Source of the DNA: Williamsia faeni
GTDB taxonomy: Bacteria; Actinomycetota; Actinomycetes; Mycobacteriales; Mycobacteriaceae
DNA: 64,000 nt
Reading direction: 5' to 3'
Assembly: GCA_003202005.1 (NCBI GenBank)
Contig: QJJF01000004.1
Coordinates: 215,661-279,660, forward strand
The notes beneath the pieces were generated by a model. The model was not told where the DNA came from. It searched no databases and saw nothing but the letters and a program-made list of their open reading frames with translations. Made by a program: the position numbers and the translations under genes. Numbering within the stretch: position 1 is the stretch's first letter; each line of letters begins with the position of its first letter. Of this stretch, positions 1-64,000 are shown one piece after another.

Positions 1-4
1 GCAA

Positions 5-78
5 GGCCCTGTGGCGCAGTTGGTTAGCGCGCCGCCCTGTCACGGCGGAGGTCGCGGGTTCGAGTCCCGTCAGGGTCG
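5..78 (+). tRNA. tRNA-Asp (anticodon GTC)
   Basis: A 74-nt cloverleaf. The acceptor stem begins GGCCCTG and closes with CAGGGTC plus discriminator G. The anticodon loop is CTGTCAC and the T-loop is GTTCGAGTC. CCA is not encoded. The mature sequence is identical to the copy at 31175-31248. Confidence 0.97.
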
Positions 79-122
79 CAAGTAATTGCGACTAGGTATT
101 CAGGTTCGCCTGGGTGCCGTTC

Positions 123-196
123 GGCCAGGTAGCTCAGTTGGTACGAGCGTCCGCCTGAAAAGCGGAAGGTCGTCGGTTCGATCCCGACTCTGGCCA
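123..196 (+). tRNA. tRNA-Phe (anticodon GAA)
   Basis: A 74-nt cloverleaf with an acceptor stem starting GGCCAGG, anticodon loop CTGAAAA, T-loop GTTCGATCC and discriminator A. CCA is not encoded. It lies 44 nt after tRNA-Asp, so the pair is probably co-transcribed. The mature sequence is identical to 31293-31366. Confidence 0.97.
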
Positions 197-229
197 CAGT
201 ATTTAGGTCAGAGAGGTTCTGACCAGAAG

Positions 230-258
230 ATCCGGTTCTCATCGAGAACCGGATTTTT
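230..258 (+). terminator. Rho-independent terminator of the tRNA-Asp/Phe unit
   Basis: A perfect 11-bp inverted repeat (arms 230-240 and 244-254) with a 3-nt loop ATC is followed by a run of T. It lies 33 nt beyond tRNA-Phe. The second tRNA copy at 31 kb lacks this structure and has a tandem repeat there instead. Confidence 0.9.
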
Positions 259-362
259 GCGTCTTCGGTGTACGACAAGCTCGCGCGGTTTGGTCGGCGC
301 CGCAGCCGGGTAATCGCCATACCCGCCGCCAACCAGGTGGTGGGACAACGGTGGAGGCAATG

Positions 363-551
363 ATGTCGAACAAACCGGGCGAGCATCTGCAAACCGAGCC
401 GCAATCCGAACGCGGCGAGCCGGGCTCACGGGACACCGGGGCCGACGGACCGGGTGGCGGTCCGGCCGATCGTCCCGCTGGATCGTTCGAACATGAGGAG
501 GTCCAGTCCACTGACGAAGATGCTGGGACCGACGATTCTCGTGAAAGCTAG
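363..551 (+). CDS. Small acidic, low-complexity hypothetical protein
   Basis: Encodes 62 residues rich in Gly, Glu, Asp, Pro and Ser, with no hydrophobic segment, so the chain is probably disordered and soluble. The ATG at 363 is chosen because a GTGGAGG element lies about 6 nt upstream; an ATG at 360 is also possible but sits too close. A central Gly-Pro-Ala-Asp-Arg-Pro-Ala-Gly stretch recalls small uncharacterised proteins of related actinobacteria (from memory, not searched). It stands alone between the tRNA terminator and the convergent hydrogenase-cluster end. No function can be assigned. Confidence 0.55.
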   Translation: MSNKPGEHLQTEPQSERGEPGSRDTGADGPGGGPADRPAGSFEHEEVQSTDEDAGTDDSRES

Positions 552-584
552 TGTCGCGGCAGCGTATGGCCGGCGATCTCCGTA

Positions 585-1286
585 CTAACCGACGAGCCAC
601 CGATTGACGAGATCGAGTGTCACTGCTGTCCCCAGTTCCAACGCCTCGACGTCCGCCGCGCCGAGCTGCCCGCACACCCAATCCCAGTGCGCTGAGACCA
701 CGTCGCCCTCGGCCGGCGCGGCGGTGAGTGCGGAGCCACCCTTGCGCCACCGCACGACCTCCGTCGCCGGCGTGCCCAGCGCCAAGCTCCGGCCGTCGTA
801 CTTAAGCGGTGCCGACATCAACTCGACCTCATCGCCGACGACTCGCTGCACCGCCCCCCAGCGAATCCGGCAAGACTGCAGCACACGCAGCGGCGTCGAC
901 GGATCTCCTCGTCCGAGAAATCGCACCCATGGGTACACCACGCAGACATGAAAGCTGTGGTGTGCGGTCGCGGACGGCACGTCCGCAAGCAACCCGGTCG
1001 ACTGGCCGGCGAACGCGGCGCGCAAACTGTCGAGGAGCGCGTCGGGATCGAGATCGTCGAGTAGCGGGCCGCCGACCCAATAGGTGCGCACCACAGCCGG
1101 ATCAAGCGGGTCGGCGCCGGTCGCGGCCGCGATGGCCTCCAGGTACGGCCAGGCGCCGTTGAATTCTCGTGCGCGGTCCGCGAGTTCGTCGAGACCTGTC
1201 CCCTCCGGCCCGCAGTAGCCGAGTTCATTTGGTGGAAAGGCGTACCGGGCGAACAGCTCGTGGCCCTCGCGCGGTGACATGCTCAT
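585..1286 (-). CDS. DUF6390-type hydrogenase-cluster protein
   Basis: A 233-residue protein with no transmembrane segment or signal peptide. Near the N-terminus it has the stretch Phe-Ala-Arg-Tyr-Ala-Phe-Pro-Pro-Asn, which I associate with the family DUF6390 found beside hyp genes in actinobacteria. That assignment is recalled and was not searched. Its ATG follows the hypE stop codon directly (TGA then ATG), which makes it the last gene of the hydrogenase transcript. A second ATG two codons in is an equally good start. The position suggests an accessory or maturation role for the group 1h hydrogenase; the biochemical role is unknown. Confidence 0.75.
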   Translation of the reverse strand: MSMSPREGHELFARYAFPPNELGYCGPEGTGLDELADRAREFNGAWPYLEAIAAATGADPLDPAVVRTYWVGGPLLDDLDPDALLDSLRAAFAGQSTGLLADVPSATAHHSFHVCVVYPWVRFLGRGDPSTPLRVLQSCRIRWGAVQRVVGDEVELMSAPLKYDGRSLALGTPATEVVRWRKGGSALTAAPAEGDVVSAHWDWVCGQLGAADVEALELGTAVTLDLVNRWLVG

Positions 1287-2363
1287 TCAACAGATCCGCG
1301 GAAGTTGCTCGCCCACCGGCAGATCCACCACGCGTGTCCCGCCGAGCGCGGTGCGGGTCACGACAATGCCCGGATGCTCCGCGACGCACGTGCCGATCAT
1401 CGTCGCGCGGGTGCCGAGCGGATGCGCCCGCATCGCGTCGAGAATACGTTCGGCGTCTGCGGCGGGGACGAACGCGACGAGCTTTCCTTCGTTGGCCACA
1501 TAGAGCGGGTCGAGTCCGAGCAGCCCGCACGCGTCGCGGACCTCCTGCGGGATCGGCAGCGCCCGCTCGTCGAGTTCCACCCCGACGCCGGCGGCCTTCG
1601 CGATCTCGTTGAGCGTTGCGGCCACTCCGCCGCGGGTCGGGTCGCGCAACACATGCAGGTCCGCGCCGGTGTCCAGCATGGTCGCCACCAGACCGTGCAG
1701 CGCGGCGGTGTCACTCGACACGGTCGTGCCGAACTCGAGTCCTTCCCGGCAGCTCAGCACCGCAATGCCGTGCACACCGATGTCACCGCTGATCAGCACC
1801 GCGTCACCCGCGGTCGCACGGTCGGGCCGGATATCGGCACGCGGGTCGATCAGCCCGATCCCCGCGGTGTTCACGTACACCCCGTCGCCGTGTCCGCTGT
1901 CGACGACCTTGGTGTCCCCGGTGACGAGCTTGACGCCCGCGGCGAGCGCAGCCGTGCCCAGCGCGCGGGCGACGTGCGCGATCTCTTCCAGCGCAGTGCC
2001 CTCCTCGAGGATGAACGCGGTCGAAAGCACCAGCGGCTGCGCGCCCGCCATCGCGAGATCGTTGACCGTACCGTTGACGGCGAGGTCGCCGATGCTGCCG
2101 CCCGGGAACACAAGTGGGCGTACCACGAACGAGTCGGTGGAAAACGCCAACCGGGTGCCCGCCACCTCGACCACCGCCGAGTCACCGAGCGCGGCGTCGG
2201 CGGCGGGACCGAACGCGGGCAGGAACAGGTGCTCGATGAGCTCGGCCGACATGGCACCGCCACCACCGTGACCCATCACGATGTTCGGCGCATCCCGCAA
2301 TGGCAGGGGACAGACCCACGCCCCCGGGTCAATGGATGCAGCATCGATCGACACGTCAGGCAT
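1287..2363 (-). CDS. hypE: HypE, hydrogenase cyanide-ligand synthesis dehydratase
   Basis: HypE receives a carbamoyl group from HypF on its C-terminal cysteine and dehydrates it with ATP to a thiocyanate. This is the source of the CN ligands of the NiFe-site iron. The 358-residue protein has the expected length, a glycine-rich GHGGGGAMS segment at residues 31-39 typical of the PurM-like ATP-binding fold, and the essential C-terminal tail Pro-Arg-Ile-Cys at 355-358. The start overlaps the 3' end of hypD by 8 nt and the stop abuts the DUF6390 gene, so translational coupling is likely. It acts in the cytoplasm with HypF, HypC and HypD. Confidence 0.97.
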
Positions 2364-3456
2364 GGGTCACCTCGAGCCGTCGGTACAGGTAGTACGCGGC
2401 GCATGCGCCTTCCGAGGAAACCATGGTGGCGCCCAACGGATTTCGAGGGGTGCATTCTTTGCCGAATGCGGCGCACTCGTGTGGTTTGATGTGGCCCTGC
2501 AGTACCTCACCGGACCGGCAGATCGCGGACTCGGCCGTGTGCAGGTCCTCGACGGCGAAGCGGTACTCGGCGTCGAACTCTCGATACTTCGGGGCGAGTC
2601 GCCAGCCGCTGCGGGGAATCGTCCCGATGCCCCGCCAGGCGCGGTCGGTGACTTCGAAGACATCGGCCAGCATCGCCTTCGCCGGTTCGTTGCCCTCCGC
2701 CCGGACCGCGCGCGGATAGGCGTTCTCCAATTCGTGGCGTCCGGATTCGAGCTGAATTACGGTGCGGCGGATGCCCTCCAGGATGTCGAGCGGTTCAAAA
2801 CCGGTCACCACGATCGGCACCCGGTACTTCTCGGTGAGCGGCGGGTATTCGGCGGTACCCATCACGCAGCACACGTGTCCGGCGGCGAGGAAGGCTTGGA
2901 CGCGACAGTCGGGTGACTCCATGATGGCGGCGACTGCGGGTGGCACGAGAACGTGCGAGACCAGCAGCGAAAAGTTTTGTACCCCGAGTCTTTTGGCCTG
3001 ATAGACGGTCATTGCGTTGGCGGGAGCGGTGGTTTCGAACCCGATACCGAAGAACACCACCTGCCGGTCCGGGTTGTCGCGGGCGATGTTGAGCGCGTCC
3101 AGCGGCGAATAGACGACGCGGATGTCGCCGCCCTCGCTCTTGACCCGGAACAGGTCCTTGCTGCTACCGGGCACGCGCAGCATGTCCCCGAACGAGCAGA
3201 AGATCACGTTCGGCCGCGCCGCGATCTCGAGCGCCTTGTCGATGATCTCCAGCGGCGTGACGCATACCGGGCAACCCGGGCCGTGAATCATTTCGATCTC
3301 ATCCGGAAGCAACTGGTCGATCCCGTGCCGGATTATCGAATGTGTTTGCCCACCACAGACTTCCATGATCGACCATCGCTTGTCCGTGGCGGCGTGAATC
3401 TGGTCGAGCAGCTTGCGGGCCAGATCTGGATCGCTGAACTCGTCGAGATACTTCAT
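2356..3456 (-). CDS. hypD: HypD, Fe(CN)2CO scaffold protein
   Basis: HypD forms the scaffold with HypC on which iron acquires its CN and CO ligands. The 366-residue sequence carries CGGQTH at 34-39 and GPGCPVC at 59-65, the two redox/cysteine motifs of the family. A C-terminal cysteine set (around Ala-Ile-Cys, His-Glu-Cys, Lys-Glu-Cys and Gly-Ala-Cys) should bind the [4Fe-4S] cluster. Its start overlaps the upstream hypC stop by 4 nt (ATGA). All key residues appear intact. Confidence 0.97.
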
Positions 3457-3776
3457 GATGCCGTCTTTCCGTTCGGCTGGGGCACTTCAGTCGGTGAGGG
3501 CAGACCGGCCTGCTTGGCCGCGATCTCGAAGCCGTCGCCGAACTCTTCCTTCAGCACGCCGAGGTGTTCGAACTCGGCGAGAGTCGAAATAGCGGATTCC
3601 TCATCGAGCCGCTGGATCGCGAAGCCGACGTGCACCATCACGTACTCGCCGACGGAGGCGTCCGGGATGTACTGCAGGCACACGTCTTTTCGGACGCCGC
3701 CGAAGTCGACCACCGACATCAGCGTGCCGTCCCGGTCCTCGAGGCTGAGGATTCTGCCCGGTACCGCAAGACACAT
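3453..3776 (-). CDS. hypC: HypC/HybG-type chaperone, copy 1 (long form)
   Basis: A 107-residue HypC family protein starting Met-Cys-Leu-Ala-Val-Pro-Gly. The Cys2 exposed after Met removal is the iron-binding residue. HypC carries the Fe(CN)2CO unit between HypD and the apo large subunit. Compared with the second copy (80 residues), this one has an extra C-terminal tail of about 25 residues rich in Gly, Pro and Lys. It is coupled to hypD by an ATGA overlap and lies 9 nt after hypF. The tail may affect partner choice (inference). Confidence 0.95.
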
Positions 3777-3785
3777 AGCGACCTC

Positions 3786-6002
3786 CTAACTCGCGTTTCC
3801 GACCATGACTTGCCCGAGCGCGAGCCCGCCGTCATTGGGCGGCACCCGCCGGTGGGTGAGCACATCGAACCCGTGTTCCATCAGCAACGCGGTCGTGCGG
3901 CGCAGCAGCGTCGGGTTCTGGAAGACACCGCCCGACAAAGCAACGGTGTGCTGACCGGCGCGCTCGGCGAGCGCGACGATCAGCGCAGCAATGGCTTCGT
4001 GGAATCGCGCGGAGATGACGCCGGGTGGCACTCCGCTCCGCACGTCGTGGACGATCGAGCGCAGGACCGGGGTCGGGTCGAAACCATCTGTCCCGATGTC
4101 GAATTTGTACCCATCGGAGACAATTCCGCGACCGATGCCCTCGAACTCGATCGCGGCCTGGGCTTCATAGTCGCAGACCTGCCGGACTCCCGCGAGCGCG
4201 GCGACCGCGTCGAAGAACCGGCCCATGCTGGACGTGGGCACGCTGCCCAGTCCGGTGTCGAGTTGGTGCGCCAGCACCCGGCGTTCGGTGGGCGGGCACG
4301 CTGCCACCGCGGGCAGGTCCTCGTCCCACCCGACCCCGGCGGCGCGCAGGTGCGCGAGCGCCATCCGGTAGGGCCGGCGAACGGCGAGGTCGCCGCCGGC
4401 GAGTGGAACGTAGGTGAGATGGGCGAGACGGTGAAATCCCTTGTAGTCGGCGAGTAGCACCTCACCGCCCCAGACCGCGCCATCGGGTCCATAGCCGGTG
4501 CCGTCGAACGCGAATCCGGTGACGCGCTGCGAACCGTCGAGTCCGTGTTCGGCCATGACGGCTGCGATGTGGGCGTGATGGTGCTGCACGGTCCGAACCG
4601 GCCTCGTAGCGGCATGTCGGCGGGCCCACTGGGTGGAGCGGTATCGCGGATGTGCGTCCGCGACCAGGAGGGTCGGGGCGACGCCGGTGAGTTGTTCCAG
4701 GTGCTGCTCGGCCGCGGCGAACGCCGAAAGAGTGGCGAGATCGTCCATGTTGCCGATGTGTCCGCTGAGCCAGGCGTAGCGGCCGTCGGCGAGCGCGAAC
4801 GTGTTCTTCAGGTCACCTCCGACCGCGAGTGTCGGCACCACCGGCACCGGAAGTGCCACGGGTAGCGGGGCGTAACCGCGGGAGCGCCGGAGCGGGAACT
4901 CCGGGCGCAGCACGGAGTCATCACACGGCACCAGGATCGGGCGGTCATGGCGCAAGAAGCCGTCGGCGAGCCCCGCCAGCCGCTCGCGAGCGTCCTCGTC
5001 GGTGTGACAGATCGGCTCGCCCGCCAGGTTCCCCGAGGTCATCACCACCGCGTCCGGCATGGGGTCTTCGAGCAGCAGTTCGTGCAGCGGAGTGTAGGGG
5101 AGCATGACGCCGAGGTCGGGGTTGCGCGGTGCGACCGCCGCGGCGACTGGAGCGTCCGGACGGCGGGGCAGCAGCACGATCGGGTGTTGCACGCCGGTGA
5201 GCAGGCGATCGTCGTCGATCTCGACCAATGTTCGAGCGCAGTCCAGGTCGCGCACCATCACCGCAAACGGCTTGTCCCCGCGCTGTTTCCGCTCGCGTAG
5301 CCGCGCGACCGCGTCGTCGTCGGTGGCGTCGCAGGCGAGGTGGTAGCCGCCGATCCCCTTGACGGCGAGGATCTTCCCGTCGCGGATCAGGTCTCGCGCG
5401 GCCGCGAGTGCTGCTTCGCCCACCAGCTCGCCGAAGTGCAGTGTCGGCCCGCAGTTCGGGCAGCAGATCGGCTGGGCGTGGAAGCGACGGTCGGCGGGGT
5501 CGGCGTACTCGTGGGCGCAGTCGGCGCACATACCGAAACCGGACATCGCGGTGCTCGGCCGGTCGTAGGGCAATGCGGCGATGATGGTGAACCGTGGTCC
5601 GCAGTTGGTGCAGTTGACGAACGGATGCCGATAGCGGCGGTTGGTGGGATCGCGCAGCTCGGCAGCGCAGTCAGCGCACATGGCGACATCGGGAGACGCG
5701 AGGGTCCGGGCGTTGCCGTCCCTGGTGGTGTCGGCGATGTGGAAACCTGTGCCACCGGCCGGCGGAAGGTCTCGCCGCGTCAGGGATTCGATGACGGCGA
5801 GCGGCGGTGGGCTGCTGCCGAGTGCGTGTTCAAACGAGTCGAGATCGGCTGCATCGCCTTCGATTTCGATGAGGGCGCCGGACGGGTCATTTCGCACGGA
5901 TCCGGTTAGCCCCAGCGCAGCGGCGGTGGTGTAGACGAAGGGACGGAAGCCGACGCCCTGCACGACGCCGCGCACCTCGATCCTTCGCCGCACCCGGTTC
6001 AT
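3786..6002 (-). CDS. hypF: HypF, carbamoyltransferase of hydrogenase maturation
   Basis: HypF converts carbamoyl phosphate and ATP to carbamoyl-AMP and transfers the carbamoyl group to HypE. The 738-residue protein has the family order: an N-terminal acylphosphatase domain (GVVQGVGFRP near residues 11-20), two zinc fingers built from four CxxC pairs (around residues 105-190), a YrdC-like domain, and a Kae1-like domain with HHHAHIA. The ATG at 6002 is chosen because it overlaps the stop of the upstream hypC (ATGA) and leaves the acylphosphatase domain complete. A longer in-frame reading upstream only shadows that hypC. Confidence 0.97.
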   Translation of the reverse strand: MNRVRRRIEVRGVVQGVGFRPFVYTTAAALGLTGSVRNDPSGALIEIEGDAADLDSFEHALGSSPPPLAVIESLTRRDLPPAGGTGFHIADTTRDGNARTLASPDVAMCADCAAELRDPTNRRYRHPFVNCTNCGPRFTIIAALPYDRPSTAMSGFGMCADCAHEYADPADRRFHAQPICCPNCGPTLHFGELVGEAALAAARDLIRDGKILAVKGIGGYHLACDATDDDAVARLRERKQRGDKPFAVMVRDLDCARTLVEIDDDRLLTGVQHPIVLLPRRPDAPVAAAVAPRNPDLGVMLPYTPLHELLLEDPMPDAVVMTSGNLAGEPICHTDEDARERLAGLADGFLRHDRPILVPCDDSVLRPEFPLRRSRGYAPLPVALPVPVVPTLAVGGDLKNTFALADGRYAWLSGHIGNMDDLATLSAFAAAEQHLEQLTGVAPTLLVADAHPRYRSTQWARRHAATRPVRTVQHHHAHIAAVMAEHGLDGSQRVTGFAFDGTGYGPDGAVWGGEVLLADYKGFHRLAHLTYVPLAGGDLAVRRPYRMALAHLRAAGVGWDEDLPAVAACPPTERRVLAHQLDTGLGSVPTSSMGRFFDAVAALAGVRQVCDYEAQAAIEFEGIGRGIVSDGYKFDIGTDGFDPTPVLRSIVHDVRSGVPPGVISARFHEAIAALIVALAERAGQHTVALSGGVFQNPTLLRRTTALLMEHGFDVLTHRRVPPNDGGLALGQVMVGNAS

Positions 6003-6241
6003 ATCGGCTCGCCTCGGCCCATCAGGTTCAGTCCGCTGAGTGCGGCTTCGGCACCGGCGCGGTCGGTTCGTTCCACGACGAATCCCAGGTGGATGATCAC
6101 CCAGTCGCCGGGACCGAAGGTTTCCTCCGGCAGCATGCCGACGTTGACCTTGCGCTCGGCGCCGCCTACGTCCACGATCGCGAGCATGTCGCCGTAGCCG
6201 TCGAGCATTCGCACCACGCGGCCGGGGATTCCGAGGCACAT
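5999..6241 (-). CDS. hypC: HypC/HybG-type chaperone, copy 2 (short form)
   Basis: An 80-residue HypC family protein beginning Met-Cys-Leu-Gly-Ile-Pro-Gly with the conserved Cys2. It ends just after the conserved beta-barrel, without the tail seen in copy 1. The stop overlaps the hypF start (ATGA) and the start lies 3 nt after the protease gene. Having two hypC genes around one hypF, with only one large subunit in view, suggests divided roles: one copy for the HypD complex and one for the large subunit, as proposed for HypC and HybG elsewhere. The division here is inferred. Confidence 0.95.
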   Translation of the reverse strand: MCLGIPGRVVRMLDGYGDMLAIVDVGGAERKVNVGMLPEETFGPGDWVIIHLGFVVERTDRAGAEAALSGLNLMGRGEPI

Positions 6242-6244
6242 GGC

Positions 6245-6706
6245 TCAGCCCGCCAGGTCCGCGAGGACGGTCTCGAGCGCCTCGACAGCGGGACCGACCG
6301 CGGCCGACACCGGTTCGCTCAGCCCCATCCTCTCGCCGACGTCGGCCGCCTCGCAGCCGACGACGACGGTGCGTGGTGGACTGCCGCCGAGCGCGCGCAG
6401 ACTCGCGAAGACGGCTGACGGGTCCATGCTGTGGGCGTCGAGTCCGGGTGTGCCGGGCAGCGTCTCGTGGTCGGCCTCGAAGACCCGCAGCGCACCGGGA
6501 TGACCGGTGGACGGCACCGCGTCGATGAGCACGAGGGCGTCCCAGTCGTCGAGCAGGTCGTAGGCCAGGTGCATCCCGCGGATCCCGTAGTCCTCGATCC
6601 GCACACCGTCGCGCTCCGAACCGGTCGCGCGGCGTACCACCTCGGGCCCGAATCCGTCGTCCCCGAGGAAGATGTTGCCGATACCGGCGACCAGTATTCG
6701 CGTCAC
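6245..6706 (-). CDS. Hydrogenase maturation endopeptidase (M52 family)
   Basis: A nickel-dependent protease that removes the C-terminal peptide of the large subunit after the NiFe site is filled. The 153-residue protein opens with GIGN-three residues-GDDGFG (residues 8-20). Asp16/Asp17, Asp62 and His92 align in position with the nickel-binding Glu16, Asp62 and His93 of E. coli HybD. The start is GTG at 6706, overlapping the stop of the 39-residue membrane peptide gene as GTGA. Its predicted substrate is HhyL, which has a 22-residue extension past its last metal-binding His. Confidence 0.95.
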   Translation of the reverse strand: MTRILVAGIGNIFLGDDGFGPEVVRRATGSERDGVRIEDYGIRGMHLAYDLLDDWDALVLIDAVPSTGHPGALRVFEADHETLPGTPGLDAHSMDPSAVFASLRALGGSPPRTVVVGCEAADVGERMGLSEPVSAAVGPAVEALETVLADLAG

Positions 6707-6822
6707 ATCTGGCGAATCTTGAGGTACCGCTGAATGTCCGGGATCGACTTGATTCCGATCACCACACCCAGCACGACGACGACTACCGCCGTGAATGTCG
6801 CGAACTCACCGACGAGTTTCAT
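6703..6822 (-). CDS. 39-residue single-span membrane peptide of the hydrogenase cluster (DUF6893-like)
   Basis: A complete 40-codon frame (ATG at 6822, TGA at 6703) coupled to both neighbours: ATGA overlap with the stop of the 411-residue gene and GTGA overlap with the protease start. The peptide has a short N-terminus, a hydrophobic helix at residues 8-24 with five valines in a row, then a basic amphipathic tail with Lys25, Arg32, Lys35 and Arg37. Small proteins of this kind next to group 1h hydrogenases are called DUF6893 (recalled, not searched). Membrane anchoring or assembly of the hydrogenase complex is a plausible role. Confidence 0.85.
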   Translation of the reverse strand: MKLVGEFATFTAVVVVVLGVVIGIKSIPDIQRYLKIRQM

Positions 6823-8054
6823 GGTTGCGCTCCTATCGGTTCGACTTCTTCTGGTGCGAAGTACAGGTAACGGCCGTACCAGTCGTGCAGGTCGGCTGCC
6901 GGATCGTCCTCGACGACGACCGCGACGTGCTTGTGCCCGTCGACGTCTTCGTGCACGGACGTGACCCGGGCGGTCTTGCCGTCGAAGAACAGGTCTTGTG
7001 CGTCGGCACGTCTGGATGGATGCAGGCGCACCCTGCTGCCTTTCGCGACCGGCACACCGTTCACCAGCACCGCGTCAGAGTCGGGTTGGACTGCGTTGTC
7101 GGCAAAGGGGTCCCACCAGTCGATGCCGTCCGGAACTTCCGGGATCAGCGAGTGCGGTTCGCGCAGGGTGCCGTGCAGGCGTTGCATCGCCTCGGGCGTC
7201 ATGGCGTCGCACTGGTCGATGATCGAGGCCGCGCGCGGATCGGTGGCGCGGGCCTGCGCCTTCTCCTCGTCGGTCATCGTCATGACCCGGAGTGTGAGGA
7301 TTTCGTCGATCTCGGTCGCGTCGAACAGTGCGCCCTCGCTCTGTTCGGCGACCTCGGGATGGTCGTAGAGGATGATCGGCGAGATCAGCAGCAGGTCGTG
7401 CTCACCGGGCTTGCCGGCCAGGACGGGAAAGCAGCGGTGCTGGGTACACGCGGCAACGGCGGCCTCGGCCTCGGGCGGTGGTTCCAGCAGCGAGACGAAC
7501 TCGCCCTCGGCGATGACGTGAGTGCCGATCATCGGTTGTGCCACATCGCGATTGCGCACTGTGAGGGTGACCCGCCACAGGTCGCCTTCGGGTTCGCTGC
7601 GCACGACGAGTTCTCCGGTCATCGGCTCGCGGGTGCGCACCAACCGTCCACCGTCGACCGGTTCGACGTCGCGCCCGCCCGGCACGTTGAGCGGTATCGT
7701 CTGGTCCAGTCCGGCGACCTCGAATGGCCCGAAGGGCAACTCGCATTCGATGCCCTCGTCCCAGGTGAGCCAGGTCCGGCTAGGTGCGCTCAATTCCCGG
7801 ACCGGCTCGAACCCGCCCGGCCCCGCACGCTCGACCCCGCGGTGTTGCAGTTGCAGGAACCGCACACACAGCGTGATCCGCCCGGTGCAGATGAACTGCG
7901 CTGCAATCGAATCCGGCTCGTCGCCGCCTAGCACACCCCACTGGAATCGGGCGACGTTCTTCATCGAGTCGGCGCGGTACGGGTACAGCAGGTATCCCTC
8001 GTACAACACCGCGTCGGCGATGGTGCGCGCTCGCTCCCAGGCTGCTTCGCTCAT
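6819..8054 (-). CDS. Conserved hydrogenase-cluster protein of unknown function (411 aa)
   Basis: A 411-residue soluble-looking protein with no signal peptide or membrane span. The C-terminal third (about residues 320-411) looks like a separate small beta-rich domain containing GSRVRLHP and later DDP plus aromatic residues. The ATG at 8054 is chosen because it overlaps the stop of the preceding gene (ATGA); upstream in-frame residues are out-of-frame shadow of that gene. No catalytic motif is recognised. Its fixed place between the DUF6084 gene and the 39-residue membrane peptide marks it as a hydrogenase accessory. Scaffold, carrier or assembly roles are all open. Confidence 0.85.
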   Translation of the reverse strand: MSEAAWERARTIADAVLYEGYLLYPYRADSMKNVARFQWGVLGGDEPDSIAAQFICTGRITLCVRFLQLQHRGVERAGPGGFEPVRELSAPSRTWLTWDEGIECELPFGPFEVAGLDQTIPLNVPGGRDVEPVDGGRLVRTREPMTGELVVRSEPEGDLWRVTLTVRNRDVAQPMIGTHVIAEGEFVSLLEPPPEAEAAVAACTQHRCFPVLAGKPGEHDLLLISPIILYDHPEVAEQSEGALFDATEIDEILTLRVMTMTDEEKAQARATDPRAASIIDQCDAMTPEAMQRLHGTLREPHSLIPEVPDGIDWWDPFADNAVQPDSDAVLVNGVPVAKGSRVRLHPSRRADAQDLFFDGKTARVTSVHEDVDGHKHVAVVVEDDPAADLHDWYGRYLYFAPEEVEPIGAQP

Positions 8055-8677
8055 CGCGGGTCTCCGTTCGCGATCAGCTTCTCTATGGCCTCGTCGAGCG
8101 AAAGCAGTCCGTGCGCCGACTTGTATCCGGCGAGCGCGGTGATGTTTTCGTGGCACAGCCGCACCCATCCGGCGTCCGGGTAGTGCTGTGCGACGAGATC
8201 GCGCCAGACGGCGACCGGCAGGTCGTAGTTGGTGTCCCTGTCCCACGGCACCTGCTGCACGGCGAACCGATCTCCGGTGACGAAGATCGTTCCGCTGAAC
8301 AGGAATTGCAGGGGGACCGTGCCTTCGCGCAACGCGTGCAGGTATTTCGACGCGGTGACCTCGAAGTCATACGTGCACTCCAACGGCATCGCGACATCGG
8401 TTGTGCCGGTGAAGCCGGGCACCATCGTGGTTGTGTGCTGCCAGAGAAACGTCCGCTGGGTGTTCGCCCAGCGCTCACGCGGCCCGAACATGTCGTGCAG
8501 GCCTTCGCCCTCCGCGTCGGAGTAGCTACGCCGCAAAGGATCGACACGGACTTGGGCGCGCAGCGCGATCGCGTGCACCGGGGATGATGCCGTCACCGCC
8601 ACAAGCGCGGTCAGCATGGGTGTCACCGCGTACGGTTCGGGCGCGACATCGACTACGGCGAAGCTCACCTCGGCCAT
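8051..8677 (-). CDS. DUF6084 family hydrogenase-associated protein
   Basis: A 208-residue protein lacking transmembrane helices. It is rich in beta-strand-like hydrophobic alternation, with aromatic and His residues around Trp-Gln-His-Thr-Thr-Thr and no cysteine-rich metal motif. I recall the family as DUF6084, seen in actinobacterial group 1h hydrogenase loci. The ATG at 8677 overlaps the previous gene by 13 nt; the in-frame upstream extension is shadow coding. The stop overlaps the next start as ATGA, so expression is coupled. The molecular function is not known. Confidence 0.8.
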   Translation of the reverse strand: MAEVSFAVVDVAPEPYAVTPMLTALVAVTASSPVHAIALRAQVRVDPLRRSYSDAEGEGLHDMFGPRERWANTQRTFLWQHTTTMVPGFTGTTDVAMPLECTYDFEVTASKYLHALREGTVPLQFLFSGTIFVTGDRFAVQQVPWDRDTNYDLPVAVWRDLVAQHYPDAGWVRLCHENITALAGYKSAHGLLSLDEAIEKLIANGDPR

Positions 8678-9270
8678 GGCGTCACCTTCGCCCGCTCGGC
8701 GAGCCCGGCAAAGAATGTATCGATGAACTCGTTCGCCTCCTGCCCGCCGTCGAATCCGCGCCACAACATGCGCAGCCGGCCGACGAGTTCGTAGCATGCA
8801 TCGATCGGCACCAGGTAACACTCATTGTCGTGGACCAGCAGCGCCTCCACATCGTCGGCGAGCAGATCGACGCGCGGCTCGGCGGTGCGCACCGAGTCCC
8901 AGGAATCCAGCGACAGCTCCGATTCCGTCGCCCCCGCCGAACCGGGATAGAACCCGACCATCCGGCCGAGCGCGGAGTTGCGGAAGAAGAAGGCCAGCCC
9001 CACCGGAATTTGCAGCGCGGCCAAGTCGACGTGCGCATCCGGGAATGCCAGATACCGATCCGGAACCGACCGGTAGCGCAGTTCGGCGTGCTCGTCGGTG
9101 AACAGCAAGTAGCAGCCCCGGCACACGCACATCAGCTGACGGCCAGCGACGTTGACGACGTGCTGATGTTCGTCGGCGATCTGTTCGGCGCACATCTCGC
9201 ACCGTTCTCCGGGCGGTTGCGTTTGGCGACCGTCCCGGATCTTGGCGAGCACGTCGTACGGCGTCGTCAT
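8665..9270 (-). CDS. DUF5947 family cysteine-containing hydrogenase accessory protein
   Basis: A 201-residue protein with an N-terminal Cys-x2-Cys (residues 24 and 27) and a second cluster Cys-Val-Cys-x2-Cys (residues 48-53). That pattern could bind zinc or an iron-sulfur cluster. The rest looks like an alpha/beta soluble domain. The family is known as DUF5947 (recalled) and travels with group 1h hydrogenases. The start overlaps the upstream NifU/Rieske-like gene by ATGA. Together with that gene it is a candidate for electron transfer or cluster delivery to the hydrogenase, which is inference. Confidence 0.82.
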   Translation of the reverse strand: MTTPYDVLAKIRDGRQTQPPGERCEMCAEQIADEHQHVVNVAGRQLMCVCRGCYLLFTDEHAELRYRSVPDRYLAFPDAHVDLAALQIPVGLAFFFRNSALGRMVGFYPGSAGATESELSLDSWDSVRTAEPRVDLLADDVEALLVHDNECYLVPIDACYELVGRLRMLWRGFDGGQEANEFIDTFFAGLAERAKVTPWPR

Positions 9271-10115
9271 CCCGCTACTCCTGCCAGCGAGAGCACGCCG
9301 TCGCGTTCGAGTAGCGGCAGCGGATCGAGGTGCCCGGCGGCGATCCCCGCGCCCGCGTGCACGACGTCGAATCCGGCACCGCATGTGCAGCTCAGCATGC
9401 CGCCGTCGAGCGTGGATCCGGCCAGGCTGCCGTCGCAGGCCGGGCAGTGGTCGCGGTAGGCGAAGAGGTCCGGACCGACCCGGCAGGCGAGGAACACCGT
9501 CTCGTCCACCGCGAACCCACCGACTTCGCCGGGCGCGAGTGCGGCCACCTCCGGCACCGCGTGCCAGGAATGGTCGCGGTGCTCGTGCCGGATGTGCTCG
9601 AACAGGGAATCCGTCCCGATGACGGCCGACTCCGGTTCGGCCGCAACCACTTCGATCGAGGTGATCTCCGGTGCCGCGGCGCGCACCGCGTCCTCGACGG
9701 CGAGTTCGAGCGTGACCGAGGACGACGGGCAGGTCTTACAACTGCCGCGAAGCTCCAGACGCACCACGTCACCGGCTACATCGACGAGTGAGACGTCGCC
9801 GCCGTGCGAGCCGAGGTAGGGCCGCACGCTGTCCAGTGCGTCGCAGACCCGGCGCTCGACCGGATGCGGGTGCAAGCCATGAACCAGCAGGAGGCTCGCA
9901 ACGAGATCGTCTTTGACCAGTAGCTCGGGGTCGATCAACGACGTGATGCGTTGTAGGCCTGCGCCATAGAGGTCGACGACCTCGCGTACCAACTTCTCGG
10001 AACGCTCCCGCGCGAGCGCGCCACCGGACGCACTCGCATCCAGCAGCGTCGCTATGCGGTCCCCGGCCTCGCGCCACCTGCCATCATCGTCGGCGTGGTT
10101 CGAAGGCGCCCTCAC
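9267..10115 (-). CDS. NifU-domain/Rieske-like fusion protein, probable electron carrier of the hydrogenase
   Basis: A 282-residue protein. The central part is a NifU C-terminal-type domain with CKTC at residues 126-129, which usually binds a [4Fe-4S] cluster across a dimer. The C-terminal part resembles a Rieske fold, but its four presumed ligands are all cysteine (CPAC at 224-227, Cys-Thr-Cys at 243-245) where canonical Rieske proteins use two Cys and two His. The start is GTG at 10115, 4 nt after hhyL. Homologous genes follow hhyL in mycobacterial group 1h loci, where this protein is the candidate link from hydrogenase to the respiratory chain. Confidence 0.85.
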   Translation of the reverse strand: MRAPSNHADDDGRWREAGDRIATLLDASASGGALARERSEKLVREVVDLYGAGLQRITSLIDPELLVKDDLVASLLLVHGLHPHPVERRVCDALDSVRPYLGSHGGDVSLVDVAGDVVRLELRGSCKTCPSSSVTLELAVEDAVRAAAPEITSIEVVAAEPESAVIGTDSLFEHIRHEHRDHSWHAVPEVAALAPGEVGGFAVDETVFLACRVGPDLFAYRDHCPACDGSLAGSTLDGGMLSCTCGAGFDVVHAGAGIAAGHLDPLPLLERDGVLSLAGVAG

Positions 10116-10119
10116 GCCG

Positions 10120-11916
10120 TCACTCTCCGGTGGGTGATCCGGTGGGCGAATGCACCATCTCCAGGGTCTTGCCCTTGCCGAGATACATGTGCACACCGCA
10201 GGGCAGGCAGGGGTCGAAGCTGCGCACAGTGCGCATGATGTCGATGCCCTTGAAGTTGTCCCGGTCGTTCTCCTCGAAGATCGGTTGTCCTTGCACCGCA
10301 TCCTCGTACGGACCCGGCGTGCCGTAGCTGTCGCGCGGATTCGCATTCCACGGGGTCGGTGGGTACGGATGATAGTTGGCGATCTTGCCGTCGCGGATCA
10401 CCATGTGATGCGACAGCACACCTCGCACCGCCTCGGTGAACCCGCAGCCGATGCCCTCGTCGGGTACCTCGAACTTCTCCCACGTCTTGGTGCGCCCGGC
10501 GCGGATCTCGACGAGCGCCTTCTCCGCGAAATGCAGTGCGCACGCCGCCGCGTACGCCTGGAAGTATGTCCGTGCGCGATTGCGTTCGATTGTGTTGCTG
10601 CCGTATTCGGGGATCTTCCATTCGAATTCGACCGGCCCCTTCAGTGCGGTCTTGGGCAGGTTGATCTGCACGCTGTGCCCGGTGGACTTGACGTAGCCGA
10701 TGTCGACGAGATTCGCGAGCGCCGTCGACCAGAGCCGCGCCAGTGGTCCGCCGCCGGTGTCGAGCGCGAGGTGGTCCTTGCCGTCGTACCACCGCGGCGA
10801 CATCACCCAGCTGTACTTGTCCTCCAGGTCGCGCTTCTGCGGTTTGGGGTTGGTGTGCTGGTTCCACGGGTGCCTCCGGTCCACCGGGTTGCCCAGCGGA
10901 TCGGTCTTGACGAACATCTCCTGATCGGACCAGTCGTCGTAATATGAAGAGCCCAAAAGGATCCGGATGCCCAGGTTGATGTCCACCAGGGACGTGGTCA
11001 CCAGCTTGCCGTCGACCACGACACCGGGGGTGACGAACATCTTGCGTCCCCAGGTCTCCATGTCCTTGTAGGCAAAGTTGCAGAACTCCGGATCCTGGAA
11101 CGAACCCCAGCAGCCGAGCAGCGTGCGGCGCAGGCCCACCTTCTCGTAGCCGGGCAGCGCCTCGTAGAAGAAATCGAACAGGTCGTCGTGCATCGGCACG
11201 ACCTTCTTCATGAACTCGACGTAGCGCATCAGCCGGGTCATGTAGTCGGTCATCAGCTGGATGGTGGCGACCGTGCCGACCCCGCCCGGATACAGCGTGG
11301 ACGGGTGGACGTGGCGGCCCTCCATCAGGCAGAACATCTCTCGCGTGTAGCGGCTGACATGCAGTGCCTCGCGGTAGAACTCGCCGGTGAAGGGATTGAG
11401 AGCGCGCATGATGTCGGCGATCGTGCGATACCCGTGCGCGTCGGCGTGCGGTGCCTGGGTGTTCTCCGCCTTGGCAAGCACGCCGGGATTGGTCTCGGCG
11501 ACCATCTTCTCGCAGAAGTCCACGCCGACCAGGTTCTCCTGAAAGATGTTGTGGTCGAACATGTATTCGGCAGCTTCGCCGAGATTGACGATCCACTCAC
11601 CGAGGTGCGGCGGCTGCACGCCATAAGCCATGTTCTGCGTGTAGCAGGAGCAGGTGGCATGGTTGTCGCCGCAGATCCCGCAAATGCGGCTGGTGATGAA
11701 GTGCGCGTCGCGCGGATCCTTGCCCTTCATGAAAATCGAGTAGCCGCGGAAGATCGACGATGTGCTCTTACACTCCACGACTTCCTTGTTGTCGAAATCG
11801 ATCTTTGTGTAGATGCCGAGGCTGCCGACGATACGAGTGATCGGATCCCACGCCATTTCGACGAGGGCACCGGGTTCCGCGTTCATCTGCGAGGGCTCGG
11901 GGATGATCTGAGTCAT
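10120..11916 (-). CDS. hhyL: Group 1h [NiFe]-hydrogenase large subunit
   Basis: The catalytic subunit that oxidises atmospheric or low-level H2. The 598-residue protein has the L1 motif RICGICGDNHATC (Cys79 and Cys82) and the L2 motif DPCLPCGVH (Cys570 and Cys573), the four cysteines that hold Ni and Fe. A 22-residue tail after His576 should be cut off by the M52 protease encoded downstream. The overall sequence, including ITRIVGSLGIYTKIDF near the start, matches the actinobacterial Hhy type and not the Huc (group 2a) type. The ATG at 11916 has a strong GAAGGAAGG ribosome-binding site and lies 17 nt after hhyS. Confidence 0.97.
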   Translation of the reverse strand: MTQIIPEPSQMNAEPGALVEMAWDPITRIVGSLGIYTKIDFDNKEVVECKSTSSIFRGYSIFMKGKDPRDAHFITSRICGICGDNHATCSCYTQNMAYGVQPPHLGEWIVNLGEAAEYMFDHNIFQENLVGVDFCEKMVAETNPGVLAKAENTQAPHADAHGYRTIADIMRALNPFTGEFYREALHVSRYTREMFCLMEGRHVHPSTLYPGGVGTVATIQLMTDYMTRLMRYVEFMKKVVPMHDDLFDFFYEALPGYEKVGLRRTLLGCWGSFQDPEFCNFAYKDMETWGRKMFVTPGVVVDGKLVTTSLVDINLGIRILLGSSYYDDWSDQEMFVKTDPLGNPVDRRHPWNQHTNPKPQKRDLEDKYSWVMSPRWYDGKDHLALDTGGGPLARLWSTALANLVDIGYVKSTGHSVQINLPKTALKGPVEFEWKIPEYGSNTIERNRARTYFQAYAAACALHFAEKALVEIRAGRTKTWEKFEVPDEGIGCGFTEAVRGVLSHHMVIRDGKIANYHPYPPTPWNANPRDSYGTPGPYEDAVQGQPIFEENDRDNFKGIDIMRTVRSFDPCLPCGVHMYLGKGKTLEMVHSPTGSPTGE

Positions 11917-11933
11917 CGTGCCTTCCTTCGGTG

Positions 11934-12989
11934 TTACCAGGTGCGGGTGGCTCCGGTTACGAGCTCGCTGCCGCGATGCCGCCAGCGCGGCTCCTTGTCC
12001 ACGGTCTTGCCCGTGATGTCGCGCAGATTGCGGATCACCGTTCCGTACAGTCCCGACGCGGCGGTGGACAACTTGCCGCCGGGCGGTTCGTCCATGAACG
12101 GCTGGAACTTGTCCGGGAAACCGGGCATGGTGCAGCCGATGCAGATGCCGCCGACGTTCGGGCACCCGCCGACACCGTTGATCCAGCCGCGCTTGGGCAC
12201 GTTGCATTTGACGACCGGGCCCCAACAGCCCAGTTTCACAATGCATTTGGGTGAACCGTACTCGGTGGCGAAATCGCCCTGCTCGTAGTAGCCGGCCCGG
12301 TCGCAGCCTTCGTGCACGGTGGCACCGAACAGCCATTTCGGACGAAGAGCGTCGTCCAGCGGGATCATCGGCGCCTGATCGGTCGCCATGTAGAGCAGGT
12401 AGGTGAGCGTCTCGGACAGGTTGTCGGGGTGGGTCGGGCAGCCGGGGACGCAGACGATCGGGATTCCGGCTTTGCTCTTCCAATCCCAGCCGAGGTAGTC
12501 GGGCACACCCATCGCACCTGTCGGGTTGCCTGCCATGGCGTGAATACCGCCGTAGGTGGCGCAGGTACCGGCGGCGACGATGGCGGTGGCCTTCGGCGCG
12601 AGACGGTCGAGCCATTCGCTGGTGGTCATCGGCTGCCCGGTCGCGGGGTTGTTGCCGAACCCGCACCAGTAGCCCTCGTCGTGGAGTTGTTCGTTCGGGA
12701 TCGACCCCTCGACCACCAGTACGAACGGATCCAACTCGTCGCGATCGGCCTTGAAGAACCATTCGAGGAAGTCATCGGCTCCCCCGGTAGGTCCGCATTC
12801 GAAGTCGATCAGCGGCCAATGGACGGCGATCTTCGGGAGTCCGGGGAGCGCGCCGAGCGCGATCTCCTCGACACTCGGTTGGGTGGCGGCAGTCAGCGCC
12901 ACCGAATCGCCATCACAACTCAGACCGGCGTTGATCCATAGGACGTGGATCAAAACCTCTTCCGCTTTGACTGCTGCCTCGCTGGGCAT
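11934..12989 (-). CDS. hhyS: Group 1h [NiFe]-hydrogenase small subunit
   Basis: The 351-residue electron-transfer subunit with three Fe-S clusters. The N-terminal proximal-cluster motif, normally Cys-x2-Cys, reads Cys25-Asp-Gly-Asp28, so the second cysteine is aspartate. A 3Cys-1Asp proximal cluster is established for the actinobacterial-type enzyme of Ralstonia eutropha. Further Cys/His clusters (around CGTC-like, CVPGCP, CDRAGYY, CWGP and CNVP, CIGCTMPGF) follow. No Tat signal is present, so the enzyme stays on the cytoplasmic side. The 109-nt gap to hypB may hold an internal promoter, but none is obvious. Confidence 0.97.
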   Translation of the reverse strand: MPSEAAVKAEEVLIHVLWINAGLSCDGDSVALTAATQPSVEEIALGALPGLPKIAVHWPLIDFECGPTGGADDFLEWFFKADRDELDPFVLVVEGSIPNEQLHDEGYWCGFGNNPATGQPMTTSEWLDRLAPKATAIVAAGTCATYGGIHAMAGNPTGAMGVPDYLGWDWKSKAGIPIVCVPGCPTHPDNLSETLTYLLYMATDQAPMIPLDDALRPKWLFGATVHEGCDRAGYYEQGDFATEYGSPKCIVKLGCWGPVVKCNVPKRGWINGVGGCPNVGGICIGCTMPGFPDKFQPFMDEPPGGKLSTAASGLYGTVIRNLRDITGKTVDKEPRWRHRGSELVTGATRTW

Positions 12990-13098
12990 GGGCTGCAGCT
13001 TTCCGGGACCGGGCGAAATGGCCCCTGCCCTGCCGGAGTCGACCCTCGGCCCACTTGTGCAGGGCTACGTTTTTCTCTACTCCGGGCGGATGATCTTG

Positions 13099-13848
13099 TC
13101 AACGGGCGATAGCCGAGACTTCGCTCGTGCGCGCGGCGATCCAGTCGTACCAGCGTTGCAGGCCATCGCCTTTCGTCGCCGAGACCGGGATTATCTCGAC
13201 GCCGGGATTGACCGAGCGGGCGTAGGCCGAGCACGCGTCCAGATCGAAATCGACGTACGGCAGCAGGTCGGTCTTGTTGATCAGAACCAGGCCCGCGGCG
13301 GCGAACATGTGCGGGTACTTGAGTGGCTTGTCGGTGCCCTCGGTGACCGAGATGATCACGACCTTGCAGTGTTCACCGAGGTCGAAGAGGGCGGGGCAGA
13401 CCAGGTTGCCGACGTTCTCGATGAACAGGACGGAGTCGGGTGCGGGGTCGAGGTCGTGCAACGCGTGATGCACCATGTCGGCGTCGAGGTGGCAGCCCGC
13501 GCCGGTGTTTATCTGGACCGCGTCGGCGCCGGCGGCGGTGATCCGGTCCGCATCGATGAGAGTGTCCTGGTCACCCTCGATGACGGCGATGGGACGGTCG
13601 AGATCGCGGATGGTTCGCTCGAGCAGGGTTGTCTTGCCCGCGCCGGGAGAGCTGGTCACGTTGAACGCGAGAATATTGCGTTCGGCCAGGTGAGCGCGGT
13701 TGTGCTCGGCGAGCTCGTCATTCTTGGCCAGGATCTTCTGCTCGAGCGTGATGGTCTCGGTGTGGTCGTGGCTGTGCTCGTGGTGGTGGCTGTGCTCATG
13801 GGTCGTCGGGGGTGCCTCGGAATTGCCGCAGCCGCAGGTGGCGCACAT
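13099..13848 (-). CDS. hypB: HypB, nickel-binding GTPase
   Basis: HypB loads nickel into the large subunit in a GTP-dependent step with HypA. The 249-residue protein has an N-terminal CxxCxC high-affinity nickel motif (Cys2, Cys5, Cys7) and a His-rich stretch at about 17-29 that can store nickel. A P-loop GAGKTT lies near 69-74, the metal site at Cys119-His120 and NKTD for guanine recognition. It starts 4 nt after hypA. Having both the CxxCxC motif and a His tract suggests storage as well as delivery. Confidence 0.97.
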
Positions 13849-13852
13849 CGGG

Positions 13853-14185
13853 TCACTTCACTTCCATGGAGAGGATCTGCAGTTGACGCCCAGAAATGAC
13901 CCGGACGTTCGCACTTCCGCAGTTCGTACAGAGCAGGATCGGATCCGGGAGCTCGAAGTCCTGATCGCATGTCTTGCAATGGGCTCTGCCTTTGGGCATG
14001 TCGATGTGCAGCTGGGCGCCCGCGGCGACGGTGCCTTCGGCGGCGAGGTCGAAGCAGAACCGCATGGTGTCGGGAATCACCGCGGTGAGAGTGCCGACTT
14101 CGAGGTTGACCGCGAGCACGCGGCGACCGGCGGCGTGGGTGCACACCGCATCGACGACGCTCTGCGTGATGGCCATTTCGTGCAT
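13853..14185 (-). CDS. hypA: HypA, nickel insertion metallochaperone
   Basis: A 110-residue partner of HypB. Met1-His2-Glu3 forms the nickel site, and two CxxC pairs (Cys70/Cys73 and Cys86/Cys89) form the structural zinc site. The ATG at 14185 is required to place the invariant N-terminal MHE; the longer in-frame reading lacks it. It is the first gene of the hydrogenase transcript, facing the nickel permease gene across a 219-nt divergent region. Confidence 0.96.
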
Positions 14186-14261
14186 GGGTGGCCGTTCGTT
14201 GGGTGGGTTCCAGGGTAGGCGGGGGTGAGGTGGGACACAACAGGCGGAGTCTGCGCAGCCG

Positions 14262-14290
14262 TTGTACCAACTCACCCCCCGCAGTAAGCT
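14262..14290 (+). promoter_or_regulatory. Candidate promoter for the nickel permease gene
   Basis: A TTGTAC hexamer (14262-14267) and TAAGCT (14285-14290) are separated by 17 nt on the plus strand, about 115 nt upstream of the permease start. The fit to a sigma-70-type promoter is moderate. The same stretch must also hold the hypA promoter on the other strand. Confidence 0.35.
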
Positions 14291-14344
14291 GATCGACATC
14301 GAAAGGCGCTGATGTGTAGTGGCCAAGGTTCACCCGGTGGATGC

Positions 14345-14370
14345 AACACCCTAAGGGAGAGAGGGTGTTT
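14345..14370 (+). promoter_or_regulatory. Hairpin in the leader of the nickel permease gene
   Basis: An 8-bp perfect inverted repeat (arms 14345-14352 and 14362-14369, AACACCCT with AGGGTGTT) has a purine-rich 9-nt loop. It lies 35 nt upstream of the permease start, between the candidate promoter and the coding region. It could be a repressor operator or an RNA regulatory stem. There is no U-run, so it is not a simple terminator. Confidence 0.45.
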
Positions 14371-14404
14371 GGATGGATGCTCGCCGACCCTCCACTGAGA
14401 ACGG

Positions 14405-15460
14405 ATGCAGCAGATGCCGATCCACCTAGAGACGCCAACCGTGCGGTCCGCGCCGGATTCCGCCGGCGGCGAGCACCGCACCGAACGAACGCGGCTGATG
14501 ATCACGCTGGCTGTCGTGATCGGATTGCACATCGTCGGCTTCGGGCTGGTCGGACTCGCGGCGATGTCAGGCTTCGGACACGTGCTCGGTGCCGGGGTCG
14601 CGGTGACTGCATATCTGGCCGGCGTGAGGCACTTCGCCGACGCCGACCATCTGTGTGCGATCGACAACGCGACGCGCAAGTTCGTCGGTGAGAAACAGCG
14701 ACCGACGAGTGTGGGGTTGGCGTTCAGCCTTGGCCATTCGACTGTCGTGCTGCTCATGTCAATCGGCGTCATAGTCGCGACCAGCTCTGCCGGGGCGCTG
14801 CTCGCCGAAGGCAATCCCGTCGTTGGCACGCTCGGCATTGTCGGCGGGGTTGTCTCGGGCGGATTCCTCGTACTGATCGGTGCGTTCAACCTGGCCGGCA
14901 TCCGCCGGACACGTCGCTTACAGAGCGAGGGTGACTCGTCGGCCGAAACCGGCACGGTGATGTCCCGTCTCATGGCTGCACCGCTACGCCGGGTCCGTCG
15001 GCCCCGACACATGTACCTGATCGGTTTCGCCTTCGGTGGCGGCTTCGACACCGCGACGCTCATCGGTTTGCTTGTACTCACCGCGACCACGGTGGCCTCG
15101 GGGGCGGCGGCCGTTTACGCGGTCGCGCTGCCGTTGTGTTTTGCAGCCGGGATGACCCTCGGTGACTCCCTCAACGGGTATTTCATGATGCGCATGTATG
15201 CACGCGCTGCCGACGATCAGCGTGCCCCCCGGTTCAACCACGTGGTCACCGCGATGTCGGTCGTATCCGCCTTGGCTATCGGGACCCTCATTCTGGCCGC
15301 GACGGCGCGGGAGGCATTGGGGTTGTCGGACGTGTTAACCGAACATCTGGCCGCGATCGATCTGGAATACGCAGGTTTCGGGCTGATGGGTGTGTTCGCA
15401 ATCGCCTGGGTGGCATTCCTGATTCACCGGCGACGCCACGGCGACCCGAGCACCCTGTGA
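14405..15460 (+). CDS. Nickel/cobalt permease, HoxN/NixA (NiCoT) family
   Basis: A 351-residue multi-span membrane protein that imports Ni2+ for the hydrogenase. The family signature appears at residues 75-92 as RHFADADHLCAIDN followed by TRK, with the His and Asp residues that form the metal filter (His76, Asp79, Asp81, His82). About eight hydrophobic segments follow. It is divergent from hypA. The start is uncertain between ATG 14405 and ATG 14414. An N-terminal cytosolic tail of about 30 residues precedes the first helix. Cobalt transport cannot be excluded, but the gene position favours nickel. Confidence 0.93.
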   Translation: MQQMPIHLETPTVRSAPDSAGGEHRTERTRLMITLAVVIGLHIVGFGLVGLAAMSGFGHVLGAGVAVTAYLAGVRHFADADHLCAIDNATRKFVGEKQRPTSVGLAFSLGHSTVVLLMSIGVIVATSSAGALLAEGNPVVGTLGIVGGVVSGGFLVLIGAFNLAGIRRTRRLQSEGDSSAETGTVMSRLMAAPLRRVRRPRHMYLIGFAFGGGFDTATLIGLLVLTATTVASGAAAVYAVALPLCFAAGMTLGDSLNGYFMMRMYARAADDQRAPRFNHVVTAMSVVSALAIGTLILAATAREALGLSDVLTEHLAAIDLEYAGFGLMGVFAIAWVAFLIHRRRHGDPSTL

Positions 15461-15468
15461 TGCGACCG

Positions 15469-15498
15469 GTGCCTACCGACAAGGTTGTCGATAGGCAC
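15469..15498. terminator. Bidirectional hairpin terminator between convergent genes
   Basis: Near-perfect 14-nt arms (15469-15482 and 15485-15498, one mismatch) with a 2-nt loop lie 8 nt after the nickel permease stop and 40 nt before the stop of the opposing hydrolase gene. There is no T-run, as is common in actinobacteria. Confidence 0.65.
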
Positions 15499-15538
15499 GG
15501 GTACACATGCCACGGCTAGCGGCGACTTGCACTTCAAC

Positions 15539-16120
15539 TCACAGAACAACCTGTTGTCGCGCGTCGATCAGATCTTGGAGGAGTTGTTCGGCCATTGGCC
15601 ACGGGCCGTAGCCGGCTGCGGGATTCAGGTGGCCGACCGCGCCGACGGAAACCAGACGGCTGCCCCACGCCTGCGCCATGTCGGCGACCCGGCGCGGGTC
15701 GGCAAGTGGGTCGTTGGTGCTGGCGGCGACGATGCTCGGGAAGGGTAGTTGTCGTCGGGGGATGGGGTTCCAGCCGCCGGCTTCGAGGTCATCGGTGGTC
15801 GGATACCCCTGGGGCAGTGGATTTTCCAAGTCGGCCGGGGTGGCCAGCAGCGCACCTTCGATGCGGCGGGTCGCTTCCTGCGCCCAGTGCACCGTCGTCA
15901 TGACGCCTGCACTGTGGGCCACCAGGACCACGGGGCCGTCGACGGAGTTCACCACCTCGTCGAGCGCGGCGACCCGGGCGACGCGGCTGAGCTTGTCGTG
16001 CTCGAGTGGCGGAACGGTGACTGTGTTGTCGAGCTTCTCGGCCAGGAAGGTCTGCCAGTGCTCGGCGACGTGATCGCGAAGGCCGGGCACGATCACCACG
16101 GTGACGGTCGATTCGTTCAT
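15539..16120 (-). CDS. RBBP9/YdeN-type alpha/beta hydrolase
   Basis: A small 193-residue serine hydrolase. The nucleophile elbow is AHSAG with Ser70; Asp137 (STNDP) and His164 (VGHLN) complete a likely triad. Length and motif order fit the RBBP9/YdeN family. The start at 16120 overlaps the MFS stop by ATGA, so it is the last gene of the AraC-flanked operon. It may hydrolyse an ester or amide generated in that pathway. The substrate is not known. Confidence 0.88.
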   Translation of the reverse strand: MNESTVTVVIVPGLRDHVAEHWQTFLAEKLDNTVTVPPLEHDKLSRVARVAALDEVVNSVDGPVVLVAHSAGVMTTVHWAQEATRRIEGALLATPADLENPLPQGYPTTDDLEAGGWNPIPRRQLPFPSIVAASTNDPLADPRRVADMAQAWGSRLVSVGAVGHLNPAAGYGPWPMAEQLLQDLIDARQQVVL

Positions 16121-17454
16121 GAGTGTTGCTCCGCCATGGTTGTGGTTGCGGCGTCGAGGGCCCGGAGTTTGGCCAGGCCTCGAGGGTGCAGACGCTTGCC
16201 GAGGACCATGGCGGCAGCCGCGGGAATGTAAGCCACCGGTGCCCACTGGAGGGCGCCGAGCAGGCCGAGATGGTCTGCCAGAATGCCGACGACCATCGGG
16301 CCCAGCGCCAGGCCGAGCAGGTTGTTGGCCAGGGTCAGAGTGCCCATGCCCGAGGCCTGTACCGACCGGTGGGTCAGACCGGCGACCATTGCCGCCGTGG
16401 TGCCCGAGGAACCGGCGCAGAAGAACGCACCGATGGCGAGCAATGCCAGTTGGGTCGGGCCGGTCTCGACGCGGAATGCGATCATGAGACTCGCGAAACC
16501 GATCACGCAGTACCCCACGCCCACCGTCCACTTGCCGGTGATATCGCTGCGGCTCAACCGATCTGCGATGAAACCGCAGACGATCATCCCTGCGGCCATC
16601 AGCAGGACGAATGCAGACGCGACCACTGCTGCGCGCCCGGGTACCAGGTCGTAGGTGCGGTTGAAGAAGCTGGGAAGCCAGGCAAGCATCACCGCGGCCA
16701 TGAACATCTGAAGGCCACTGCCGACGTAGGCGCACAGCACCGCCGGATTGGTGAAGAGGCTGGAGAACGGTGCGCGCCGCACCACCACATCCGCCTCGGG
16801 CCGCTGCACCTGGTACTTGGCGATGCGGCGTTCGGTGATCAGCAGCTTGAACGCGGCGGCGAGTATCAGGCCCAATACGGCCATCGCAGCGAAGGACCAA
16901 CGCCAACCGAGGCTGGTGGCGATCACGCCACCCAAGGCCACACCGATCACCGAGCCGAACGATCCACCCGCCATGAACGCACCCGCCAGTGCGGCGTGCA
17001 CCCGGGGCGCGAACACGCTGAGTACCAGCGCAATTCCCACGCTTCCGTATGCGGCCTCACCGACGCCCACCAGGAAGCGAGCGACGAGCATGTGCTCATA
17101 ACTGCCGGCGAGGGCGCAGGCGAGGGTGGCGACGCTCCAAAGGACCGCCATCAGAACCAGGCTGCGGACGCGACCCCACCGATCGGCCAGGATCGAAATC
17201 GGCAGCGTGAGCAAACCGACCATCAGTGCGACCACGGACGTGAGCGAGGCGAGCTGCGAATCGGCCAGCGCCCATTCGGTTTTGAGAAACGGGAAGACGG
17301 CGCTGAGTACCTGCCGGGACATGTAGTCCGACAGCAACAGTCCGAACGCGAGCGCGAAGACGATCCATGGGTAGAGCCGACGTTTTCGGGGCGATACTCT
17401 TTCAGACGCCGGCGCCGTGGTGGACTCGCCGAGCGAAGGTGCGATGGCAGTCAT
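16117..17454 (-). CDS. MFS transporter
   Basis: A 445-residue major facilitator permease with about 12 hydrophobic segments. The conserved loop 2-3 motif reads ADRWGR, and a central cytoplasmic loop lies around residues 210-235. The sequence is of the anion/organic-acid symporter kind rather than a drug exporter, judging from its overall pattern and its context with catabolic enzymes. It is coupled by ATGA to the downstream hydrolase and lies 33 nt after the BKACE gene. It probably imports the substrate of the operon. Confidence 0.9.
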   Translation of the reverse strand: MTAIAPSLGESTTAPASERVSPRKRRLYPWIVFALAFGLLLSDYMSRQVLSAVFPFLKTEWALADSQLASLTSVVALMVGLLTLPISILADRWGRVRSLVLMAVLWSVATLACALAGSYEHMLVARFLVGVGEAAYGSVGIALVLSVFAPRVHAALAGAFMAGGSFGSVIGVALGGVIATSLGWRWSFAAMAVLGLILAAAFKLLITERRIAKYQVQRPEADVVVRRAPFSSLFTNPAVLCAYVGSGLQMFMAAVMLAWLPSFFNRTYDLVPGRAAVVASAFVLLMAAGMIVCGFIADRLSRSDITGKWTVGVGYCVIGFASLMIAFRVETGPTQLALLAIGAFFCAGSSGTTAAMVAGLTHRSVQASGMGTLTLANNLLGLALGPMVVGILADHLGLLGALQWAPVAYIPAAAAMVLGKRLHPRGLAKLRALDAATTTMAEQHS

Positions 17455-17487
17455 TTTCTCTGGTGTCCTTTGGGTTTCGTCGGTTCG

Positions 17488-18540
17488 TTACGCGTGACCG
17501 GTGAAGCCGACCTGGCCCGGCGCGCGGTTCGGCGCGTAGCCGAGCTTGGCGAGGGTCTCGTCGACACTGGAGTACTGCTCGCCGATCCGGTAGATGTCGC
17601 GAGCCTCCTTGCCGTCGGCAACCTCGCGGCCCAATTCCTGGGCAATCCGGACCAGCTGCTTGACCTGGTCGACGGACTTGATCTTCTCGCCCTTGCGGCC
17701 CCAGAGCGTGTCCTCGTTGCCGCACCTGGCGTGCAGGCCCATCGCGATGGCCATTGTGTTCACCGGGAGTACCGAGCGCATCAGCGTCTCCAGTGTGAGG
17801 ATCGCGCCGTCCGGCACGCGCTTCACGAACTCCATGATGTTGTACGGGTTCGGGCCGTCGAAGCCGCCGCCGATGCCTACCCAGGTCACGTTGAAGGGAC
17901 CCATGTACTTGCCGCGCCGGATCAGCCGCTCGACGGTCTCGAGCTGCGGGATCGACGAGAGCTGGAAGTGCGGCTGGATACCGGCGGCGGTCAGACGACG
18001 CAGGTGCTCCTCGACCCAGGCCGGGCCTGCGGGCACTGTCATCTCGCGATAGGTGTCGGACAGTTCTGGCCGAGTCATGGACGTGCCGGCGATGTCGGAG
18101 TCGGTCATCAGCTCCATGATGTTCATCTGGCTGGTGTTGATGGCGATGGTCACCTGGTCGGGCTTCGGATCCAGCTCGGCGAGCATGTGCCGCGTGTCGT
18201 CCGAGAGCCATTTGGCGTCTTTGCCGTCGCCTTCGGGTGCGAACGAGATCGAGCCGCCCACCTGGAGGATCATGTCCGGCACGGCCTCGCGCAGGCCGGC
18301 GAGCAGCTCGTTGAACTTCGAGAGCCGCTTGCTGCCCTTGCCGTCCATCTCACGGACGTGGATGTGCAGAACGGTGGCGCCGGCCTCGTAGCAGTCGACC
18401 GCCTGCTGCACGTGCTCCTCCATGGTGAGCGGCAGGTCTTCGCGGAAGTCGTCGATCTCCCATTCGGGACCGTACGGGGCGCAGGTGATGACCAGCTTGT
18501 CCTGGACCTCGGGGAACAGTGCGTCGTCGTGGAAATGCAT
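17488..18540 (-). CDS. BKACE (DUF849) beta-keto acid cleavage enzyme
   Basis: The BKACE family condenses a beta-keto acid with acetyl-CoA and cleaves it to acetoacetate plus a CoA ester. The type member is 3-keto-5-aminohexanoate cleavage enzyme; others act on dehydrocarnitine. The 350-residue protein has the zinc motif His59-Ile-His61 (LHIHVRE). The ATG at 18540 is chosen for its GAAGGA ribosome-binding site; an in-frame start 11 codons upstream lacks one. The family is certain, but the exact keto acid is not, since it depends on side-chain-binding residues that cannot be assigned by eye. Confidence 0.92.
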   Translation of the reverse strand: MHFHDDALFPEVQDKLVITCAPYGPEWEIDDFREDLPLTMEEHVQQAVDCYEAGATVLHIHVREMDGKGSKRLSKFNELLAGLREAVPDMILQVGGSISFAPEGDGKDAKWLSDDTRHMLAELDPKPDQVTIAINTSQMNIMELMTDSDIAGTSMTRPELSDTYREMTVPAGPAWVEEHLRRLTAAGIQPHFQLSSIPQLETVERLIRRGKYMGPFNVTWVGIGGGFDGPNPYNIMEFVKRVPDGAILTLETLMRSVLPVNTMAIAMGLHARCGNEDTLWGRKGEKIKSVDQVKQLVRIAQELGREVADGKEARDIYRIGEQYSSVDETLAKLGYAPNRAPGQVGFTGHA

Positions 18541-18595
18541 GAGATATATCCTTCGGGTTGGATTGGGCTGCAATAAGATTGGGTCAAACGAGTGG

Positions 18596-19477
18596 TCAGA
18601 AGGGGCGATCGCCCATGATGGCCGCGCGTTCCATGCGGCGGACGGCGGGCCAGTAGTCCTGCACCGCGTAGTGCTGGGTGCAACGGTTGTCCCAGATGGC
18701 GAAGCTGTTGGGTGTCCACCGCCACCGCACCTGGAACTCGGGGATCGTCGCTTGGCTGATCAGGTAACGCAGGAGGTCCGCTGCGCCGGGGGCGTAGTCA
18801 ATCCCGAAGCGCACGTTCTCCGGGGTGTGGAAGTTGGTGAAGTGCGTGGTGAACGCGTTGACGAACAACGCTTTCTCACCGGTTTCCGGGTGCGTACGAA
18901 CTACCGGATGCTCGGCATCCGGGAACGCGCGGTGAAGATCAGCGCGCTTCTCGGGCGTCATCGCGGCACCGAAGGAGGACTCGATGCTGTGCCGTGCCCG
19001 CAGACCTGCGATGCGCTCCTTGATGTTCTCGGGCAAGCGCTCGTAGGCGGCGACCATGTCCACCCAGATCGTGTCGCCTCCGACCGCCGGCCCCTCGACG
19101 CACCGGAGCACCGAACCCATCGGCGGGTTCTCCCGCCAGGTGGCATCGCAGTGAAAGGCGTTCTCGTAGTGCTCGGCCGGGCTGTCGAGCTCTTTGTAGA
19201 TGCGCACGAGGCCGGGATGGTCGGGGTCGGAGCCCGCCATCGGGTGGTCCTCCAGCGTGCCGAATCGCTCGGCGAGCGCCACGTGATCGGCCCGGCTGAT
19301 CGGCTGGTCGCGCACGAACAGCACCTTGTGCTCCAACAGAAGGGACCGGAACTGTTCGAACAGTCCGTCGTCGTGGGCGACCTCGGCGAGGTCGATGTCG
19401 AACAATTCGGCGCCGAGGGTGGCGGTCAAGCGCTCTGCGCGGATCAGCGTCTGTGATGTTCGGGTCGCTGCGGTCAT
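18596..19477 (-). CDS. TauD/TfdA family 2-oxoglutarate-dependent dioxygenase
   Basis: A 293-residue Fe(II)/2-oxoglutarate oxygenase. The metal triad is His109-x-Asp111 and His269, and Arg280 or Arg284 binds the 2-oxoglutarate carboxylate. TauD-type enzymes hydroxylate carbons next to sulfonate, ether or quaternary amine groups. In an operon with a BKACE enzyme and a permease, it probably starts breakdown of an imported acid. It lies 55 nt upstream of the BKACE gene and 36 nt after the quinone reductase gene. Confidence 0.92.
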   Translation of the reverse strand: MTAATRTSQTLIRAERLTATLGAELFDIDLAEVAHDDGLFEQFRSLLLEHKVLFVRDQPISRADHVALAERFGTLEDHPMAGSDPDHPGLVRIYKELDSPAEHYENAFHCDATWRENPPMGSVLRCVEGPAVGGDTIWVDMVAAYERLPENIKERIAGLRARHSIESSFGAAMTPEKRADLHRAFPDAEHPVVRTHPETGEKALFVNAFTTHFTNFHTPENVRFGIDYAPGAADLLRYLISQATIPEFQVRWRWTPNSFAIWDNRCTQHYAVQDYWPAVRRMERAAIMGDRPF

Positions 19478-19513
19478 GGCGTTACCTCGAATTTCTGGTT
19501 GCTGGGTGGGTGA

Positions 19514-20503
19514 TCAGACGGTCAGTACGGACGAACCGACGCTGATGCCGGCTTCGAGATCGGTGTGCGCGCGGACGGCGTCGGCGAGCGCGTAGCGCTG
19601 ATTGATCTCAACGGTGATGCGGCCGGCGGCGACGTGGTCGAACAGTTCACCGGCGAGCTCGGCGCGTTCGGCGGGGTCCGCGATGTAGTCGGCGAGGGCG
19701 GGGCGGGTGACGAACACCGAACCCTTGATCGCGAGCTGCATGGCATCGATCGGCGGAATCGGGCCGGATGCGGTGCCGAAGCAGACCAGCAGGCCGCGGC
19801 GGGCGAGGGAATCCAGCGAGGATCCGAAGGTGGTCGCGCCGATGCTGTCGAGCACCACCGGCACGCCCCTTCCGTCGGTGAGCTCCCGGACTCGCGTCGC
19901 CACGTCCTCGTCGCGGTATCGGATGACGTGGTCGCAGCCACGGGCTCGGGCGATCTCGGCCTTCGCCTCGGTCGAGACGGTACCGATGACGTTGAGATCC
20001 AGCAGCTTTGCCCACTGGGTGACGATCTGGCCGACGCCGCCCGCTGCAGCGTGCAGCAGGATCGTGTCGCCCGCACTGTAGGTGTGGATGCGGCGCATGA
20101 GGTAGGCGGCGGTGAGCCCGCGCATGGTCATGCCGGCAGCGGTCTCGAAGTCGATGGCGTCCGGCAGTGCGATCAGGTGCTCGGCGGGCATGACGCGCAC
20201 GGTGCTGTAAGCGCCGAGCGGGCTGCCCGTGTAGGTGACGCGATCGCCGGGCGCGAACCCGGCAACGTCCGGGCCGACAGCCTCGACGACACCGGATGCC
20301 TCGACGCCCATGCCGGCGGGCAGCGGCGACGGGTAGAGGCCGGTGCGGAAGTAGGTGTCGGCGAAGTTCAGGCCAACAGCCTCGTGACGTACCCGCACCT
20401 CACCGACACCGGGTTCGCCGACCTCAACGGTTTCCCAGCGCAGGACCTCCGGCCCGCCGGTCTCGTAGAAGCGAATTGCCTTGGCGTCCGTCTGCATTGC
20501 CAC
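19514..20503 (-). CDS. Zinc-free MDR quinone oxidoreductase (QOR type)
   Basis: A 329-residue medium-chain reductase of the NADPH:quinone oxidoreductase kind. It has an N-terminal GroES-like domain without the structural zinc cysteines and a Rossmann domain with HAAAGGVG. It is the first gene of the minus-strand operon opposite the AraC regulator. A direct role could be reduction of an enone or quinone formed in the pathway, or detoxification. Substrate unknown. Confidence 0.9.
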   Translation of the reverse strand: MAMQTDAKAIRFYETGGPEVLRWETVEVGEPGVGEVRVRHEAVGLNFADTYFRTGLYPSPLPAGMGVEASGVVEAVGPDVAGFAPGDRVTYTGSPLGAYSTVRVMPAEHLIALPDAIDFETAAGMTMRGLTAAYLMRRIHTYSAGDTILLHAAAGGVGQIVTQWAKLLDLNVIGTVSTEAKAEIARARGCDHVIRYRDEDVATRVRELTDGRGVPVVLDSIGATTFGSSLDSLARRGLLVCFGTASGPIPPIDAMQLAIKGSVFVTRPALADYIADPAERAELAGELFDHVAAGRITVEINQRYALADAVRAHTDLEAGISVGSSVLTV

Positions 20504-20656
20504 TGTGTGTCCTTTTCTGCCTGCCTGCCGGCCGTTGTGCCGGATGTGATGTAGATGACATTACGGAGCTGGGGAGGGGGTAAACTATTCCTCGCGGGAC
20601 GGAGTTTTATTCAAATCGGGACATGAGGAGATCTGCCTCACATCTATGGAGGTGTC
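20504..20656. promoter_or_regulatory. Divergent regulatory region of the qor operon and AraC gene
   Basis: A 153-bp gap holds both promoters and presumably the AraC operator. A purine-rich imperfect repeat (GATGTGATGTAGATGACAT, 20539-20557) is the clearest candidate site. A GGAGGT element precedes the GTG start of the regulator. Confidence 0.4.
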
Positions 20657-21661
20657 GTGAAGCCCCTCGTGCGGTACGCCGCGTTGGCCAATTACGTCGA
20701 GCTGACGCGTACCCTCGGCGCCGACCCGGGAGCGCTCCTTCGCTCGACGGGCCTGGACCCGGGCGGTGTCCGTTCGCAGGATCGGTGGGTGCCGGCGGAA
20801 TCAGTCGTGGAACTCCTCGAGCGCACCGCGTCGCAGACCGGGCGGCCGGACCTCGGCCTGCGGTTGGCGGAGCTGCGGCGGCTGTCGCACCTCGGCCCGC
20901 TCAGCCTGGTTCTGCGCGAGGAGCCCGACGTGCGCAGCGCGCTGCAAGTGCTGATCCGGCACGAGAGCATGTACAACGAGGTGCTGCACACCCGAGTGAC
21001 CACCGCGGACGGAATCGCTTCTGTGCGGATCGATTTCGACCTGGGTACACGTCAGACACACCGCCAGTCCGTCGATCTCGCCGTCGGGGTGTTGTTCGGC
21101 CTGCTGCGCGGCTTCCTCGGCCCGGACTGGCGGCCGCTGGCAGTGTGCTTCGGGCATCCCGAGCCCGCCGACACCACAACGGCCCGGCGCATGTTTCCGG
21201 CCGTGGTGCGCTACGACCACGAGTTCGACGGTGTGGTGCTGTACGAAAGCGACCTCGACCGTCCCAACGCGATGTCCGACCCGCAGCTGCGGACCTATGT
21301 ACAGCGGGTGCTCCCACCGGACGGCTCCGGTGACAAGCAGCCGCGGACGGCCGCGCGGGTGCGGGAGCTGATCGAGATGCTGCTCCCGACGGGCCGGTGT
21401 TCAATCGAACAGATCGCCCGCAGCATGGGCGTCGACCGGCGCACCGTGCATCGCCGTCTCGCCTCCGAGGGCGCGACATTCACCGCCGTGCTGGACGACG
21501 CCCGGGCCGACTTGGCGCGGCACCTGGTCGAGGGCCGGCGCCACTCGTTCACCGAGGTCGCCGAGTTGCTCGGGTTCGCTTCGCCAAGCAACTTCTCCCG
21601 GTGGTTCCGCGACCGGTTCGACGCCACCCCGCGGCAATGGCGCGCGCGGTCACCGCGCTGA
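20657..21661 (+). CDS. AraC family regulator with arabinose-binding-type N-terminal domain
   Basis: A 334-residue activator. The N-terminal two-thirds matches the arabinose-binding-like sensor (PF12625 type) used by OruR/ArgR-like regulators. The last about 100 residues form the two-helix-turn-helix AraC domain, with Ser-Ile-Glu-Gln-Ile-Ala-Arg and later Leu-Gly-Phe-Ala-Ser-Pro-Ser-Asn-Phe-Ser-Arg. GTG start with a GGAGGT ribosome-binding site. Its divergent position makes it the likely substrate-responsive activator of the qor-tauD-BKACE-MFS-hydrolase operon. Confidence 0.93.
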   Translation: MKPLVRYAALANYVELTRTLGADPGALLRSTGLDPGGVRSQDRWVPAESVVELLERTASQTGRPDLGLRLAELRRLSHLGPLSLVLREEPDVRSALQVLIRHESMYNEVLHTRVTTADGIASVRIDFDLGTRQTHRQSVDLAVGVLFGLLRGFLGPDWRPLAVCFGHPEPADTTTARRMFPAVVRYDHEFDGVVLYESDLDRPNAMSDPQLRTYVQRVLPPDGSGDKQPRTAARVRELIEMLLPTGRCSIEQIARSMGVDRRTVHRRLASEGATFTAVLDDARADLARHLVEGRRHSFTEVAELLGFASPSNFSRWFRDRFDATPRQWRARSPR

Positions 21662-21720
21662 CCCGGGAAGAACACCTGTTCAGCCTGAACGCGCCGGAAG
21701 CGCTCGCGTGCTTCTGTCAG

Positions 21721-22452
21721 TCACAGCAACAGGAGGGTGTACGCACTCCATTCGGGGCGGTCGGTCAGTGCAGCGGTGTCGACGAATGTTGCTGTGGCCC
21801 AGATGTCGGCCCACATCAGATCTGGACCGATGACCGTGGTCGACGAGCGACGTCGTACCGGCGCACCGGATCGCGGGTCGATGATGTGGTTGCCGCGGGC
21901 CACGGTGCCAGACGTCGCAAGAGCCCCGTCCACGACGTCGACGACGCGGGCGATGACGCCGGGCCGATTCGGGTCCTGGATACCGATACGCCAGGGACTC
22001 GCGAGTGCGGTGCTCCCCCGACCCAGTCCGCAGACGATGTCACCACCGGCGTTGATGGAGAACCCGACGTGGTCGAGGTTGCGTAGGTGCTCGGCGGCGT
22101 CGCGGACGGCCCATCCCTTGACCAGGCCGGTGGGGTCCCAACCGCGGGTTCCGTCGGGTCCGAGGAGGTCGCTGGTGAAGAGTCCGCCGGTCGCGTCTGT
22201 CGCTGCGCGGCAGAGCTTGTCGACCTTCCCGATCCAGGGGTCCACCTCCGCGGCGGCGAGCCGGCCGTGGCGCAGGCGCATCAGGCCGCTGTCAGCGTTG
22301 TACGTGCTGAACACCGCATCAGCCCGTCGGAGGTGGGTGAAGACCTGCTCGACGGCGAGCCCGATCTCTGCGCGATCGATGTCGAGCGCGCGAACATGCA
22401 CCGAGATCGGCATACCCATGATCTGTTCCACCCACGCGCGAGTGGTGATCAT
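21721..22452 (-). CDS. apbE: ApbE-type FAD:protein FMN transferase
   Basis: ApbE uses FAD to attach FMN covalently to a threonine of extracytoplasmic flavoproteins. The 243-residue protein is shorter than many family members (about 300) and lacks a lipoprotein signal. It retains the Asp-Pro-Thr-Gly-x-x-Lys-Gly-Trp motif (WDPTGLVKGWA), the INAGGD strand and an HIIDPRSG-like segment. It overlaps the FMN-binding protein gene by ATGA. The lack of a signal peptide suggests that flavinylation occurs in the cytoplasm before export, or that export is Tat- or partner-dependent (inference). Confidence 0.93.
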   Translation of the reverse strand: MITTRAWVEQIMGMPISVHVRALDIDRAEIGLAVEQVFTHLRRADAVFSTYNADSGLMRLRHGRLAAAEVDPWIGKVDKLCRAATDATGGLFTSDLLGPDGTRGWDPTGLVKGWAVRDAAEHLRNLDHVGFSINAGGDIVCGLGRGSTALASPWRIGIQDPNRPGVIARVVDVVDGALATSGTVARGNHIIDPRSGAPVRRRSSTTVIGPDLMWADIWATATFVDTAALTDRPEWSAYTLLLL

Positions 22453-22943
22453 CCGAGCCTCGCCTGATCAATGGCAGACTGCAGACTCTGGATATAACCG
22501 TCGGAGGTGACAGTGGCACCCGAGACCATGTCGATGTCCGCGCTCTGCGCCGTGACCGTCTCTTGTTCCAGGACCGGCACGGCTTCGGCATTGATCTCTA
22601 CATCACGGTGGTTGTTCTGTGGGTAGACCACCGCGGTGGCCGACGTGATCTGCCCGTCCGCCACGGCAATTCGCACCTGGACCGGTCCCCATCGGGTGTC
22701 GACACTGCTTCCGGTGTAGGTCTGGGCGGCCGATGTCGTCGTGTCCGTGCCGTTGGGGCTCGAGTCGCTCGACGGGGTATCGGTCCCGGCGGTGCCGGGC
22801 GCCGCCGTCGTGGGTGCGGTGATGGGTGCAGCGACCGAGGTGGCTGTGCCCGTGCCGGCGCCGCTGTCGGTTGACGTGTGGTACGAGAAGAGGAGAACGA
22901 AGACGGTGGCAGTGACCAACAGCCACATCGTGATTCGACGCAT
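22449..22943 (-). CDS. Membrane-anchored FMN-binding domain protein, ApbE substrate
   Basis: A 164-residue protein with an N-terminal signal anchor (residues 4-20), a 50-residue Ser/Thr/Ala/Pro-rich linker and a C-terminal FMN_bind domain. Ser-Gly-Ala-Thr (141-144) followed by Val-Thr is the expected flavinylation site, as in NqrC/RnfG-type domains. It sits between the membrane flavoprotein and apbE, overlapping the latter by ATGA. It probably carries electrons on the outer face of the membrane. Confidence 0.92.
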   Translation of the reverse strand: MRRITMWLLVTATVFVLLFSYHTSTDSGAGTGTATSVAAPITAPTTAAPGTAGTDTPSSDSSPNGTDTTTSAAQTYTGSSVDTRWGPVQVRIAVADGQITSATAVVYPQNNHRDVEINAEAVPVLEQETVTAQSADIDMVSGATVTSDGYIQSLQSAIDQARLG

Positions 22944-22957
22944 TCCGGTGATTCCTT

Positions 22958-24331
22958 TCAGAGCTCGAAGAGTTCGACGTGGATATTGGCGGCCGGCACT
23001 CCCGCGCGACCGGCAGCCTTGCTGAATGCGTGCACCCAGGTCGGCGGCCCGCAGACGTAGACATCCCGGTGGCTGACGTCGGGACAGATTCCGAGCAGCG
23101 CCTGTGCGTCGTCCCACGCCGCAGCGGTCTCGGGTAACCAACTGGCGCGGCCGTGGATACGCCCACCGACCAGCACATGGTGCTGCGCGCCGAGTTCATG
23201 GGCAAGGCAATCGATTTCGTGCGCGAGGATCGCGTCCGTGTCAGATCGAACCCGATTGATGATCATCACGTCGCCGGGCGCCTGGGGCAGCGACTCCAGG
23301 AGCGCCCGCATCGGGGTGATTCCGATACCTGCGCCGACGAGCAGCACCCGTTGGTTGGTGCGGGTCCCGGGGTGCATCCGACCATAAGGACCCTCGACGA
23401 GTACCCGTGTGCCGGGTCGTAGCGCACCCAGCGCGTCCGTCCCGTCGCCGACCCGAGCTGCTGTGAATCGCAGGGTTGACGAAGTGGGTGCGGCCGACAG
23501 CGAATACGGATGTGCCCGTGTCCATCCGGGTCCGTCGAGGAACCTCCATTGGAAGAACTGACCCCCTTGCGCGCGGAGGTGTCTGACACCCGGACCGCCG
23601 ACGGTCACTGTGGTGGCGTCGGGACCTTCGGCACGAACATCGAGCACCCGGATCGGCTCTCGCGTCGACCTCCACAGCGGTAGTCCCAACCGGAATACCA
23701 CCACAGCGGCGAGGCAGACGGCGTAGAGGGTCCACCAGAACACCGTCGACACCGGGGAGTCGAGGAAGTCCTGGCCCGTCCATAGCTGGTGTGGCAGAGC
23801 AAGACCCGCGCCGAGGTAGGCATAGAGGTGGATCAGATGCCACGACTCGTACCGGAGGCGACGCCGCGCCACCCTGAAGGACGTCACGACGACCATGCAG
23901 AGCGCGCCGAATCCGGCAATCCCGAGCAGCATGCCGGGGTAGTTCAGGGTGAGGTCGACGATCGTGGACCAGAACAGGTGCGGCTGTGCACTCGCGTAGC
24001 CGATCACCGTCAACACCACATGACCCAATAACAAGGTGAATGAGGTGAATCCGACCACGCGGTGCAGCCGGGTCAACTCATCCTGACCCCATGCCTTCTC
24101 TATCCACGGCACCCGTGCCATCAGGAAGACCTGGATCAGCAGTAGCGCTGACGCGACCAACCCGGTGAGTCGGCCCAGCGATGTGAAGCCGTCCGCGGCG
24201 GAGGTGAATTGCGCGAGGCCACCGTTCGAGACCCACAGCGCGATGACGAACATCGGGATCGCCCAGAGCCCGATGACCGACGCATCCCGCCACCATCGGG
24301 GCACCACGCGGACCGGCGTGTCATATCTCAT
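22958..24331 (-). CDS. Ferric-reductase-like transmembrane ferredoxin-NAD(P)+ reductase-type protein
   Basis: A 457-residue protein. The N-terminal half has six hydrophobic helices with paired histidines in helices 3 and 5 (HRVVG with GHVVL; HLIHLYAY with LPHQL) that can bind two hemes. The C-terminal half is an FAD/NAD module (HPYSLSAAP for FAD, GAGIGITPMRALL for NAD, YVCGPP near the end). It should move electrons from cytoplasmic NAD(P)H across the membrane, here probably to the FMN-binding protein encoded 14 nt downstream. The ATG at 24331 begins the first helix region; the longer in-frame reading has no membrane character. Confidence 0.93.
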   Translation of the reverse strand: MRYDTPVRVVPRWWRDASVIGLWAIPMFVIALWVSNGGLAQFTSAADGFTSLGRLTGLVASALLLIQVFLMARVPWIEKAWGQDELTRLHRVVGFTSFTLLLGHVVLTVIGYASAQPHLFWSTIVDLTLNYPGMLLGIAGFGALCMVVVTSFRVARRRLRYESWHLIHLYAYLGAGLALPHQLWTGQDFLDSPVSTVFWWTLYAVCLAAVVVFRLGLPLWRSTREPIRVLDVRAEGPDATTVTVGGPGVRHLRAQGGQFFQWRFLDGPGWTRAHPYSLSAAPTSSTLRFTAARVGDGTDALGALRPGTRVLVEGPYGRMHPGTRTNQRVLLVGAGIGITPMRALLESLPQAPGDVMIINRVRSDTDAILAHEIDCLAHELGAQHHVLVGGRIHGRASWLPETAAAWDDAQALLGICPDVSHRDVYVCGPPTWVHAFSKAAGRAGVPAANIHVELFEL

Positions 24332-24423
24332 CCACCGAGAATGGCAGCGGTCCCGGCAATTCCACTGGCAGGAAGCTGTGGATCCGCTGTGAGCGCCTGC
24401 AGCAATCTGGTCGCAGCGGCTCG

Positions 24424-25779
24424 TTAGATGCCGGCGCCGATGCTGTATTGGCCCTTTGTGTGAATGTTCAAGTCCGGCAGCCGATGTGCGACGGGTGCCT
24501 GCAGCCCGAGGTTCTCGCGAAGTGTTGATCCCGGGTATGCGTCGGGATAGCTGCCCCGGTTCTGCAGTTCGGGTACGAGTCGGTTGACGACGTCGTCGAA
24601 TCCGCCAGGTACAGAGTTGGGCGTGAGGTTGAGACCGTCGATGGCGCCGCATCGCACATAGTGCGTCAATTCGTCGGCCACAGAGTCCGGGGTGCCGACG
24701 AACTCGACGGTCTTGTTCAGGTGGGCCACCAATCCTCGAATCGACAGTCCGCGCTCCTGCGCGAGCTCCCGCCACTGTCTCGCGGTGTGTAGCGGCCTAT
24801 CACGGCTGTTGACAACTCCGTGGGTGGTGGTCTGGTCGGCCTTGACCGGATCGAATGCAGGTAGAGGTCCATCGATGTCATGGTCGGAAAGGTCGCGACC
24901 CCAAACACTTTCGATCACCGCGATGATCCGCCGGTCGGTCCAGGTGTTCTCGTAGAACCAGCGCGCCTTGTCATGCGCTTCGGCTGTCGTGTCGCCCAGG
25001 GTGATGTGCGCACCGGGGATGATCTTGATCTCGTCACGTCCTCGGCCGTAGGCGTGCAGACGACGGGTCAGGTCGCCGGCGAACTCGAGTGCCGGTTCCA
25101 GTGCGAGGTAACGGGAGAACACTGCTTCGGCATGGCGGGCGGCAAAGTCTCGGCCCTCGTCGGATTCGCCGGCCTGGAACAGCACCGGATGCACCTGGGG
25201 GCTCTGTGGGACCGACGGCTGCGCAACGACGTCGTAGAAGTCGCCGTGGAAGTCCACCGGCTGCTGATCCCAGAGCCGCTGTGCGATGGTCAGGTATTCG
25301 AGCGCGTGCCGGTACCGGTCTTCGTTGCGCAGGTATCCGCCCTTGCGGAAGTTCTCACCGGTCCAGGCGTTGTCGGTGGTCACCAGGTTCCAGCCGACTC
25401 GTCCTTCGCTGAGCAGGTCGACGGTTGCTATGCGCCGTGTCAGGTCGACCGGATCGCTGTACGTCGTATTCAGTGTCGCCACGAATCCGATTCGTTCGGT
25501 GACCGCTGCCAAATGCGAGAACAGAACCAACTGATCGGGTCGCCCGGTCACCACGGTGTCGGTGATCCGTCCGAGATGTTCGCGTAGACGTTGACTGTCT
25601 CCCAGGAAGATCGCGGTGAACAGCCCGCGTTCGGCTGTGCGGGCCAGCTGCGCGAAACTTTCGAACTGGTAGTAGATTTCCGGGCTTTCCGCCTCGTCCC
25701 ACACGTAGTTCGGCCCGAAGGGAAAGAACCCGTTGAGATGCAGTCTGGCGTCCGGTCGCTGATCGTCCGAGGTGGTCAT
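24424..25779 (-). CDS. NtaA/DmoA-type FMNH2-dependent monooxygenase
   Basis: A 451-residue luciferase-like flavin monooxygenase of the NtaA/SnaA/DmoA/DszA subfamily, characterised by NGFFPFG near the start, the GWNLVTT strand and HNGDFYDV-like FHGDFYDV. These enzymes attack C-N or C-S bonds of chelators, sulfides and heterocycles with FMNH2 from a separate reductase. The start overlaps the upstream luciferase-like gene by ATGA, so the two are co-expressed. No dedicated flavin reductase lies alongside, though the divergent nitroreductase might supply FMNH2. Confidence 0.92.
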   Translation of the reverse strand: MTTSDDQRPDARLHLNGFFPFGPNYVWDEAESPEIYYQFESFAQLARTAERGLFTAIFLGDSQRLREHLGRITDTVVTGRPDQLVLFSHLAAVTERIGFVATLNTTYSDPVDLTRRIATVDLLSEGRVGWNLVTTDNAWTGENFRKGGYLRNEDRYRHALEYLTIAQRLWDQQPVDFHGDFYDVVAQPSVPQSPQVHPVLFQAGESDEGRDFAARHAEAVFSRYLALEPALEFAGDLTRRLHAYGRGRDEIKIIPGAHITLGDTTAEAHDKARWFYENTWTDRRIIAVIESVWGRDLSDHDIDGPLPAFDPVKADQTTTHGVVNSRDRPLHTARQWRELAQERGLSIRGLVAHLNKTVEFVGTPDSVADELTHYVRCGAIDGLNLTPNSVPGGFDDVVNRLVPELQNRGSYPDAYPGSTLRENLGLQAPVAHRLPDLNIHTKGQYSIGAGI

Positions 25780-26861
25780 CGGCTCGCTCCCGTCTCCTGT
25801 AGATGTGTTGCGGCGTAGCGGCTCCGCGGCCGCGGTAGCCCGAACTGTTCGCGCAACGTCAAGCCGGGTCGTGGTCTTCGGAGTAGGCCTGCGGCTTCGA
25901 GTGCGGGCGCCACGTCGCGCAGCAGCGACGGGAGCTGAGCATCGGGTTCGGTGGGGTAGAGCACAACTCCGTCGACGTGACGGCGCAGCCGATCAAGCAG
26001 CGCCGGGATCGTGGAATCGTCGCTGCTGCAATGTAACCGCTGCTCACCACGGATTGCCGACTCGCTGCTGTCCGAGACAACGATCTCGGCCAGCACGCGG
26101 GCTGTGCCGGCACTGCGTGCGCGTTCTGCTGCCCCGATCAGTTCCAGCTCGGTCCCCGCGGACACCAGTGCGACATCCACGCCGGCCGAACCCAGATCAA
26201 CCGGTGCGAATACGGGCGGCTGCCCTTGCACCGGCCGCGGCATCAGCGCCGGACCTCTGATGTCGAAGAACTCACCGGTGCCGTCGATGTAGTGGATCTT
26301 GTCCGCATCGAGGAAGCGGCCACTGCGTGCGTCGGCGATCAGGGCGCCGTCTTCCCAGGAATCCCAGAGCCGGCGGGTGGTGTCGATGATTGCCGCGGCC
26401 TCGCGTTGCGCGGTGCGGATATCGGGCGCCGAGGTCGAAAAGGCTTGTGCCCATGAGGTGGAGACATCGATTGTTGCGAGCCAGCCCGCCCGGCCGTTGC
26501 TTCCCCGATCGAGACTCGAGAGTTGATTGGAGACGTGGAATGGTTCGGCGTGGGTGGTCGGTATTGCCGCAACCAGGCCGATCGCGGAGGTCAGCGCCGT
26601 CGCGTAGGCCGCAACCTCGACGGCGCTGAGCAATTCGTGTTCTGTTGGCGACTCCGGATCACGCGCGCCGAAGACCAAGAAGTTCAGTCCAGCCGCTTCC
26701 GCCGTCTGAATCCGGTCGGGGAGTAAGCGGGGACTGGTTCCGCCACTGCGCAGTGAGAGTCCGACAAGCAGTGAGCCCGTACCATTGGACCAGTTTCCCG
26801 AGACCCCATGACCCCGTGCCTCTTTCGTTGTGGGTCCGGTGTGAGTAGTGTTCGGTGCCAT
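25776..26861 (-). CDS. Luciferase-like (LLM) flavin-dependent oxidoreductase
   Basis: A 361-residue LLM-class protein, divergent from but related in fold to the next gene. It carries a C-terminal LREQFGLPRPR stretch that resembles the end of DmoA-type enzymes (LREN-GLQAP in the partner). The first 20 residues are polar and probably disordered. The ATG at 26861 has a GGAG element 10 nt upstream and overlaps the start of the divergent nitroreductase. A second, weaker subunit or a separate substrate are both possible. Confidence 0.82.
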   Translation of the reverse strand: MAPNTTHTGPTTKEARGHGVSGNWSNGTGSLLVGLSLRSGGTSPRLLPDRIQTAEAAGLNFLVFGARDPESPTEHELLSAVEVAAYATALTSAIGLVAAIPTTHAEPFHVSNQLSSLDRGSNGRAGWLATIDVSTSWAQAFSTSAPDIRTAQREAAAIIDTTRRLWDSWEDGALIADARSGRFLDADKIHYIDGTGEFFDIRGPALMPRPVQGQPPVFAPVDLGSAGVDVALVSAGTELELIGAAERARSAGTARVLAEIVVSDSSESAIRGEQRLHCSSDDSTIPALLDRLRRHVDGVVLYPTEPDAQLPSLLRDVAPALEAAGLLRRPRPGLTLREQFGLPRPRSRYAATHLQETGASR

Positions 26862-27537
26862 GTCAACATCTCCGTCCATTCGTCCATCTGCCGAACCCGA
26901 TTCGCTCGGCCTTCTCGAGGCACTGCAGAGCACCCCTGCGCGCCGATACCTGTCCGAGAGGCCGATCCCGGAGCATGTGCTCTGGGATGTGCTCGATGCC
27001 GCCACTCGGGGGCCGACCGGAGGCAACCGTCAGGCCTGGGGGTGGGTTGTCGTCACCGATCCCGCGATCAAAGAACAGGTCGCTCAGTGGTATCGGGAAG
27101 GCTGGCAGCGCGCCTACGGGCCTCGGCGCGAGGAAGTGTTGGGTGCGGCTCCGTCCGATACCGGGCTCAGTCCTGCGGCCTATCGCGCAACCGAGCACCT
27201 GGCCGATCACATTCAGGAGGCGCCCGTGTGGGTTATTCCGGTGTTGCGCAACGCCGCCGACTCGCAGGATCCGCGACTGGGAGCGTCGGTTTATGGTGCC
27301 GTACAACAGCTCACCCTGGCAGCCCGCGCCCACGGACTCGGCAGCACCCTGACCAGTTTTCATGTCGCGCACGAAGAGGAACTGCGGACGTTGCTCGGAC
27401 TGCCCGCCGACGCGCTGAGCATGGCGCTCATCCCGCTGGGCTACCCGGCTCGGGGCAGGTGGGCACAACCGAAGCGGCAGCCGGTCGAAGCCGTCGTGCA
27501 CTGGAATACCTGGGGCGAAGTTCGACCCCGCGAATAG
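26860..27537 (+). CDS. Nitroreductase family FMN oxidoreductase
   Basis: A 225-residue NAD(P)H-dependent FMN enzyme. RRYLSERP near the N-terminus and TGGNRQAWGW (residues about 46-55) are typical of FMN phosphate and ring binding in mycobacterial nitroreductases. The C-terminal region has LIPLGYPARGRW and a basic KRxP segment. The ATG at 26860 lacks a Shine-Dalgarno, and an in-frame GTG at 26848 is an alternative; leaderless translation is possible. It may reduce flavin for the two divergent monooxygenases or act on its own substrate. Confidence 0.9.
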   Translation: MSTSPSIRPSAEPDSLGLLEALQSTPARRYLSERPIPEHVLWDVLDAATRGPTGGNRQAWGWVVVTDPAIKEQVAQWYREGWQRAYGPRREEVLGAAPSDTGLSPAAYRATEHLADHIQEAPVWVIPVLRNAADSQDPRLGASVYGAVQQLTLAARAHGLGSTLTSFHVAHEEELRTLLGLPADALSMALIPLGYPARGRWAQPKRQPVEAVVHWNTWGEVRPRE

Positions 27538-27548
27538 ATTGCCGGTAC

Positions 27549-27587
27549 CGCTCAGCGTTCGGGGCGCTGTGGGTCGAGCGCTGAGCG
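27549..27587. terminator. Hairpin terminator after the nitroreductase gene
   Basis: 13-nt arms (27549-27561 and 27575-27587), perfect except for one wobble pair, enclose a 13-nt loop. It lies 11 nt past the nitroreductase stop. A second short GC hairpin (27739-27752) abuts the stop of the convergent lipase gene. Nothing else is seen in the 216-bp gap. Confidence 0.6.
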
Positions 27588-27753
27588 TGTTGCACATCTG
27601 ATCAGGTTTACCAGGCAGTTGTCAGGCACGGTACCCAGAGTTTCGCTGCTGCAGACGATTTCGTCACCAGGACGCGCTGGCCTGCGGGTCAGCGTCGTTG
27701 CCGGTTTGAATCAATGAGATCGCAACTGGAGAGTCATCCGCCCGTGCGGGCGA

Positions 27754-28938
27754 TCAACCCAGAAACGGGAGACCCCACGGCCCGCGAGAAATGGACTCGT
27801 CGGCGAACATGGCATCGCCGAACTCGTTCGGCACGTCGGGGGGAGTGATCGCGGTGATGTAGTTGTGCGGTAGGTGGTCGTTGATGGAGACCTGGAACGG
27901 TATCCATCGCAGAACGCTGAATTGACGGGCAGCAAATGCCAGGAAGGATTCGATCACCCGCAACGGGTTTGAGGCCTGGGTGCTGTTGGGCACATCGGCC
28001 CAGCCGTCACCGATCCGGTAGCGCCGCTCGGATCCGAAGTGCGCGAACTCCCCGGACACGGTGGGGGGAAGCTGCGGGACCGGATCGCGGTCGTACACGT
28101 AGCGGTACACCATTGGCCCGAGGTCAGGGCGCCGGTCCGATGCGCGTGCCAATGCTGGTTCACCGATCATAGGTGCGCCGAATGTGTAGGTGCCCTTTAA
28201 TTTTGATGCGATCTCGGAATAGGGTTTCAGGGTCCGCACCATGACGGTGAGCATCGACGCCATGGCGCCGCCGAGGCTGTGGCCGGTGATGTACAGGGTC
28301 TCCATCCGGTTCGGCATCGGGCCGGCCGAGTCCGAGGCTGACGTCGGTGCTTCGTCGGAGTGATCATCGGAATCAAATCGGGATTGCGTTGGTGGTCCCG
28401 GACGGATCGACTCTCCTCGGAGCGCCCGGTTGAGTGCCTTTGCTATCTCAAACCGAGTCGCGCGGACATTACGATAAAAGCCGGCGTGGACGTCGTATTG
28501 GCGTGCTTCTTCGGTGGGGTCGTCGGGGTTGTCGAAATCCACCGTGATCTTGTCCGGATAGACATCGGCATCGGTCAGCCAACTGACCAGGTTCGTCGGC
28601 TCTGTCCCTCGGTACGCCAGAATCACGACGCGGCCGTCTGCGCTTTGGATGAGGTAGGCGGTAGACCTGATGAACATCGCATCGACAGTCATCTCGATTC
28701 CCAGCCACTGGCTTTCCGGCAGCCCCATCCTCGCCATCATCGTCGCTATGGTGGTGCCGTCGGAATAGGCATACCCGGACGCCACGGCAAGGGCGTGGGC
28801 GACAACCGGGTCCCGGCCGGGCTCGGGGGCTACGAGTTTGTCCACCAGGTCGGCGTAGACCGGGAAGGTGCTCGAGGTCGAGGGCATAATCGGCCGAAGA
28901 TCGTCCAACGTTGGGCCGACTCCATGCGCGATCGACAT
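27754..28938 (-). CDS. Class 3 lipase family protein
   Basis: A 394-residue alpha/beta hydrolase of the fungal-type lipase class 3. The nucleophile motif is GHSLGG, preceded by the AYRGTEP oxyanion strand; a DPVPQLPP segment and a late His (NDHLPHNY) fit the rest of the triad. No signal peptide is apparent, so it is predicted cytoplasmic. A stretch of about 35 polar residues before the serine motif is probably a disordered insertion. The ATG at 28938 is preferred over an in-frame TTG six codons upstream. Confidence 0.9.
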   Translation of the reverse strand: MSIAHGVGPTLDDLRPIMPSTSSTFPVYADLVDKLVAPEPGRDPVVAHALAVASGYAYSDGTTIATMMARMGLPESQWLGIEMTVDAMFIRSTAYLIQSADGRVVILAYRGTEPTNLVSWLTDADVYPDKITVDFDNPDDPTEEARQYDVHAGFYRNVRATRFEIAKALNRALRGESIRPGPPTQSRFDSDDHSDEAPTSASDSAGPMPNRMETLYITGHSLGGAMASMLTVMVRTLKPYSEIASKLKGTYTFGAPMIGEPALARASDRRPDLGPMVYRYVYDRDPVPQLPPTVSGEFAHFGSERRYRIGDGWADVPNSTQASNPLRVIESFLAFAARQFSVLRWIPFQVSINDHLPHNYITAITPPDVPNEFGDAMFADESISRGPWGLPFLG

Positions 28939-29085
28939 TCTTCGAGAATATGACAATCGAGTTTGTGCGGCCGGTGTTTCAATAACTCTGACAAGAGCGT
29001 GACGTCTGACAAAGGCTACGAATGCTCAATACCTCTGTGCAACAACCGTTTATCTGGTCAATGTTTGGTAATGCCCGGTCCGGAT

Positions 29086-29532
29086 TCAGTTGCTATAGAC
29101 GCGTTCGACGCGTACGAACACCAGAGCCCGGCCCTGCTCGGCCATCACGCGGTCGTACTCGTCCCAATCATCATGTGTCCCACCGGCAGCGACGAATACC
29201 TCCCGACGGAGCGTGCGCAGACGCTCGTTGTCGAGCCATGGCTGCGGATCGTCGGGACCGGCAATTTCGGCAACGCCTTCCACCGTGGCCCATTTCCAGC
29301 CCTGCTGGAAAGTAGTGGTGACCTGTGGGCGGGCCCGCAAGTTCTTCAGCTTGACCTTTCCGTAGGTGACAAAAGCCAGGACCTGTTCCTTGGTGTTCGG
29401 GTGGGGAAGTAGTCCGACATTGACCATCGACGCTTGAATTGTTCCATTCTCGCGCAGGGTGGCGACCACGGCGAGACCGTTGTTTTCACGGGCCAGGGCC
29501 ACCGCATCTTCGAGGGTGTGATCACTGGACAT
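29086..29532 (-). CDS. PPOX-class (pyridoxamine phosphate oxidase-like) F420 or FMN protein
   Basis: A 148-residue split-barrel protein with ATLRENGTIQASMVNV near the start and a FQQGWKWATVEGVAEI strand, typical of the PPOX F420-dependent group (Rv1155-like). It probably binds F420 or FMN and reduces a small substrate. Its 5' end overlaps the 3' end of the ClC gene by 11 nt, so it follows that gene in the transcript. Confidence 0.88.
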   Translation of the reverse strand: MSSDHTLEDAVALARENNGLAVVATLRENGTIQASMVNVGLLPHPNTKEQVLAFVTYGKVKLKNLRARPQVTTTFQQGWKWATVEGVAEIAGPDDPQPWLDNERLRTLRREVFVAAGGTHDDWDEYDRVMAEQGRALVFVRVERVYSN

Positions 29533-30910
29533 TTTCAGCCTTTTTCTTGAGGGCGGGAACCGAAGCCGGGAGTACGTTGATCAACACGAAAGCAACCGCG
29601 ACGGCGACGACCACCTGCGGGGTCACCGTCACGCCGTCTGCGCCGAGCAACACGACGGCCAGGAGTGCGGAGGTCAACGGGAGCCGCAGCATCGCCGCAC
29701 ACATCGCGCCGATACCCATCCCGACGGCCGGCGCCAAGCTCATGCCCGGCAGTCCGCTCATCGCTATGCCGAGGACGGCGCCGACGAACATCGCCGGGAA
29801 TACCGGTCCGCCGCGGAACCCACCGAGTGAGAGTCCGTACATGAGTGTCTTGCAGCCCAGCAGCAGGATCAACACCCAGACCGAGTAGTCGGCGGCATGC
29901 TCGACCACCAGCGGTAGCGCGTCCTGACCGGAGAACAACACCTGGGTGAAGCTGTTCTCCGAGACGAGTTGATACACCATCGCGGTGAGGCCGATCAACA
30001 GGCCGAGAACCGCCGTCACGAGGATCCGGTTCACATGCACGATCGGGCGCAGGGACAGGCCCATGCTGTGGATGAGCCAGCCCAGAACCGCTGCGATCGC
30101 ACCGACGACGACGGCCCAGGCCAGTGTTGCCACCGTGGGATCCGGCGCCGGTGGAATCGAGGTCAGTGAAAGCGAGAACGTGCCGAGTCCGGTCCAGTCG
30201 TCCAAACCGATGAAGACAAGCGCACCGATTCCGGAGGCGAGGAGACCCGGCACTGCCATCAGACTCAGTGTCGCGCCCCCGATGCCCGCGATTTCCATGA
30301 TCAGGAATGCGGCGAGGAGGGGCGAACCGAGCAACGTACTGATCGCAGTGAAACTGCCGGCTGATGCCATGATGACGACCGCCATCGGTGGCGCATCCTT
30401 TTTCACCAGATGGACGGTCAACGCGGCAAGACCACCGCCGATCGCGATCAGTGGTGCCTCGGGACCGAGGACTGCACCCAGACTCAGTGTGGCAAGCGCC
30501 GCGAGGATGATCCCGGGGAGTTCCTTGTCGACTGGGGGACCCGCGTCGTTGTGGAAACCGAAAGCCGGTGAATGTCCGCCGTTGCCTGGCAAATATCGGA
30601 CTGTCAGTGCGGTCAGGAGCCCACAGAGGACCAACCACGGAACCGGCCACCACGCGGGTGTGCCGCCGCTGAACACGTCCTCGGGAAGGTCGTCGAACAC
30701 GAACTTCTGAATCTTCGATACCGCTGCCAGAAAGCCGTACGCAACGAACGAGATCGGGATACCGAGGATTGCGGCCATGAGCAGTGCCACGAAATAGGGT
30801 TTCGACCGCATTACAGCGATGGGGTCGACCGGTGGCGATTGACTGGGTGCTTGCTTGGCGTCGGGCGGATCAGCGCGTGATGAGCCTGCCGGACTCTGCG
30901 AATCGGTCAC
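29522..30910 (-). CDS. ClC family chloride channel/transporter
   Basis: A 462-residue membrane protein with a cytosolic N-terminal tail of about 35 residues and about ten hydrophobic segments. The selectivity-filter motifs are variants of the family ones: GNGGHSP for GSGIP, GPEAP for GREGP (the gating Glu is kept), and GGFRGGPVFPAMFVGA for the GxFxP loop. It may act as Cl-/H+ exchanger or as another anion permease. The variant filter is common in actinobacterial homologues (recalled), so the ion is not certain. Confidence 0.92.
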   Translation of the reverse strand: MTDSQSPAGSSRADPPDAKQAPSQSPPVDPIAVMRSKPYFVALLMAAILGIPISFVAYGFLAAVSKIQKFVFDDLPEDVFSGGTPAWWPVPWLVLCGLLTALTVRYLPGNGGHSPAFGFHNDAGPPVDKELPGIILAALATLSLGAVLGPEAPLIAIGGGLAALTVHLVKKDAPPMAVVIMASAGSFTAISTLLGSPLLAAFLIMEIAGIGGATLSLMAVPGLLASGIGALVFIGLDDWTGLGTFSLSLTSIPPAPDPTVATLAWAVVVGAIAAVLGWLIHSMGLSLRPIVHVNRILVTAVLGLLIGLTAMVYQLVSENSFTQVLFSGQDALPLVVEHAADYSVWVLILLLGCKTLMYGLSLGGFRGGPVFPAMFVGAVLGIAMSGLPGMSLAPAVGMGIGAMCAAMLRLPLTSALLAVVLLGADGVTVTPQVVVAVAVAFVLINVLPASVPALKKKAENVQ

Positions 30911-31070
30911 GGTGACCAGTGTTGCCGATGTGGACCGGGTTGGTCGGATGATCCGTCAGTGTCACGATGGCGGCGAGCGAGCATCTGGGAGATTCCGCAG
31001 GTCACGGGCCCGATTTCTCACTATCGGTTTCTGTGTCATATGCTGAGTCCGCTCCCAACGGAGAACACCG

Positions 31071-31143
31071 GCCCCCTTCGTCTAGCGGCCTAGGACGCCG
31101 CCCTTTCAAGGCGGTAGCGCGGGTTCGAATCCCGTAGGGGGTA
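31071..31143 (+). tRNA. tRNA-Glu (anticodon TTC)
   Basis: A 73-nt cloverleaf. Acceptor GCCCCCT pairs with AGGGGGT, the anticodon loop is CTTTCAA, the T-loop GTTCGAATC and the discriminator A. No CCA is encoded. It heads the Glu-Asp-Phe cluster, an order known in mycobacteria and relatives. No second copy is visible at the left edge because the window starts there. Confidence 0.97.
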
Positions 31144-31174
31144 CGCATGCCATTGACACCGGCAAGCACAGCAA

Positions 31175-31248
31175 GGCCCTGTGGCGCAGTTGGTTAGCGC
31201 GCCGCCCTGTCACGGCGGAGGTCGCGGGTTCGAGTCCCGTCAGGGTCG
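31175..31248 (+). tRNA. tRNA-Asp (anticodon GTC), second copy
   Basis: Identical over 74 nt to the gene at 5-78. It lies 31 nt after tRNA-Glu. Confidence 0.97.
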
Positions 31249-31292
31249 CAAGTAATTGCGACTAGGTATTCAGGTTCGCCTGGATACCGTTC

Positions 31293-31366
31293 GGCCAGGT
31301 AGCTCAGTTGGTACGAGCGTCCGCCTGAAAAGCGGAAGGTCGTCGGTTCGATCCCGACTCTGGCCA
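31293..31366 (+). tRNA. tRNA-Phe (anticodon GAA), second copy
   Basis: Identical over 74 nt to the gene at 123-196. It is the last tRNA of the Glu-Asp-Phe cluster. No hairpin terminator like the one after the first copy is present. Confidence 0.97.
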
Positions 31367-31382
31367 CAGCATGTAGGTCACC

Positions 31383-31503
31383 GAGCGGGCCTTCGTTACC
31401 GTCGAGCGTGCCGTAGTTACCGCCGACCGTGCCAAAGTTGCCGCCGACCGTGCCAAAGTTGCCGCCGAGCGGGCCTTGGTTACCGTCGAGTGGGCCGCAG
31501 TTT
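31383..31503 (+). repeat. Tandem array of 21-bp units after tRNA-Phe
   Basis: Five full 21-bp units starting at 31383, 31404, 31425, 31446 and 31467, plus a partial sixth. Units 3 and 4 are identical; others share GCC, GTT and CCG blocks. Read forward in one frame it spells a seven-residue motif of the type Glu/Asp-Arg-Ala-x-Val-x-x, but that frame has a TAG just before the array and no start codon, and it ends in TGA. The remaining DNA to 31704 shows no convincing gene, only a good ribosome-binding site for the EthD gene. Confidence 0.93.
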
Positions 31504-31704
31504 TTTGATGCAAACGCTGCAAGAAAGCCTTTGTCACACAACACTTTTACTGCGGGTGAATTCGGAACCGTTGTCGGCGACGAAGTCCGCGCCACCACAA
31601 CCACCGAAACGTCGGATGGACAACACAAAATCGCCTAACATCCAACAGACTCGCACTACCTTGAGGCGACTGGTCGCAAGCTTTCCACCGGATGAAGGAA
31701 ACCA

Positions 31705-32115
31705 ATGCCCATCAAGATGCTCATCATGGCCAAGCGCAGACCCGATCTGACGCCTGAGCAGTTTCGCGAAGGCTATGAGCAGAGTCATTCCCGAATCGCC
31801 GTCAACCTGTTTGGTCACCTGTGGACGAGCTACAGCCGGAACTACCTCGTCGAGGGGCTTCGGTTCAAAGCGGTGGGTACCGGCTGGACCGGCGGGCCGG
31901 CGGACCTCCACTACGACGTGATCTCTGAATACATCTTCCGCGACGCCGAGGCGGTAGAGGAACTGGGCCGTATCGCCCTCGATCACATTGAAATGATCAA
32001 GGAAGATGAGGCACTCTGGTTCGACCAGGAGAACAGTTGGTCCGTGACCTGCGAGACCGTCGATGAAGACTTGACCGCACCCAAGCCGCCTCTGCGCCGG
32101 TGGGCCGATGTGTGA
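31705..32115 (+). CDS. EthD domain-containing protein
   Basis: A 136-residue dimeric alpha/beta-barrel (ferredoxin-like) protein. The opening IKMLIMAKRRPDLTPEQFREGYEQSHS is the EthD/EthD-like strand-helix with Tyr and His residues. EthD proteins support or carry out steps in degradation of ethers and polyketide-like compounds. The ATG at 31705 has an AAGGAAACC ribosome-binding site. It converges on the catabolic operon with an 18-nt gap and may belong to the same pathway. Confidence 0.85.
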   Translation: MPIKMLIMAKRRPDLTPEQFREGYEQSHSRIAVNLFGHLWTSYSRNYLVEGLRFKAVGTGWTGGPADLHYDVISEYIFRDAEAVEELGRIALDHIEMIKEDEALWFDQENSWSVTCETVDEDLTAPKPPLRRWADV

Positions 32116-32133
32116 CGCTGGCTACGGGCAAAG

Positions 32134-33327
32134 TCAGTCGCCGCGGCTGGGTTTGCCAAGCAAGCGATCGGAGATGAGTTTCAACTGAATCTCTGAGGTC
32201 CCTTCAAATATTCGGGTCAGTCGTGCGTCCCGCCAGTAGCGCTCGGCGGCGTATTCGCTGGTATAGCCGGCGCCGCCGTGGATCTGCAGTCCTTCGCTCG
32301 TAACCCATTCCGACATCTCGCTGGCCGCGTATTTGATCATCGATGCCTCCAGGTCGCAGCGACGACCCGTGTCGATCTGCGTGCAGACGTGATACATCAT
32401 CTGCCTCGATGTCTCGACACGCGTTGCCATGTCGGCGATCTTGAACCGGAGCGCCTGGAAGTCAGAAATTGGGTGTCCGAACTGTTCGCGCGAAAGTGCG
32501 TACGAAATCGCGTCTTCGAGCGCCCCGCGCGCCAATCCGATGCTGCGGGCCGCTGTGTGGGCACGCGCCGTTTCGAGCTTGGTCATCGCCGCGTAGAAGC
32601 CGCGACCTTCCTCGCCGATGAGAGCGGACGCGGGAAGCCGGAAAGAGTCGAAGGCCAACTCCCATGTCTTCCAGCCGCGATAGCCGATCTTGCGCAGGGG
32701 AGTGCCGCTGATGCCGTCGGGGAACGTGCCCCGTTCTTTGTCGATGAGGAACACGTTGATGCCGAGGTGGCGGTGTTCCGGATCCGGTGGTGGCGCGGTG
32801 CGCGCGAACAGAATCAGGTAGTCGGCCTGGTCGGCAAAGGTGCACCACATCTTGCTGCCGTTGACCACCCAGTCGTCCCCGTCACGGACAGCGCGGCAAC
32901 TGATGTTGGCGACATCGGAACCGGCCGTGCTCTCAGACAGTGCGAACGCACCGAGATACTCCCCACTTGCCACCCGCGGTAGCAGTTCCTTCATCTGGAC
33001 TCCGGTGAAACCACCGACCAATCCGTTGCCGCGAGCCATCAGACTCCCGACGCTCATCCATGCCCGCGACAGTTCTTCGGCGATCATGCAGTATTCGAAG
33101 GCGCCCAAGCCGAGGCCTCCGTACTCCTCTGGAATTAGAATTCCGAAGAAGCCCACCTCGGCCATCTTCTCCCGCAACTCGTCCGGAATGAGTCCGCCGA
33201 CCGGATCGAGTTCGTTGGCGATCGGCAGTACCTCTTTCATCGCAAAATCCCGTGCAAGGGACTGCAATTCGAGGCGATCCTTGGTCAGGTAGCCCTGTGG
33301 TATCGGTGCTTCGGTCGTGATTGTCAT
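32134..33327 (-). CDS. Acyl-CoA dehydrogenase
   Basis: A 397-residue FAD enzyme that introduces an alpha-beta double bond in an acyl-CoA. It has ALSESTAGSD and WCTFADQA in the middle domain, and the catalytic base Glu375 in RIFEGTSEIQ near the C-terminus. It is the last gene of the eight-gene operon, overlapping the enoyl-CoA hydratase stop by ATGA. In context the substrate may be a dicarboxylyl-CoA such as a methylsuccinyl-CoA, which is inference; a straight-chain acyl-CoA is equally compatible with the visible motifs. Confidence 0.93.
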   Translation of the reverse strand: MTITTEAPIPQGYLTKDRLELQSLARDFAMKEVLPIANELDPVGGLIPDELREKMAEVGFFGILIPEEYGGLGLGAFEYCMIAEELSRAWMSVGSLMARGNGLVGGFTGVQMKELLPRVASGEYLGAFALSESTAGSDVANISCRAVRDGDDWVVNGSKMWCTFADQADYLILFARTAPPPDPEHRHLGINVFLIDKERGTFPDGISGTPLRKIGYRGWKTWELAFDSFRLPASALIGEEGRGFYAAMTKLETARAHTAARSIGLARGALEDAISYALSREQFGHPISDFQALRFKIADMATRVETSRQMMYHVCTQIDTGRRCDLEASMIKYAASEMSEWVTSEGLQIHGGAGYTSEYAAERYWRDARLTRIFEGTSEIQLKLISDRLLGKPSRGD

Positions 33328-34166
33328 GCGTCGGTCCTCTCGGCTGCGCCTTGATCGATCCGTTCAAGGTCGGGGTTGGTGAGATATTGAACATCGTCGC
33401 GGCGTCCGTCGAAACGGGGAGTCCGTCGCTCGCGCCGCGCAGCGAGCACCTCGGCGAACTCGGAAGAGTCGAGCTGGGCCGCCATCAGGGTTTCCTCCTC
33501 ATGCATACGGGCGACGACGTCAAGTGTGGTCGAACGGCTCAAGGTCTTGGTATGACGAACGGCGAGAGGCGCTTTGGCTGCGATCGCCTGGCCCACCTCG
33601 AGCGCCCGATCCAATGCGGTGGACGGGACCTCGTTGATGAGCCCCCAGGACACGGCCTCATCGGCGGTCAGTCTGCGTCCGGTCAACAGGAGGTCTGACG
33701 AACGTCGGGCACCGATGAGTTGGGGAAGTAGCAGCGTCGATGCGGCTTCGGGGACGAGCCCGATATCGACGAAGGGGACCTGGAATGTCGCGGATTGGTC
33801 CGCGAAGACGAGATCGCAGTGGAGGAGCATCGTGACTCCGACTCCGACGGCGAGGCCGTTGACCGCCGCGATGACGGGCACCGACAGGCCGGCGATGGTG
33901 CGAAGGAACTGCTGGACCGGTGCTTGTCCATCGGCTTGAATGGCGAAGTCGTTCAGGTCATTTCCCGCAGTGAATGCTTTGCCGACTCCGGTGATGATCA
34001 CCGTACGTACGTCGGCGTCGCGGTCCGCTGACAGTAGGGCGTGCCGTAGGAGTGTGTACATATCCTGCGTGATGGCGTTGTATTTCTCCGGCCGATTCAG
34101 TCGGATGATCGTCAGGAAGCCGACTCGTTCAACGAGAATCAACGATGAGTCCGATGTCGCGAGCAT
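33324..34166 (-). CDS. Enoyl-CoA hydratase/isomerase (crotonase) family protein
   Basis: A 280-residue crotonase. The oxyanion-hole strand reads AFTAGNDLNDF and the second one NGLAVGVGVTM. The catalytic Glu positions read DIGLVPEAAS with one Glu kept, which is more like an isomerase or hydratase with altered chemistry. The ATG at 34166 has an AAAGGAG ribosome-binding site and lies inside the 3' end of the CoA-transferase gene (38-nt overlap). Hydration or isomerisation of the unsaturated intermediate in this operon is likely. Confidence 0.9.
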   Translation of the reverse strand: MLATSDSSLILVERVGFLTIIRLNRPEKYNAITQDMYTLLRHALLSADRDADVRTVIITGVGKAFTAGNDLNDFAIQADGQAPVQQFLRTIAGLSVPVIAAVNGLAVGVGVTMLLHCDLVFADQSATFQVPFVDIGLVPEAASTLLLPQLIGARRSSDLLLTGRRLTADEAVSWGLINEVPSTALDRALEVGQAIAAKAPLAVRHTKTLSRSTTLDVVARMHEEETLMAAQLDSSEFAEVLAARRERRTPRFDGRRDDVQYLTNPDLERIDQGAAERTDA

Positions 34167-35406
34167 TGTCACTCCTTTCTGAGAGAACAGCCGGCACTGT
34201 GGCGAGGGTGGTAGCCGCTGACTTGAACGAGGAACGGTGGTGAGACAGACCTTTTCGGACTTCTGCACCGTGTTCGTCGAGCAGAGGTGCACGTTTGTCC
34301 GGCTTTGCGGGAGTCCGGGAGAACTTCATGGGCTGGCCTGCCACCGCCAGGGTCCGGCCGGCGCCGGGATGTTCGAGTTCGACGATCATGTCGCGCGCGG
34401 CAACGTGAGGGTCGGCCATGATCTCGGCCGCATTGCGGACGGCGCCCACGGGAACACGTCCGCCGAGCTGATCGAGGATCTCCTCTTTGGTTCGTGCGTG
34501 CGTCCACTCGGCGAGAACATCGAACACCTCGCGGCGCCTGTGGACGCGCTGCTGATTGGTGGCCAGGGATGCGTCGACTGCGAGATCGGGCCTGTCGATG
34601 AGCTCGCAGAGAGTGCGCCACCGGTTGTCGTTGGGCGCGGCGATCGCGACCCAACCGTCGATCGCCGGCAACACATCGAACGGGCTGAGAAGGGGGTGCC
34701 GGTTTCCTTCGGGCTTGGGCACAGCGCCCGTGTAGGAGTGCTGGTAGATGATCCGCTCACACAGCGCGAGAACGGCGTCGTACATTGCGACGTCGACGAA
34801 CTGCCCGAGACCGGATCCGCGGGCTTCGTACAACGCCGAGGTGATCCCGAGTGCGAGCAGGGTGCCCGGATAGATGTCGCCGATCCCTGGCCCGACCTTG
34901 ATCGGATCGCCGTTTTCGGTGCCGGTGATACCCATCAGCCCGGCCATTGCCTGCACGACCACATCGAATGCCGGCCAGGCCAGGTAAGGGCTTTCGCCGG
35001 AGCGTTGGTCACCGAAGCCACGCACGGTGGCATAGATCAATCGCGGGTTGTCGGCGCTGAGGGATTCATAGGACAACCCCAGGCGTTCCATCACCCCGGC
35101 GGTGAAGTTCTCCACCAGGACGTCCGCTTCCGCGGCGATCGCGCGGAGCGCAGCGGCGCCCTCCTCTGTCTTCAGGTCGAGGACGACGCTGCGCTTACCG
35201 CGATTCACGCTCTGGAAATAGCCGCCGAACGCATGTTCCGTGTCATCGGCATGGAAGGGCCCGGCCCAGCGGGACAGGTCTCCCGCCGGTGACTCGACCT
35301 TGAGGACGTCGGCGCCGAGATCGGCGAGCAGCATCGTCGTGTAGGGGCCGGCCAGGGCGTGGCTGAGATCGACGACTCGAACGCCGGTGAGCGGCCCGGC
35401 ACTCAT
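34129..35406 (-). CDS. Class III (CaiB/BaiF) CoA-transferase
   Basis: A 425-residue transferase that moves CoA between carboxylic acids. The N-terminal VRVVDLSHALAGPYTTMLLADLGADVLKVE segment is diagnostic, and Asp177 in GIGDIYPG is the probable catalytic carboxylate. Relatives act on oxalate, carnitine, succinate/mesaconate and itaconate. It is coupled to the upstream hydrolase by ATGA. The C-terminal 40 residues are Ser/Thr-rich and overlap the next gene. It is predicted to activate the acid produced by the aldehyde dehydrogenase. Confidence 0.93.
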   Translation of the reverse strand: MSAGPLTGVRVVDLSHALAGPYTTMLLADLGADVLKVESPAGDLSRWAGPFHADDTEHAFGGYFQSVNRGKRSVVLDLKTEEGAAALRAIAAEADVLVENFTAGVMERLGLSYESLSADNPRLIYATVRGFGDQRSGESPYLAWPAFDVVVQAMAGLMGITGTENGDPIKVGPGIGDIYPGTLLALGITSALYEARGSGLGQFVDVAMYDAVLALCERIIYQHSYTGAVPKPEGNRHPLLSPFDVLPAIDGWVAIAAPNDNRWRTLCELIDRPDLAVDASLATNQQRVHRRREVFDVLAEWTHARTKEEILDQLGGRVPVGAVRNAAEIMADPHVAARDMIVELEHPGAGRTLAVAGQPMKFSRTPAKPDKRAPLLDEHGAEVRKGLSHHRSSFKSAATTLATVPAVLSERSDNARDIGLIVDSR

Positions 35407-36257
35407 GTTGCGGCGATCTGATCGAGCAGGGGCAGAACGTGCTTCTTGAACACGTCCGGGTTCTCCGACATCGAGAAGTGGCCGACGCCTTCCATGAGCG
35501 TGAAGGTGGCGCCGTCGACCTCGTTGGCCAGTGCTTCGCAGGCTGCTGGCGGGGCGGGCCAATCATATTCGGCGGCAACAACATGCAGTGCTGTCCGGGT
35601 CGTGTCGATCGTCTTCGCGGTCTCGGTGAGATCGTGCTCGTTGAAGTAGTAGTGCACATCTCCTTTGAGTACCGGAGGTGCACCCTGGCTGTAGATGTAG
35701 GCCGTCTCGCGCTTGTAGGCTTCCGGACTTTGGGGCGCGCAGCCCGTGTACATCATCGCCGGCTTGGACTCGTTCGAGATCCGCGGGTGGTGGAACCATT
35801 GGGGAAAGCGATCGACGCCGTGCGTGGCCAGTGCGGCGCCGAATCCGATTGCAGCGCGGAACAATCCGGGTTGGTACAACGCGAGATCTCCGGCGAGGTG
35901 GCCTCCCAAGGAGACACCGGCATAGATGGGCCGATCCAACTCGAGTGCCTCGACCAGTGCGACGTAGAACGCCAGCAGGAAGTCACGCTTCAGTAGGTAC
36001 TCTTCGGTCCACCACTGCTGGGAAACCGGCGGAAGTGATCGGCCATGGAATGGCAGGTCGATCGCGATGAGCCGGTATTTCGTGGTGAAGTCGGGATCCT
36101 CGAGGAGGTGTCGCCACTGTCGGCTGTCACATCCGGCCGTGTGCTGGAGAACGATCGGAATGCCTTCTCCCGCTTCTTCGTAGTAGACGCGGTACTCGAT
36201 ACCTTGAACGTCGAGATAGAGGTAGCGGCCGGTGATGTCTGCCAAACGTGCGCTCAT
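35403..36257 (-). CDS. Alpha/beta hydrolase of the catabolic operon
   Basis: A 284-residue hydrolase. The oxyanion segment VLQHTAGCDSRQW and the nucleophile elbow GVSLGGHLA fit a serine triad, with a late GVGHFSMSE His. Start and stop are both coupled by ATGA to neighbours. It may cleave an ester or lactone or a C-C bond as an early step. A separate C-C hydrolase role (meta-cleavage type) cannot be excluded, since the fold is shared. Confidence 0.9.
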   Translation of the reverse strand: MSARLADITGRYLYLDVQGIEYRVYYEEAGEGIPIVLQHTAGCDSRQWRHLLEDPDFTTKYRLIAIDLPFHGRSLPPVSQQWWTEEYLLKRDFLLAFYVALVEALELDRPIYAGVSLGGHLAGDLALYQPGLFRAAIGFGAALATHGVDRFPQWFHHPRISNESKPAMMYTGCAPQSPEAYKRETAYIYSQGAPPVLKGDVHYYFNEHDLTETAKTIDTTRTALHVVAAEYDWPAPPAACEALANEVDGATFTLMEGVGHFSMSENPDVFKKHVLPLLDQIAAT

Positions 36258-36652
36258 GCCGACACCCCCGAAGTTGCCACGGAGCGGAAGATGTCGCCCA
36301 GTCGCCGGATTCCGGGGTAGTAGGCCATGATCATTTCCATGTCTCCCTCGATACGGAAGCCGTGGTGGACCATCGCCGGGTAGAAATCCTGGTAGAAGGC
36401 AGGCGGAATCGCGGCCAGCAGGGGCGTCCAATGCTCCTCGGATCCGGCGAGCTGGATGTCGTAGGCGTCGAATGGGGTGACCACTGGATCGACGGCGGCA
36501 ACGGCCCCGTCCCTGATGATGATCTGGAAGGATTGCGTGTCGCCGATGACCACGCGAATGGTGGCGGTGAGATATCGGCTTTGGAGAGCGAACTCGGGGT
36601 CTTGCCGGAGCTCGCGCTCCAACGCGGTGAGGTCAAGCTGGATGGCTGTCAT
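36254..36652 (-). CDS. SCP2-like small protein of the catabolic operon
   Basis: A 132-residue protein with no signal or membrane span. The end (SEEHW, then HHGFRIEGDMEMIMAY) resembles SCP2 sterol-carrier domains, which bind hydrophobic ligands or acyl-CoAs. The ATG at 36652 has an AAGGAAAGACC ribosome-binding site, and a 104-nt gap separates it from the aldehyde dehydrogenase gene. Its exact function is not known. Ligand delivery to the hydrolase encoded immediately downstream (ATGA overlap) is a reasonable guess. Confidence 0.72.
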   Translation of the reverse strand: MTAIQLDLTALERELRQDPEFALQSRYLTATIRVVIGDTQSFQIIIRDGAVAAVDPVVTPFDAYDIQLAGSEEHWTPLLAAIPPAFYQDFYPAMVHHGFRIEGDMEMIMAYYPGIRRLGDIFRSVATSGVSA

Positions 36653-36756
36653 GGTCTTTCCTTTTCTCTTCGTGATGATTGCTTCGCGCAGCAGGTGCTG
36701 GGCGATGGTGGGTGGGACGTGTGCCTGTACTTGATGCTGCGCGCGCCGGAGCAGCT

Positions 36757-38172
36757 TCACAACGCCACCGTCACGGACTTGACCTGGGTGTAGTGGTGAA
36801 GCGCCTCGACACCCTTCTCGCGGCCGTAACCGCTCTGTTTGACTCCGCCGAAAGGGGTTTCGATGCCGCCGGCCAGCCACGTGTTGATGAAGACCTGTCC
36901 GGTCTCGAGTAGATCGGCCACGCGCAACGCTCGCGAGATGTCGCGGGTCCAGACCCCGGATACGAGGCCGTAGACGCTGTCGTTGGCGACGGACACGGCT
37001 TCGTTTTCATCGTCGAACGGGATGATCGAGGCGACCGGTCCGAAAACTTCTTCGCGGGCGATTCTCATGGAATTGTCGACGCCGGTGTAGATCGTCGGTG
37101 GAACGAAGTAGCCATCGCCGCCGTCGGAAGCTATTTCGCCGCCGATGGCGGGTTTGGCACCGTCCGCGCGTGCAATGTCGAAGTACTCCAATACCTTTTC
37201 GTATTGCGCTGCGGTGGTGACCGGTCCGAGGCGATCGCTCTCGGTCAATACGCGGGCGGCTTCGACGATGCGGTCGGCGAACTCGTCATGAATCTCTCGC
37301 TGCACCAACAGGCGGGATCCTGCCGAGCAGATCTGGCCGGTGTTCAGCGTGAAGGCGTTCAGCGATTCGACCACGGCACGATCGAGATCGGCGTCGGCAA
37401 ACACGATGTTCGCCGATTTCCCCCCGAGCTCGAGAGTCAGCGGGATGATCCGGTCTGCAGCAATCCGGCCGATCGCGCGCCCGGCCCGCACGGAACCGGT
37501 GAACGCGACCTTTCGGACTCCGGCATGCTGCACGAGGGCGGAGCCGGGGCCGGGGCCATCGCCCGTCACCACGTTCAGAACCCCGCCGGGGAAGCCGACC
37601 TCGGTGGCAAGTCGGGCAAGGACAAGTGTTGTGGCAGAAGTGAACTCCGAAGGTTTGAGGACCACGACATTGCCCGCCGCCAACGCCGGGGCCGCGGCCC
37701 GGGCGGCCTGATTGAGTGGGGCGTTCCAAGGGGTGATGATCCCGACGACACCGAACGGTTCGCGGCGAGTGAAGCTGTGGCGATCAGGGCCGAGGTCGAT
37801 GGTATCCCCGTGCAGTGAGTTCACCAAGCCCCCGTAGAACTCGAAATACGCAGCCGCCCCGGCGATCTCCATCTGAGCATGCGCCGCGGGCTTCCCCGTC
37901 TCACCGGCCTCGAGTGCTGAAAGTTCTTCTGTGTTCGCCTCGATGGTGGCGGCCAGCGCCATCAGAAGCCGTCCACGGGCGATCGGCTTTTGACGGCGCC
38001 ATGCCGACGCCGCCGCGGTTGCGGTGGCCACGGCGTCATCGATGTCGTCGGCGGTGCCCATCGCGATGGTCGCGATCTCGGCGCCGTTCGCGGGGCTGCG
38101 TGTGGTGAGCGATCCACCACCACGGGTCGGTGTGCACTGACCATCGATCCAATGGTCGAAACTGACAGTCAT
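36757..38172 (-). CDS. NAD(P)-dependent aldehyde dehydrogenase
   Basis: A 471-residue ALDH superfamily member. It has TPWN (147-150), the general base Glu248 in LELGGKSANIV, the catalytic Cys282 in NTGQICSAG, and EEVFGPV near residue 385. In the operon it should oxidise an aldehyde or semialdehyde to the acid that the CoA-transferase then activates. It is coupled to the CitE-like gene by a 4-nt overlap. Confidence 0.95.
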   Translation of the reverse strand: MTVSFDHWIDGQCTPTRGGGSLTTRSPANGAEIATIAMGTADDIDDAVATATAAASAWRRQKPIARGRLLMALAATIEANTEELSALEAGETGKPAAHAQMEIAGAAAYFEFYGGLVNSLHGDTIDLGPDRHSFTRREPFGVVGIITPWNAPLNQAARAAAPALAAGNVVVLKPSEFTSATTLVLARLATEVGFPGGVLNVVTGDGPGPGSALVQHAGVRKVAFTGSVRAGRAIGRIAADRIIPLTLELGGKSANIVFADADLDRAVVESLNAFTLNTGQICSAGSRLLVQREIHDEFADRIVEAARVLTESDRLGPVTTAAQYEKVLEYFDIARADGAKPAIGGEIASDGGDGYFVPPTIYTGVDNSMRIAREEVFGPVASIIPFDDENEAVSVANDSVYGLVSGVWTRDISRALRVADLLETGQVFINTWLAGGIETPFGGVKQSGYGREKGVEALHHYTQVKSVTVAL

Positions 38173-39134
38173 TTCGGCTCGAACTCGGTGGTACGAGGAA
38201 TCTTGAGAAGACGGCCGCGCTCGGCGGTCACCATTGCCAGCTTGCGGCTGGCTTCATCGATCATCTCGTCGCCGAGCATCACGGCGCCGAGTCCACCGCC
38301 GGCGGCGGACGAATAGTAATCGTAGGCGTCGATGATCATCTCGGCCTTGTCATAGATCGCCTGCGTCGGAGCGAAAACATCGTTGGCGGTGTCGATTTGG
38401 CTCGGATGCAGCACCCACTTGCCGTCGTATCCGTATGCGGCGGCGCGTTCTGCGGATGCCCGATACCCGTCGAGGTCTTTGATCAGTGCGAATGGTCCGT
38501 CAATGGCCTGCAGGCCATACTTGCGGGCAGTCATCGCGATGGTCATCAGCACGGTGTCGAAGGGGTCGAAACCCGATTCGCCCGGAGCGCCGATCGTCAA
38601 CGCGGGCATCTTCATGGCTGCCATGAAATCGCCGGGCCCGAAGATGAGTGCCTCCGTGCGAGGGGTCGCAGCAGCGATGGCGTCGATTTCGCTGAGCCCG
38701 GCCGGTCCTTCGATCTGTGCTTCGATGCCGATCGTGCCGACTGGCATATCCAGTTCGCGTTCGATCTGTGTCAACAGGACGTCCAGCCAGTGGATGTGGG
38801 CGACCCGCTCGACCTTGGGGAGCATGATGCAGTCGAGGTTCGCCCCCGCGCCGCGGACGACTTCGAGAACGTCGTCGTGAGCCCATTTCGTATCTGCATC
38901 ATTGATGCGCACCACGCGGGTTTTCCCGGACCAGTCGCCGTGATTCAGTGCATCGACGATGGTCTTTCGGGCGGCCGGCTTTGCCACCGGGGCGACGGCG
39001 TCTTCGAGGTCCAGGAAGATCTGGTCCACTGAGAATCCCTGGGCCTTCTTGAGCATTTTCTCGCTGCTGCCGGGCACAGCCATACAGGACCGGCGGGGAC
39101 GGAGAGTGCGGGTTGTGATCACGGGTGAGTTCAC
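38169..39134 (-). CDS. HpcH/HpaI (CitE/Mcl-like) malyl-CoA-type lyase
   Basis: A 321-residue Mg2+-dependent lyase. It has RSCMAVPGSSEKML, FLDLEDAVAP (45-50), NLDCIMLPKVE, IGIEAQIEG (metal-binding Glu138/Glu142) and FGPGDFMA (Asp169). These match malyl-CoA/beta-methylmalyl-CoA lyases better than citrate lyase beta subunits. It should cleave a 3-hydroxyacyl-CoA with a carboxyl group, giving glyoxylate or pyruvate and a shorter acyl-CoA. The start is GTG at 39134, but a GTG four codons inside has a better-spaced GGTGA element. Confidence 0.92.
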   Translation of the reverse strand: MNSPVITTRTLRPRRSCMAVPGSSEKMLKKAQGFSVDQIFLDLEDAVAPVAKPAARKTIVDALNHGDWSGKTRVVRINDADTKWAHDDVLEVVRGAGANLDCIMLPKVERVAHIHWLDVLLTQIERELDMPVGTIGIEAQIEGPAGLSEIDAIAAATPRTEALIFGPGDFMAAMKMPALTIGAPGESGFDPFDTVLMTIAMTARKYGLQAIDGPFALIKDLDGYRASAERAAAYGYDGKWVLHPSQIDTANDVFAPTQAIYDKAEMIIDAYDYYSSAAGGGLGAVMLGDEMIDEASRKLAMVTAERGRLLKIPRTTEFEPK

Positions 39135-39137
39135 CTT

Positions 39138-40142
39138 TCAGAGTGAGATTGTTGAGGCGGTTGCGTTGTGATCCGTGCCGATACTTGCGGAATCGGCTGC
39201 AGCGGAACGGGTGTGGACCTGGAGTCGGCGTGTTGCTTCACAGACGACATCGCCGAGTTGATTGATACCGAGGTGTCGGAGTGTGACGATCGCGCGATCG
39301 TGATCGATTGGTTCCACAGCGAGGACCTCCGTGGCGGCGCCGATCGAGTCACCGTGGCGGACCGGAACGGGAAAACGCACGTCGTCGAGTCCGACTTCGC
39401 GAATTGCCTGCCCACTGGTGTCCTGGGTCGCGAGGCCGATGGTGAGCGCCAGCGTGAGACCGCCGAAATTGATGCGTTCACCGAAGGGAGACCCGATCAT
39501 CTCCTGCTCACTGAAGTGACCGGATGCCGTATTCATCACGAGCAGAGTCAGTCCGTTGAGGTCGAGATCCGTAATGGTGCGGGTACGTGCATGCCGGAAG
39601 CGGGCGCCGACGACAAAGTCTTCTGCAAAGCCGTCGAGAACGGTTGCCAGTCCGGCGTGCTCGGCCCTCCGGCGAACGAGATTGGTGCGCTGAAAGCTGA
39701 TCACCGGTTCGCCGGAAGACACTCGACCGACCGTCTGCCAGGTGACGATCCCAACATCCGGACGGGACTCCGACGTTCGTGCGTCGACGACAGTGCTTGT
39801 GGCGGAGAGCGTTTGGCCCGGATAGACGTCGCGTAGGTATTCGACCTTATCGGCACCGAGAAACGGTCCGCCGGCCTCGCTGAGATCTTCGACGCTCAGG
39901 CCAAAAACCACGTCGAATACGAGCAACGGGTTGACGACCTCGGATGGGTGCCCGGCCGCTTCCGCCGCATCCCGGTTGAAGTAGATCGGATTGAACGCCA
40001 GCGTCTGGGTGGTGAAGGAGATGTTGTCACTCCCATGCACCGTCCGTCCCCAATGGTGGTCGAACACACGGCCGATGACGTGATCCTCGAATGCTGTGCC
40101 GCGAGGGATCAGGGGCCAATCTGTGGGGTCCAAGGTCGTCAT
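39138..40142 (-). CDS. Double-hotdog MaoC-type hydratase, mesaconyl-CoA hydratase-like
   Basis: A 334-residue protein with two MaoC-like hotdog halves. The segment LLVFDVVFGLSVEDL followed by GADKVEYLRDVYPG resembles the first half of Mch-type mesaconyl-CoA hydratases. A second hotdog begins near residue 175 (FVVGARFRHARTRTITD). The catalytic Asp/His pair is not clear in the first half. Paired with the Mcl-like lyase 3 nt downstream, it could hydrate an unsaturated dicarboxylyl-CoA to a malyl-CoA analogue. It is the first gene of the operon. Confidence 0.85.
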   Translation of the reverse strand: MTTLDPTDWPLIPRGTAFEDHVIGRVFDHHWGRTVHGSDNISFTTQTLAFNPIYFNRDAAEAAGHPSEVVNPLLVFDVVFGLSVEDLSEAGGPFLGADKVEYLRDVYPGQTLSATSTVVDARTSESRPDVGIVTWQTVGRVSSGEPVISFQRTNLVRRRAEHAGLATVLDGFAEDFVVGARFRHARTRTITDLDLNGLTLLVMNTASGHFSEQEMIGSPFGERINFGGLTLALTIGLATQDTSGQAIREVGLDDVRFPVPVRHGDSIGAATEVLAVEPIDHDRAIVTLRHLGINQLGDVVCEATRRLQVHTRSAAADSASIGTDHNATASTISL

Positions 40143-40363
40143 TCTTCATCCATTTCGTTTCACTGAGTAGCATGAGCGTTCTAACTAATGGCACGACTAA
40201 GTGTTACGCGTCACCCGTCGCGGTGTCAATGGCCTGCATTGATTCGATTTGGTGCGTGAGTGGAGATGCATTGAGGGGCTGTGCCACACAGTGGTACGGT
40301 TGGACCGACATGTTCCGCACTCAGCCGGCGTGCTGAGCTTCCCGCCTCTCGAACAGGACGCCG
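40143..40363. promoter_or_regulatory. Divergent promoter region of the IclR-type catabolic operon
   Basis: A 221-bp gap between the MaoC and iclR starts. It is less GC-rich at 40170-40205, where the related sequences AACTAATGG and GACTAAGTG lie 12 nt apart. That is the most likely zone for the IclR operator and operon promoter. No strong palindrome is visible. Confidence 0.4.
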
Positions 40364-41179
40364 ATGACCCATGTGGAGCGACCCGATGACACTGAGACTG
40401 CAGATGGAGTTCAGCCGTCCACTGGTGGCCAGTCGGGGACCCAGACGCTGATCCGAGGCCTTCGGATCCTGGAGGCGATGGCAGATCTGGAACGGCCGAT
40501 CGGCGTCGGGGAACTTTCCCGCCGGCTCGAACTACCCAAGTCGACTGTTCAGCGTCTGCTGCGCACGCTCGCCCAGGAGGGTTGGGCGCAGACATCGAGT
40601 GCCCCGGTTACGCGTTGGGAGCTCAGCCCCAGGCTGCTCTCGATCGCTCGCAGCGGGCCCACTGATCTACGGGAAGTTGCACTGCCACACCTGAACTCGC
40701 TCGGCGCCCGCAGCGGAGAGACCATCCACCTCGTGGTCCCGGACAGAGATGTTCAGCTGGTACTCATCGAACGCGTCGACTCGATCCACCCGATCCGCTC
40801 TTTCAATGCCATTGGTGCGAGCACGCTTTTTCACACCAGTGCGGGCGGGAAGGCGGTCATGGCAAGGCTTCCTGACGACGAGGTGAGGGCAATGCTGGCT
40901 CGGCCGCTGCAGAAGGTCATGCCGAATACGAGCATCGATCCGCAGCACCTGCTTCACCAAGTTCTCGAGGCCCGCGAACGCGGATATGCGGTCAACATCT
41001 CGGAGAATCGCGAACACGTCTGTGCGGTCGGTGCCGCTGTCGTGAACAAGTCGGGACGTCCCATCGCTGCGGTAGTGATCTCGATGCCCGACATCCGATT
41101 CGAGCCCGCACGGCTACCCGAGTGGGGCGGGTGGGTTCGCGAGACTGCCAAGGCGATCAGTGACGAGATCGTTGCTTGA
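40364..41179 (+). CDS. IclR family transcriptional regulator
   Basis: A 271-residue regulator. The N-terminal winged helix (GELSRRLELPKSTVQRLLRTL) is followed by the effector-binding GAF-like domain, with HTSAGGKAVMA, ERGYAVNISEN and AVGAAVVN. It is divergent from the MaoC-to-acyl-CoA-dehydrogenase operon and is its likely repressor or activator, responding to a pathway acid. About 28 disordered residues precede the DNA-binding domain. Confidence 0.95.
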   Translation: MTHVERPDDTETADGVQPSTGGQSGTQTLIRGLRILEAMADLERPIGVGELSRRLELPKSTVQRLLRTLAQEGWAQTSSAPVTRWELSPRLLSIARSGPTDLREVALPHLNSLGARSGETIHLVVPDRDVQLVLIERVDSIHPIRSFNAIGASTLFHTSAGGKAVMARLPDDEVRAMLARPLQKVMPNTSIDPQHLLHQVLEARERGYAVNISENREHVCAVGAAVVNKSGRPIAAVVISMPDIRFEPARLPEWGGWVRETAKAISDEIVA

Positions 41180-41253
41180 TTCGGTTGGGCGGGCACGTGT
41201 GGAGCCGATCGATTGGCCGGCGGCAGCCCGAAGGACCGTGCAAGGGTCGAGCT

Positions 41254-41652
41254 GTGGCCGGTAACTGGTATCGCAGTGTGCTGTTTCGGTTCTACCTCGT
41301 CGGTGGGGCCAGCGCAGTCGCGTACGTCGTGTTGTTTGTCCTGTTCCGCAGCTCCATGCCGGCGCAGATCGCGAATGTGTTGGCGCTCCTGATCTCTGCG
41401 ATCGCAAACACAGCGGTCAATCGGCGTTTCACATTCGGGATCCGGGGAACCGATGCAATCGTGCGGCACTACGTGCAAGGCCTCGCCGTGTTCACCCTTG
41501 GACTCGCGATAACGAGTGGGTCTTTGTGGCTGTTACACATCTGGATACCGGATCCGTCACGAGTAACGGAAGTCTCCGCACTGGTGGCCGCCAACCTGGT
41601 GGCCACCGTCGTTCGGTTTCTGGGTCTACGGAGGGTGTTCACTCTGGAGTGA
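41254..41652 (+). CDS. GtrA-like membrane protein
   Basis: A 132-residue four-helix membrane protein with the GtrA signature FYLVGGASAVAYVVLFVLF and NTAVNRRFTF. GtrA proteins are thought to flip or present polyprenyl-phosphate-linked sugars. GTG at 41254 gives the normal family length; earlier in-frame starts add a basic, non-membrane tail. It converges with the following minus-strand gene with a 14-nt overlap. Its function may link to the GT2 glycosyltransferase encoded 3 kb away. Confidence 0.85.
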   Translation: MAGNWYRSVLFRFYLVGGASAVAYVVLFVLFRSSMPAQIANVLALLISAIANTAVNRRFTFGIRGTDAIVRHYVQGLAVFTLGLAITSGSLWLLHIWIPDPSRVTEVSALVAANLVATVVRFLGLRRVFTLE

Positions 41653-42082
41653 CCGAAGGTGCTGGCGCTGCCCGGTTGTGTCGTTGGACCAACACGAGTC
41701 CGACTGCCAGGAACCAGATGATTGCAAGCGCGATGAGAACACCGAGACCGTAGGGCCGGTCGAGGATGGTGGCGTTGTCGGGGTATTTGTCTTCCGAACG
41801 CGGGAGGAGTACTGGTAGGGACAGGATCAGCACGATCAGACTTGCTGATGTGGCGATCAATACCGGTGGCCACCACTGTTGGGGGAGTAGCTTTTTCGCG
41901 GCGAAACCGAGTGCGATGCACGCGGGTGCGAAGAGCGCGTCGTGCGCGATGAGTCCGCCGGCGAGCCAGAATATGATGGAGAGCTGGTCTGGACGCGGCA
42001 TGTCCCAGATCAGCCACAGCGCGTAGCAGCCCAACGCCAGAGCCGGCAGGATCAAGCACAGTCGAACTATTCGTAGTGTCAT
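41639..42082 (-). CDS. Four-helix integral membrane protein of unknown function
   Basis: A 147-residue protein with four predicted membrane spans (about residues 4-24, 36-60, 68-88 and 110-130) and an acidic extracytoplasmic loop. No family motif is recognised. The ATG at 42082 overlaps the stop of the molybdopterin oxidoreductase gene (ATGA), so it is translationally coupled to it and may be its membrane partner. Confidence 0.8.
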   Translation of the reverse strand: MTLRIVRLCLILPALALGCYALWLIWDMPRPDQLSIIFWLAGGLIAHDALFAPACIALGFAAKKLLPQQWWPPVLIATSASLIVLILSLPVLLPRSEDKYPDNATILDRPYGLGVLIALAIIWFLAVGLVLVQRHNRAAPAPSVTPE

Positions 42083-43254
42083 AGGATCTCGATCCGGGTC
42101 ACCCATTTTGTCTGCAGGACCCCGGGCCGGTTGGGGGCGATGAGCCGGCAGGGGTAGCCGTGGTCGATCGACAAGGGTTCGCCGTGCAGTCGGAGGGCGA
42201 TCAGCGAGAGTGGGTCGTCGGAGATGTTCGGGGGCAGCGTGCTGACGCTGTAGAGGCCGGCCTCGAGGGAGATGAAGCGGACGTCATGATCACGGTTGCC
42301 GTCGACGAGCGCAACCAGGTCGCGTACCCGCACTCCGTCCCATTTCCCCTGGGCGCTCCAGCCCTCCACACAGGCGATCGGGAGTTCACTGCCATGTTGC
42401 GGCATTGCCTGCAACTGATCTATCGCCAGCTCCTTGGTGACGGTTCCGGAGCTGATGGTCAACCGGTAGTCGGGATCGTTGGCTGTCTCGAGGACACCCG
42501 CCGCCGCGGCTGTGCGGTTGATCGGAACACCTTGCGGCCCTTCACCTGATCGCGGAGCGAGGAATGCCATCCAGCGTAGAAATGGCACGGTTTGCCCGGC
42601 GAAGGCCAGTGCCGCGAGAGCGCCGACGGCGATGGTGCCCCGAAAGACGGTGCGCCGAGAGACGCCATCTTGTGCGCGCAGGGGGCTTGCGGGATTGTCC
42701 GTGGCCGCAGGTTCGGACCTGTTGTCGATCGCGTCGGTGGCCTCGAGGGGGCTGCGCAGGGCGCGTTGGATGATGGGCAATTTCACCGCGATGTGGACGA
42801 GCACGGATGCCACGACGACGAAAGACATCGCGTAGTGGGTAGTGGTGAAGAAGAACTTCCACGGGTACCACTGCGCTGTGTTGAGCAGGCCGGTCAGGAG
42901 TTGAAAGATGGTCGAACTCACCAGCACGGCGATCGAGCCCCGTTCCACAGCACGTGCGGGCGAACCGACCAATGGTCGGACGAAGAGCCTGGGATAGACC
43001 AGCTGCAGTTTGATGAGCAACAGCGGGATCGCCGTCACACCGGTGATCACGTGCAGGCCCTGGGTGACCTGGTACAGCCACGCCGGACGCGATGGCCAGT
43101 AGAACCACCCGGGTGGGTGCTGGATCCAGTGACTGAGCAAACCGGTGGCGAAACACACCGTGATACAGAGCCCGAGCAGCATCCCCACCCGGGCGATCAA
43201 CCGGGGGCTGCGTAAACCGGTATCGCCGTCCGTGTTCGGCACGACGTCGGTCAT
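42079..43254 (-). CDS. Cytochrome b-like/sulfite-oxidase-like molybdopterin oxidoreductase fusion
   Basis: A 391-residue protein. The N-terminal half has four to five membrane helices with paired His (LSHWIQHPP, QGLHVITG, TTHYAMSF, VLVHIAVK), as in b-type heme membrane anchors. A basic twin-Arg segment (SRRTVF) and a fifth helix lead to a C-terminal sulfite-oxidase-type molybdopterin domain with ACVEGWSAQGKWDGV, whose Cys should bind Mo. The domain arrangement implies electron exchange between an extracytoplasmic Mo site and a membrane heme. Substrate unknown. Confidence 0.9.
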   Translation of the reverse strand: MTDVVPNTDGDTGLRSPRLIARVGMLLGLCITVCFATGLLSHWIQHPPGWFYWPSRPAWLYQVTQGLHVITGVTAIPLLLIKLQLVYPRLFVRPLVGSPARAVERGSIAVLVSSTIFQLLTGLLNTAQWYPWKFFFTTTHYAMSFVVVASVLVHIAVKLPIIQRALRSPLEATDAIDNRSEPAATDNPASPLRAQDGVSRRTVFRGTIAVGALAALAFAGQTVPFLRWMAFLAPRSGEGPQGVPINRTAAAAGVLETANDPDYRLTISSGTVTKELAIDQLQAMPQHGSELPIACVEGWSAQGKWDGVRVRDLVALVDGNRDHDVRFISLEAGLYSVSTLPPNISDDPLSLIALRLHGEPLSIDHGYPCRLIAPNRPGVLQTKWVTRIEIL

Positions 43255-43282
43255 GTGCTCGCCTGCCGAAGTTCGGTGATCA

Positions 43283-43945
43283 TCACCGGGTGATCTCCAT
43301 CAACTCACGCCCGCAAATCTTCTCGTGGTGATGCTTCAGGCCGATCTTGTCGGCGAGCTCGGTTGCGTAGTCGATCCCGACACGGGCCCACGGGAACCAT
43401 TCGCCGTGGGTGGTGCTGGTTTCGACGCGGGCGGCACCCCGCCAGAGTCCGGTAAGCCCGGAGTCGATTTCGACGATGATGGAGCCACCGGCCGCGACCA
43501 GTTCGCACGCACGTCTCGCGACGCGGTCGGGGTCACCGCCGATACCAATGTTTCCGTCGAGCAACAGGACGTGTCGCCATCGGCCTTCGCCGGGTAGGCG
43601 GTCGAAGAGGCAACGCCGGATGGCAACTCCTCCCTGTGCGCGCGTCATGGCCACAGCCTGGTCGCTGTGATCGACACCCAAGGCCGCGATCCCGTTGGCG
43701 ATCAACCGGTGCACGAGGCGGCCCGGTCCGCATCCGAGATCCACTGTGGGCCCACGGCACTTGTCGGCAACCTGCCGGTCGAACTCGGAGTCTGCTCCGG
43801 CGAGGCTGGTGCCGAGCCAACGGTCGACTCGCAGGTGGTCCCGGGTTCCGTTCGCTTGACGAAGCCACGTCCGTTCGCCTGCAATGCCTTCGGAGAAGGC
43901 ACGGTCGAAGTATCGAGTACCCGAGGATTCGTCGGCGACGGTCAT
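43283..43945 (-). CDS. Class I SAM-dependent methyltransferase
   Basis: A 220-residue methyltransferase. The SAM-binding glycine loop reads VDLGCGPGRLVHRL, followed by the acidic motif GVDHSDQA and a later LLLDGNIG. The ATG at 43945 overlaps the DUF2064 stop by ATGA. Its place between DUF2064 and the molybdopterin fusion is conserved in several actinobacteria as far as I recall. The methyl acceptor is unknown and may be a lipid-linked sugar or an acid. Confidence 0.88.
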   Translation of the reverse strand: MTVADESSGTRYFDRAFSEGIAGERTWLRQANGTRDHLRVDRWLGTSLAGADSEFDRQVADKCRGPTVDLGCGPGRLVHRLIANGIAALGVDHSDQAVAMTRAQGGVAIRRCLFDRLPGEGRWRHVLLLDGNIGIGGDPDRVARRACELVAAGGSIIVEIDSGLTGLWRGAARVETSTTHGEWFPWARVGIDYATELADKIGLKHHHEKICGRELMEITR

Positions 43946-44622
43946 ACCGAATGCTCCGTCAACATCGCTGCCTTGGCTGCGAACCGACTGCCGGGCGCGC
44001 ACTGGCGGGCGACACCGCCGATATCCTCGGGATGATCGACGTCGGTCAGCTGTGGTAGCTCGGCGACCAGAAGCCCGCTGTCCTCCAGTGCCGCGCGCGT
44101 TGCTGCTCCGGTGTTCGCCGACGACATCGGGATGTCGCGCAGCGTGTGGGCGCCGCGAGCATCATGAAGACCCAGCCCCCACCAGCCACCGTCGGTGGCC
44201 GGGCCGAGAGCCGAGTCCGTTTCGGACAATGTTTCGAGCGCCGCCCGAAATTGCCCGGCGGTGACTTGCGGGGTATCCATCCCTACCTGAAACACGGCTC
44301 CGTGGACAACTCGGTCGGTGTCACGATGTGCGTTCTGCAGTCGCTCGCCAAAGGTGTTGCCGTGCTGCGTGATCACTGTGGCGTGACGCAGTCGCCGACG
44401 GATCTCCTCGCTGCGGACGGCCTCATCGAGCCGGCCCGTCAATGCCACGACGACCGGAGCCGACCTCACCGACAACGCGGTGTCGAGGGTGTCGAGAAGT
44501 GCAGCCGCTGCGAGGTCGGCCGCATCGATCGCCGAGAACTTCTCTGTGAGGCGGGTTTTCACCTGTCCGGGAACTGGTGCCTTGGCGACGATCAGAATTG
44601 CTTGGGGCGTGTCGAAGCGCAA
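43942..44622 (-). CDS. DUF2064/TIGR04282 family glycosyltransferase-like protein
   Basis: A 226-residue GT-A-fold protein. The nucleotide-binding opening AILIVAKAPVPGQVKTRL and the mid-motif GMDTPQV (where others have DSP) place it in DUF2064, related to CofC and sugar nucleotidyltransferases. Start: a TTG at 44622, preceded by GGAGGAG; longer in-frame starts reach back into the GT2 gene and lack this site. It overlaps that gene by 31 nt. Enzymatic role not established. Confidence 0.85.
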   Translation of the reverse strand: MRFDTPQAILIVAKAPVPGQVKTRLTEKFSAIDAADLAAAALLDTLDTALSVRSAPVVVALTGRLDEAVRSEEIRRRLRHATVITQHGNTFGERLQNAHRDTDRVVHGAVFQVGMDTPQVTAGQFRAALETLSETDSALGPATDGGWWGLGLHDARGAHTLRDIPMSSANTGAATRAALEDSGLLVAELPQLTDVDHPEDIGGVARQCAPGSRFAAKAAMLTEHSV

Positions 44623-45305
44623 CTCTCCTCCATCTGTTGAAGAACGGACACGAAGTCGCGAGTGGCCCGCAACGTTCCTTTCAGCGACCCCGACACTTTC
44701 GATCTGCCACCCGACCTCGGCCGGTAGGTGATGTCCAATTCTGTTATCTGCCAACCCGCACCACCCGCCCGAGCCAGCAGTTCCACCGGATACCCGAAGC
44801 GGCGGTCGGTGATCGCGAGCGCCAGCAGGTCATCGCGTCGGACTGCTCGCATCGGGCCGATGTCATGAATCGGTATGCGATATCGATTTCGGAGTCGACG
44901 CGCAATCCACTGCGTCCCGAGACGAGAATGAAGCGGCCAGGCTCGGTGGGTCACGGGCCGCCGTCTGCCGACGGCGAGGTCGGCGCCCGCGGCCACTGCA
45001 GCAACCAGACGCGGGAGATCAGCCGGATCCATCGAACCGTCGCCGTCGATGGTGCAGACGATCTCCGTGGCACACGCTTCGACTCCGGAGTTCACAGCTG
45101 ATCCGTAGCCGGGAATCGGTTGGTACACAACGGTGCAACCCAACCTTTTCGCCACATCGGCGGTACCGTCGGTGCTGCCGTTGTCGACAACCAGGGGGTG
45201 GAGATCGGGCGGCAGTGCGCGAACGAGCGCCGGCAACGACTCGGCTTCGTCGCGGCACGGGATCACTACGGTGGCACTTATCGGTGACTCGCGGTGATTC
45301 CCCAT
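44592..45305 (-). CDS. GT2 family glycosyltransferase, DPM-synthase-like
   Basis: A 237-residue inverting glycosyltransferase. It has the nucleotide-sugar strand VVIPCRDEAESLP, the metal-binding DGDGSMD and a C-terminal RRSGGRSK-like RPRSGGRSKVSGSLKGT segment as in polyprenyl-phosphate sugar synthases. No membrane helices are present. It probably transfers a sugar from a nucleotide donor to polyprenyl phosphate at the inner membrane face. It heads the minus-strand operon through DUF2064, the methyltransferase, the Mo fusion and the membrane protein. Confidence 0.92.
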   Translation of the reverse strand: MGNHRESPISATVVIPCRDEAESLPALVRALPPDLHPLVVDNGSTDGTADVAKRLGCTVVYQPIPGYGSAVNSGVEACATEIVCTIDGDGSMDPADLPRLVAAVAAGADLAVGRRRPVTHRAWPLHSRLGTQWIARRLRNRYRIPIHDIGPMRAVRRDDLLALAITDRRFGYPVELLARAGGAGWQITELDITYRPRSGGRSKVSGSLKGTLRATRDFVSVLQQMEESCASTRPKQF

Positions 45306-45383
45306 GTATTCGACGCTATGGGGGACCGCCTGACATGGCCAGCAGAATCCGGTGACGGAAGAATGACGTCTGCGGCGAAGTCC

Positions 45384-45412
45384 ACATTGCGATCCGGGCG
45401 TGCGCCTAAATT
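45384..45412 (+). promoter_or_regulatory. Candidate promoter for a leaderless membrane-protein mRNA
   Basis: TAAATT at 45407-45412 ends 6 nt before the GTG at 45419. That spacing would place the transcription start on the start codon. A weak -35 (ACATTG, 45384-45389) lies 17 nt upstream. No Shine-Dalgarno precedes the GTG, which fits leaderless translation. Confidence 0.4.
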
Positions 45413-45418
45413 GGATCT

Positions 45419-46786
45419 GTGACCGAAACCCTGGACACCGCTACCGAAACAGACTCTTCGGAACACCGGCTCTGGATCAGCCGGGGAGATCTGGTATCTC
45501 TTCTGGCGGCAACGGCTTTGCTGGTCGCCGCGGTTGTCGCGCCGTTAGTGGGTGAAGTCGAGTGGCGTATCAACATCTTTGCGCTCGCACCACCACTGTT
45601 CGGCGAGTACGGCCCGCATGCCGGATTCGGCACCGTGGCCGCCGTTCTGGTCGCCCTTGCCGTCATTGCCTACGGTCCACCGTTGGCGACTCGATTGTCT
45701 TGGCGGCTCACCATATTCACCACCATGGCGACCGCTCTGGCCTGGACATTCTCGTTGGCCATGATCGACGGCTGGGATCGAGGCTTTGCGGGCCGGTTGA
45801 TCAGGCCGGACGAGTACCTCGCCGAGGTGCCCGGTGTTTCGAGCATCACCGGGATGCTCGACGAGTTCTCCAGCCGGATTCTGGACTTCCAGCCCAATTC
45901 GTGGACCACGCACGTCTCCGGACATCCGCCGGGATCGTTGTTGACGTTTGTCCTGCTCGATCGCATCGGTCTCGGTGGTGGCGCCTGGGCAGCGGTCTGG
46001 GTAGTGCTCGTAGGTTGCAGTGCTGCCGGGGCCCTGTTGATCACCACAGCACGTCTGAGTGATGAGACGACGGCCAGGCGGATCGCACCGTTCCTCGCGC
46101 TCACCCCCGGTGCGGTCTGGATGGGTGTATCCGCCGACGGTTACTACATGGGTGTCGCCGCCTGGGGGATCGCGCTGTTGGCCATCGCCGCGACGACCAC
46201 CGGCAAACGTGCTGTCATCGCAGGCGTCGGGAGTGGACTTGTATTGGGATTCGCGATCTTCCTCAACTACGGCCTCGTGTTGATCGGCGTCATCGCCATC
46301 GCGGTCCTGGTCATCGCCCGGAGGTATCGCGCGATTCTCTACGCCGTCCCGGCCGCGTTGGCTGTGGTCGGGATTTTTGCTGCCTTCGGATTCTGGTGGC
46401 TCGACGGCTATCACCTGGTGGTCGAGCGGTACTACCAGGGCGTTGCGACGCTGCGGCCGTTCTCGTACTGGGGCTGGGCCAATTTCGCCTCAGCGCTGTG
46501 TGCGGTCGGGCCGGCGGCCGCGGTAGGTGTCGGCCGGGCTCTGAGACCTCGCCGGATTCGCGGGCGCGAAGCTGTTGTGTTGCTGGCGCTGGCCGGTCTC
46601 CTGGCGATGGTCATCGCCGACCTCAGCGCGCTCAGCAAAGCCGAGGTCGAGCGGATCTGGTTGCCGTTCAGCGTGTGGCTTCTCGTCGCGACCGCGTTGC
46701 TGCCGCGCCCGTCGCAGCGGTTCTGGCTGGCCGGTCAGGCAATGACGGCGCTGCTTGTCAACCACCTCGTCTGGACCTATTGGTAG
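45419..46786 (+). CDS. Polytopic membrane protein, GT-C-like
   Basis: A 455-residue protein with about 12 hydrophobic segments and a large first extracytoplasmic region with conserved VSGHPPGSLLTFVLLDR. This is the pattern of actinobacterial membrane proteins (Rv0541c-like, recalled) next to GT2 and DUF2064 genes. It may be a GT-C-type transferase using polyprenyl-linked sugars, but the acidic catalytic motif is not definite. It is transcribed with the following two-component genes (5-nt gap). Confidence 0.8.
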   Translation: MTETLDTATETDSSEHRLWISRGDLVSLLAATALLVAAVVAPLVGEVEWRINIFALAPPLFGEYGPHAGFGTVAAVLVALAVIAYGPPLATRLSWRLTIFTTMATALAWTFSLAMIDGWDRGFAGRLIRPDEYLAEVPGVSSITGMLDEFSSRILDFQPNSWTTHVSGHPPGSLLTFVLLDRIGLGGGAWAAVWVVLVGCSAAGALLITTARLSDETTARRIAPFLALTPGAVWMGVSADGYYMGVAAWGIALLAIAATTTGKRAVIAGVGSGLVLGFAIFLNYGLVLIGVIAIAVLVIARRYRAILYAVPAALAVVGIFAAFGFWWLDGYHLVVERYYQGVATLRPFSYWGWANFASALCAVGPAAAVGVGRALRPRRIRGREAVVLLALAGLLAMVIADLSALSKAEVERIWLPFSVWLLVATALLPRPSQRFWLAGQAMTALLVNHLVWTYW

Positions 46787-46791
46787 AAGCC

Positions 46792-47499
46792 ATGTTTGCT
46801 GATGGGGTGCGAGTTCTGATGGCCGATGACGATCCGATTGTCAGCGACGTGGTGCGTCGCTACCTGGAACGCGACGGATTGCAGGTGACTCTGGTGGGCG
46901 CCGGTGACGCCGCGCTCGAATACCTCGAGAACCATCACGTGGATCTCGCGATCCTCGACGTGATGATGCCTGGTCGCAGCGGAATCGAGGTGCTGACCGA
47001 AATTCGGTGTGGGCCTTTCGCCGGGATGCCTGTGATCGTCCTGACCGCGTTCGGAGAAGAAGAGGACCGGCTCGTCGGGTTGGCGGCCGGAGCCGATGAT
47101 TACGTCACCAAACCGTTCAGCCCCCGCGAACTGGCACTGCGAGTGCAGTCGGTGCTGCGCCGCAGCGCCGCGACCTGGTCGGGGGTCGCTGCAGCAGTGG
47201 ACCTCAGTGACGGCATCGTGGTGATGGACACCGAGTCGCGCGGTGTCACGGTCGCCGGGGAGACGGTCAACACCACAAAACGTGAATTCGACCTTCTGCG
47301 ATTCTTCCTGTGCCACCGAGATACGGTGTTCAGCCGCGAACAGTTGCTCGCCCAGGTCTGGGGGTGGTCGTTCGGCGACCTGTCGACGGTGACAGTGCAC
47401 GTCAAACGGTTGCGGGCCAAGTTGGGTGACTGCCACTCCCTGGAAACCGTGTGGGGGCATGGTTACCGGTGGGTCTCCGAATCGGCCGGCGAGAGGTGA
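46792..47499 (+). CDS. OmpR/PhoB-type response regulator
   Basis: A 235-residue regulator. The receiver domain has acidic residues Asp12-Asp14 and phosphoacceptor Asp56 (AILDVMMPG), Thr in VLTAFGE and Lys in VTKPFSP. The C-terminal winged helix has [11 protein letters not shown] and a [12 protein letters not shown] recognition helix. The ATG at 46792 directly follows the membrane protein gene. It pairs with the histidine kinase encoded 4 nt downstream. Confidence 0.96.
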
Positions 47500-47503
47500 T
47501 CTG

Positions 47504-48601
47504 ATGCCCACAGACATCCCGCAGATTGTCGGCCTCTCACTGCTCTGGTCTGCGCCGGTGGTGCTGCTCGGGACCTGCCTGCTACTGGGGCTCGGGCGGC
47601 TGTCACTGGTGATGAGCACCGTCATCCTGGTCCTGATCCCACCTGTCGCAATCCTGATGGGAGTGATCGGGGTCAGTGGCTACATGTTCACCGATGACCT
47701 CAAACGGACGGCCACGGTACTCGCGTCGGTCGCGATCATCGCCATCCCCGCCGCGGTGCTGCTAGGCCGATTCCAGGCCCGGCGGACGGTGTGGGAGCGT
47801 CAGGCACGTGAGCAGGAACGGGCGGCCGAACAGTCGCGGCGGGAGCTGATCGCATGGGTCAGCCACGACCTACGCACTCCGCTTGCCGACATCCGCGCCA
47901 TGGCGGAGGCCCTCGCAGATGGGGTCGTTACCGACACTGTCGATGTGTCGGCGTTCGCACGGCAGATCGATCGGGACGCGGTCCGATTGTCGGGCATGGT
48001 CGATGACCTGTTCGAGATGTCCAAGATCAACGCCGGCGCGGTACGTCTTGAGCGCGAGAACCTGGACCTGCGGGAGGTCGTCGACGAAGTGATCGCGGGC
48101 TGCGCAGCAGCGGCCGAACGCGCCGATGTTCACCTCCGTCCCGTCCTACCGAACTCGCCGGTGATGGTTGATGCCGACAGCAGAGCTGTGTCACGGGTGT
48201 TGACCAACCTCGTTATCAATGCGATCGCGCACACTCCCGATGGCTGCCCGGTGAACGTTGAAGTGGGACGAGCGGGTTCGTACGCTTTCCTGCGGGTCGA
48301 CGATGCGGGTCCCGGCATCGCCGAGCACGAACTCGCCCGAATCTTCGAAATCGCCTACCGCGGCACGTCATCGCGGACACCGCGAGACGACAACGGACTT
48401 CCCGCCGGTTCGGGGATGGGCCTTGCCATCGCCGAAGGACTCGCCACCGCCCACGGGGGCCGGATCACGGTGTCCAACAGGGAACCCGGGAGCCGTTTCG
48501 AGGTGCATCTTCCCGTTCCCGGCGGACCATCCGTTACGAAGGACATCGATGCTAACGCAGCGGCGCGGTCGCGAACTCGCGGAGACCACGCTCCGGCATG
48601 A
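47504..48601 (+). CDS. Membrane sensor histidine kinase
   Basis: A 365-residue kinase. Three N-terminal helices (about 10-30, 36-58 and 68-88) with hardly any extracytoplasmic loop suggest sensing within the membrane. A HAMP-less linker leads to HisKA with His121 ([12 protein letters not shown]) and to an HATPase domain with NAIAHT, DAGPGI and [12 protein letters not shown]. The ATG has a GAGAGGTGATCTG site. The 3' end overlaps the convergent epimerase gene by 50 nt. The signal is not known; envelope stress is a reasonable guess from the neighbours. Confidence 0.95.
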
Positions 48602-49595
48602 TCGTGGCCCGGAAGCCGAGCGTGGTCGCGGCTCGTGCGGGGTCGGCGACGATGTGCCGGACATCTCCGGGTCGGTAGCGTCCGGTGGTCAGTGGCGCCG
48701 GTCCGGCGATGCCGGTCGTGAGTGTCTCAGCGACCTGCTTGATCGAAATAGGTTGCCCAGAACAAATATTGAAAGCCTCGAAGCCGACCGCGCCATCGAC
48801 GCCGCTCGTCAACCGCTCGATGGCGGCGACGTTGGCGGCCGCGATGTCTGTCACATGGACGAAGTCCCGCATCTGACCACCGTCCTCGAATACCGTTGGA
48901 GCGTTCCGGGCTTCGAGTTGTGAACGGAAGATTGCCGCGACCCCGGCATAGGGGGTATCTCGGGGCATGTGCGGGCCATACACGTTGTGGTAGCGCAGTG
49001 CCGTCACGGCACCACCGGTCTCGAGAGACCAAGCTCGGCAATAGGATTCCTGCGCGGCCTTACTCGCGGCGTAGTAGCTGCGAGGCGCCAGAGGAGCATT
49101 CTCGGGCGTCAGCGCCCATTGCGCGGGCTCCCCGTTCGGCAGATACCGTTCGAATCTGCGGGCCTCGAGATCGACGACACGACGGGGCGGCAGGTCCACG
49201 ATCTGCCCGGACCGATCGCGATAAGTACCGTCGCCGTAGACCACCATCGACGACGCTAGTACTATTCGCTGGCAACGGTTTTCGAACATCGCAGCCAGCA
49301 AGCGAGCGGTGACGAGGTCATTGTCGGCCGCATAGTCGGGGGCATCTCGAGCATCGATCCCGGCACCGACCCGGGCGGCCTGATGGCAGACGACGTCGAC
49401 GCCGTCCAGCATCTCCGTGAGCGATGAGACCCGCAGATCGGCCAATTGCACCCCGTCGGGTGCGATGGCGCCCGGTCCGTGAGCGGCCGGCACCATGCCG
49501 TCAACCGCGACCACCTCATGGCCGCCCGCGGTCAGCGCAGACATGATGTGAGACCCGATGAATCCGGCAGCACCGGTGAGCAGCACCCGGGTCAT
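48552..49595 (-). CDS. NAD-dependent epimerase/dehydratase (extended SDR)
   Basis: A 347-residue sugar-nucleotide-type SDR. The NAD site is [10 protein letters not shown], the active site SSMVVYGDG with Tyr-x3-Lys in [10 protein letters not shown], and the C-terminal region includes [17 protein letters not shown], as in GalE/RmlB-like enzymes. An insertion near residues 120-165 is rich in Arg and Pro. It probably supplies an activated sugar. Convergent with the kinase gene, with a 50-nt overlap. Confidence 0.9.
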
Positions 49596-49784
49596 GGACC
49601 GACCGCCAAGTCGGTATCCGAATAGAACGAATACGAGCCGGATTCGCCGATGATTCCGATGCGGGGCCTCGTGTCTGCGGTCATGAAACCAGCCTGCCTC
49701 ACCGCGCTGGTCGATGGACGGCGCACAGCATCGACGTCACAGATTTGTCATGCCGTACCAGCGGTTGTCGTAACCGTCGGGCTA

Positions 49785-49920
49785 CTAGGGCAGGTCCGTG
49801 GCACCGGTGAGTTCATAGTGCACTGTCGGGGTGCACATCAACCGGTGCGCGCACCCACGTGCCTTCACGCTTGCGTGACTGCAGTTGCACAACCTTCTCG
49901 GCGGTGAATCGCGCAACGCC
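49785..49920 (-). pseudogene. Internally deleted remnant of a PPOX-class gene
   Basis: The part at about 49840-49920 reads VARFTAEKVVQLQSRKREGTWV, matching the N-terminus of the intact PPOX protein encoded at 53688-54101. The part at 49785-49834 matches that protein's last 15 codons (Thr-Pro-Thr-x-His-Tyr-Glu-Leu-Thr-Gly) including the stop. About 100 codons between are missing, the two parts are out of frame, and no start codon remains. The rest of the gap between 49596 and 50014 shows only the upstream region of the HNH gene. Confidence 0.85.
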
Positions 49921-50014
49921 GTCGATCCAGAGCCCCGTCGATCGTCGGAGAGGTTTGTCGGTGGGCCGCGTTATCCTGGGAACATACTTTCGAAGAGTTG
50001 ATCCGGGGGGGTCG

Positions 50015-51565
50015 ATGTCGGATACACCAGCAGCCACGTCGGTTCCGGACGCGGTCAGAGCGGCCGCCGAGGTCGAGGCGGCGATCGAGCGGCTGCTGGC
50101 AGCTGATCTGTCGGTGCTGTCCGATGAGCAGAGCGCCCGGCTGGTGGAGAAGATCGAGGTCGGATCACGCAAGTTGTCGTATGCCGGGCTGACTGCCGCG
50201 GCCGGGATCGATGCCCGCCGGGCGTACGCGAAGGCCGGGTATCCCTCGACGTACGGGTTTTTGAAAGGTCAGCTGCGCCTGGGTGATGGTGCTGTCAAAC
50301 GCCGGATGGCGGCGATGAATAATCTCGTGTCCCGGATCACTCCGACTGGTGAGGTTCTTGATCCGGTGTGCCCGGCCACCTCAGAGTTGCTGCGGCACGG
50401 GGTGATTGATCTCGACCACATCCATGCCATCCTGGGCACTCTCGATGAGATCCCGTCGAGTATTGCGGCTGAGGAACGCGCGAGCGCGGAGCGGACGATG
50501 GCAGGATTTGCCGCCGACTACACCCCGACCCGGCTGTCTGCGCTCGGTGATCGGGTGATCGCGCATCTCAATCCTGACGGGTCGTTGACCGACGACGGTG
50601 ATCGGGTCCGCAAACGCAGCCTGCACCGCGGGCGGCAGGATAAAGATCTGATGGGCAAGATCACTGGTCGTCTCGATCCCACGACGCTGGCGTTGTTCGA
50701 TGTGTTGCTGGCTATTTGGGCTGCGCCCGGTATGAACGATCCGGGCAACCCGGATTCACCGTCGGGTGCTGCTGATGATCCGGGGATCGATGCCGATGTG
50801 CTGCGGGCGGCGGCGCAGCTCGATTCCCGCAGTCAGGACCAGCGCAACCACGATGCGTTGTCGGCGATGCTGAAGTATCTGATTTCCTCTGGTCAGCTCG
50901 GTAAGACCCACAATGGTCTGCCGGCGCAGTTGATCATCACGTTGAGCAAAGCTGACCTCGAGGCCGCAGCGGGTGTGGCGTACACCGCTACAGGGGTGGA
51001 CATCCCGGTCGAGGACTTGGTGGATCTGGCCGCCGAGTGCGATCCGAACCTGGCGGTGTTCAAAGACGGTTCCAGTGAGGTCCTCTACTACGGGCGGGCG
51101 CGCCGTGGTGCATCGATGTGGCAGCGGATGGCGATGGTCGCCGCCCAGCGCGGCTGCACTCACCCGGGCTGTGATCAACCTGCCGCGTGGTCTCAGGCCC
51201 ACCATGGCGCACAGGATTGGGCCGATGGCGGATTGACCGATATCGACAGTCTGGCTTGGGCGTGCGGGCCGCACAACCGAATAGTCGGGGACGGGCCCGG
51301 TCAATGGCGAACGTTTGTTGTTCCTGATGGACCCGACGCCGGCAAGATCGCCTGGGTTCCACCGGAATACATCGATCCTGAACGTAAGCCCAGAATCAAC
51401 CGGGTCCACCATCCCGATGAAGCGTTGGCGCGGGCGCGGGCGGCACTTTTGGCCGGACGCCGCGAGGCGGCCGCCGCGCGAGAACGAGAGCTCCGCGGAG
51501 AAGCACCGGGCGAGTGCGACGCCGATCCCGACCCACCCGAGGTGGATGAACAATCGCCACACTAG
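50015..51565 (+). CDS. 13E12 repeat family protein (DUF222 plus HNH endonuclease)
   Basis: A 516-residue member of the 13E12 family, which is multicopy in many Mycobacteriales. The N-terminal 350 residues form DUF222. The C-terminal HNH domain has CTHPGCDQP, the HH pair in AHHGAQDW, a Leu-Thr-Asp-Ile-Asp-Ser-Leu segment where the middle Asn is often found, and CGPHNR. A basic then acidic tail follows. The ATG at 50015 follows a G-run that serves as ribosome-binding site. These genes are thought to be mobile or subject to gene conversion; function unproven. Confidence 0.92.
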   Translation: MSDTPAATSVPDAVRAAAEVEAAIERLLAADLSVLSDEQSARLVEKIEVGSRKLSYAGLTAAAGIDARRAYAKAGYPSTYGFLKGQLRLGDGAVKRRMAAMNNLVSRITPTGEVLDPVCPATSELLRHGVIDLDHIHAILGTLDEIPSSIAAEERASAERTMAGFAADYTPTRLSALGDRVIAHLNPDGSLTDDGDRVRKRSLHRGRQDKDLMGKITGRLDPTTLALFDVLLAIWAAPGMNDPGNPDSPSGAADDPGIDADVLRAAAQLDSRSQDQRNHDALSAMLKYLISSGQLGKTHNGLPAQLIITLSKADLEAAAGVAYTATGVDIPVEDLVDLAAECDPNLAVFKDGSSEVLYYGRARRGASMWQRMAMVAAQRGCTHPGCDQPAAWSQAHHGAQDWADGGLTDIDSLAWACGPHNRIVGDGPGQWRTFVVPDGPDAGKIAWVPPEYIDPERKPRINRVHHPDEALARARAALLAGRREAAAARERELRGEAPGECDADPDPPEVDEQSPH

Positions 51566-51740
51566 GTGCCGCGAAATGATCATTCTGATTCGATCAGGGA
51601 AAGCCTCGACGCTACGCCATGATTCGGCAACGTGTGCATCGTGGACGGATTGAACTCGGAATGATTGTTGGGCTGGTCGGCTGTCTCGGGCTGTGGTCTG
51701 ATCTGCGAGAACGCAGCAAAGACCAGGAGCGAGGCAACGG

Positions 51741-52754
51741 GTGAGACGTTATCGGTGCCTCGTCGCGCTGGTGGGTGCGGTGACGGTCTTCTCCATCATC
51801 CTCACCAGTTGCACCGTCGGACCTGTTCGTACTCGCGGGCTGTCGACAACAACTACTGACAATGTCGTTCGCACCCAGCCGCTGCCGGCGGTCACAGTCG
51901 AACGAATCGCGTATCCAACGATCAATATCCCCGATCCACAACAGAATTGGGGCGACCTATATTTGCCGGCCGGACCCCAGATACCGGACTCGATACCCTT
52001 GGCCGTACTCGTTCACGGCGGTGGCTGGCAAGCGCCCGCCGGTGCCGATCGCTTCGATTCATTCGCGCGAGACCTCGTGGCCCGCGGCATCGCGGTCTAC
52101 AACATCGAATACCGACGCGTCGGCTCCGGGGGCGGCTGGCCGACAACCTTCGACGACGTCGCCGCCGCGCTCGCCCATGTACCCCAGATCACCAAGGAAC
52201 ATCCACAACTGGCCGCCGACCAGCAGATCATCGTCGGGCACAGTGCGGGCGCTCAACTCGCCGTCTGGGCCGGTACCCATGTCCGGTCGAGTGCAACCGC
52301 AGTCGGCGCCGATCGCACCCCGAGACCCACGCGGATCGTGGCGTTGGCCGGTCCCCTGGACATGGTCGAGGCAGTCGCGCGCGGCGATCGGTACATCGCG
52401 CAAGCGCTCGGCGGATCACCGCAGCAGGTGGCGAGCCACTACGCCGCGGTCGACCCGATTCAGAACACAGATCCGGCCATCCAGGTGATCGCGGTACACG
52501 GAAGCGACGACACCGTGGTGCCACCTGCCCTGTCGGAGCGGTATATTGCTCGACTGCACAGCCGCGGTGGCAGTGGCGAACTGGTCCTGCTCGCCGGCGA
52601 AAGTCACGGATCGATCATGGACGCCACGTCGTCGGCCTACCAACGCGTCCTGGATATCGTCACCGCAGCGGCAACACAAAAGGATCGGCACCTGGGGCTA
52701 GTCCCTGTCGATCTGGCCGCCCGCTTCGCTGAGCTCGCTGAGTCTGTCGATTGA
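51741..52754 (+). CDS. Secreted lipoprotein alpha/beta hydrolase (esterase)
   Basis: A 337-residue esterase. The signal peptide ends in the lipobox Leu-Thr-Ser-Cys24, so it is anchored on the outer face of the plasma membrane. The HGGGW oxyanion motif (92-96), Ser168 in GHSAGAQ, Asp257 and His289 form the triad of the carboxylesterase/BD-FAE family. GTG start. It overlaps the convergent SRPBCC gene by 57 nt. Confidence 0.92.
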   Translation: MRRYRCLVALVGAVTVFSIILTSCTVGPVRTRGLSTTTTDNVVRTQPLPAVTVERIAYPTINIPDPQQNWGDLYLPAGPQIPDSIPLAVLVHGGGWQAPAGADRFDSFARDLVARGIAVYNIEYRRVGSGGGWPTTFDDVAAALAHVPQITKEHPQLAADQQIIVGHSAGAQLAVWAGTHVRSSATAVGADRTPRPTRIVALAGPLDMVEAVARGDRYIAQALGGSPQQVASHYAAVDPIQNTDPAIQVIAVHGSDDTVVPPALSERYIARLHSRGGSGELVLLAGESHGSIMDATSSAYQRVLDIVTAAATQKDRHLGLVPVDLAARFAELAESVD

Positions 52755-53171
52755 CGCCAGGAGGTTGTCGGCGGTGGTTGCGCGCGCCCGAATGAGGCGC
52801 TTCTCATCGGTCAGGTCGGACCATTCGTAGGTGTGCGTAACGCGGGTGTGCGTGTCGTCGATCGGCTCGAGCTCCCAGCGCCAGAGGTGTCCGGGCGGCT
52901 CCGCACCGATCTCGGCGGGAAGCCACGCGATGAGACGGCCTTCGTCGAACTCCACGATGTGATTCTCCCGAACGGCTCCGTTTGTGAGCGTCATCGCGAA
53001 CACATCGCCCACGGCGCGCACACGCTGACCTGTCGGTGCCACGGTCAAGTTGTCGTTGGCGTCCCATCGTGGTTGCTCTGACGGGTCGGCTATCAGCTCG
53101 AAGATCTGCTCTGCGCTGGATGCTATGTCGCGGGTAGCGGTCACTACCCGGACCTCGGTGTCGTGGGCCAT
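52698..53171 (-). CDS. SRPBCC (polyketide cyclase/dehydrase-like) protein
   Basis: A 157-residue helix-grip protein. SSAEQIFELIADPSEQPRWD, the hydrophobic core strands and the final long helix with ADNLLASIDRLSEL are typical of the START-like/SRPBCC family. It binds a small hydrophobic ligand; no enzymatic residues are clear. An ATG six codons upstream (53189) is also possible. Its 3' end overlaps the esterase gene by 57 nt on the other strand. Confidence 0.88.
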   Translation of the reverse strand: MAHDTEVRVVTATRDIASSAEQIFELIADPSEQPRWDANDNLTVAPTGQRVRAVGDVFAMTLTNGAVRENHIVEFDEGRLIAWLPAEIGAEPPGHLWRWELEPIDDTHTRVTHTYEWSDLTDEKRLIRARATTADNLLASIDRLSELSEAGGQIDRD

Positions 53172-53194
53172 CACTCGATGAAAGCACATGGCCG

Positions 53195-53473
53195 TCACCG
53201 CTCTACCCGGATCTCGACACGGTGGGTCACCGGCGACCGCCATGGGTCGCCGGTCACCACATCGATCACCGCATTGCCCGGTGCGGTTGCCCGGAACAGA
53301 ACCGTGTTGGGTGCAACGATCGGACTGACTACGGATGCGTCGGTTCCCAGGACGCCCTCGGCGAGGATCCCGAGGAGTTCGACGGCCGTACCCGACCGGA
53401 GATGAACGCCGCGGCCCTCCTGTTCTCGAGGGCGATCGCATGATCGAGTGCGCACAGGAACTCGCGAGCTCAT
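53195..53473 (-). CDS. Short hypothetical, possible fragment of an Ig-like or chagasin-like domain
   Basis: A 92-residue frame. Its last 45 residues (APNTVLFRATAPGNAVIDV and DPWRSP with a closing RVEIRV strand) look like the end of a beta-sandwich of the chagasin or Ig-like kind. The first half is basic and does not look coding. It is either a decayed 3' fragment or chance. The surrounding stretch 53172-53687 has no other gene; 53516-53687 is AT-richer than its surroundings. Confidence 0.3.
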   Translation of the reverse strand: MSSRVPVRTRSCDRPREQEGRGVHLRSGTAVELLGILAEGVLGTDASVVSPIVAPNTVLFRATAPGNAVIDVVTGDPWRSPVTHRVEIRVER

Positions 53474-53687
53474 GGACCAAGTGTTGGTTCGTGCCCAGCA
53501 GCTGACGCCAGTAGTGAACTACTCCACTTCGAATTCGGCTACCTGTGGGAGATCAGCCGGCCTCTCATCGGCCGATATTTATCCATTCATGGTTCAGCTC
53601 TGCATAATTCGTGCACTCGAGAATTGATGATTGCTCGTTGACCCCTGGTTATTCTCTGCCCTTTGAGCAGCCCCATCGGGCATACAA

Positions 53688-54101
53688 CTACGTCGGTGGC
53701 TGCGTGACGCCGGTGAGTTCGTAGTGCAGTGTCGGGGTGCGCAACAGCTTGTGCGCCAGACGGACCGCGAACCGTTGCAAGATCGGGAATTTCTTGTCGA
53801 TCAGGGCGCCGGCGGCCTTTGACTCCTGGCCGGTCAGCAGTCGCGCAGTCGCTTGCGCGGGCTCACCGGTCGGTTTGCCGGACCACGAGCAGGGACGGAT
53901 GCGGACTTCGGAAAAGTTGCGCAGCCGTTTGTTCTTGGACGCCTTGCCCGGGGTGCGGAAGTACGCCCGATCGCCGTCCACGACAAGGTTGACGGGAGTG
54001 TCCACCCACGTGCCGTCCCGCTTGCGTGTCTGCAGTTGCACAACTTTCACCGCGGTGAAGCGCGCCAACGCCGATGATGCCGATGATCCCTGGTTCGTCA
54101 T
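53688..54101 (-). CDS. PPOX-class F420-dependent oxidoreductase-like protein
   Basis: A 137-residue split-barrel protein. It opens with ARFTAVKVVQLQTRKRDGTW and has RAYFRTPGKASKNKRL and VRIRPCS strands, typical of the TIGR03666-like F420-binding group. It probably reduces a small molecule with F420H2 or binds a flavin. The ATG at 54101 leaves a short Ser-rich N-terminus; no strong ribosome-binding site is seen. A deleted relative lies 3.9 kb away in the same orientation. Confidence 0.87.
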   Translation of the reverse strand: MTNQGSSASSALARFTAVKVVQLQTRKRDGTWVDTPVNLVVDGDRAYFRTPGKASKNKRLRNFSEVRIRPCSWSGKPTGEPAQATARLLTGQESKAAGALIDKKFPILQRFAVRLAHKLLRTPTLHYELTGVTQPPT

Positions 54102-54338
54102 GGTGATGTTCTGGTTCTCGGGAGTTTCAAGCCTACTGCGCCGGTGGCTGTCGATCCAGGTCACGGTGCTGGCGTGATTGCTCCTGGGCTGGGACACTTG
54201 ACGTGTCCGAGTGGAATGCGATCGTGTCAGGTGATCTCGGGTCGAGCCCAGCGGCCTACCGGTGTCGGCAATACTGCCCACCGCTCGGGGCTGATGTCGG
54301 TGTTTGCGTAGATGCGGTCCGCGTCCGAGGAGTTGCGC

Positions 54339-56348
54339 ATGCAGGCAAATGTCGCTCGCAAATTGATCGAGTCACATCTCGAATCCGGGTCGATGGACCC
54401 GGGCGAAGAGATCGCGATCCGGATCGATCAGACCCTGACCCAGGATGCGACCGGAACGCTTGTGATGCAGGAACTCGAGGCGCTCGAACTCGATCGCGCC
54501 CACACCGAGCTCAGCGTGCAATATGTCGATCACAATCTGCTGCAGACCGACGAGAAGAACGCCGAGGACCACGAGTATCTGAGGACCGCGTGCCGGCGGT
54601 TTGGTCTGTGGTACTCCAAGCCCGGAAACGGCGTCTCCCACCCGACACATATGCAACGTTTCGGTGTGCCGGGCGCGACGATGGTGGGGTCCGATTCACA
54701 CACCCCCGCAGCCGGCTCGCTGGGCATGCTCGCGATCGGTGTCGGCGGCCTCGAAGTCGCGCTGGCCATCGCGGGCCACCCGCTCAATATTCGGATGCCG
54801 GAGATCTGGGGTGTGCGACTGGACGGTGAACTGCCTCAGTGGTGTTCGGCCAAGGATGTCATCCTCGAGATGCTGCGACGTCACGGCGTCAAGGGTGCGG
54901 TGAACCGCATCATCGAATACCACGGACCCGGACTGGCAACTCTGACGGCGATGGATCGCCACGTCATCGCCAACATGGGTGCCGAACTAGGTGCCACCAC
55001 AAGCGTTTTCCCGAGCGATGATGCCGTCCTCGAATTTCTGCGGGCTGAAGGCCGGGAGGACGACTGGGTCGAGTTGCTGGCCGACGACGGCGCCGAATAC
55101 GACATCGAGGAGTCCATCGACCTGTCGCAGATCGAGCCCATGATCGCCACACCGTCGTCGCCCGGAAACGTGGTTCCGGTGCGTGAGGTTGCGGGCGAGG
55201 ATATTTCGCAGGTCGTGATCGGGTCGAGTGCGAACCCGGGCCTGCGTGACTTCGCGATTGCCGCCGCGATGGTCGCCGGCAGGCAGACCGCGCCGCAGGT
55301 CAGCTTCGACATCAATCCGACGTCGCGCGAGATCCTCACCGATCTCACGAAAATGGGTGCAACCGCCGAACTTCTGATCGCCGGTGCGCGTATCCATCAG
55401 GCCGGGTGTATGGGGTGCATCGGAATGGGGCAGGCGCCGGCGACCGGCAGCAACTCCCTTCGGACCATGCCGCGTAATTTCCCTGGACGGTCGGGAACCA
55501 AGGAGGACTCGGTCTGGCTGTGCTCGCCGGAGACAGCTGCCGCATCGGCGCTGACCGGAAAGATCACCGATCCGCGGGACTGGGCTGCGGACGTCGGCAT
55601 GGACTATCCGGAACTCGATCTGCCACAGCAGCATTCGATCAACACCGAGATGCTGGTACCCCCACTCGACACGGATTCCGCAGCAGTGGTGGAGCCGGTG
55701 AAGGGACCCAACATCTCGAGCCTGCCCGAACTCGACGACCTTCCCGATCGGCTCGAGGTGCCGGTGCTGCTGAAGGTCGGCGACAACATCTCGACGGACG
55801 ATATCTCGCCGGCCGGGGCGCGGGCACTTCCGTTCCGTTCGAACATCCCGAAGCTTGCGATGTTCAGTTTCACCCGCGTCGACGAGACCTATCCCGAACG
55901 GGCACAACAGAATGGCGACGTCGGCCACATCATTGTCGGCGGTGACAACTACGGCCAGGGATCATCTCGTGAGCACGCTGCGATCGCACCCCGGTACCTC
56001 GGTCTGCGGTTGGTCATCGCCAAGTCGTACGCCCGGATCCACTGGCAGAATCTGGCCAACTTCGGAGTGCTCGCCGTCGAGTTCGACGATCCGGCCGACT
56101 ACGACGGCATCGATCAGTCCGACGTCCTTCACCTCGACCAGCTTCGCAAGTCGATCGAGTCCGGCGATGTGTTGACGGTTCGAAATGTCACCAAGGAGAC
56201 GTCGTTCACGGTGCGCCACCGGCTATCGGAGCGGCAGGTCGCCGATGTGCTGGCCGGTGGGCTCATCCCGCGCCTGGCAAGCGAGGGGGAGTCGGACGTG
56301 CAAGAGGCCAAAGAGACGGTCTTGCAGGACAGCGGCGAAGTCAGCTGA
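54339..56348 (+). CDS. Short-type aconitate hydratase family protein
   Basis: A 669-residue member of the aconitase superfamily, shorter than the usual AcnA (about 900). It keeps TMVGSDSHTPAAGS, CSAKDVILE and the C-terminal swivel with NISTDDISPAG and GGDNYGQGSSREHAA. The Fe-S ligand pair AGCMGCIGMG (55401-55421) is present, but the third ligand, normally in GSCTN, reads GSSAN (55221-55235). The ATG at 54339 has a GAGGAG site. It converges on the isocitrate dehydrogenase gene. Main TCA enzyme or a relative for another hydroxy acid: both fit. Confidence 0.9.
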   Translation: MQANVARKLIESHLESGSMDPGEEIAIRIDQTLTQDATGTLVMQELEALELDRAHTELSVQYVDHNLLQTDEKNAEDHEYLRTACRRFGLWYSKPGNGVSHPTHMQRFGVPGATMVGSDSHTPAAGSLGMLAIGVGGLEVALAIAGHPLNIRMPEIWGVRLDGELPQWCSAKDVILEMLRRHGVKGAVNRIIEYHGPGLATLTAMDRHVIANMGAELGATTSVFPSDDAVLEFLRAEGREDDWVELLADDGAEYDIEESIDLSQIEPMIATPSSPGNVVPVREVAGEDISQVVIGSSANPGLRDFAIAAAMVAGRQTAPQVSFDINPTSREILTDLTKMGATAELLIAGARIHQAGCMGCIGMGQAPATGSNSLRTMPRNFPGRSGTKEDSVWLCSPETAAASALTGKITDPRDWAADVGMDYPELDLPQQHSINTEMLVPPLDTDSAAVVEPVKGPNISSLPELDDLPDRLEVPVLLKVGDNISTDDISPAGARALPFRSNIPKLAMFSFTRVDETYPERAQQNGDVGHIIVGGDNYGQGSSREHAAIAPRYLGLRLVIAKSYARIHWQNLANFGVLAVEFDDPADYDGIDQSDVLHLDQLRKSIESGDVLTVRNVTKETSFTVRHRLSERQVADVLAGGLIPRLASEGESDVQEAKETVLQDSGEVS

Positions 56349-56374
56349 GTGGTCGTCCGGCCACCCGTCCAACC

Positions 56375-56431
56375 GACTACGGCCGCCCGATCGAGCTCGG
56401 AGTGAAATGCTCGAATCGGACGGCCGTGGTC
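56375..56431. terminator. Long bidirectional hairpin between aconitase and isocitrate dehydrogenase
   Basis: 17-nt outer arms (56375-56391 and 56415-56431, 15 Watson-Crick pairs, one wobble and one mismatch) plus an inner CGAGC/GCTCG stem form a long hairpin. It lies 26 nt from the aconitase stop and 11 nt from the opposing stop, serving both convergent genes. Confidence 0.75.
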
Positions 56432-56442
56432 AGTGCCGGGGC

Positions 56443-58680
56443 TTACTGTTGCGCTGAGGTCAGAGTGTCGTTGAACGTCTTGCTCGGACGCATCACTGCG
56501 GTCGCGGCCTCGGGGTCCGGCAGGTAGTACCCGCCGATTTCGACGGGCTTGCCCTGTGCCTCGCTGAACTCCTTGACGATGGTGTCTTCGTTCTTCGCCA
56601 ACGTATCTGCCAGTCCCGCAAAGTGTTTGGCCAGATCCGCGTCCTCGGTCTGGGCGGCGAGCTCCTGTGCCCAGTACAAGGCGAGATAGAACTGGCTGCC
56701 GCGGTTGTCGAGTTCGCCGGTCTTGCGTGAGGGACCCTTGTTGTTCTCCAGCAACTTGCCGGTCGCGGCGTCCAACGCCTTGGCAAGGATCACGGCCCTG
56801 GTGTCGCCGGTCTTTTTGCCGAGGTCTTCGAGACTGACTGCAAGAGCGAGGAACTCGCCGAGCGAATCCCAACGCAGATGATTTTCTTCCAGCAACTGCT
56901 TGACGTGCTTGGGCGCCGAACCGCCGGCCCCGGTCTCGTACAAACCGCCACCGGCCATCAGCGGCACAATCGACAGCATCTTGGCGCTGGTGCCGAGTTC
57001 GAGGATGGGGAACAGGTCGGTGAGATAGTCGCGGAGGATGTTGCCCGTCGCAGAGATCGTGTCCAGGCCGCGGACCACCCGCTCGAGGGTGTACCGCATG
57101 GCACGGACCTGGGACATGATCTGGATGTCGAGACCCTCGGTGTCGTGGTCCTTGAGGTAGGTCTTGACCTTCTTGATCAACTCGTTTTCGTGCGGGCGGT
57201 ACGGATCGAGCCAGAAGATCACCGGAATTCCGGAATCCCGGGTGCGCGTCACGGCCAGCTTGACCCAGTCGCGGATCGGCGCGTCCTTGACGATGCACAG
57301 GCGGAAGATGTCGCCGGCCTCTACGTTCTGCGACAGCAGGACCTCGCCGGTGGCCAGGTCGGTGATGTTGGCGATGCCGTCCTCGGAGATCTCGAAGGTC
57401 TTGTCGTGCGACCCGTACTCCTCGGCCTTCTGTGCCATCAGTCCGACGTTGGGCACGGTGCCCATGGTGGTCGGATCGAACTGGCCGTTGGTCTTGCAGA
57501 AGTTGACGATCTCCTGGTAGATGCGGGAGAAGGTGGACTCCGGGTTCACGGCCTTGGTGTCCTTGGGGCGACCATCGGCACCCCACATCTTGCCGCCGGC
57601 GCGGATCATCGCGGGCATCGATGCATCCACGATCACGTCGCTGGGGGAGTGGAAGTTCGAGATGCCGCGTGCCGAGTCGACCATGGCGAGTTCGGGACGA
57701 TGCTCGTGGCACTTGTGCAGATCGTCGATGATCTCTTCGCGCTTCGACGCAGGCAGTGTCTCGATCTTGCTGTACAGGTCGGACAGGCCGTTGTTGACGT
57801 TGACGCCCAGCTCGTCGAACAGTTCGCCGTGCTTGGCGAAGGCATCCTTGTAGAAGACTCGGACGGCGTGTCCGAAGACGATCGGGTGCGAGACCCGCAT
57901 CATCGTGGCCTTCACATGGAGAGAGAACATGACGCCCGTCTCGTAGGCGTCCTCCATCTGCTCCTCGTAGAAATCGATCAGCGCCTTCTTGCTCATGAAC
58001 ATGCTGTCGATGACGTCGCCGTCGTTCAGGGAGACCTTCGGCTTGAGGACGATCGTCTCGCCACTCTTGGTCAGCAACTCCATCTTCACGTCGCGGTCGC
58101 CGTCGACGGTCATCGACTTCTCGCCGTGGTAGAAATCGCCCTCACGCATGTGCGCGACATGGGTCCGCGAGGCCATCGACCACTCGGTCATGCTGTGCGG
58201 ATGCTTGCGCGCGAATTCCTTGACGGCCTTGGGCGCGCGACGGTCGGAGTTTCCTTCACGCAGCACGGGGTTCACCGCGCTGCCGAGACACTTGGTGTAG
58301 CGATCCTTGACCGCGATCTCTTCGTCGGTCTTCGGGTTCCCGGGGTAGTCGGGGAGCTTGTAGCCCTTGGCCTGAAGCTCCTTGATGGCCGCGAGCAGCT
58401 GGGGCACCGAAGCGCTGATGTTCGGGAGTTTGATGATGTTGGTCTCGGGGAGTTGCGTCAGACGACCCAGCTCGGCGAGGTTGTCCGGCACGCGCTGGTC
58501 CTCGGTGAGGTAGTCGGGAAACTCTGCGAGGATGCGGCTTGCCACAGAGATGTCGGTTGATTCGACATTGATGTCGGCGGCACCGGCGAACGCACGCACG
58601 ACAGGCAAGAATGCGTGTGTCGCAAGCATCGGCGCCTCGTCCGTCAGGGTGTAAATGATGGTCGGCTGCTGTGCGTTCAT
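56443..58680 (-). CDS. icd2: Monomeric NADP-dependent isocitrate dehydrogenase
   Basis: A 745-residue monomeric-type IDH, converting isocitrate to 2-oxoglutarate and NADPH. The start [14 protein letters not shown], the [12 protein letters not shown] segment, [12 protein letters not shown]-like [12 protein letters not shown] and [14 protein letters not shown] for NADP and substrate binding are all in place. The family length is about 740. The ATG at 58680 begins this conserved N-terminus; upstream residues are non-homologous. No obvious defect. Confidence 0.97.
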
Positions 58681-58876
58681 ATTCGCCTTCGTCTCCAGTT
58701 CGTCGCGTCGTGCATTGTTCGAGTCGTCCCCCGACCGTAATCCTAAGACCCGGCCGATCTGTGAGGGCGGCCACCTCGGTGGAACTTTATTGACCGTCAC
58801 ACAATTGCGGACCGTTTCTGTCCTCTATGGGTCGTAGCGTCATGGCTGTCCCCTGAAGCCCTCGAAAGGACTCACC

Positions 58877-59446
58877 ATGGCCGGCACCTATACCGCCGTT
58901 GTTCTCTCTGTTCCCGTCACCGGCGAAAAGGCGGACATCCTCACTTTGCTCGCCGATCAGCGAGCAATGCTGAAGGTCACCGCCCGCAACCTCACCGATG
59001 CCCAGGCTCGCACCCGGACCACAGTCAGTGAACTCACCATCGGCGGGCTGATCAAGCACTTGGCCCAGGGTGAGAGGGGGAACGCGAAGACGATCAGTGA
59101 GCGCGATGAGGACGCCGAGTTCGACATGAGTGAGGTTGCCGACGCCTACCTGCTCCGCGACGACGAGACGCTGGGGTACTGGCTCGATGAATACGACCGC
59201 GCCGCCGCCGACTACGACCGCGTGATCGCGGAGGTGGCGAGCCTCGACGAGTTGATCCCGCAGCCGACAGCGCCCTGGCAGCCCGAGCGGGAATGGTGGT
59301 CGGTCCGCAAAATGGCGTTGCATCTGCTGCGTGAGACGGCGCACCACTGCGGGCACGCCGACATCATCCGCGAGGCCCTCGACGGACAGTCGACGATGGC
59401 AGCGATCTCGGAAGGCTCGGACTGGGCTGACGGCGCGGCGGAGTAG
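58877..59446 (+). CDS. DinB/DUF664 family protein
   Basis: A 189-residue four-helix-bundle protein. The conserved metal ligands are three His: HLAQGE near the start and HLLRETAHHCGHADIIRE in the last helix. Related proteins are thiol-dependent transferases (mycothiol or bacillithiol). GAAAGGA precedes the ATG. It converges on cinA with a 3-nt gap. Confidence 0.92.
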   Translation: MAGTYTAVVLSVPVTGEKADILTLLADQRAMLKVTARNLTDAQARTRTTVSELTIGGLIKHLAQGERGNAKTISERDEDAEFDMSEVADAYLLRDDETLGYWLDEYDRAAADYDRVIAEVASLDELIPQPTAPWQPEREWWSVRKMALHLLRETAHHCGHADIIREALDGQSTMAAISEGSDWADGAAE

Positions 59447-59449
59447 AGG

Positions 59450-60736
59450 TCAGAGAGGACGCGGCGCGTCCAGGACCTCGAGGAGCAGATGCATCGCAGC
59501 GGTGGCCGAGAGCGCGCGGACGGTCTTCCGGTCACCGGGGAACCGGCGCGTTCGTGTCACCGTCGGTTGGCCCGCGATCGCGACGGCGAAACAGACAGTC
59601 CCCACCGGTTTGAGGTCGGTCCCACCGCCGGGGCCGGCGATCCCGGTGGTGGACACCGCGGTGTCGGCTCCGAGTCGGCTCGCTGCACCCTCGGCCATTC
59701 GCGCGGCCACCTGTTCGCTGACCGCGCCGTGTTCGGCGATCACGTCGGACGGAACGTCGAGAAGACCGGTCTTCACCTCGTTGGCGTAGGCGACCACGGC
59801 GCCGACGACGTACGCCGACGACCCGGCCCGGTCGGTGAGGCGCGCGGCGATCTTGCCGCCCGTGCACGACTCTGCGGTGGCGATCTTCCGGCCGGTCAGC
59901 CTATCTGCGATCAGCTCGTCGATGGTCGAGCCGTCGGTCGAGAAGATCTGTGCACCATGATGTTCCGTGACTGTCGTCGCCAGCCGGTCGTAGGAGTCGG
60001 CCGACGACGCGGGATATCGGGTCACCATCTCGAGTTCTCCGAGCTGCAGGCAGGTGGTGATCTCGAGCGTCTCGAACCCGGCGGTGTGGTGCTCTGCGGA
60101 GCGCAGCGTTGCCGCGAGATCGGCTTCGGAGAGTCCGTACGCGCGAATCGTTGACTGCCCGAACACCGATCGCCTGGCCAGGACATCGGCGACGGCGGCG
60201 GTGTCGAGTGCCGCCGGCCACATCGCCTGCAGCTCACCGGGTGGCCCCGGCAGCACCAGGATGGCAGGCAGGGTCCCGGTCGCCGCGATCGCCACGCCCG
60301 GGGCAGTCCCCGTGGGCGGAATCGATTGTGCGCCTTCGGGAACCAGGGCCTGCTTGCGGATGCCCGCCCGCAACGGCTCAGGATCCGGGGCAGCGGACAT
60401 GCGTCCGCGCCAGCGCTGGATGATTCCGGCGATGTGCTCTTCGAGGTCGGGGTCGAGATGCAGCTCGCGACCGCAGAAGGCCGCGACTGCCGCGACGGTC
60501 AGATCATCAGCGGTCGGTCCGAGCCCTCCGGTGGTCATGATGAGGTCGACACGCTGATCGGCCAGGAATTGCAGTTGGGCGGTCAGATCATCCGGACGGT
60601 CACCGCACACGGTGATGTGCGCGACGTCCACGCCGAGATCGAGGAGGCGCTGCGCAACCCAGGGACCGTTCTGGTCGGTGACCCGACCGCTGAGAACTTC
60701 GGTTCCGGTAACAACCACACCCGCCCGCACTGTCAT
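59450..60736 (-). CDS. cinA: CinA family protein (nicotinamide mononucleotide deamidase/ADP-ribose pyrophosphatase type)
   Basis: A 428-residue protein. The N-terminal MoaB-like domain has GTEVLSGRV and [11 protein letters not shown]. The C-terminal PncC domain has [15 protein letters not shown] and [11 protein letters not shown]. Full-length CinA recycles pyridine nucleotides by deamidating NMN. The ATG at 60736 gives the canonical N-terminus. Both domains look intact. Confidence 0.95.
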
Positions 60737-60866
60737 GTTGCCGAGCCTAACGGGTGACGTCTCGCTGACCCGAGCGTCTCGCGTGCCCCGGTGCACACAT
60801 AACGAGTCGAGGAGTCACATCCGGCCCTTCGGGCACGATTTGTGTGCAACCACGCACCGGGCGTGC

Positions 60867-63659
60867 TCAGCGTGCCCGCAGGGGATCGACGGTGGCCGGG
60901 GCTTTCAACGGAACGGGTGGTGACGAGATCAGGTTGCGTCGCCGTCTGATGGCCTTCTCGACCTCCACCACGATCGGGATGATCAGCGCCCAGCCGATGC
61001 AGGCGAGCCACTGTGCGCCGGTCAAGGACGTCGTCATGAGGAGGTCCTGGAGGACGCCTGCCTGCACCGCGAACACCGTCACGACGATCGGGACCGACAG
61101 GATCTTCAGTGCGCCGAGAACCGGTGCTACGAGGCCGGATTCCGGATCTCGCCGCATGACCAGGCCGGCGAAGATCGAACCGATCGACAACACCACGAAC
61201 GCGGTTGTCATCGGGACATTCGCCTCGGTCGAACTCATCTCACCCGGGGCGAGGAGCATCGCGGCGAGGGTGACGGCGAACTGCAGGATGCCGTACCACA
61301 ACCACTGTATGAACGACGGCCGATTGGCGATCGGCATCTTGGGGTCGCGCGGTGGTTTGTCCATCAGACCCGGCGACGGTGGGTCCACCATGATGACGGC
61401 CACCGGGAACAGCGTGATGAAGAAATGCTGGAAGAGCACCATCAGTGGGGTGAGCGCGACACCGTCGTTGATGTTGAAGATACTCGCGACGAGGAACAGG
61501 ATCACCAGCGAGAACAGCTTCGCCATCTGATAGCGGATGTACGACACGATCTTTTCGTAAATGTTGCGGCCCAGGCGGATGGCGGTGATGAGTGTCCCGA
61601 AGTTGTCGTCGGTGAGCACCATCTTTCCGGCCTGTTTGGTCACCTCGCTTCCGGACCCCATGGCGACGCCGATGTCAGCTTTCTTCAGCGCAGCGGCATC
61701 GTTGACGGCGTCTCCGGTCATCGCGACAACGTCGCCGCCTCGCTGCATGATGTCGGCCAGACGCAGTTTGTCCTGTGGGGTGACCCGGCCGAACACGTGC
61801 AGGTTCGGGAGGGCCGCAGACAGTTCGTCGTCGGACATGGCTTGCAGTTCCGCACCGCTGATCGCGCCGGGTCCGAGGCCGAGTTCAGCGCCGATCGCCG
61901 ACGCGGTGATCGCATGGTCGCCGGTGATCATCCGGACGTCGATGCCCGCCTGGTGGGCGATGCGCACAGACTCGATGGCCTCCGGCCGAAGCGGGTCGAT
62001 GATGCCGACCATGCCGACGAATGTCAGGTCCTCGACAAACGACATGGGGTCGGCCACAGCGGCCTCCTGCTGTCCGTCGAGGCGCCGAACTGCGAACGCC
62101 AGGACACGAAGCCCCTTCTCGGACATGGTCCGATTCGCTTCGGTCAGCTCGTCCATGACCTCGTCGATGGGCACCAGCTGCCGGCCCGGCCGGAAGGCGG
62201 ACGTGCAGCGGGCCAGGACCACGTCGGGTCCACCCTTCACCAGTTCCACGAACTCGGTGGTTCCGTCCACCGGGAGGTTGTGGAACGTCGCCATGAACTT
62301 GTACGCGGAGTCGAACGGTACGGCAGCGACGCGCGGATAGGTCCGCCGTGTCAGAGGGGCGTCGACACCGACCTTGGCCGCAAGCACCACCAGTGCGGCC
62401 TCGGTGGGGTCACCGACAACATCTCCGGTGGCGGACACGGTCGCGTCGCTGTCGAGGCACAAACCGTATGCGAGGAGGGTGAAGTCGGGGACGGCCTCGC
62501 CCGCGACCTGGGTGATCTTCCCGGACTTCGAATAACCCTCACCGTCGACGAGGTACCAGCCACCGTGGAAGTACAGGGACCGCACGGTCATCTGATTCAT
62601 CGTCAGAGTGCCGGTCTTGTCCGAGTTGATCACACTGGTCGCGCCGAGCGTCTCGACGTCGGTGAGGTTCTTCACGATGGCCTTCGCATCGGCCAGTTGT
62701 TTCGCGCCGAATGCCAGCATTGCCTGGACAAACGTCGGCAGGCCGGTGGGAATCGCGGAGACACCCATCGAGATACCCAGCAGCAGAAGCGTTGTCATAT
62801 CCTGGCCGCGAATCAGCCCGATGATCACGATGATCGCCACCGCCACCCAGGCGATGATGCCGAGAAGTCTGGTGAGCGAGTCCAGTTCGCGCTGGAGCGG
62901 AGATTTATTCGGCGGCACCGCGGAGAGCATCGACGCGATCTGACCCATCTGGGTGTGCATGCCCGTCTCCGTCACCACAATGGTGGCTGTGCCACGGGTG
63001 ACAGAGGTGTTCTGGAAGACCATGTTGCTGCGGTCGCCGAGAGAAACCTCGACGGCGTCGATGGTTTCGGGGTCCTTCGCGACGGGCGCGCTCTCACCCG
63101 TCAGTGCGGCCTCCTGGGTCTCCAGGGTGGCCGTCGCGAGTAGACGGCCATCGGCGGGCACGATGTCGCCTGCCTCCAGCTGCACGATGTCGCCCGGCAC
63201 CAGGTCGGTGGCGTTGAGTTGGATCAGGGTGGCGTCGCGGATGACGCGGGCCTGTGGTGTCTGCATTTTCGCCAACGCGTCCACGCTGGCGCGGGCTTTC
63301 AATTCCTGCCGGGTGCCCAGGATGATGTTGAAACCGACGAGAACTGCCACGATGAGTGCCGTCGGTATCTCGTCGATCACGATGCTGACGATTGCCACCG
63401 CGACCAGCATCAGGTTCATGGGGTCTTTGAGCTGCTGTAGCGCGACCGACCACATCGATGTCGTCGGTTCGGCGGCTATTTCGTTGGGGCCGTACTGACG
63501 CCGGCGTTCCTCTACCTCACCGGCCCTCAGACCGAGCTGCCGATCGGAGGCCAGCGCGGACACCACGGCATCGCTGTTCTGGGCATGCCAGTTGGTTGTC
63601 GCTTGTCCGTCGATGCGTTCGATGTCGGCACCATTCGGCGTGGATTCGGTCTTGGCCAT
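60867..63659 (-). CDS. P2-type cation-transporting P-type ATPase with altered M4 motif
   Basis: A 930-residue pump with an N-terminal cation ATPase domain, actuator TGES (187-190), phosphorylation site Asp347 in NSDKTGTLT, nucleotide KGGPD, hinge GDAVNDAAALK and about ten helices. Helix M4 reads AIPTGLP (302-308) where Ca2+ and Na+ pumps have AIPEGLP, so the ion-binding Glu is Thr. Asn replaces the Cys usual before SDKTG. The transported ion is therefore unclear. AAAGGA precedes the ATG; it lies 34 nt after the PPK2 gene and is probably co-transcribed with it. Confidence 0.94.
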   Translation of the reverse strand: MAKTESTPNGADIERIDGQATTNWHAQNSDAVVSALASDRQLGLRAGEVEERRRQYGPNEIAAEPTTSMWSVALQQLKDPMNLMLVAVAIVSIVIDEIPTALIVAVLVGFNIILGTRQELKARASVDALAKMQTPQARVIRDATLIQLNATDLVPGDIVQLEAGDIVPADGRLLATATLETQEAALTGESAPVAKDPETIDAVEVSLGDRSNMVFQNTSVTRGTATIVVTETGMHTQMGQIASMLSAVPPNKSPLQRELDSLTRLLGIIAWVAVAIIVIIGLIRGQDMTTLLLLGISMGVSAIPTGLPTFVQAMLAFGAKQLADAKAIVKNLTDVETLGATSVINSDKTGTLTMNQMTVRSLYFHGGWYLVDGEGYSKSGKITQVAGEAVPDFTLLAYGLCLDSDATVSATGDVVGDPTEAALVVLAAKVGVDAPLTRRTYPRVAAVPFDSAYKFMATFHNLPVDGTTEFVELVKGGPDVVLARCTSAFRPGRQLVPIDEVMDELTEANRTMSEKGLRVLAFAVRRLDGQQEAAVADPMSFVEDLTFVGMVGIIDPLRPEAIESVRIAHQAGIDVRMITGDHAITASAIGAELGLGPGAISGAELQAMSDDELSAALPNLHVFGRVTPQDKLRLADIMQRGGDVVAMTGDAVNDAAALKKADIGVAMGSGSEVTKQAGKMVLTDDNFGTLITAIRLGRNIYEKIVSYIRYQMAKLFSLVILFLVASIFNINDGVALTPLMVLFQHFFITLFPVAVIMVDPPSPGLMDKPPRDPKMPIANRPSFIQWLWYGILQFAVTLAAMLLAPGEMSSTEANVPMTTAFVVLSIGSIFAGLVMRRDPESGLVAPVLGALKILSVPIVVTVFAVQAGVLQDLLMTTSLTGAQWLACIGWALIIPIVVEVEKAIRRRRNLISSPPVPLKAPATVDPLRAR

Positions 63660-63693
63660 AAAAGCTTGTTTCCTTTCGCGGCCCCGGACTCTT

Positions 63694-64000
63694 TTAGAAC
63701 GGGGTCGGAATCCAGTGCAGTTGTTGGGTTGGCTCCTCGTAGTCGCCGGCGGGCTGCCGCTCCGGCAGTGTCACGTCGGGGCGATGGAGGGGTTCGTACG
63801 GGATTTGGCCGAGAAGGTGACTGAGGATGTTGAGACGTCCGCGTTTCTTGTCATCGGTCTTGACGACAAACCAGGGTGCCCAGCCGGTGTCGGTGAGACG
63901 GAACATGTCGTCCCGGGCTCGCGAGTAGTCGTGCCAATGGCTGTACGACTTCAGATCCAGGTCCGAAAGCTTCCAGATCTTTCTCGGGTCGTCGATCCGG
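63694..64000 (-). CDS. ppk2: Polyphosphate kinase 2, 3' part (cut by window end)
   Basis: The last 101 codons of a PPK2-type kinase, which uses polyphosphate to phosphorylate nucleotides or the reverse. Visible motifs are RIDDPRKIWKLSDLD, SHWHDYSRARDDMF and TGWAPWFVVKTDDKKRGRLN, diagnostic of the family C-terminus. The 5' part with the Walker motifs lies beyond the window. A tail of about 25 residues follows the conserved core. It is upstream of the P-type ATPase gene on the same strand. Confidence 0.93.
   Translation of the reverse strand, partial: RIDDPRKIWKLSDLDLKSYSHWHDYSRARDDMFRLTDTGWAPWFVVKTDDKKRGRLNILSHLLGQIPYEPLHRPDVTLPERQPAGDYEEPTQQLHWIPTPF

Follow-up and report, generated by a model that had tools for sequence, protein, structure and literature searches.

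A complete tRNA-Glu-Asp-Phe cluster appears to be doubled in this genome, and we consider it reasonably probable that the extra cluster lies within an accessory-gene hotspot, is kept similar to the first by gene conversion and has gathered its neighbouring cargo stepwise. The locus was analysed in a window of 64,000 nt, in which positions are given as w, the left copy of the cluster as L and the right copy as R. L would be the original locus, with an upstream region and a terminator of the kind seen in congeners (the terminator in two of eight, by blastn), and R an additional copy of the whole cluster including its upstream region, probably older than its Asp-Phe part suggests. Recent gene conversion between the copies, to which their patchy identity points, would have homogenised tRNA-Asp, spacer and tRNA-Phe, while divergence persists upstream, in the Glu-Asp spacer and downstream. 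The 31 kb between L and R would then be a portion of a larger hotspot, which may extend from just after the tRNA-Phe of L to ~w56,400. Because the modules in it differ in their distributions, the hydrogenase, the BKACE operon, the flavin module and relocated congeneric genes would have filled it stepwise, without a single mobile unit.

Identity and divergence of the two clusters

Positions w1-210 and w31171-31380 are identical at 206/210 bases in the same orientation and lie 31,170 bp apart, a match length far beyond chance. ARAGORN placed tRNA-Asp(gtc) at w5-79 and tRNA-Phe(gaa) at w123-197 in L, and tRNA-Glu(ttc) at w31071-31144, tRNA-Asp at w31175-31249 and tRNA-Phe at w31293-31367 in R, all on the forward strand. 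No tRNA gene differs between L and R (Asp and Phe within the repeat, and Glu also); two of the four mismatches fall in the 43-bp Asp-Phe spacer and two just 3' of tRNA-Phe. Similarity extends 13 bases 3' of tRNA-Phe and is then lost, and R is directly followed by a 21-bp tandem repeat of 5.5 copies (w31381-31496). ARAGORN and the alignment bear out an earlier note on this DNA, which had described a near-identical, same-strand Asp/Phe repeat with identical mature tRNAs and with tRNA-Glu ahead of the right copy; it had also seen the sequences diverge within ten bases after tRNA-Phe, where the loss of similarity stands but its extent is 13 bases. Since tRNA genes account for 150 of the 210 bases and barely vary between species, the figure of 206/210 overstates the recency of the similarity, and the informative portion of the repeat is the 43-bp Asp-Phe spacer.

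Window base 1 is preceded by exactly 100 N (C4:215561-215660), and the 148 kb of contig read contain no other such run. Beyond this gap, where the same note had proposed looking for a second tRNA-Glu, both a tRNA-Glu and a tRNA-Asp were found. The final 95 bases before the gap are exactly w1-95, and an exact 113-bp repeat begins at window base 1; both contigs end inside the repeat, and the join at L is thus a product of scaffolding. L is most plausibly a Glu-Asp-Phe cluster in which the contig ends overlap, so that the complete cluster is doubled; the additional tRNA-Asp at L is probably the contig overlap, although it may be a genuine tandem copy.

Outside the tRNA genes, the two copies are alike only in patches. 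They differ at 25/76 columns of the upstream region, 7/32 of the Glu-Asp spacer, 2/43 of the Asp-Phe spacer and 35/67 of the downstream region (Fisher values for this patchiness of 2e-4, 0.03 and 8e-8, with windows picked after viewing the alignment). The Asp-Phe spacer is common to L and R and unlike that of the eight congeners compared (one genome per species), indicating that it became shared within this lineage. This spacer thus shows the pattern of concerted evolution, copies within the genome being more alike than copies between relatives, and the upstream region and the Glu-Asp spacer carry no such signal. The strong differences between the flanks fit older copies, and they fit import of R too.

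The sequence upstream of tRNA-Glu in L matches all eight congeners (best 93% over 54 bp). A hairpin and T-run 3' of the L tRNA-Phe (w204-262, forward strand) matches G001 and G007 at 81-82% over 59-60 bp, with no blastn match in the remaining six of the eight. The upstream region of R (w31015-31070, forward strand) is diverged and is missing the G of a GATTTG motif that all 14 other aligned clusters have, and R has no terminator of the L type. By eye, its upstream distance to L is comparable to that of clusters of other genera, so that R may have been imported with foreign DNA. Import from genus g9 was considered, as five g9 genomes gave the highest-scoring foreign matches to R and ranked above congeners; it was rejected since these genomes have neither the upstream nor the Glu-Asp sequence of R in the alignment as judged by eye, and their top scores were put down, also by eye, to spacer length.

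Cargo and the variable region

The cargo between L and R includes a [NiFe]-hydrogenase operon (w585-14326, reverse strand), which is absent from all eight congeners and contains genes for DUF6390, HypE-like, HypD, HypC, HypF, protease, DUF5947, NifU-like, large-subunit, small-subunit, HypB-like and HypA proteins. Beyond it lie a NicO-family nickel permease gene (w14405-15460, forward strand), a BKACE operon (w16117-21661: MFS, BKACE, TauD, zinc-type dehydrogenase and AraC-type regulator), a flavin module (w21721-27026, reverse strand: ApbE, FMN-binding, ferric-reductase-like and two luciferase-like monooxygenases), a class 3 lipase gene (w27754-28956, reverse strand) and PNPOx-like and CLC-channel genes (w29086-30910, reverse strand). 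The BKACE region has no match in any of the eight congeners; the operon occurs with the same gene order in Tsukamurella, there without the hydrogenase, and in none of 80 further hydrogenase loci (the full 10 kb on that side was available for 69). The flavin module gives short, weak matches in three of the eight congeners. The PNPOx and CLC genes beside R each have relatives in 3/8, which lie a long way right of the single cluster there. Base composition is similar across the borders (GC 0.61-0.67 in pieces between L and R versus 0.62-0.64 outside), and tetranucleotide distances overlap. A related hydrogenase is carried on a Mycobacterium intracellulare plasmid record, and plasmid transfer of the hydrogenase module alone is possible. 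The analysis suggests that the hydrogenase entered the genome as a separate module in the hotspot beside tRNA-Phe.

The variable region extends past R. Genes left of L are also found left of the cluster in seven of eight congeners, and the monomeric isocitrate dehydrogenase (IDH) gene at the region's right edge (w56443-58800, reverse strand) lies right of the cluster in all eight. The distance from tRNA-Phe to IDH is 16-99 kb in seven congeners and ~167 kb in G005 (partly read), and the interval holds mostly different genes from one congener to the next, as in a hotspot. Here variability continues beyond R to ~w56,400, and the genes at w41176-49595 form a block whose order is conserved to the right of the single cluster in G001, G002 and G003. 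The region resembles the hotspots described in the excerpted text of PMC5635113 (2017) in being a hypervariable stretch between conserved neighbours with no integrase among the scanned ORFs; unlike them, it has two copies of a tRNA cluster, one at its edge and one inside.

Competing accounts of the 31-kb segment

In a single insertion, a circle carrying its own Glu-Asp-Phe cluster and ~31 kb would have entered by one homologous crossover in the cluster, from where it could be excised again. Direct repeats do flank the segment exactly, and the genes left of L and right of R (w41176-49595 and IDH) flank congener clusters likewise. We nevertheless regard this account as unlikely. A crossover in Asp-Phe predicts the native terminator after R, yet it follows L; likeness should be uniform on each side of the crossover and is instead confined to Asp-Phe; and for the PNPOx and CLC genes at the right end, congeners carry relatives at other places in the region. 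Nor did a circle or donor emerge from the searches: megablast against plasmids returned 38 records with matches for w1-25000 and nine for w25001-50000, none covering 80% of the query, and the exact 23-base spacer pattern had no match in viral contigs. A Tsukamurella "plasmid" record holding the BKACE operon was rejected as evidence of plasmid carriage; the operon sits there among ruvABC, secDF and yajC, and the record is read as a mislabelled chromosome. A second "plasmid" record of the same strain, with the tRNA cluster, was not taken as such evidence either. The earlier note had put forward two possibilities, a 31-kb unit inserted by duplication of the tRNA locus and excisable as one circle, or an old duplication kept similar by gene conversion. 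The first is unsupported, given that L is genus-like on both flanks, R is diverged upstream and without a terminator of that kind, no integrase appears among the scanned ORFs, the variable region passes R and the parts of the cargo differ in distribution. The conversion alternative fits better: the patchwise likeness of L and R speaks for it, as does a case in genus g9 that is similar in part. Recombination between L and R that deletes 31,170 bp as a circle is possible.

Less probable still is a large tandem duplication spanning the cluster and the sequence right of it, after which differential loss would have left CLC and PNPOx before R and IDH behind it. The position of CLC is what this account explains: in G001, G002 and G007 the gene sits ~2.8 kb to the right of IDH, and here it lies left of R without a change of orientation. 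Against it, tblastn detected no further CLC or IDH sequence, whole or remnant, in 148 kb, and PNPOx and CLC, neighbours here, are separated by 35-37 kb in G001 and G002.

An assembly artefact, in which contigs were misjoined and the 31 kb are a separate circle or belong elsewhere, would account for the 100-N gap within the repeat and the 95-base overlap of contig ends, and the graph of the 113-bp exact repeat equally permits a circle plus an empty site. We judge it very unlikely, as R was read without a gap, the scaffolded pairing yields an L with two genus-like flanks and no plasmid replication family was found among the scanned ORFs.

Pfam scans of 56 distinct ORFs (w585-w63659; overlapping and short ORFs only in part) detected no family of integrases, relaxases, replication proteins or transposases, and exact 15-mers of the three tRNAs were confined to the clusters in 148 kb. 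By these scans, the locus shows neither the integrase at one end nor the tRNA 3'-end repeat at the far border that mark tRNA islands. Congener G005 differs in this respect: the 3'-terminal 43 bp of tRNA-Phe occur again 138 kb downstream, a protein close to the left end looks by eye like a tyrosine recombinase, and the tRNA-Phe of this locus seems to serve there as an integration site. G005 looks like an example of the tRNA-integrated islands and ICEs with a duplicated tRNA 3' end covered in the excerpt of PMC5217437, with which our locus shares variable DNA directly after a tRNA gene but not an integrase or, in 148 kb, a repeat of the 3' end only. Despite this precedent in G005, an integrase-type genomic island at tRNA-Phe is hardly credible here, where no integrase was found in the scanned ORFs, no partial tRNA-Phe in 148 kb by exact 15-mers, and the repeat comprises whole tRNA genes instead of a mere 3' end.

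Doubled clusters in genus g9 and known systems

A cluster search found two or more matches in 35 of 401 genomes, 29 of them in two genera (17 in g3, 12 in g10), a figure that is not usable as a count of doubled clusters, as the second match in g3 and g10 may be of another kind and few candidates were scored per genome. In genus g9, two clusters are present in 5/59 genomes. G427, G266 and G415 have common outer genes and 0, 3 and 2 ORFs, respectively, between the copies, and these ORFs do not match one another. Upstream regions of the second copies match across g9 species (14/90 differences twice, 21/90 once). Patchy homogenisation akin to that of L and R is seen in two of these three genomes: the inner spacers of G427 are identical (0/40 and 0/32) and its upstream regions differ at 28/77, and in G266 the Glu-Asp spacer alone is identical, with 9/31 differences in the Asp-Phe spacer. 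The copies of G415 differ at 8/40 and 11/33 and those of G383 at 13/25 and 20/35; homogenisation in g9 is not universal. By analogy, R more likely arose by local tandem duplication first, with cargo added later, although it may instead have come together with imported DNA. The order of events rests on this analogy, since no known congener or strain has R and lacks the 31 kb.

In the excerpt of PMC8022953, rRNA operon copies within E. coli genomes are likewise alike in patches via gene conversion; conversion rates were measured there, whereas here conversion of tRNA genes is deduced from sequence. Flexible genomic islands of Methylophilaceae, as presented in the excerpt of PMC10872708, also carry cargo bounded by tRNA genes, and their replacement by homologous recombination has been proposed. 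Their flanking tRNAs differ (Ser, Arg), whereas the same three-tRNA cluster occurs twice here. Among the literature searched, by titles only, no title concerned a doubled Glu-Asp-Phe cluster, and the excerpt of PMC6582537 held nothing on this locus.

A further, improbable view would make the doubled cluster a self-maintaining cargo bay. Conversion would preserve the homology arms and keep them alike across species too, homologous recombination would take in, swap and delete gene sets without an integrase, and the arrangement would have arisen at least twice in the family, with the 31-kb hydrogenase segment as its largest filling here. Our preferred reading, conversion between an original and an additional cluster in a hotspot, corrects a tempting misreading: near-identical flanking copies of RNA genes look as if a mobile element had recently left its mark, but such copies can be older and kept alike in patches. 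The three g9 species with a doubled cluster and no or different cargo constitute a natural series on how genes gather between tRNA clusters.

Doubling of the Glu-Asp-Phe cluster

In the window, which spans C4:215661-279660 of its genome, ARAGORN called two groups of tRNA genes, all on the forward strand: tRNA-Asp (5-79) and tRNA-Phe (123-197) at the left end, and tRNA-Glu, tRNA-Asp and tRNA-Phe at 31071-31367 (R). The 210-bp direct repeat described in the earlier note was borne out: its two stretches differ at 4 positions, lie in the same orientation and are 31,170 bp apart. The note had also suggested looking for a second tRNA-Glu left of the window, and this gene, followed by a tRNA-Asp, is indeed present there, beyond a run of exactly 100 N that adjoins the window and is the sole N run in the 148 kb of contig read. 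The final 95 bases preceding the gap are identical to positions 1-95, the exact repeat common to both copies measures 113 bp starting at base 1, and the contig breaks on both sides of the gap fall inside this repeat. Short-read assemblies typically break within repeats, and the join across the gap is scaffolding. From the 95-base match, the repeat and the position of the breaks, we conclude that the left locus (L) reads as a complete Glu-Asp-Phe cluster, that its second tRNA-Asp is probably a contig-end overlap, and that the entire cluster is doubled in the chromosome.

All eight congener genomes carry a single cluster (one match each), and sequence comparison showed the flanks of L to be genus-like. 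The sequence 5' of L matched 8/8 congeners by blastn, with identities of 93% (54 bp) in G001-G003, 85% (73 bp) in G007 and 77-81% (57 bp) in the remaining four; the hairpin 3' of its tRNA-Phe matched G001 and G007 at 81-82%, with no blastn match in the other six. The region upstream of R is still recognisable (85-87% over the 39-42 bp adjoining tRNA-Glu), with divergence growing further out. In R, the G is missing from a GATTTG motif, possibly a -35 element, that was present in L and 13 relatives (14/14) in one alignment; G009, aligned separately, has GGTTTG at this position. Downstream of R, the congener terminator was not found by blastn, and a 21-bp tandem repeat (31381-31496, 5.5 copies) directly follows tRNA-Phe. 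By eye, one frame of this repeat is heptad-like and has no start.

Patchy identity of the copies and a parallel in another genus

Between L and R, the tRNA genes show no differences and the Asp-Phe spacer differs at 2/43 positions, compared with 7/32 in the Glu-Asp spacer, 25/76 columns in the 75 bp upstream and 35/67 in the 75 bp downstream (Fisher tests against the Asp-Phe spacer: 0.03, 2e-4 and 8e-8, respectively; descriptive, as the windows were picked after viewing the alignment). The Asp-Phe spacer common to both copies is unlike that of the eight congeners. After a simple recent duplication, all parts would be expected to be about equally alike; the patchy pattern can instead be explained if the copies are older, or imported, and their Asp-Phe part has been converted, in line with the gene-conversion alternative raised earlier.

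Doubled clusters in another genus of the same family offer, by analogy, a natural parallel to L and R. Two clusters were found in 5/59 genomes, on one contig in G266, G415 and G427 and on two contigs each in G305 and G383, with all three tRNAs found by ARAGORN in every cluster. The three linked species have outer genes on both sides in common, including a right-hand gene, 92-93% identical, that looks by eye like an AMP-binding acyl-CoA synthetase. Between the copies lie 0.19 kb without any ORF of 100 aa in G427, 3.7 kb with three ORFs in G266 and 2.3 kb with two ORFs in G415, and these ORFs had no match across the loci compared. Upstream regions of the second copies differ across species at 14/90, 14/90 and 21/90 positions, versus 25-28/77 between copies within a genome. 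Shared outer genes, inter-copy ORFs that do not match and the likeness of second-copy upstream regions thus make the doubling look older than the cargo differences in these species. In G427, both inner spacers are identical between copies (0/40, 0/32) while the upstream regions differ at 28/77 positions; in G266 identity is confined to the Glu-Asp spacer (0/41, versus 9/31 for Asp-Phe), and in G415 neither spacer is identical (8/40, 11/33). The G305 copies differ at 3/35 and 15/32 positions, one of them also lacking the G of the GATTTG motif, and the G383 copies at 13/25 and 20/35. Judged by these alignments, homogenisation occurs in this genus, but is patchy and not universal.

Composite cargo in a hypervariable region

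Comparison with relatives showed the 31 kb between L and R to be a composite cargo. The earlier proposal of a single inserted unit was not upheld: its parts differ in distribution, and none of the 56 distinct ORFs that were selected as likely genes and scanned with Pfam hit an integrase, transposase, relaxase or replication family. Nor is the segment set apart by GC or tetranucleotide composition. The hydrogenase large subunit has as its closest solved structure 5aa5 (1083 bits; next best, 162), the actinobacterial-type hydrogenase of Cupriavidus necator. Its 880-aa ORF (10120-12762) probably starts too far upstream, because it overlaps the small-subunit ORF (11934-12989). The hydrogenase was absent from 8/8 congeners, and present in Mycobacterium, Nocardia, Rhodococcus and others among the best 80 of 582 matches. 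Of these 80 loci, 27 had a NicO-family gene (36-40% identity) and none had the BKACE operon; for 69 of them, sequence on that side extended to the full 10 kb, a reach that stops mostly short of the flavin module position. The BKACE operon recurs with the same gene order in Tsukamurella, among other genes, and its region had no DNA match in 8/8 congeners; the flavin region had short weak matches in 3/8. One Tsukamurella tyrosinosolvens record labelled plasmid, NZ_LR134463.1, contains ruvABC, secDF and yajC and looks like a mislabelled chromosome piece.

The PNPOx-like and CLC-channel genes adjoining R each have relatives in 3/8 congeners, right of the single cluster, where CLC lies ~2.8 kb right of the monomeric isocitrate dehydrogenase gene (IDH). 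Homology before CLC stops at 30808-30814. The two genes overlap here (29086-30910), yet in G001 and G002 they are separated by 35-37 kb; the pair was either joined or split.

The distance from tRNA-Phe to the IDH start is 16.2, 18.0, 18.0, 56.5, 74.1, 95.9 and 99.1 kb in seven congeners, and ~58.7 kb from L in the window genome (IDH at 56443-58800, reverse strand), marking a hypervariable region at tRNA-Phe. In 7/8 congeners the gene at -7012 to -5753 is on the left side of the cluster, and in G001-G003 the block 41176-49595 is on its right. Taken with IDH, these positions place the variable DNA from just after L to ~56,400, with R inside. The comparison covered 40 kb in G008 and two pieces in G005, so that a gene missing from these stretches may still lie elsewhere in the genome. 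In G005, a 43-bp 3' end of tRNA-Phe reappears 138 kb downstream, with IDH 29.1 kb past it, and the stretch (G005:C5:1471438-1609428) is probably an element integrated at tRNA-Phe. Near its left end, a protein looks by eye like a tyrosine recombinase. Within the window, 49859-51565 encodes a DUF222 protein (Pfam), of a family sometimes tied to HNH endonucleases. Around it, 49765-49917 and 53688-54281 match each other in translation, at 53% across 51 aa and 64% across 22 aa, and may be what is left of a DUF222-type gene that was duplicated or broken.

Proposed order of events

By analogy with the other genus, the extra cluster may have come first and the cargo later; no known genome has R without the 31 kb. 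Gene conversion would have acted between L and R, and the region between them would have been filled stepwise. Hotspots without mobile elements (PMC5635113), flexible islands flanked by tRNA genes (PMC10872708) and conversion between RNA operons (PMC8022953) are known frameworks that account for most of this locus.
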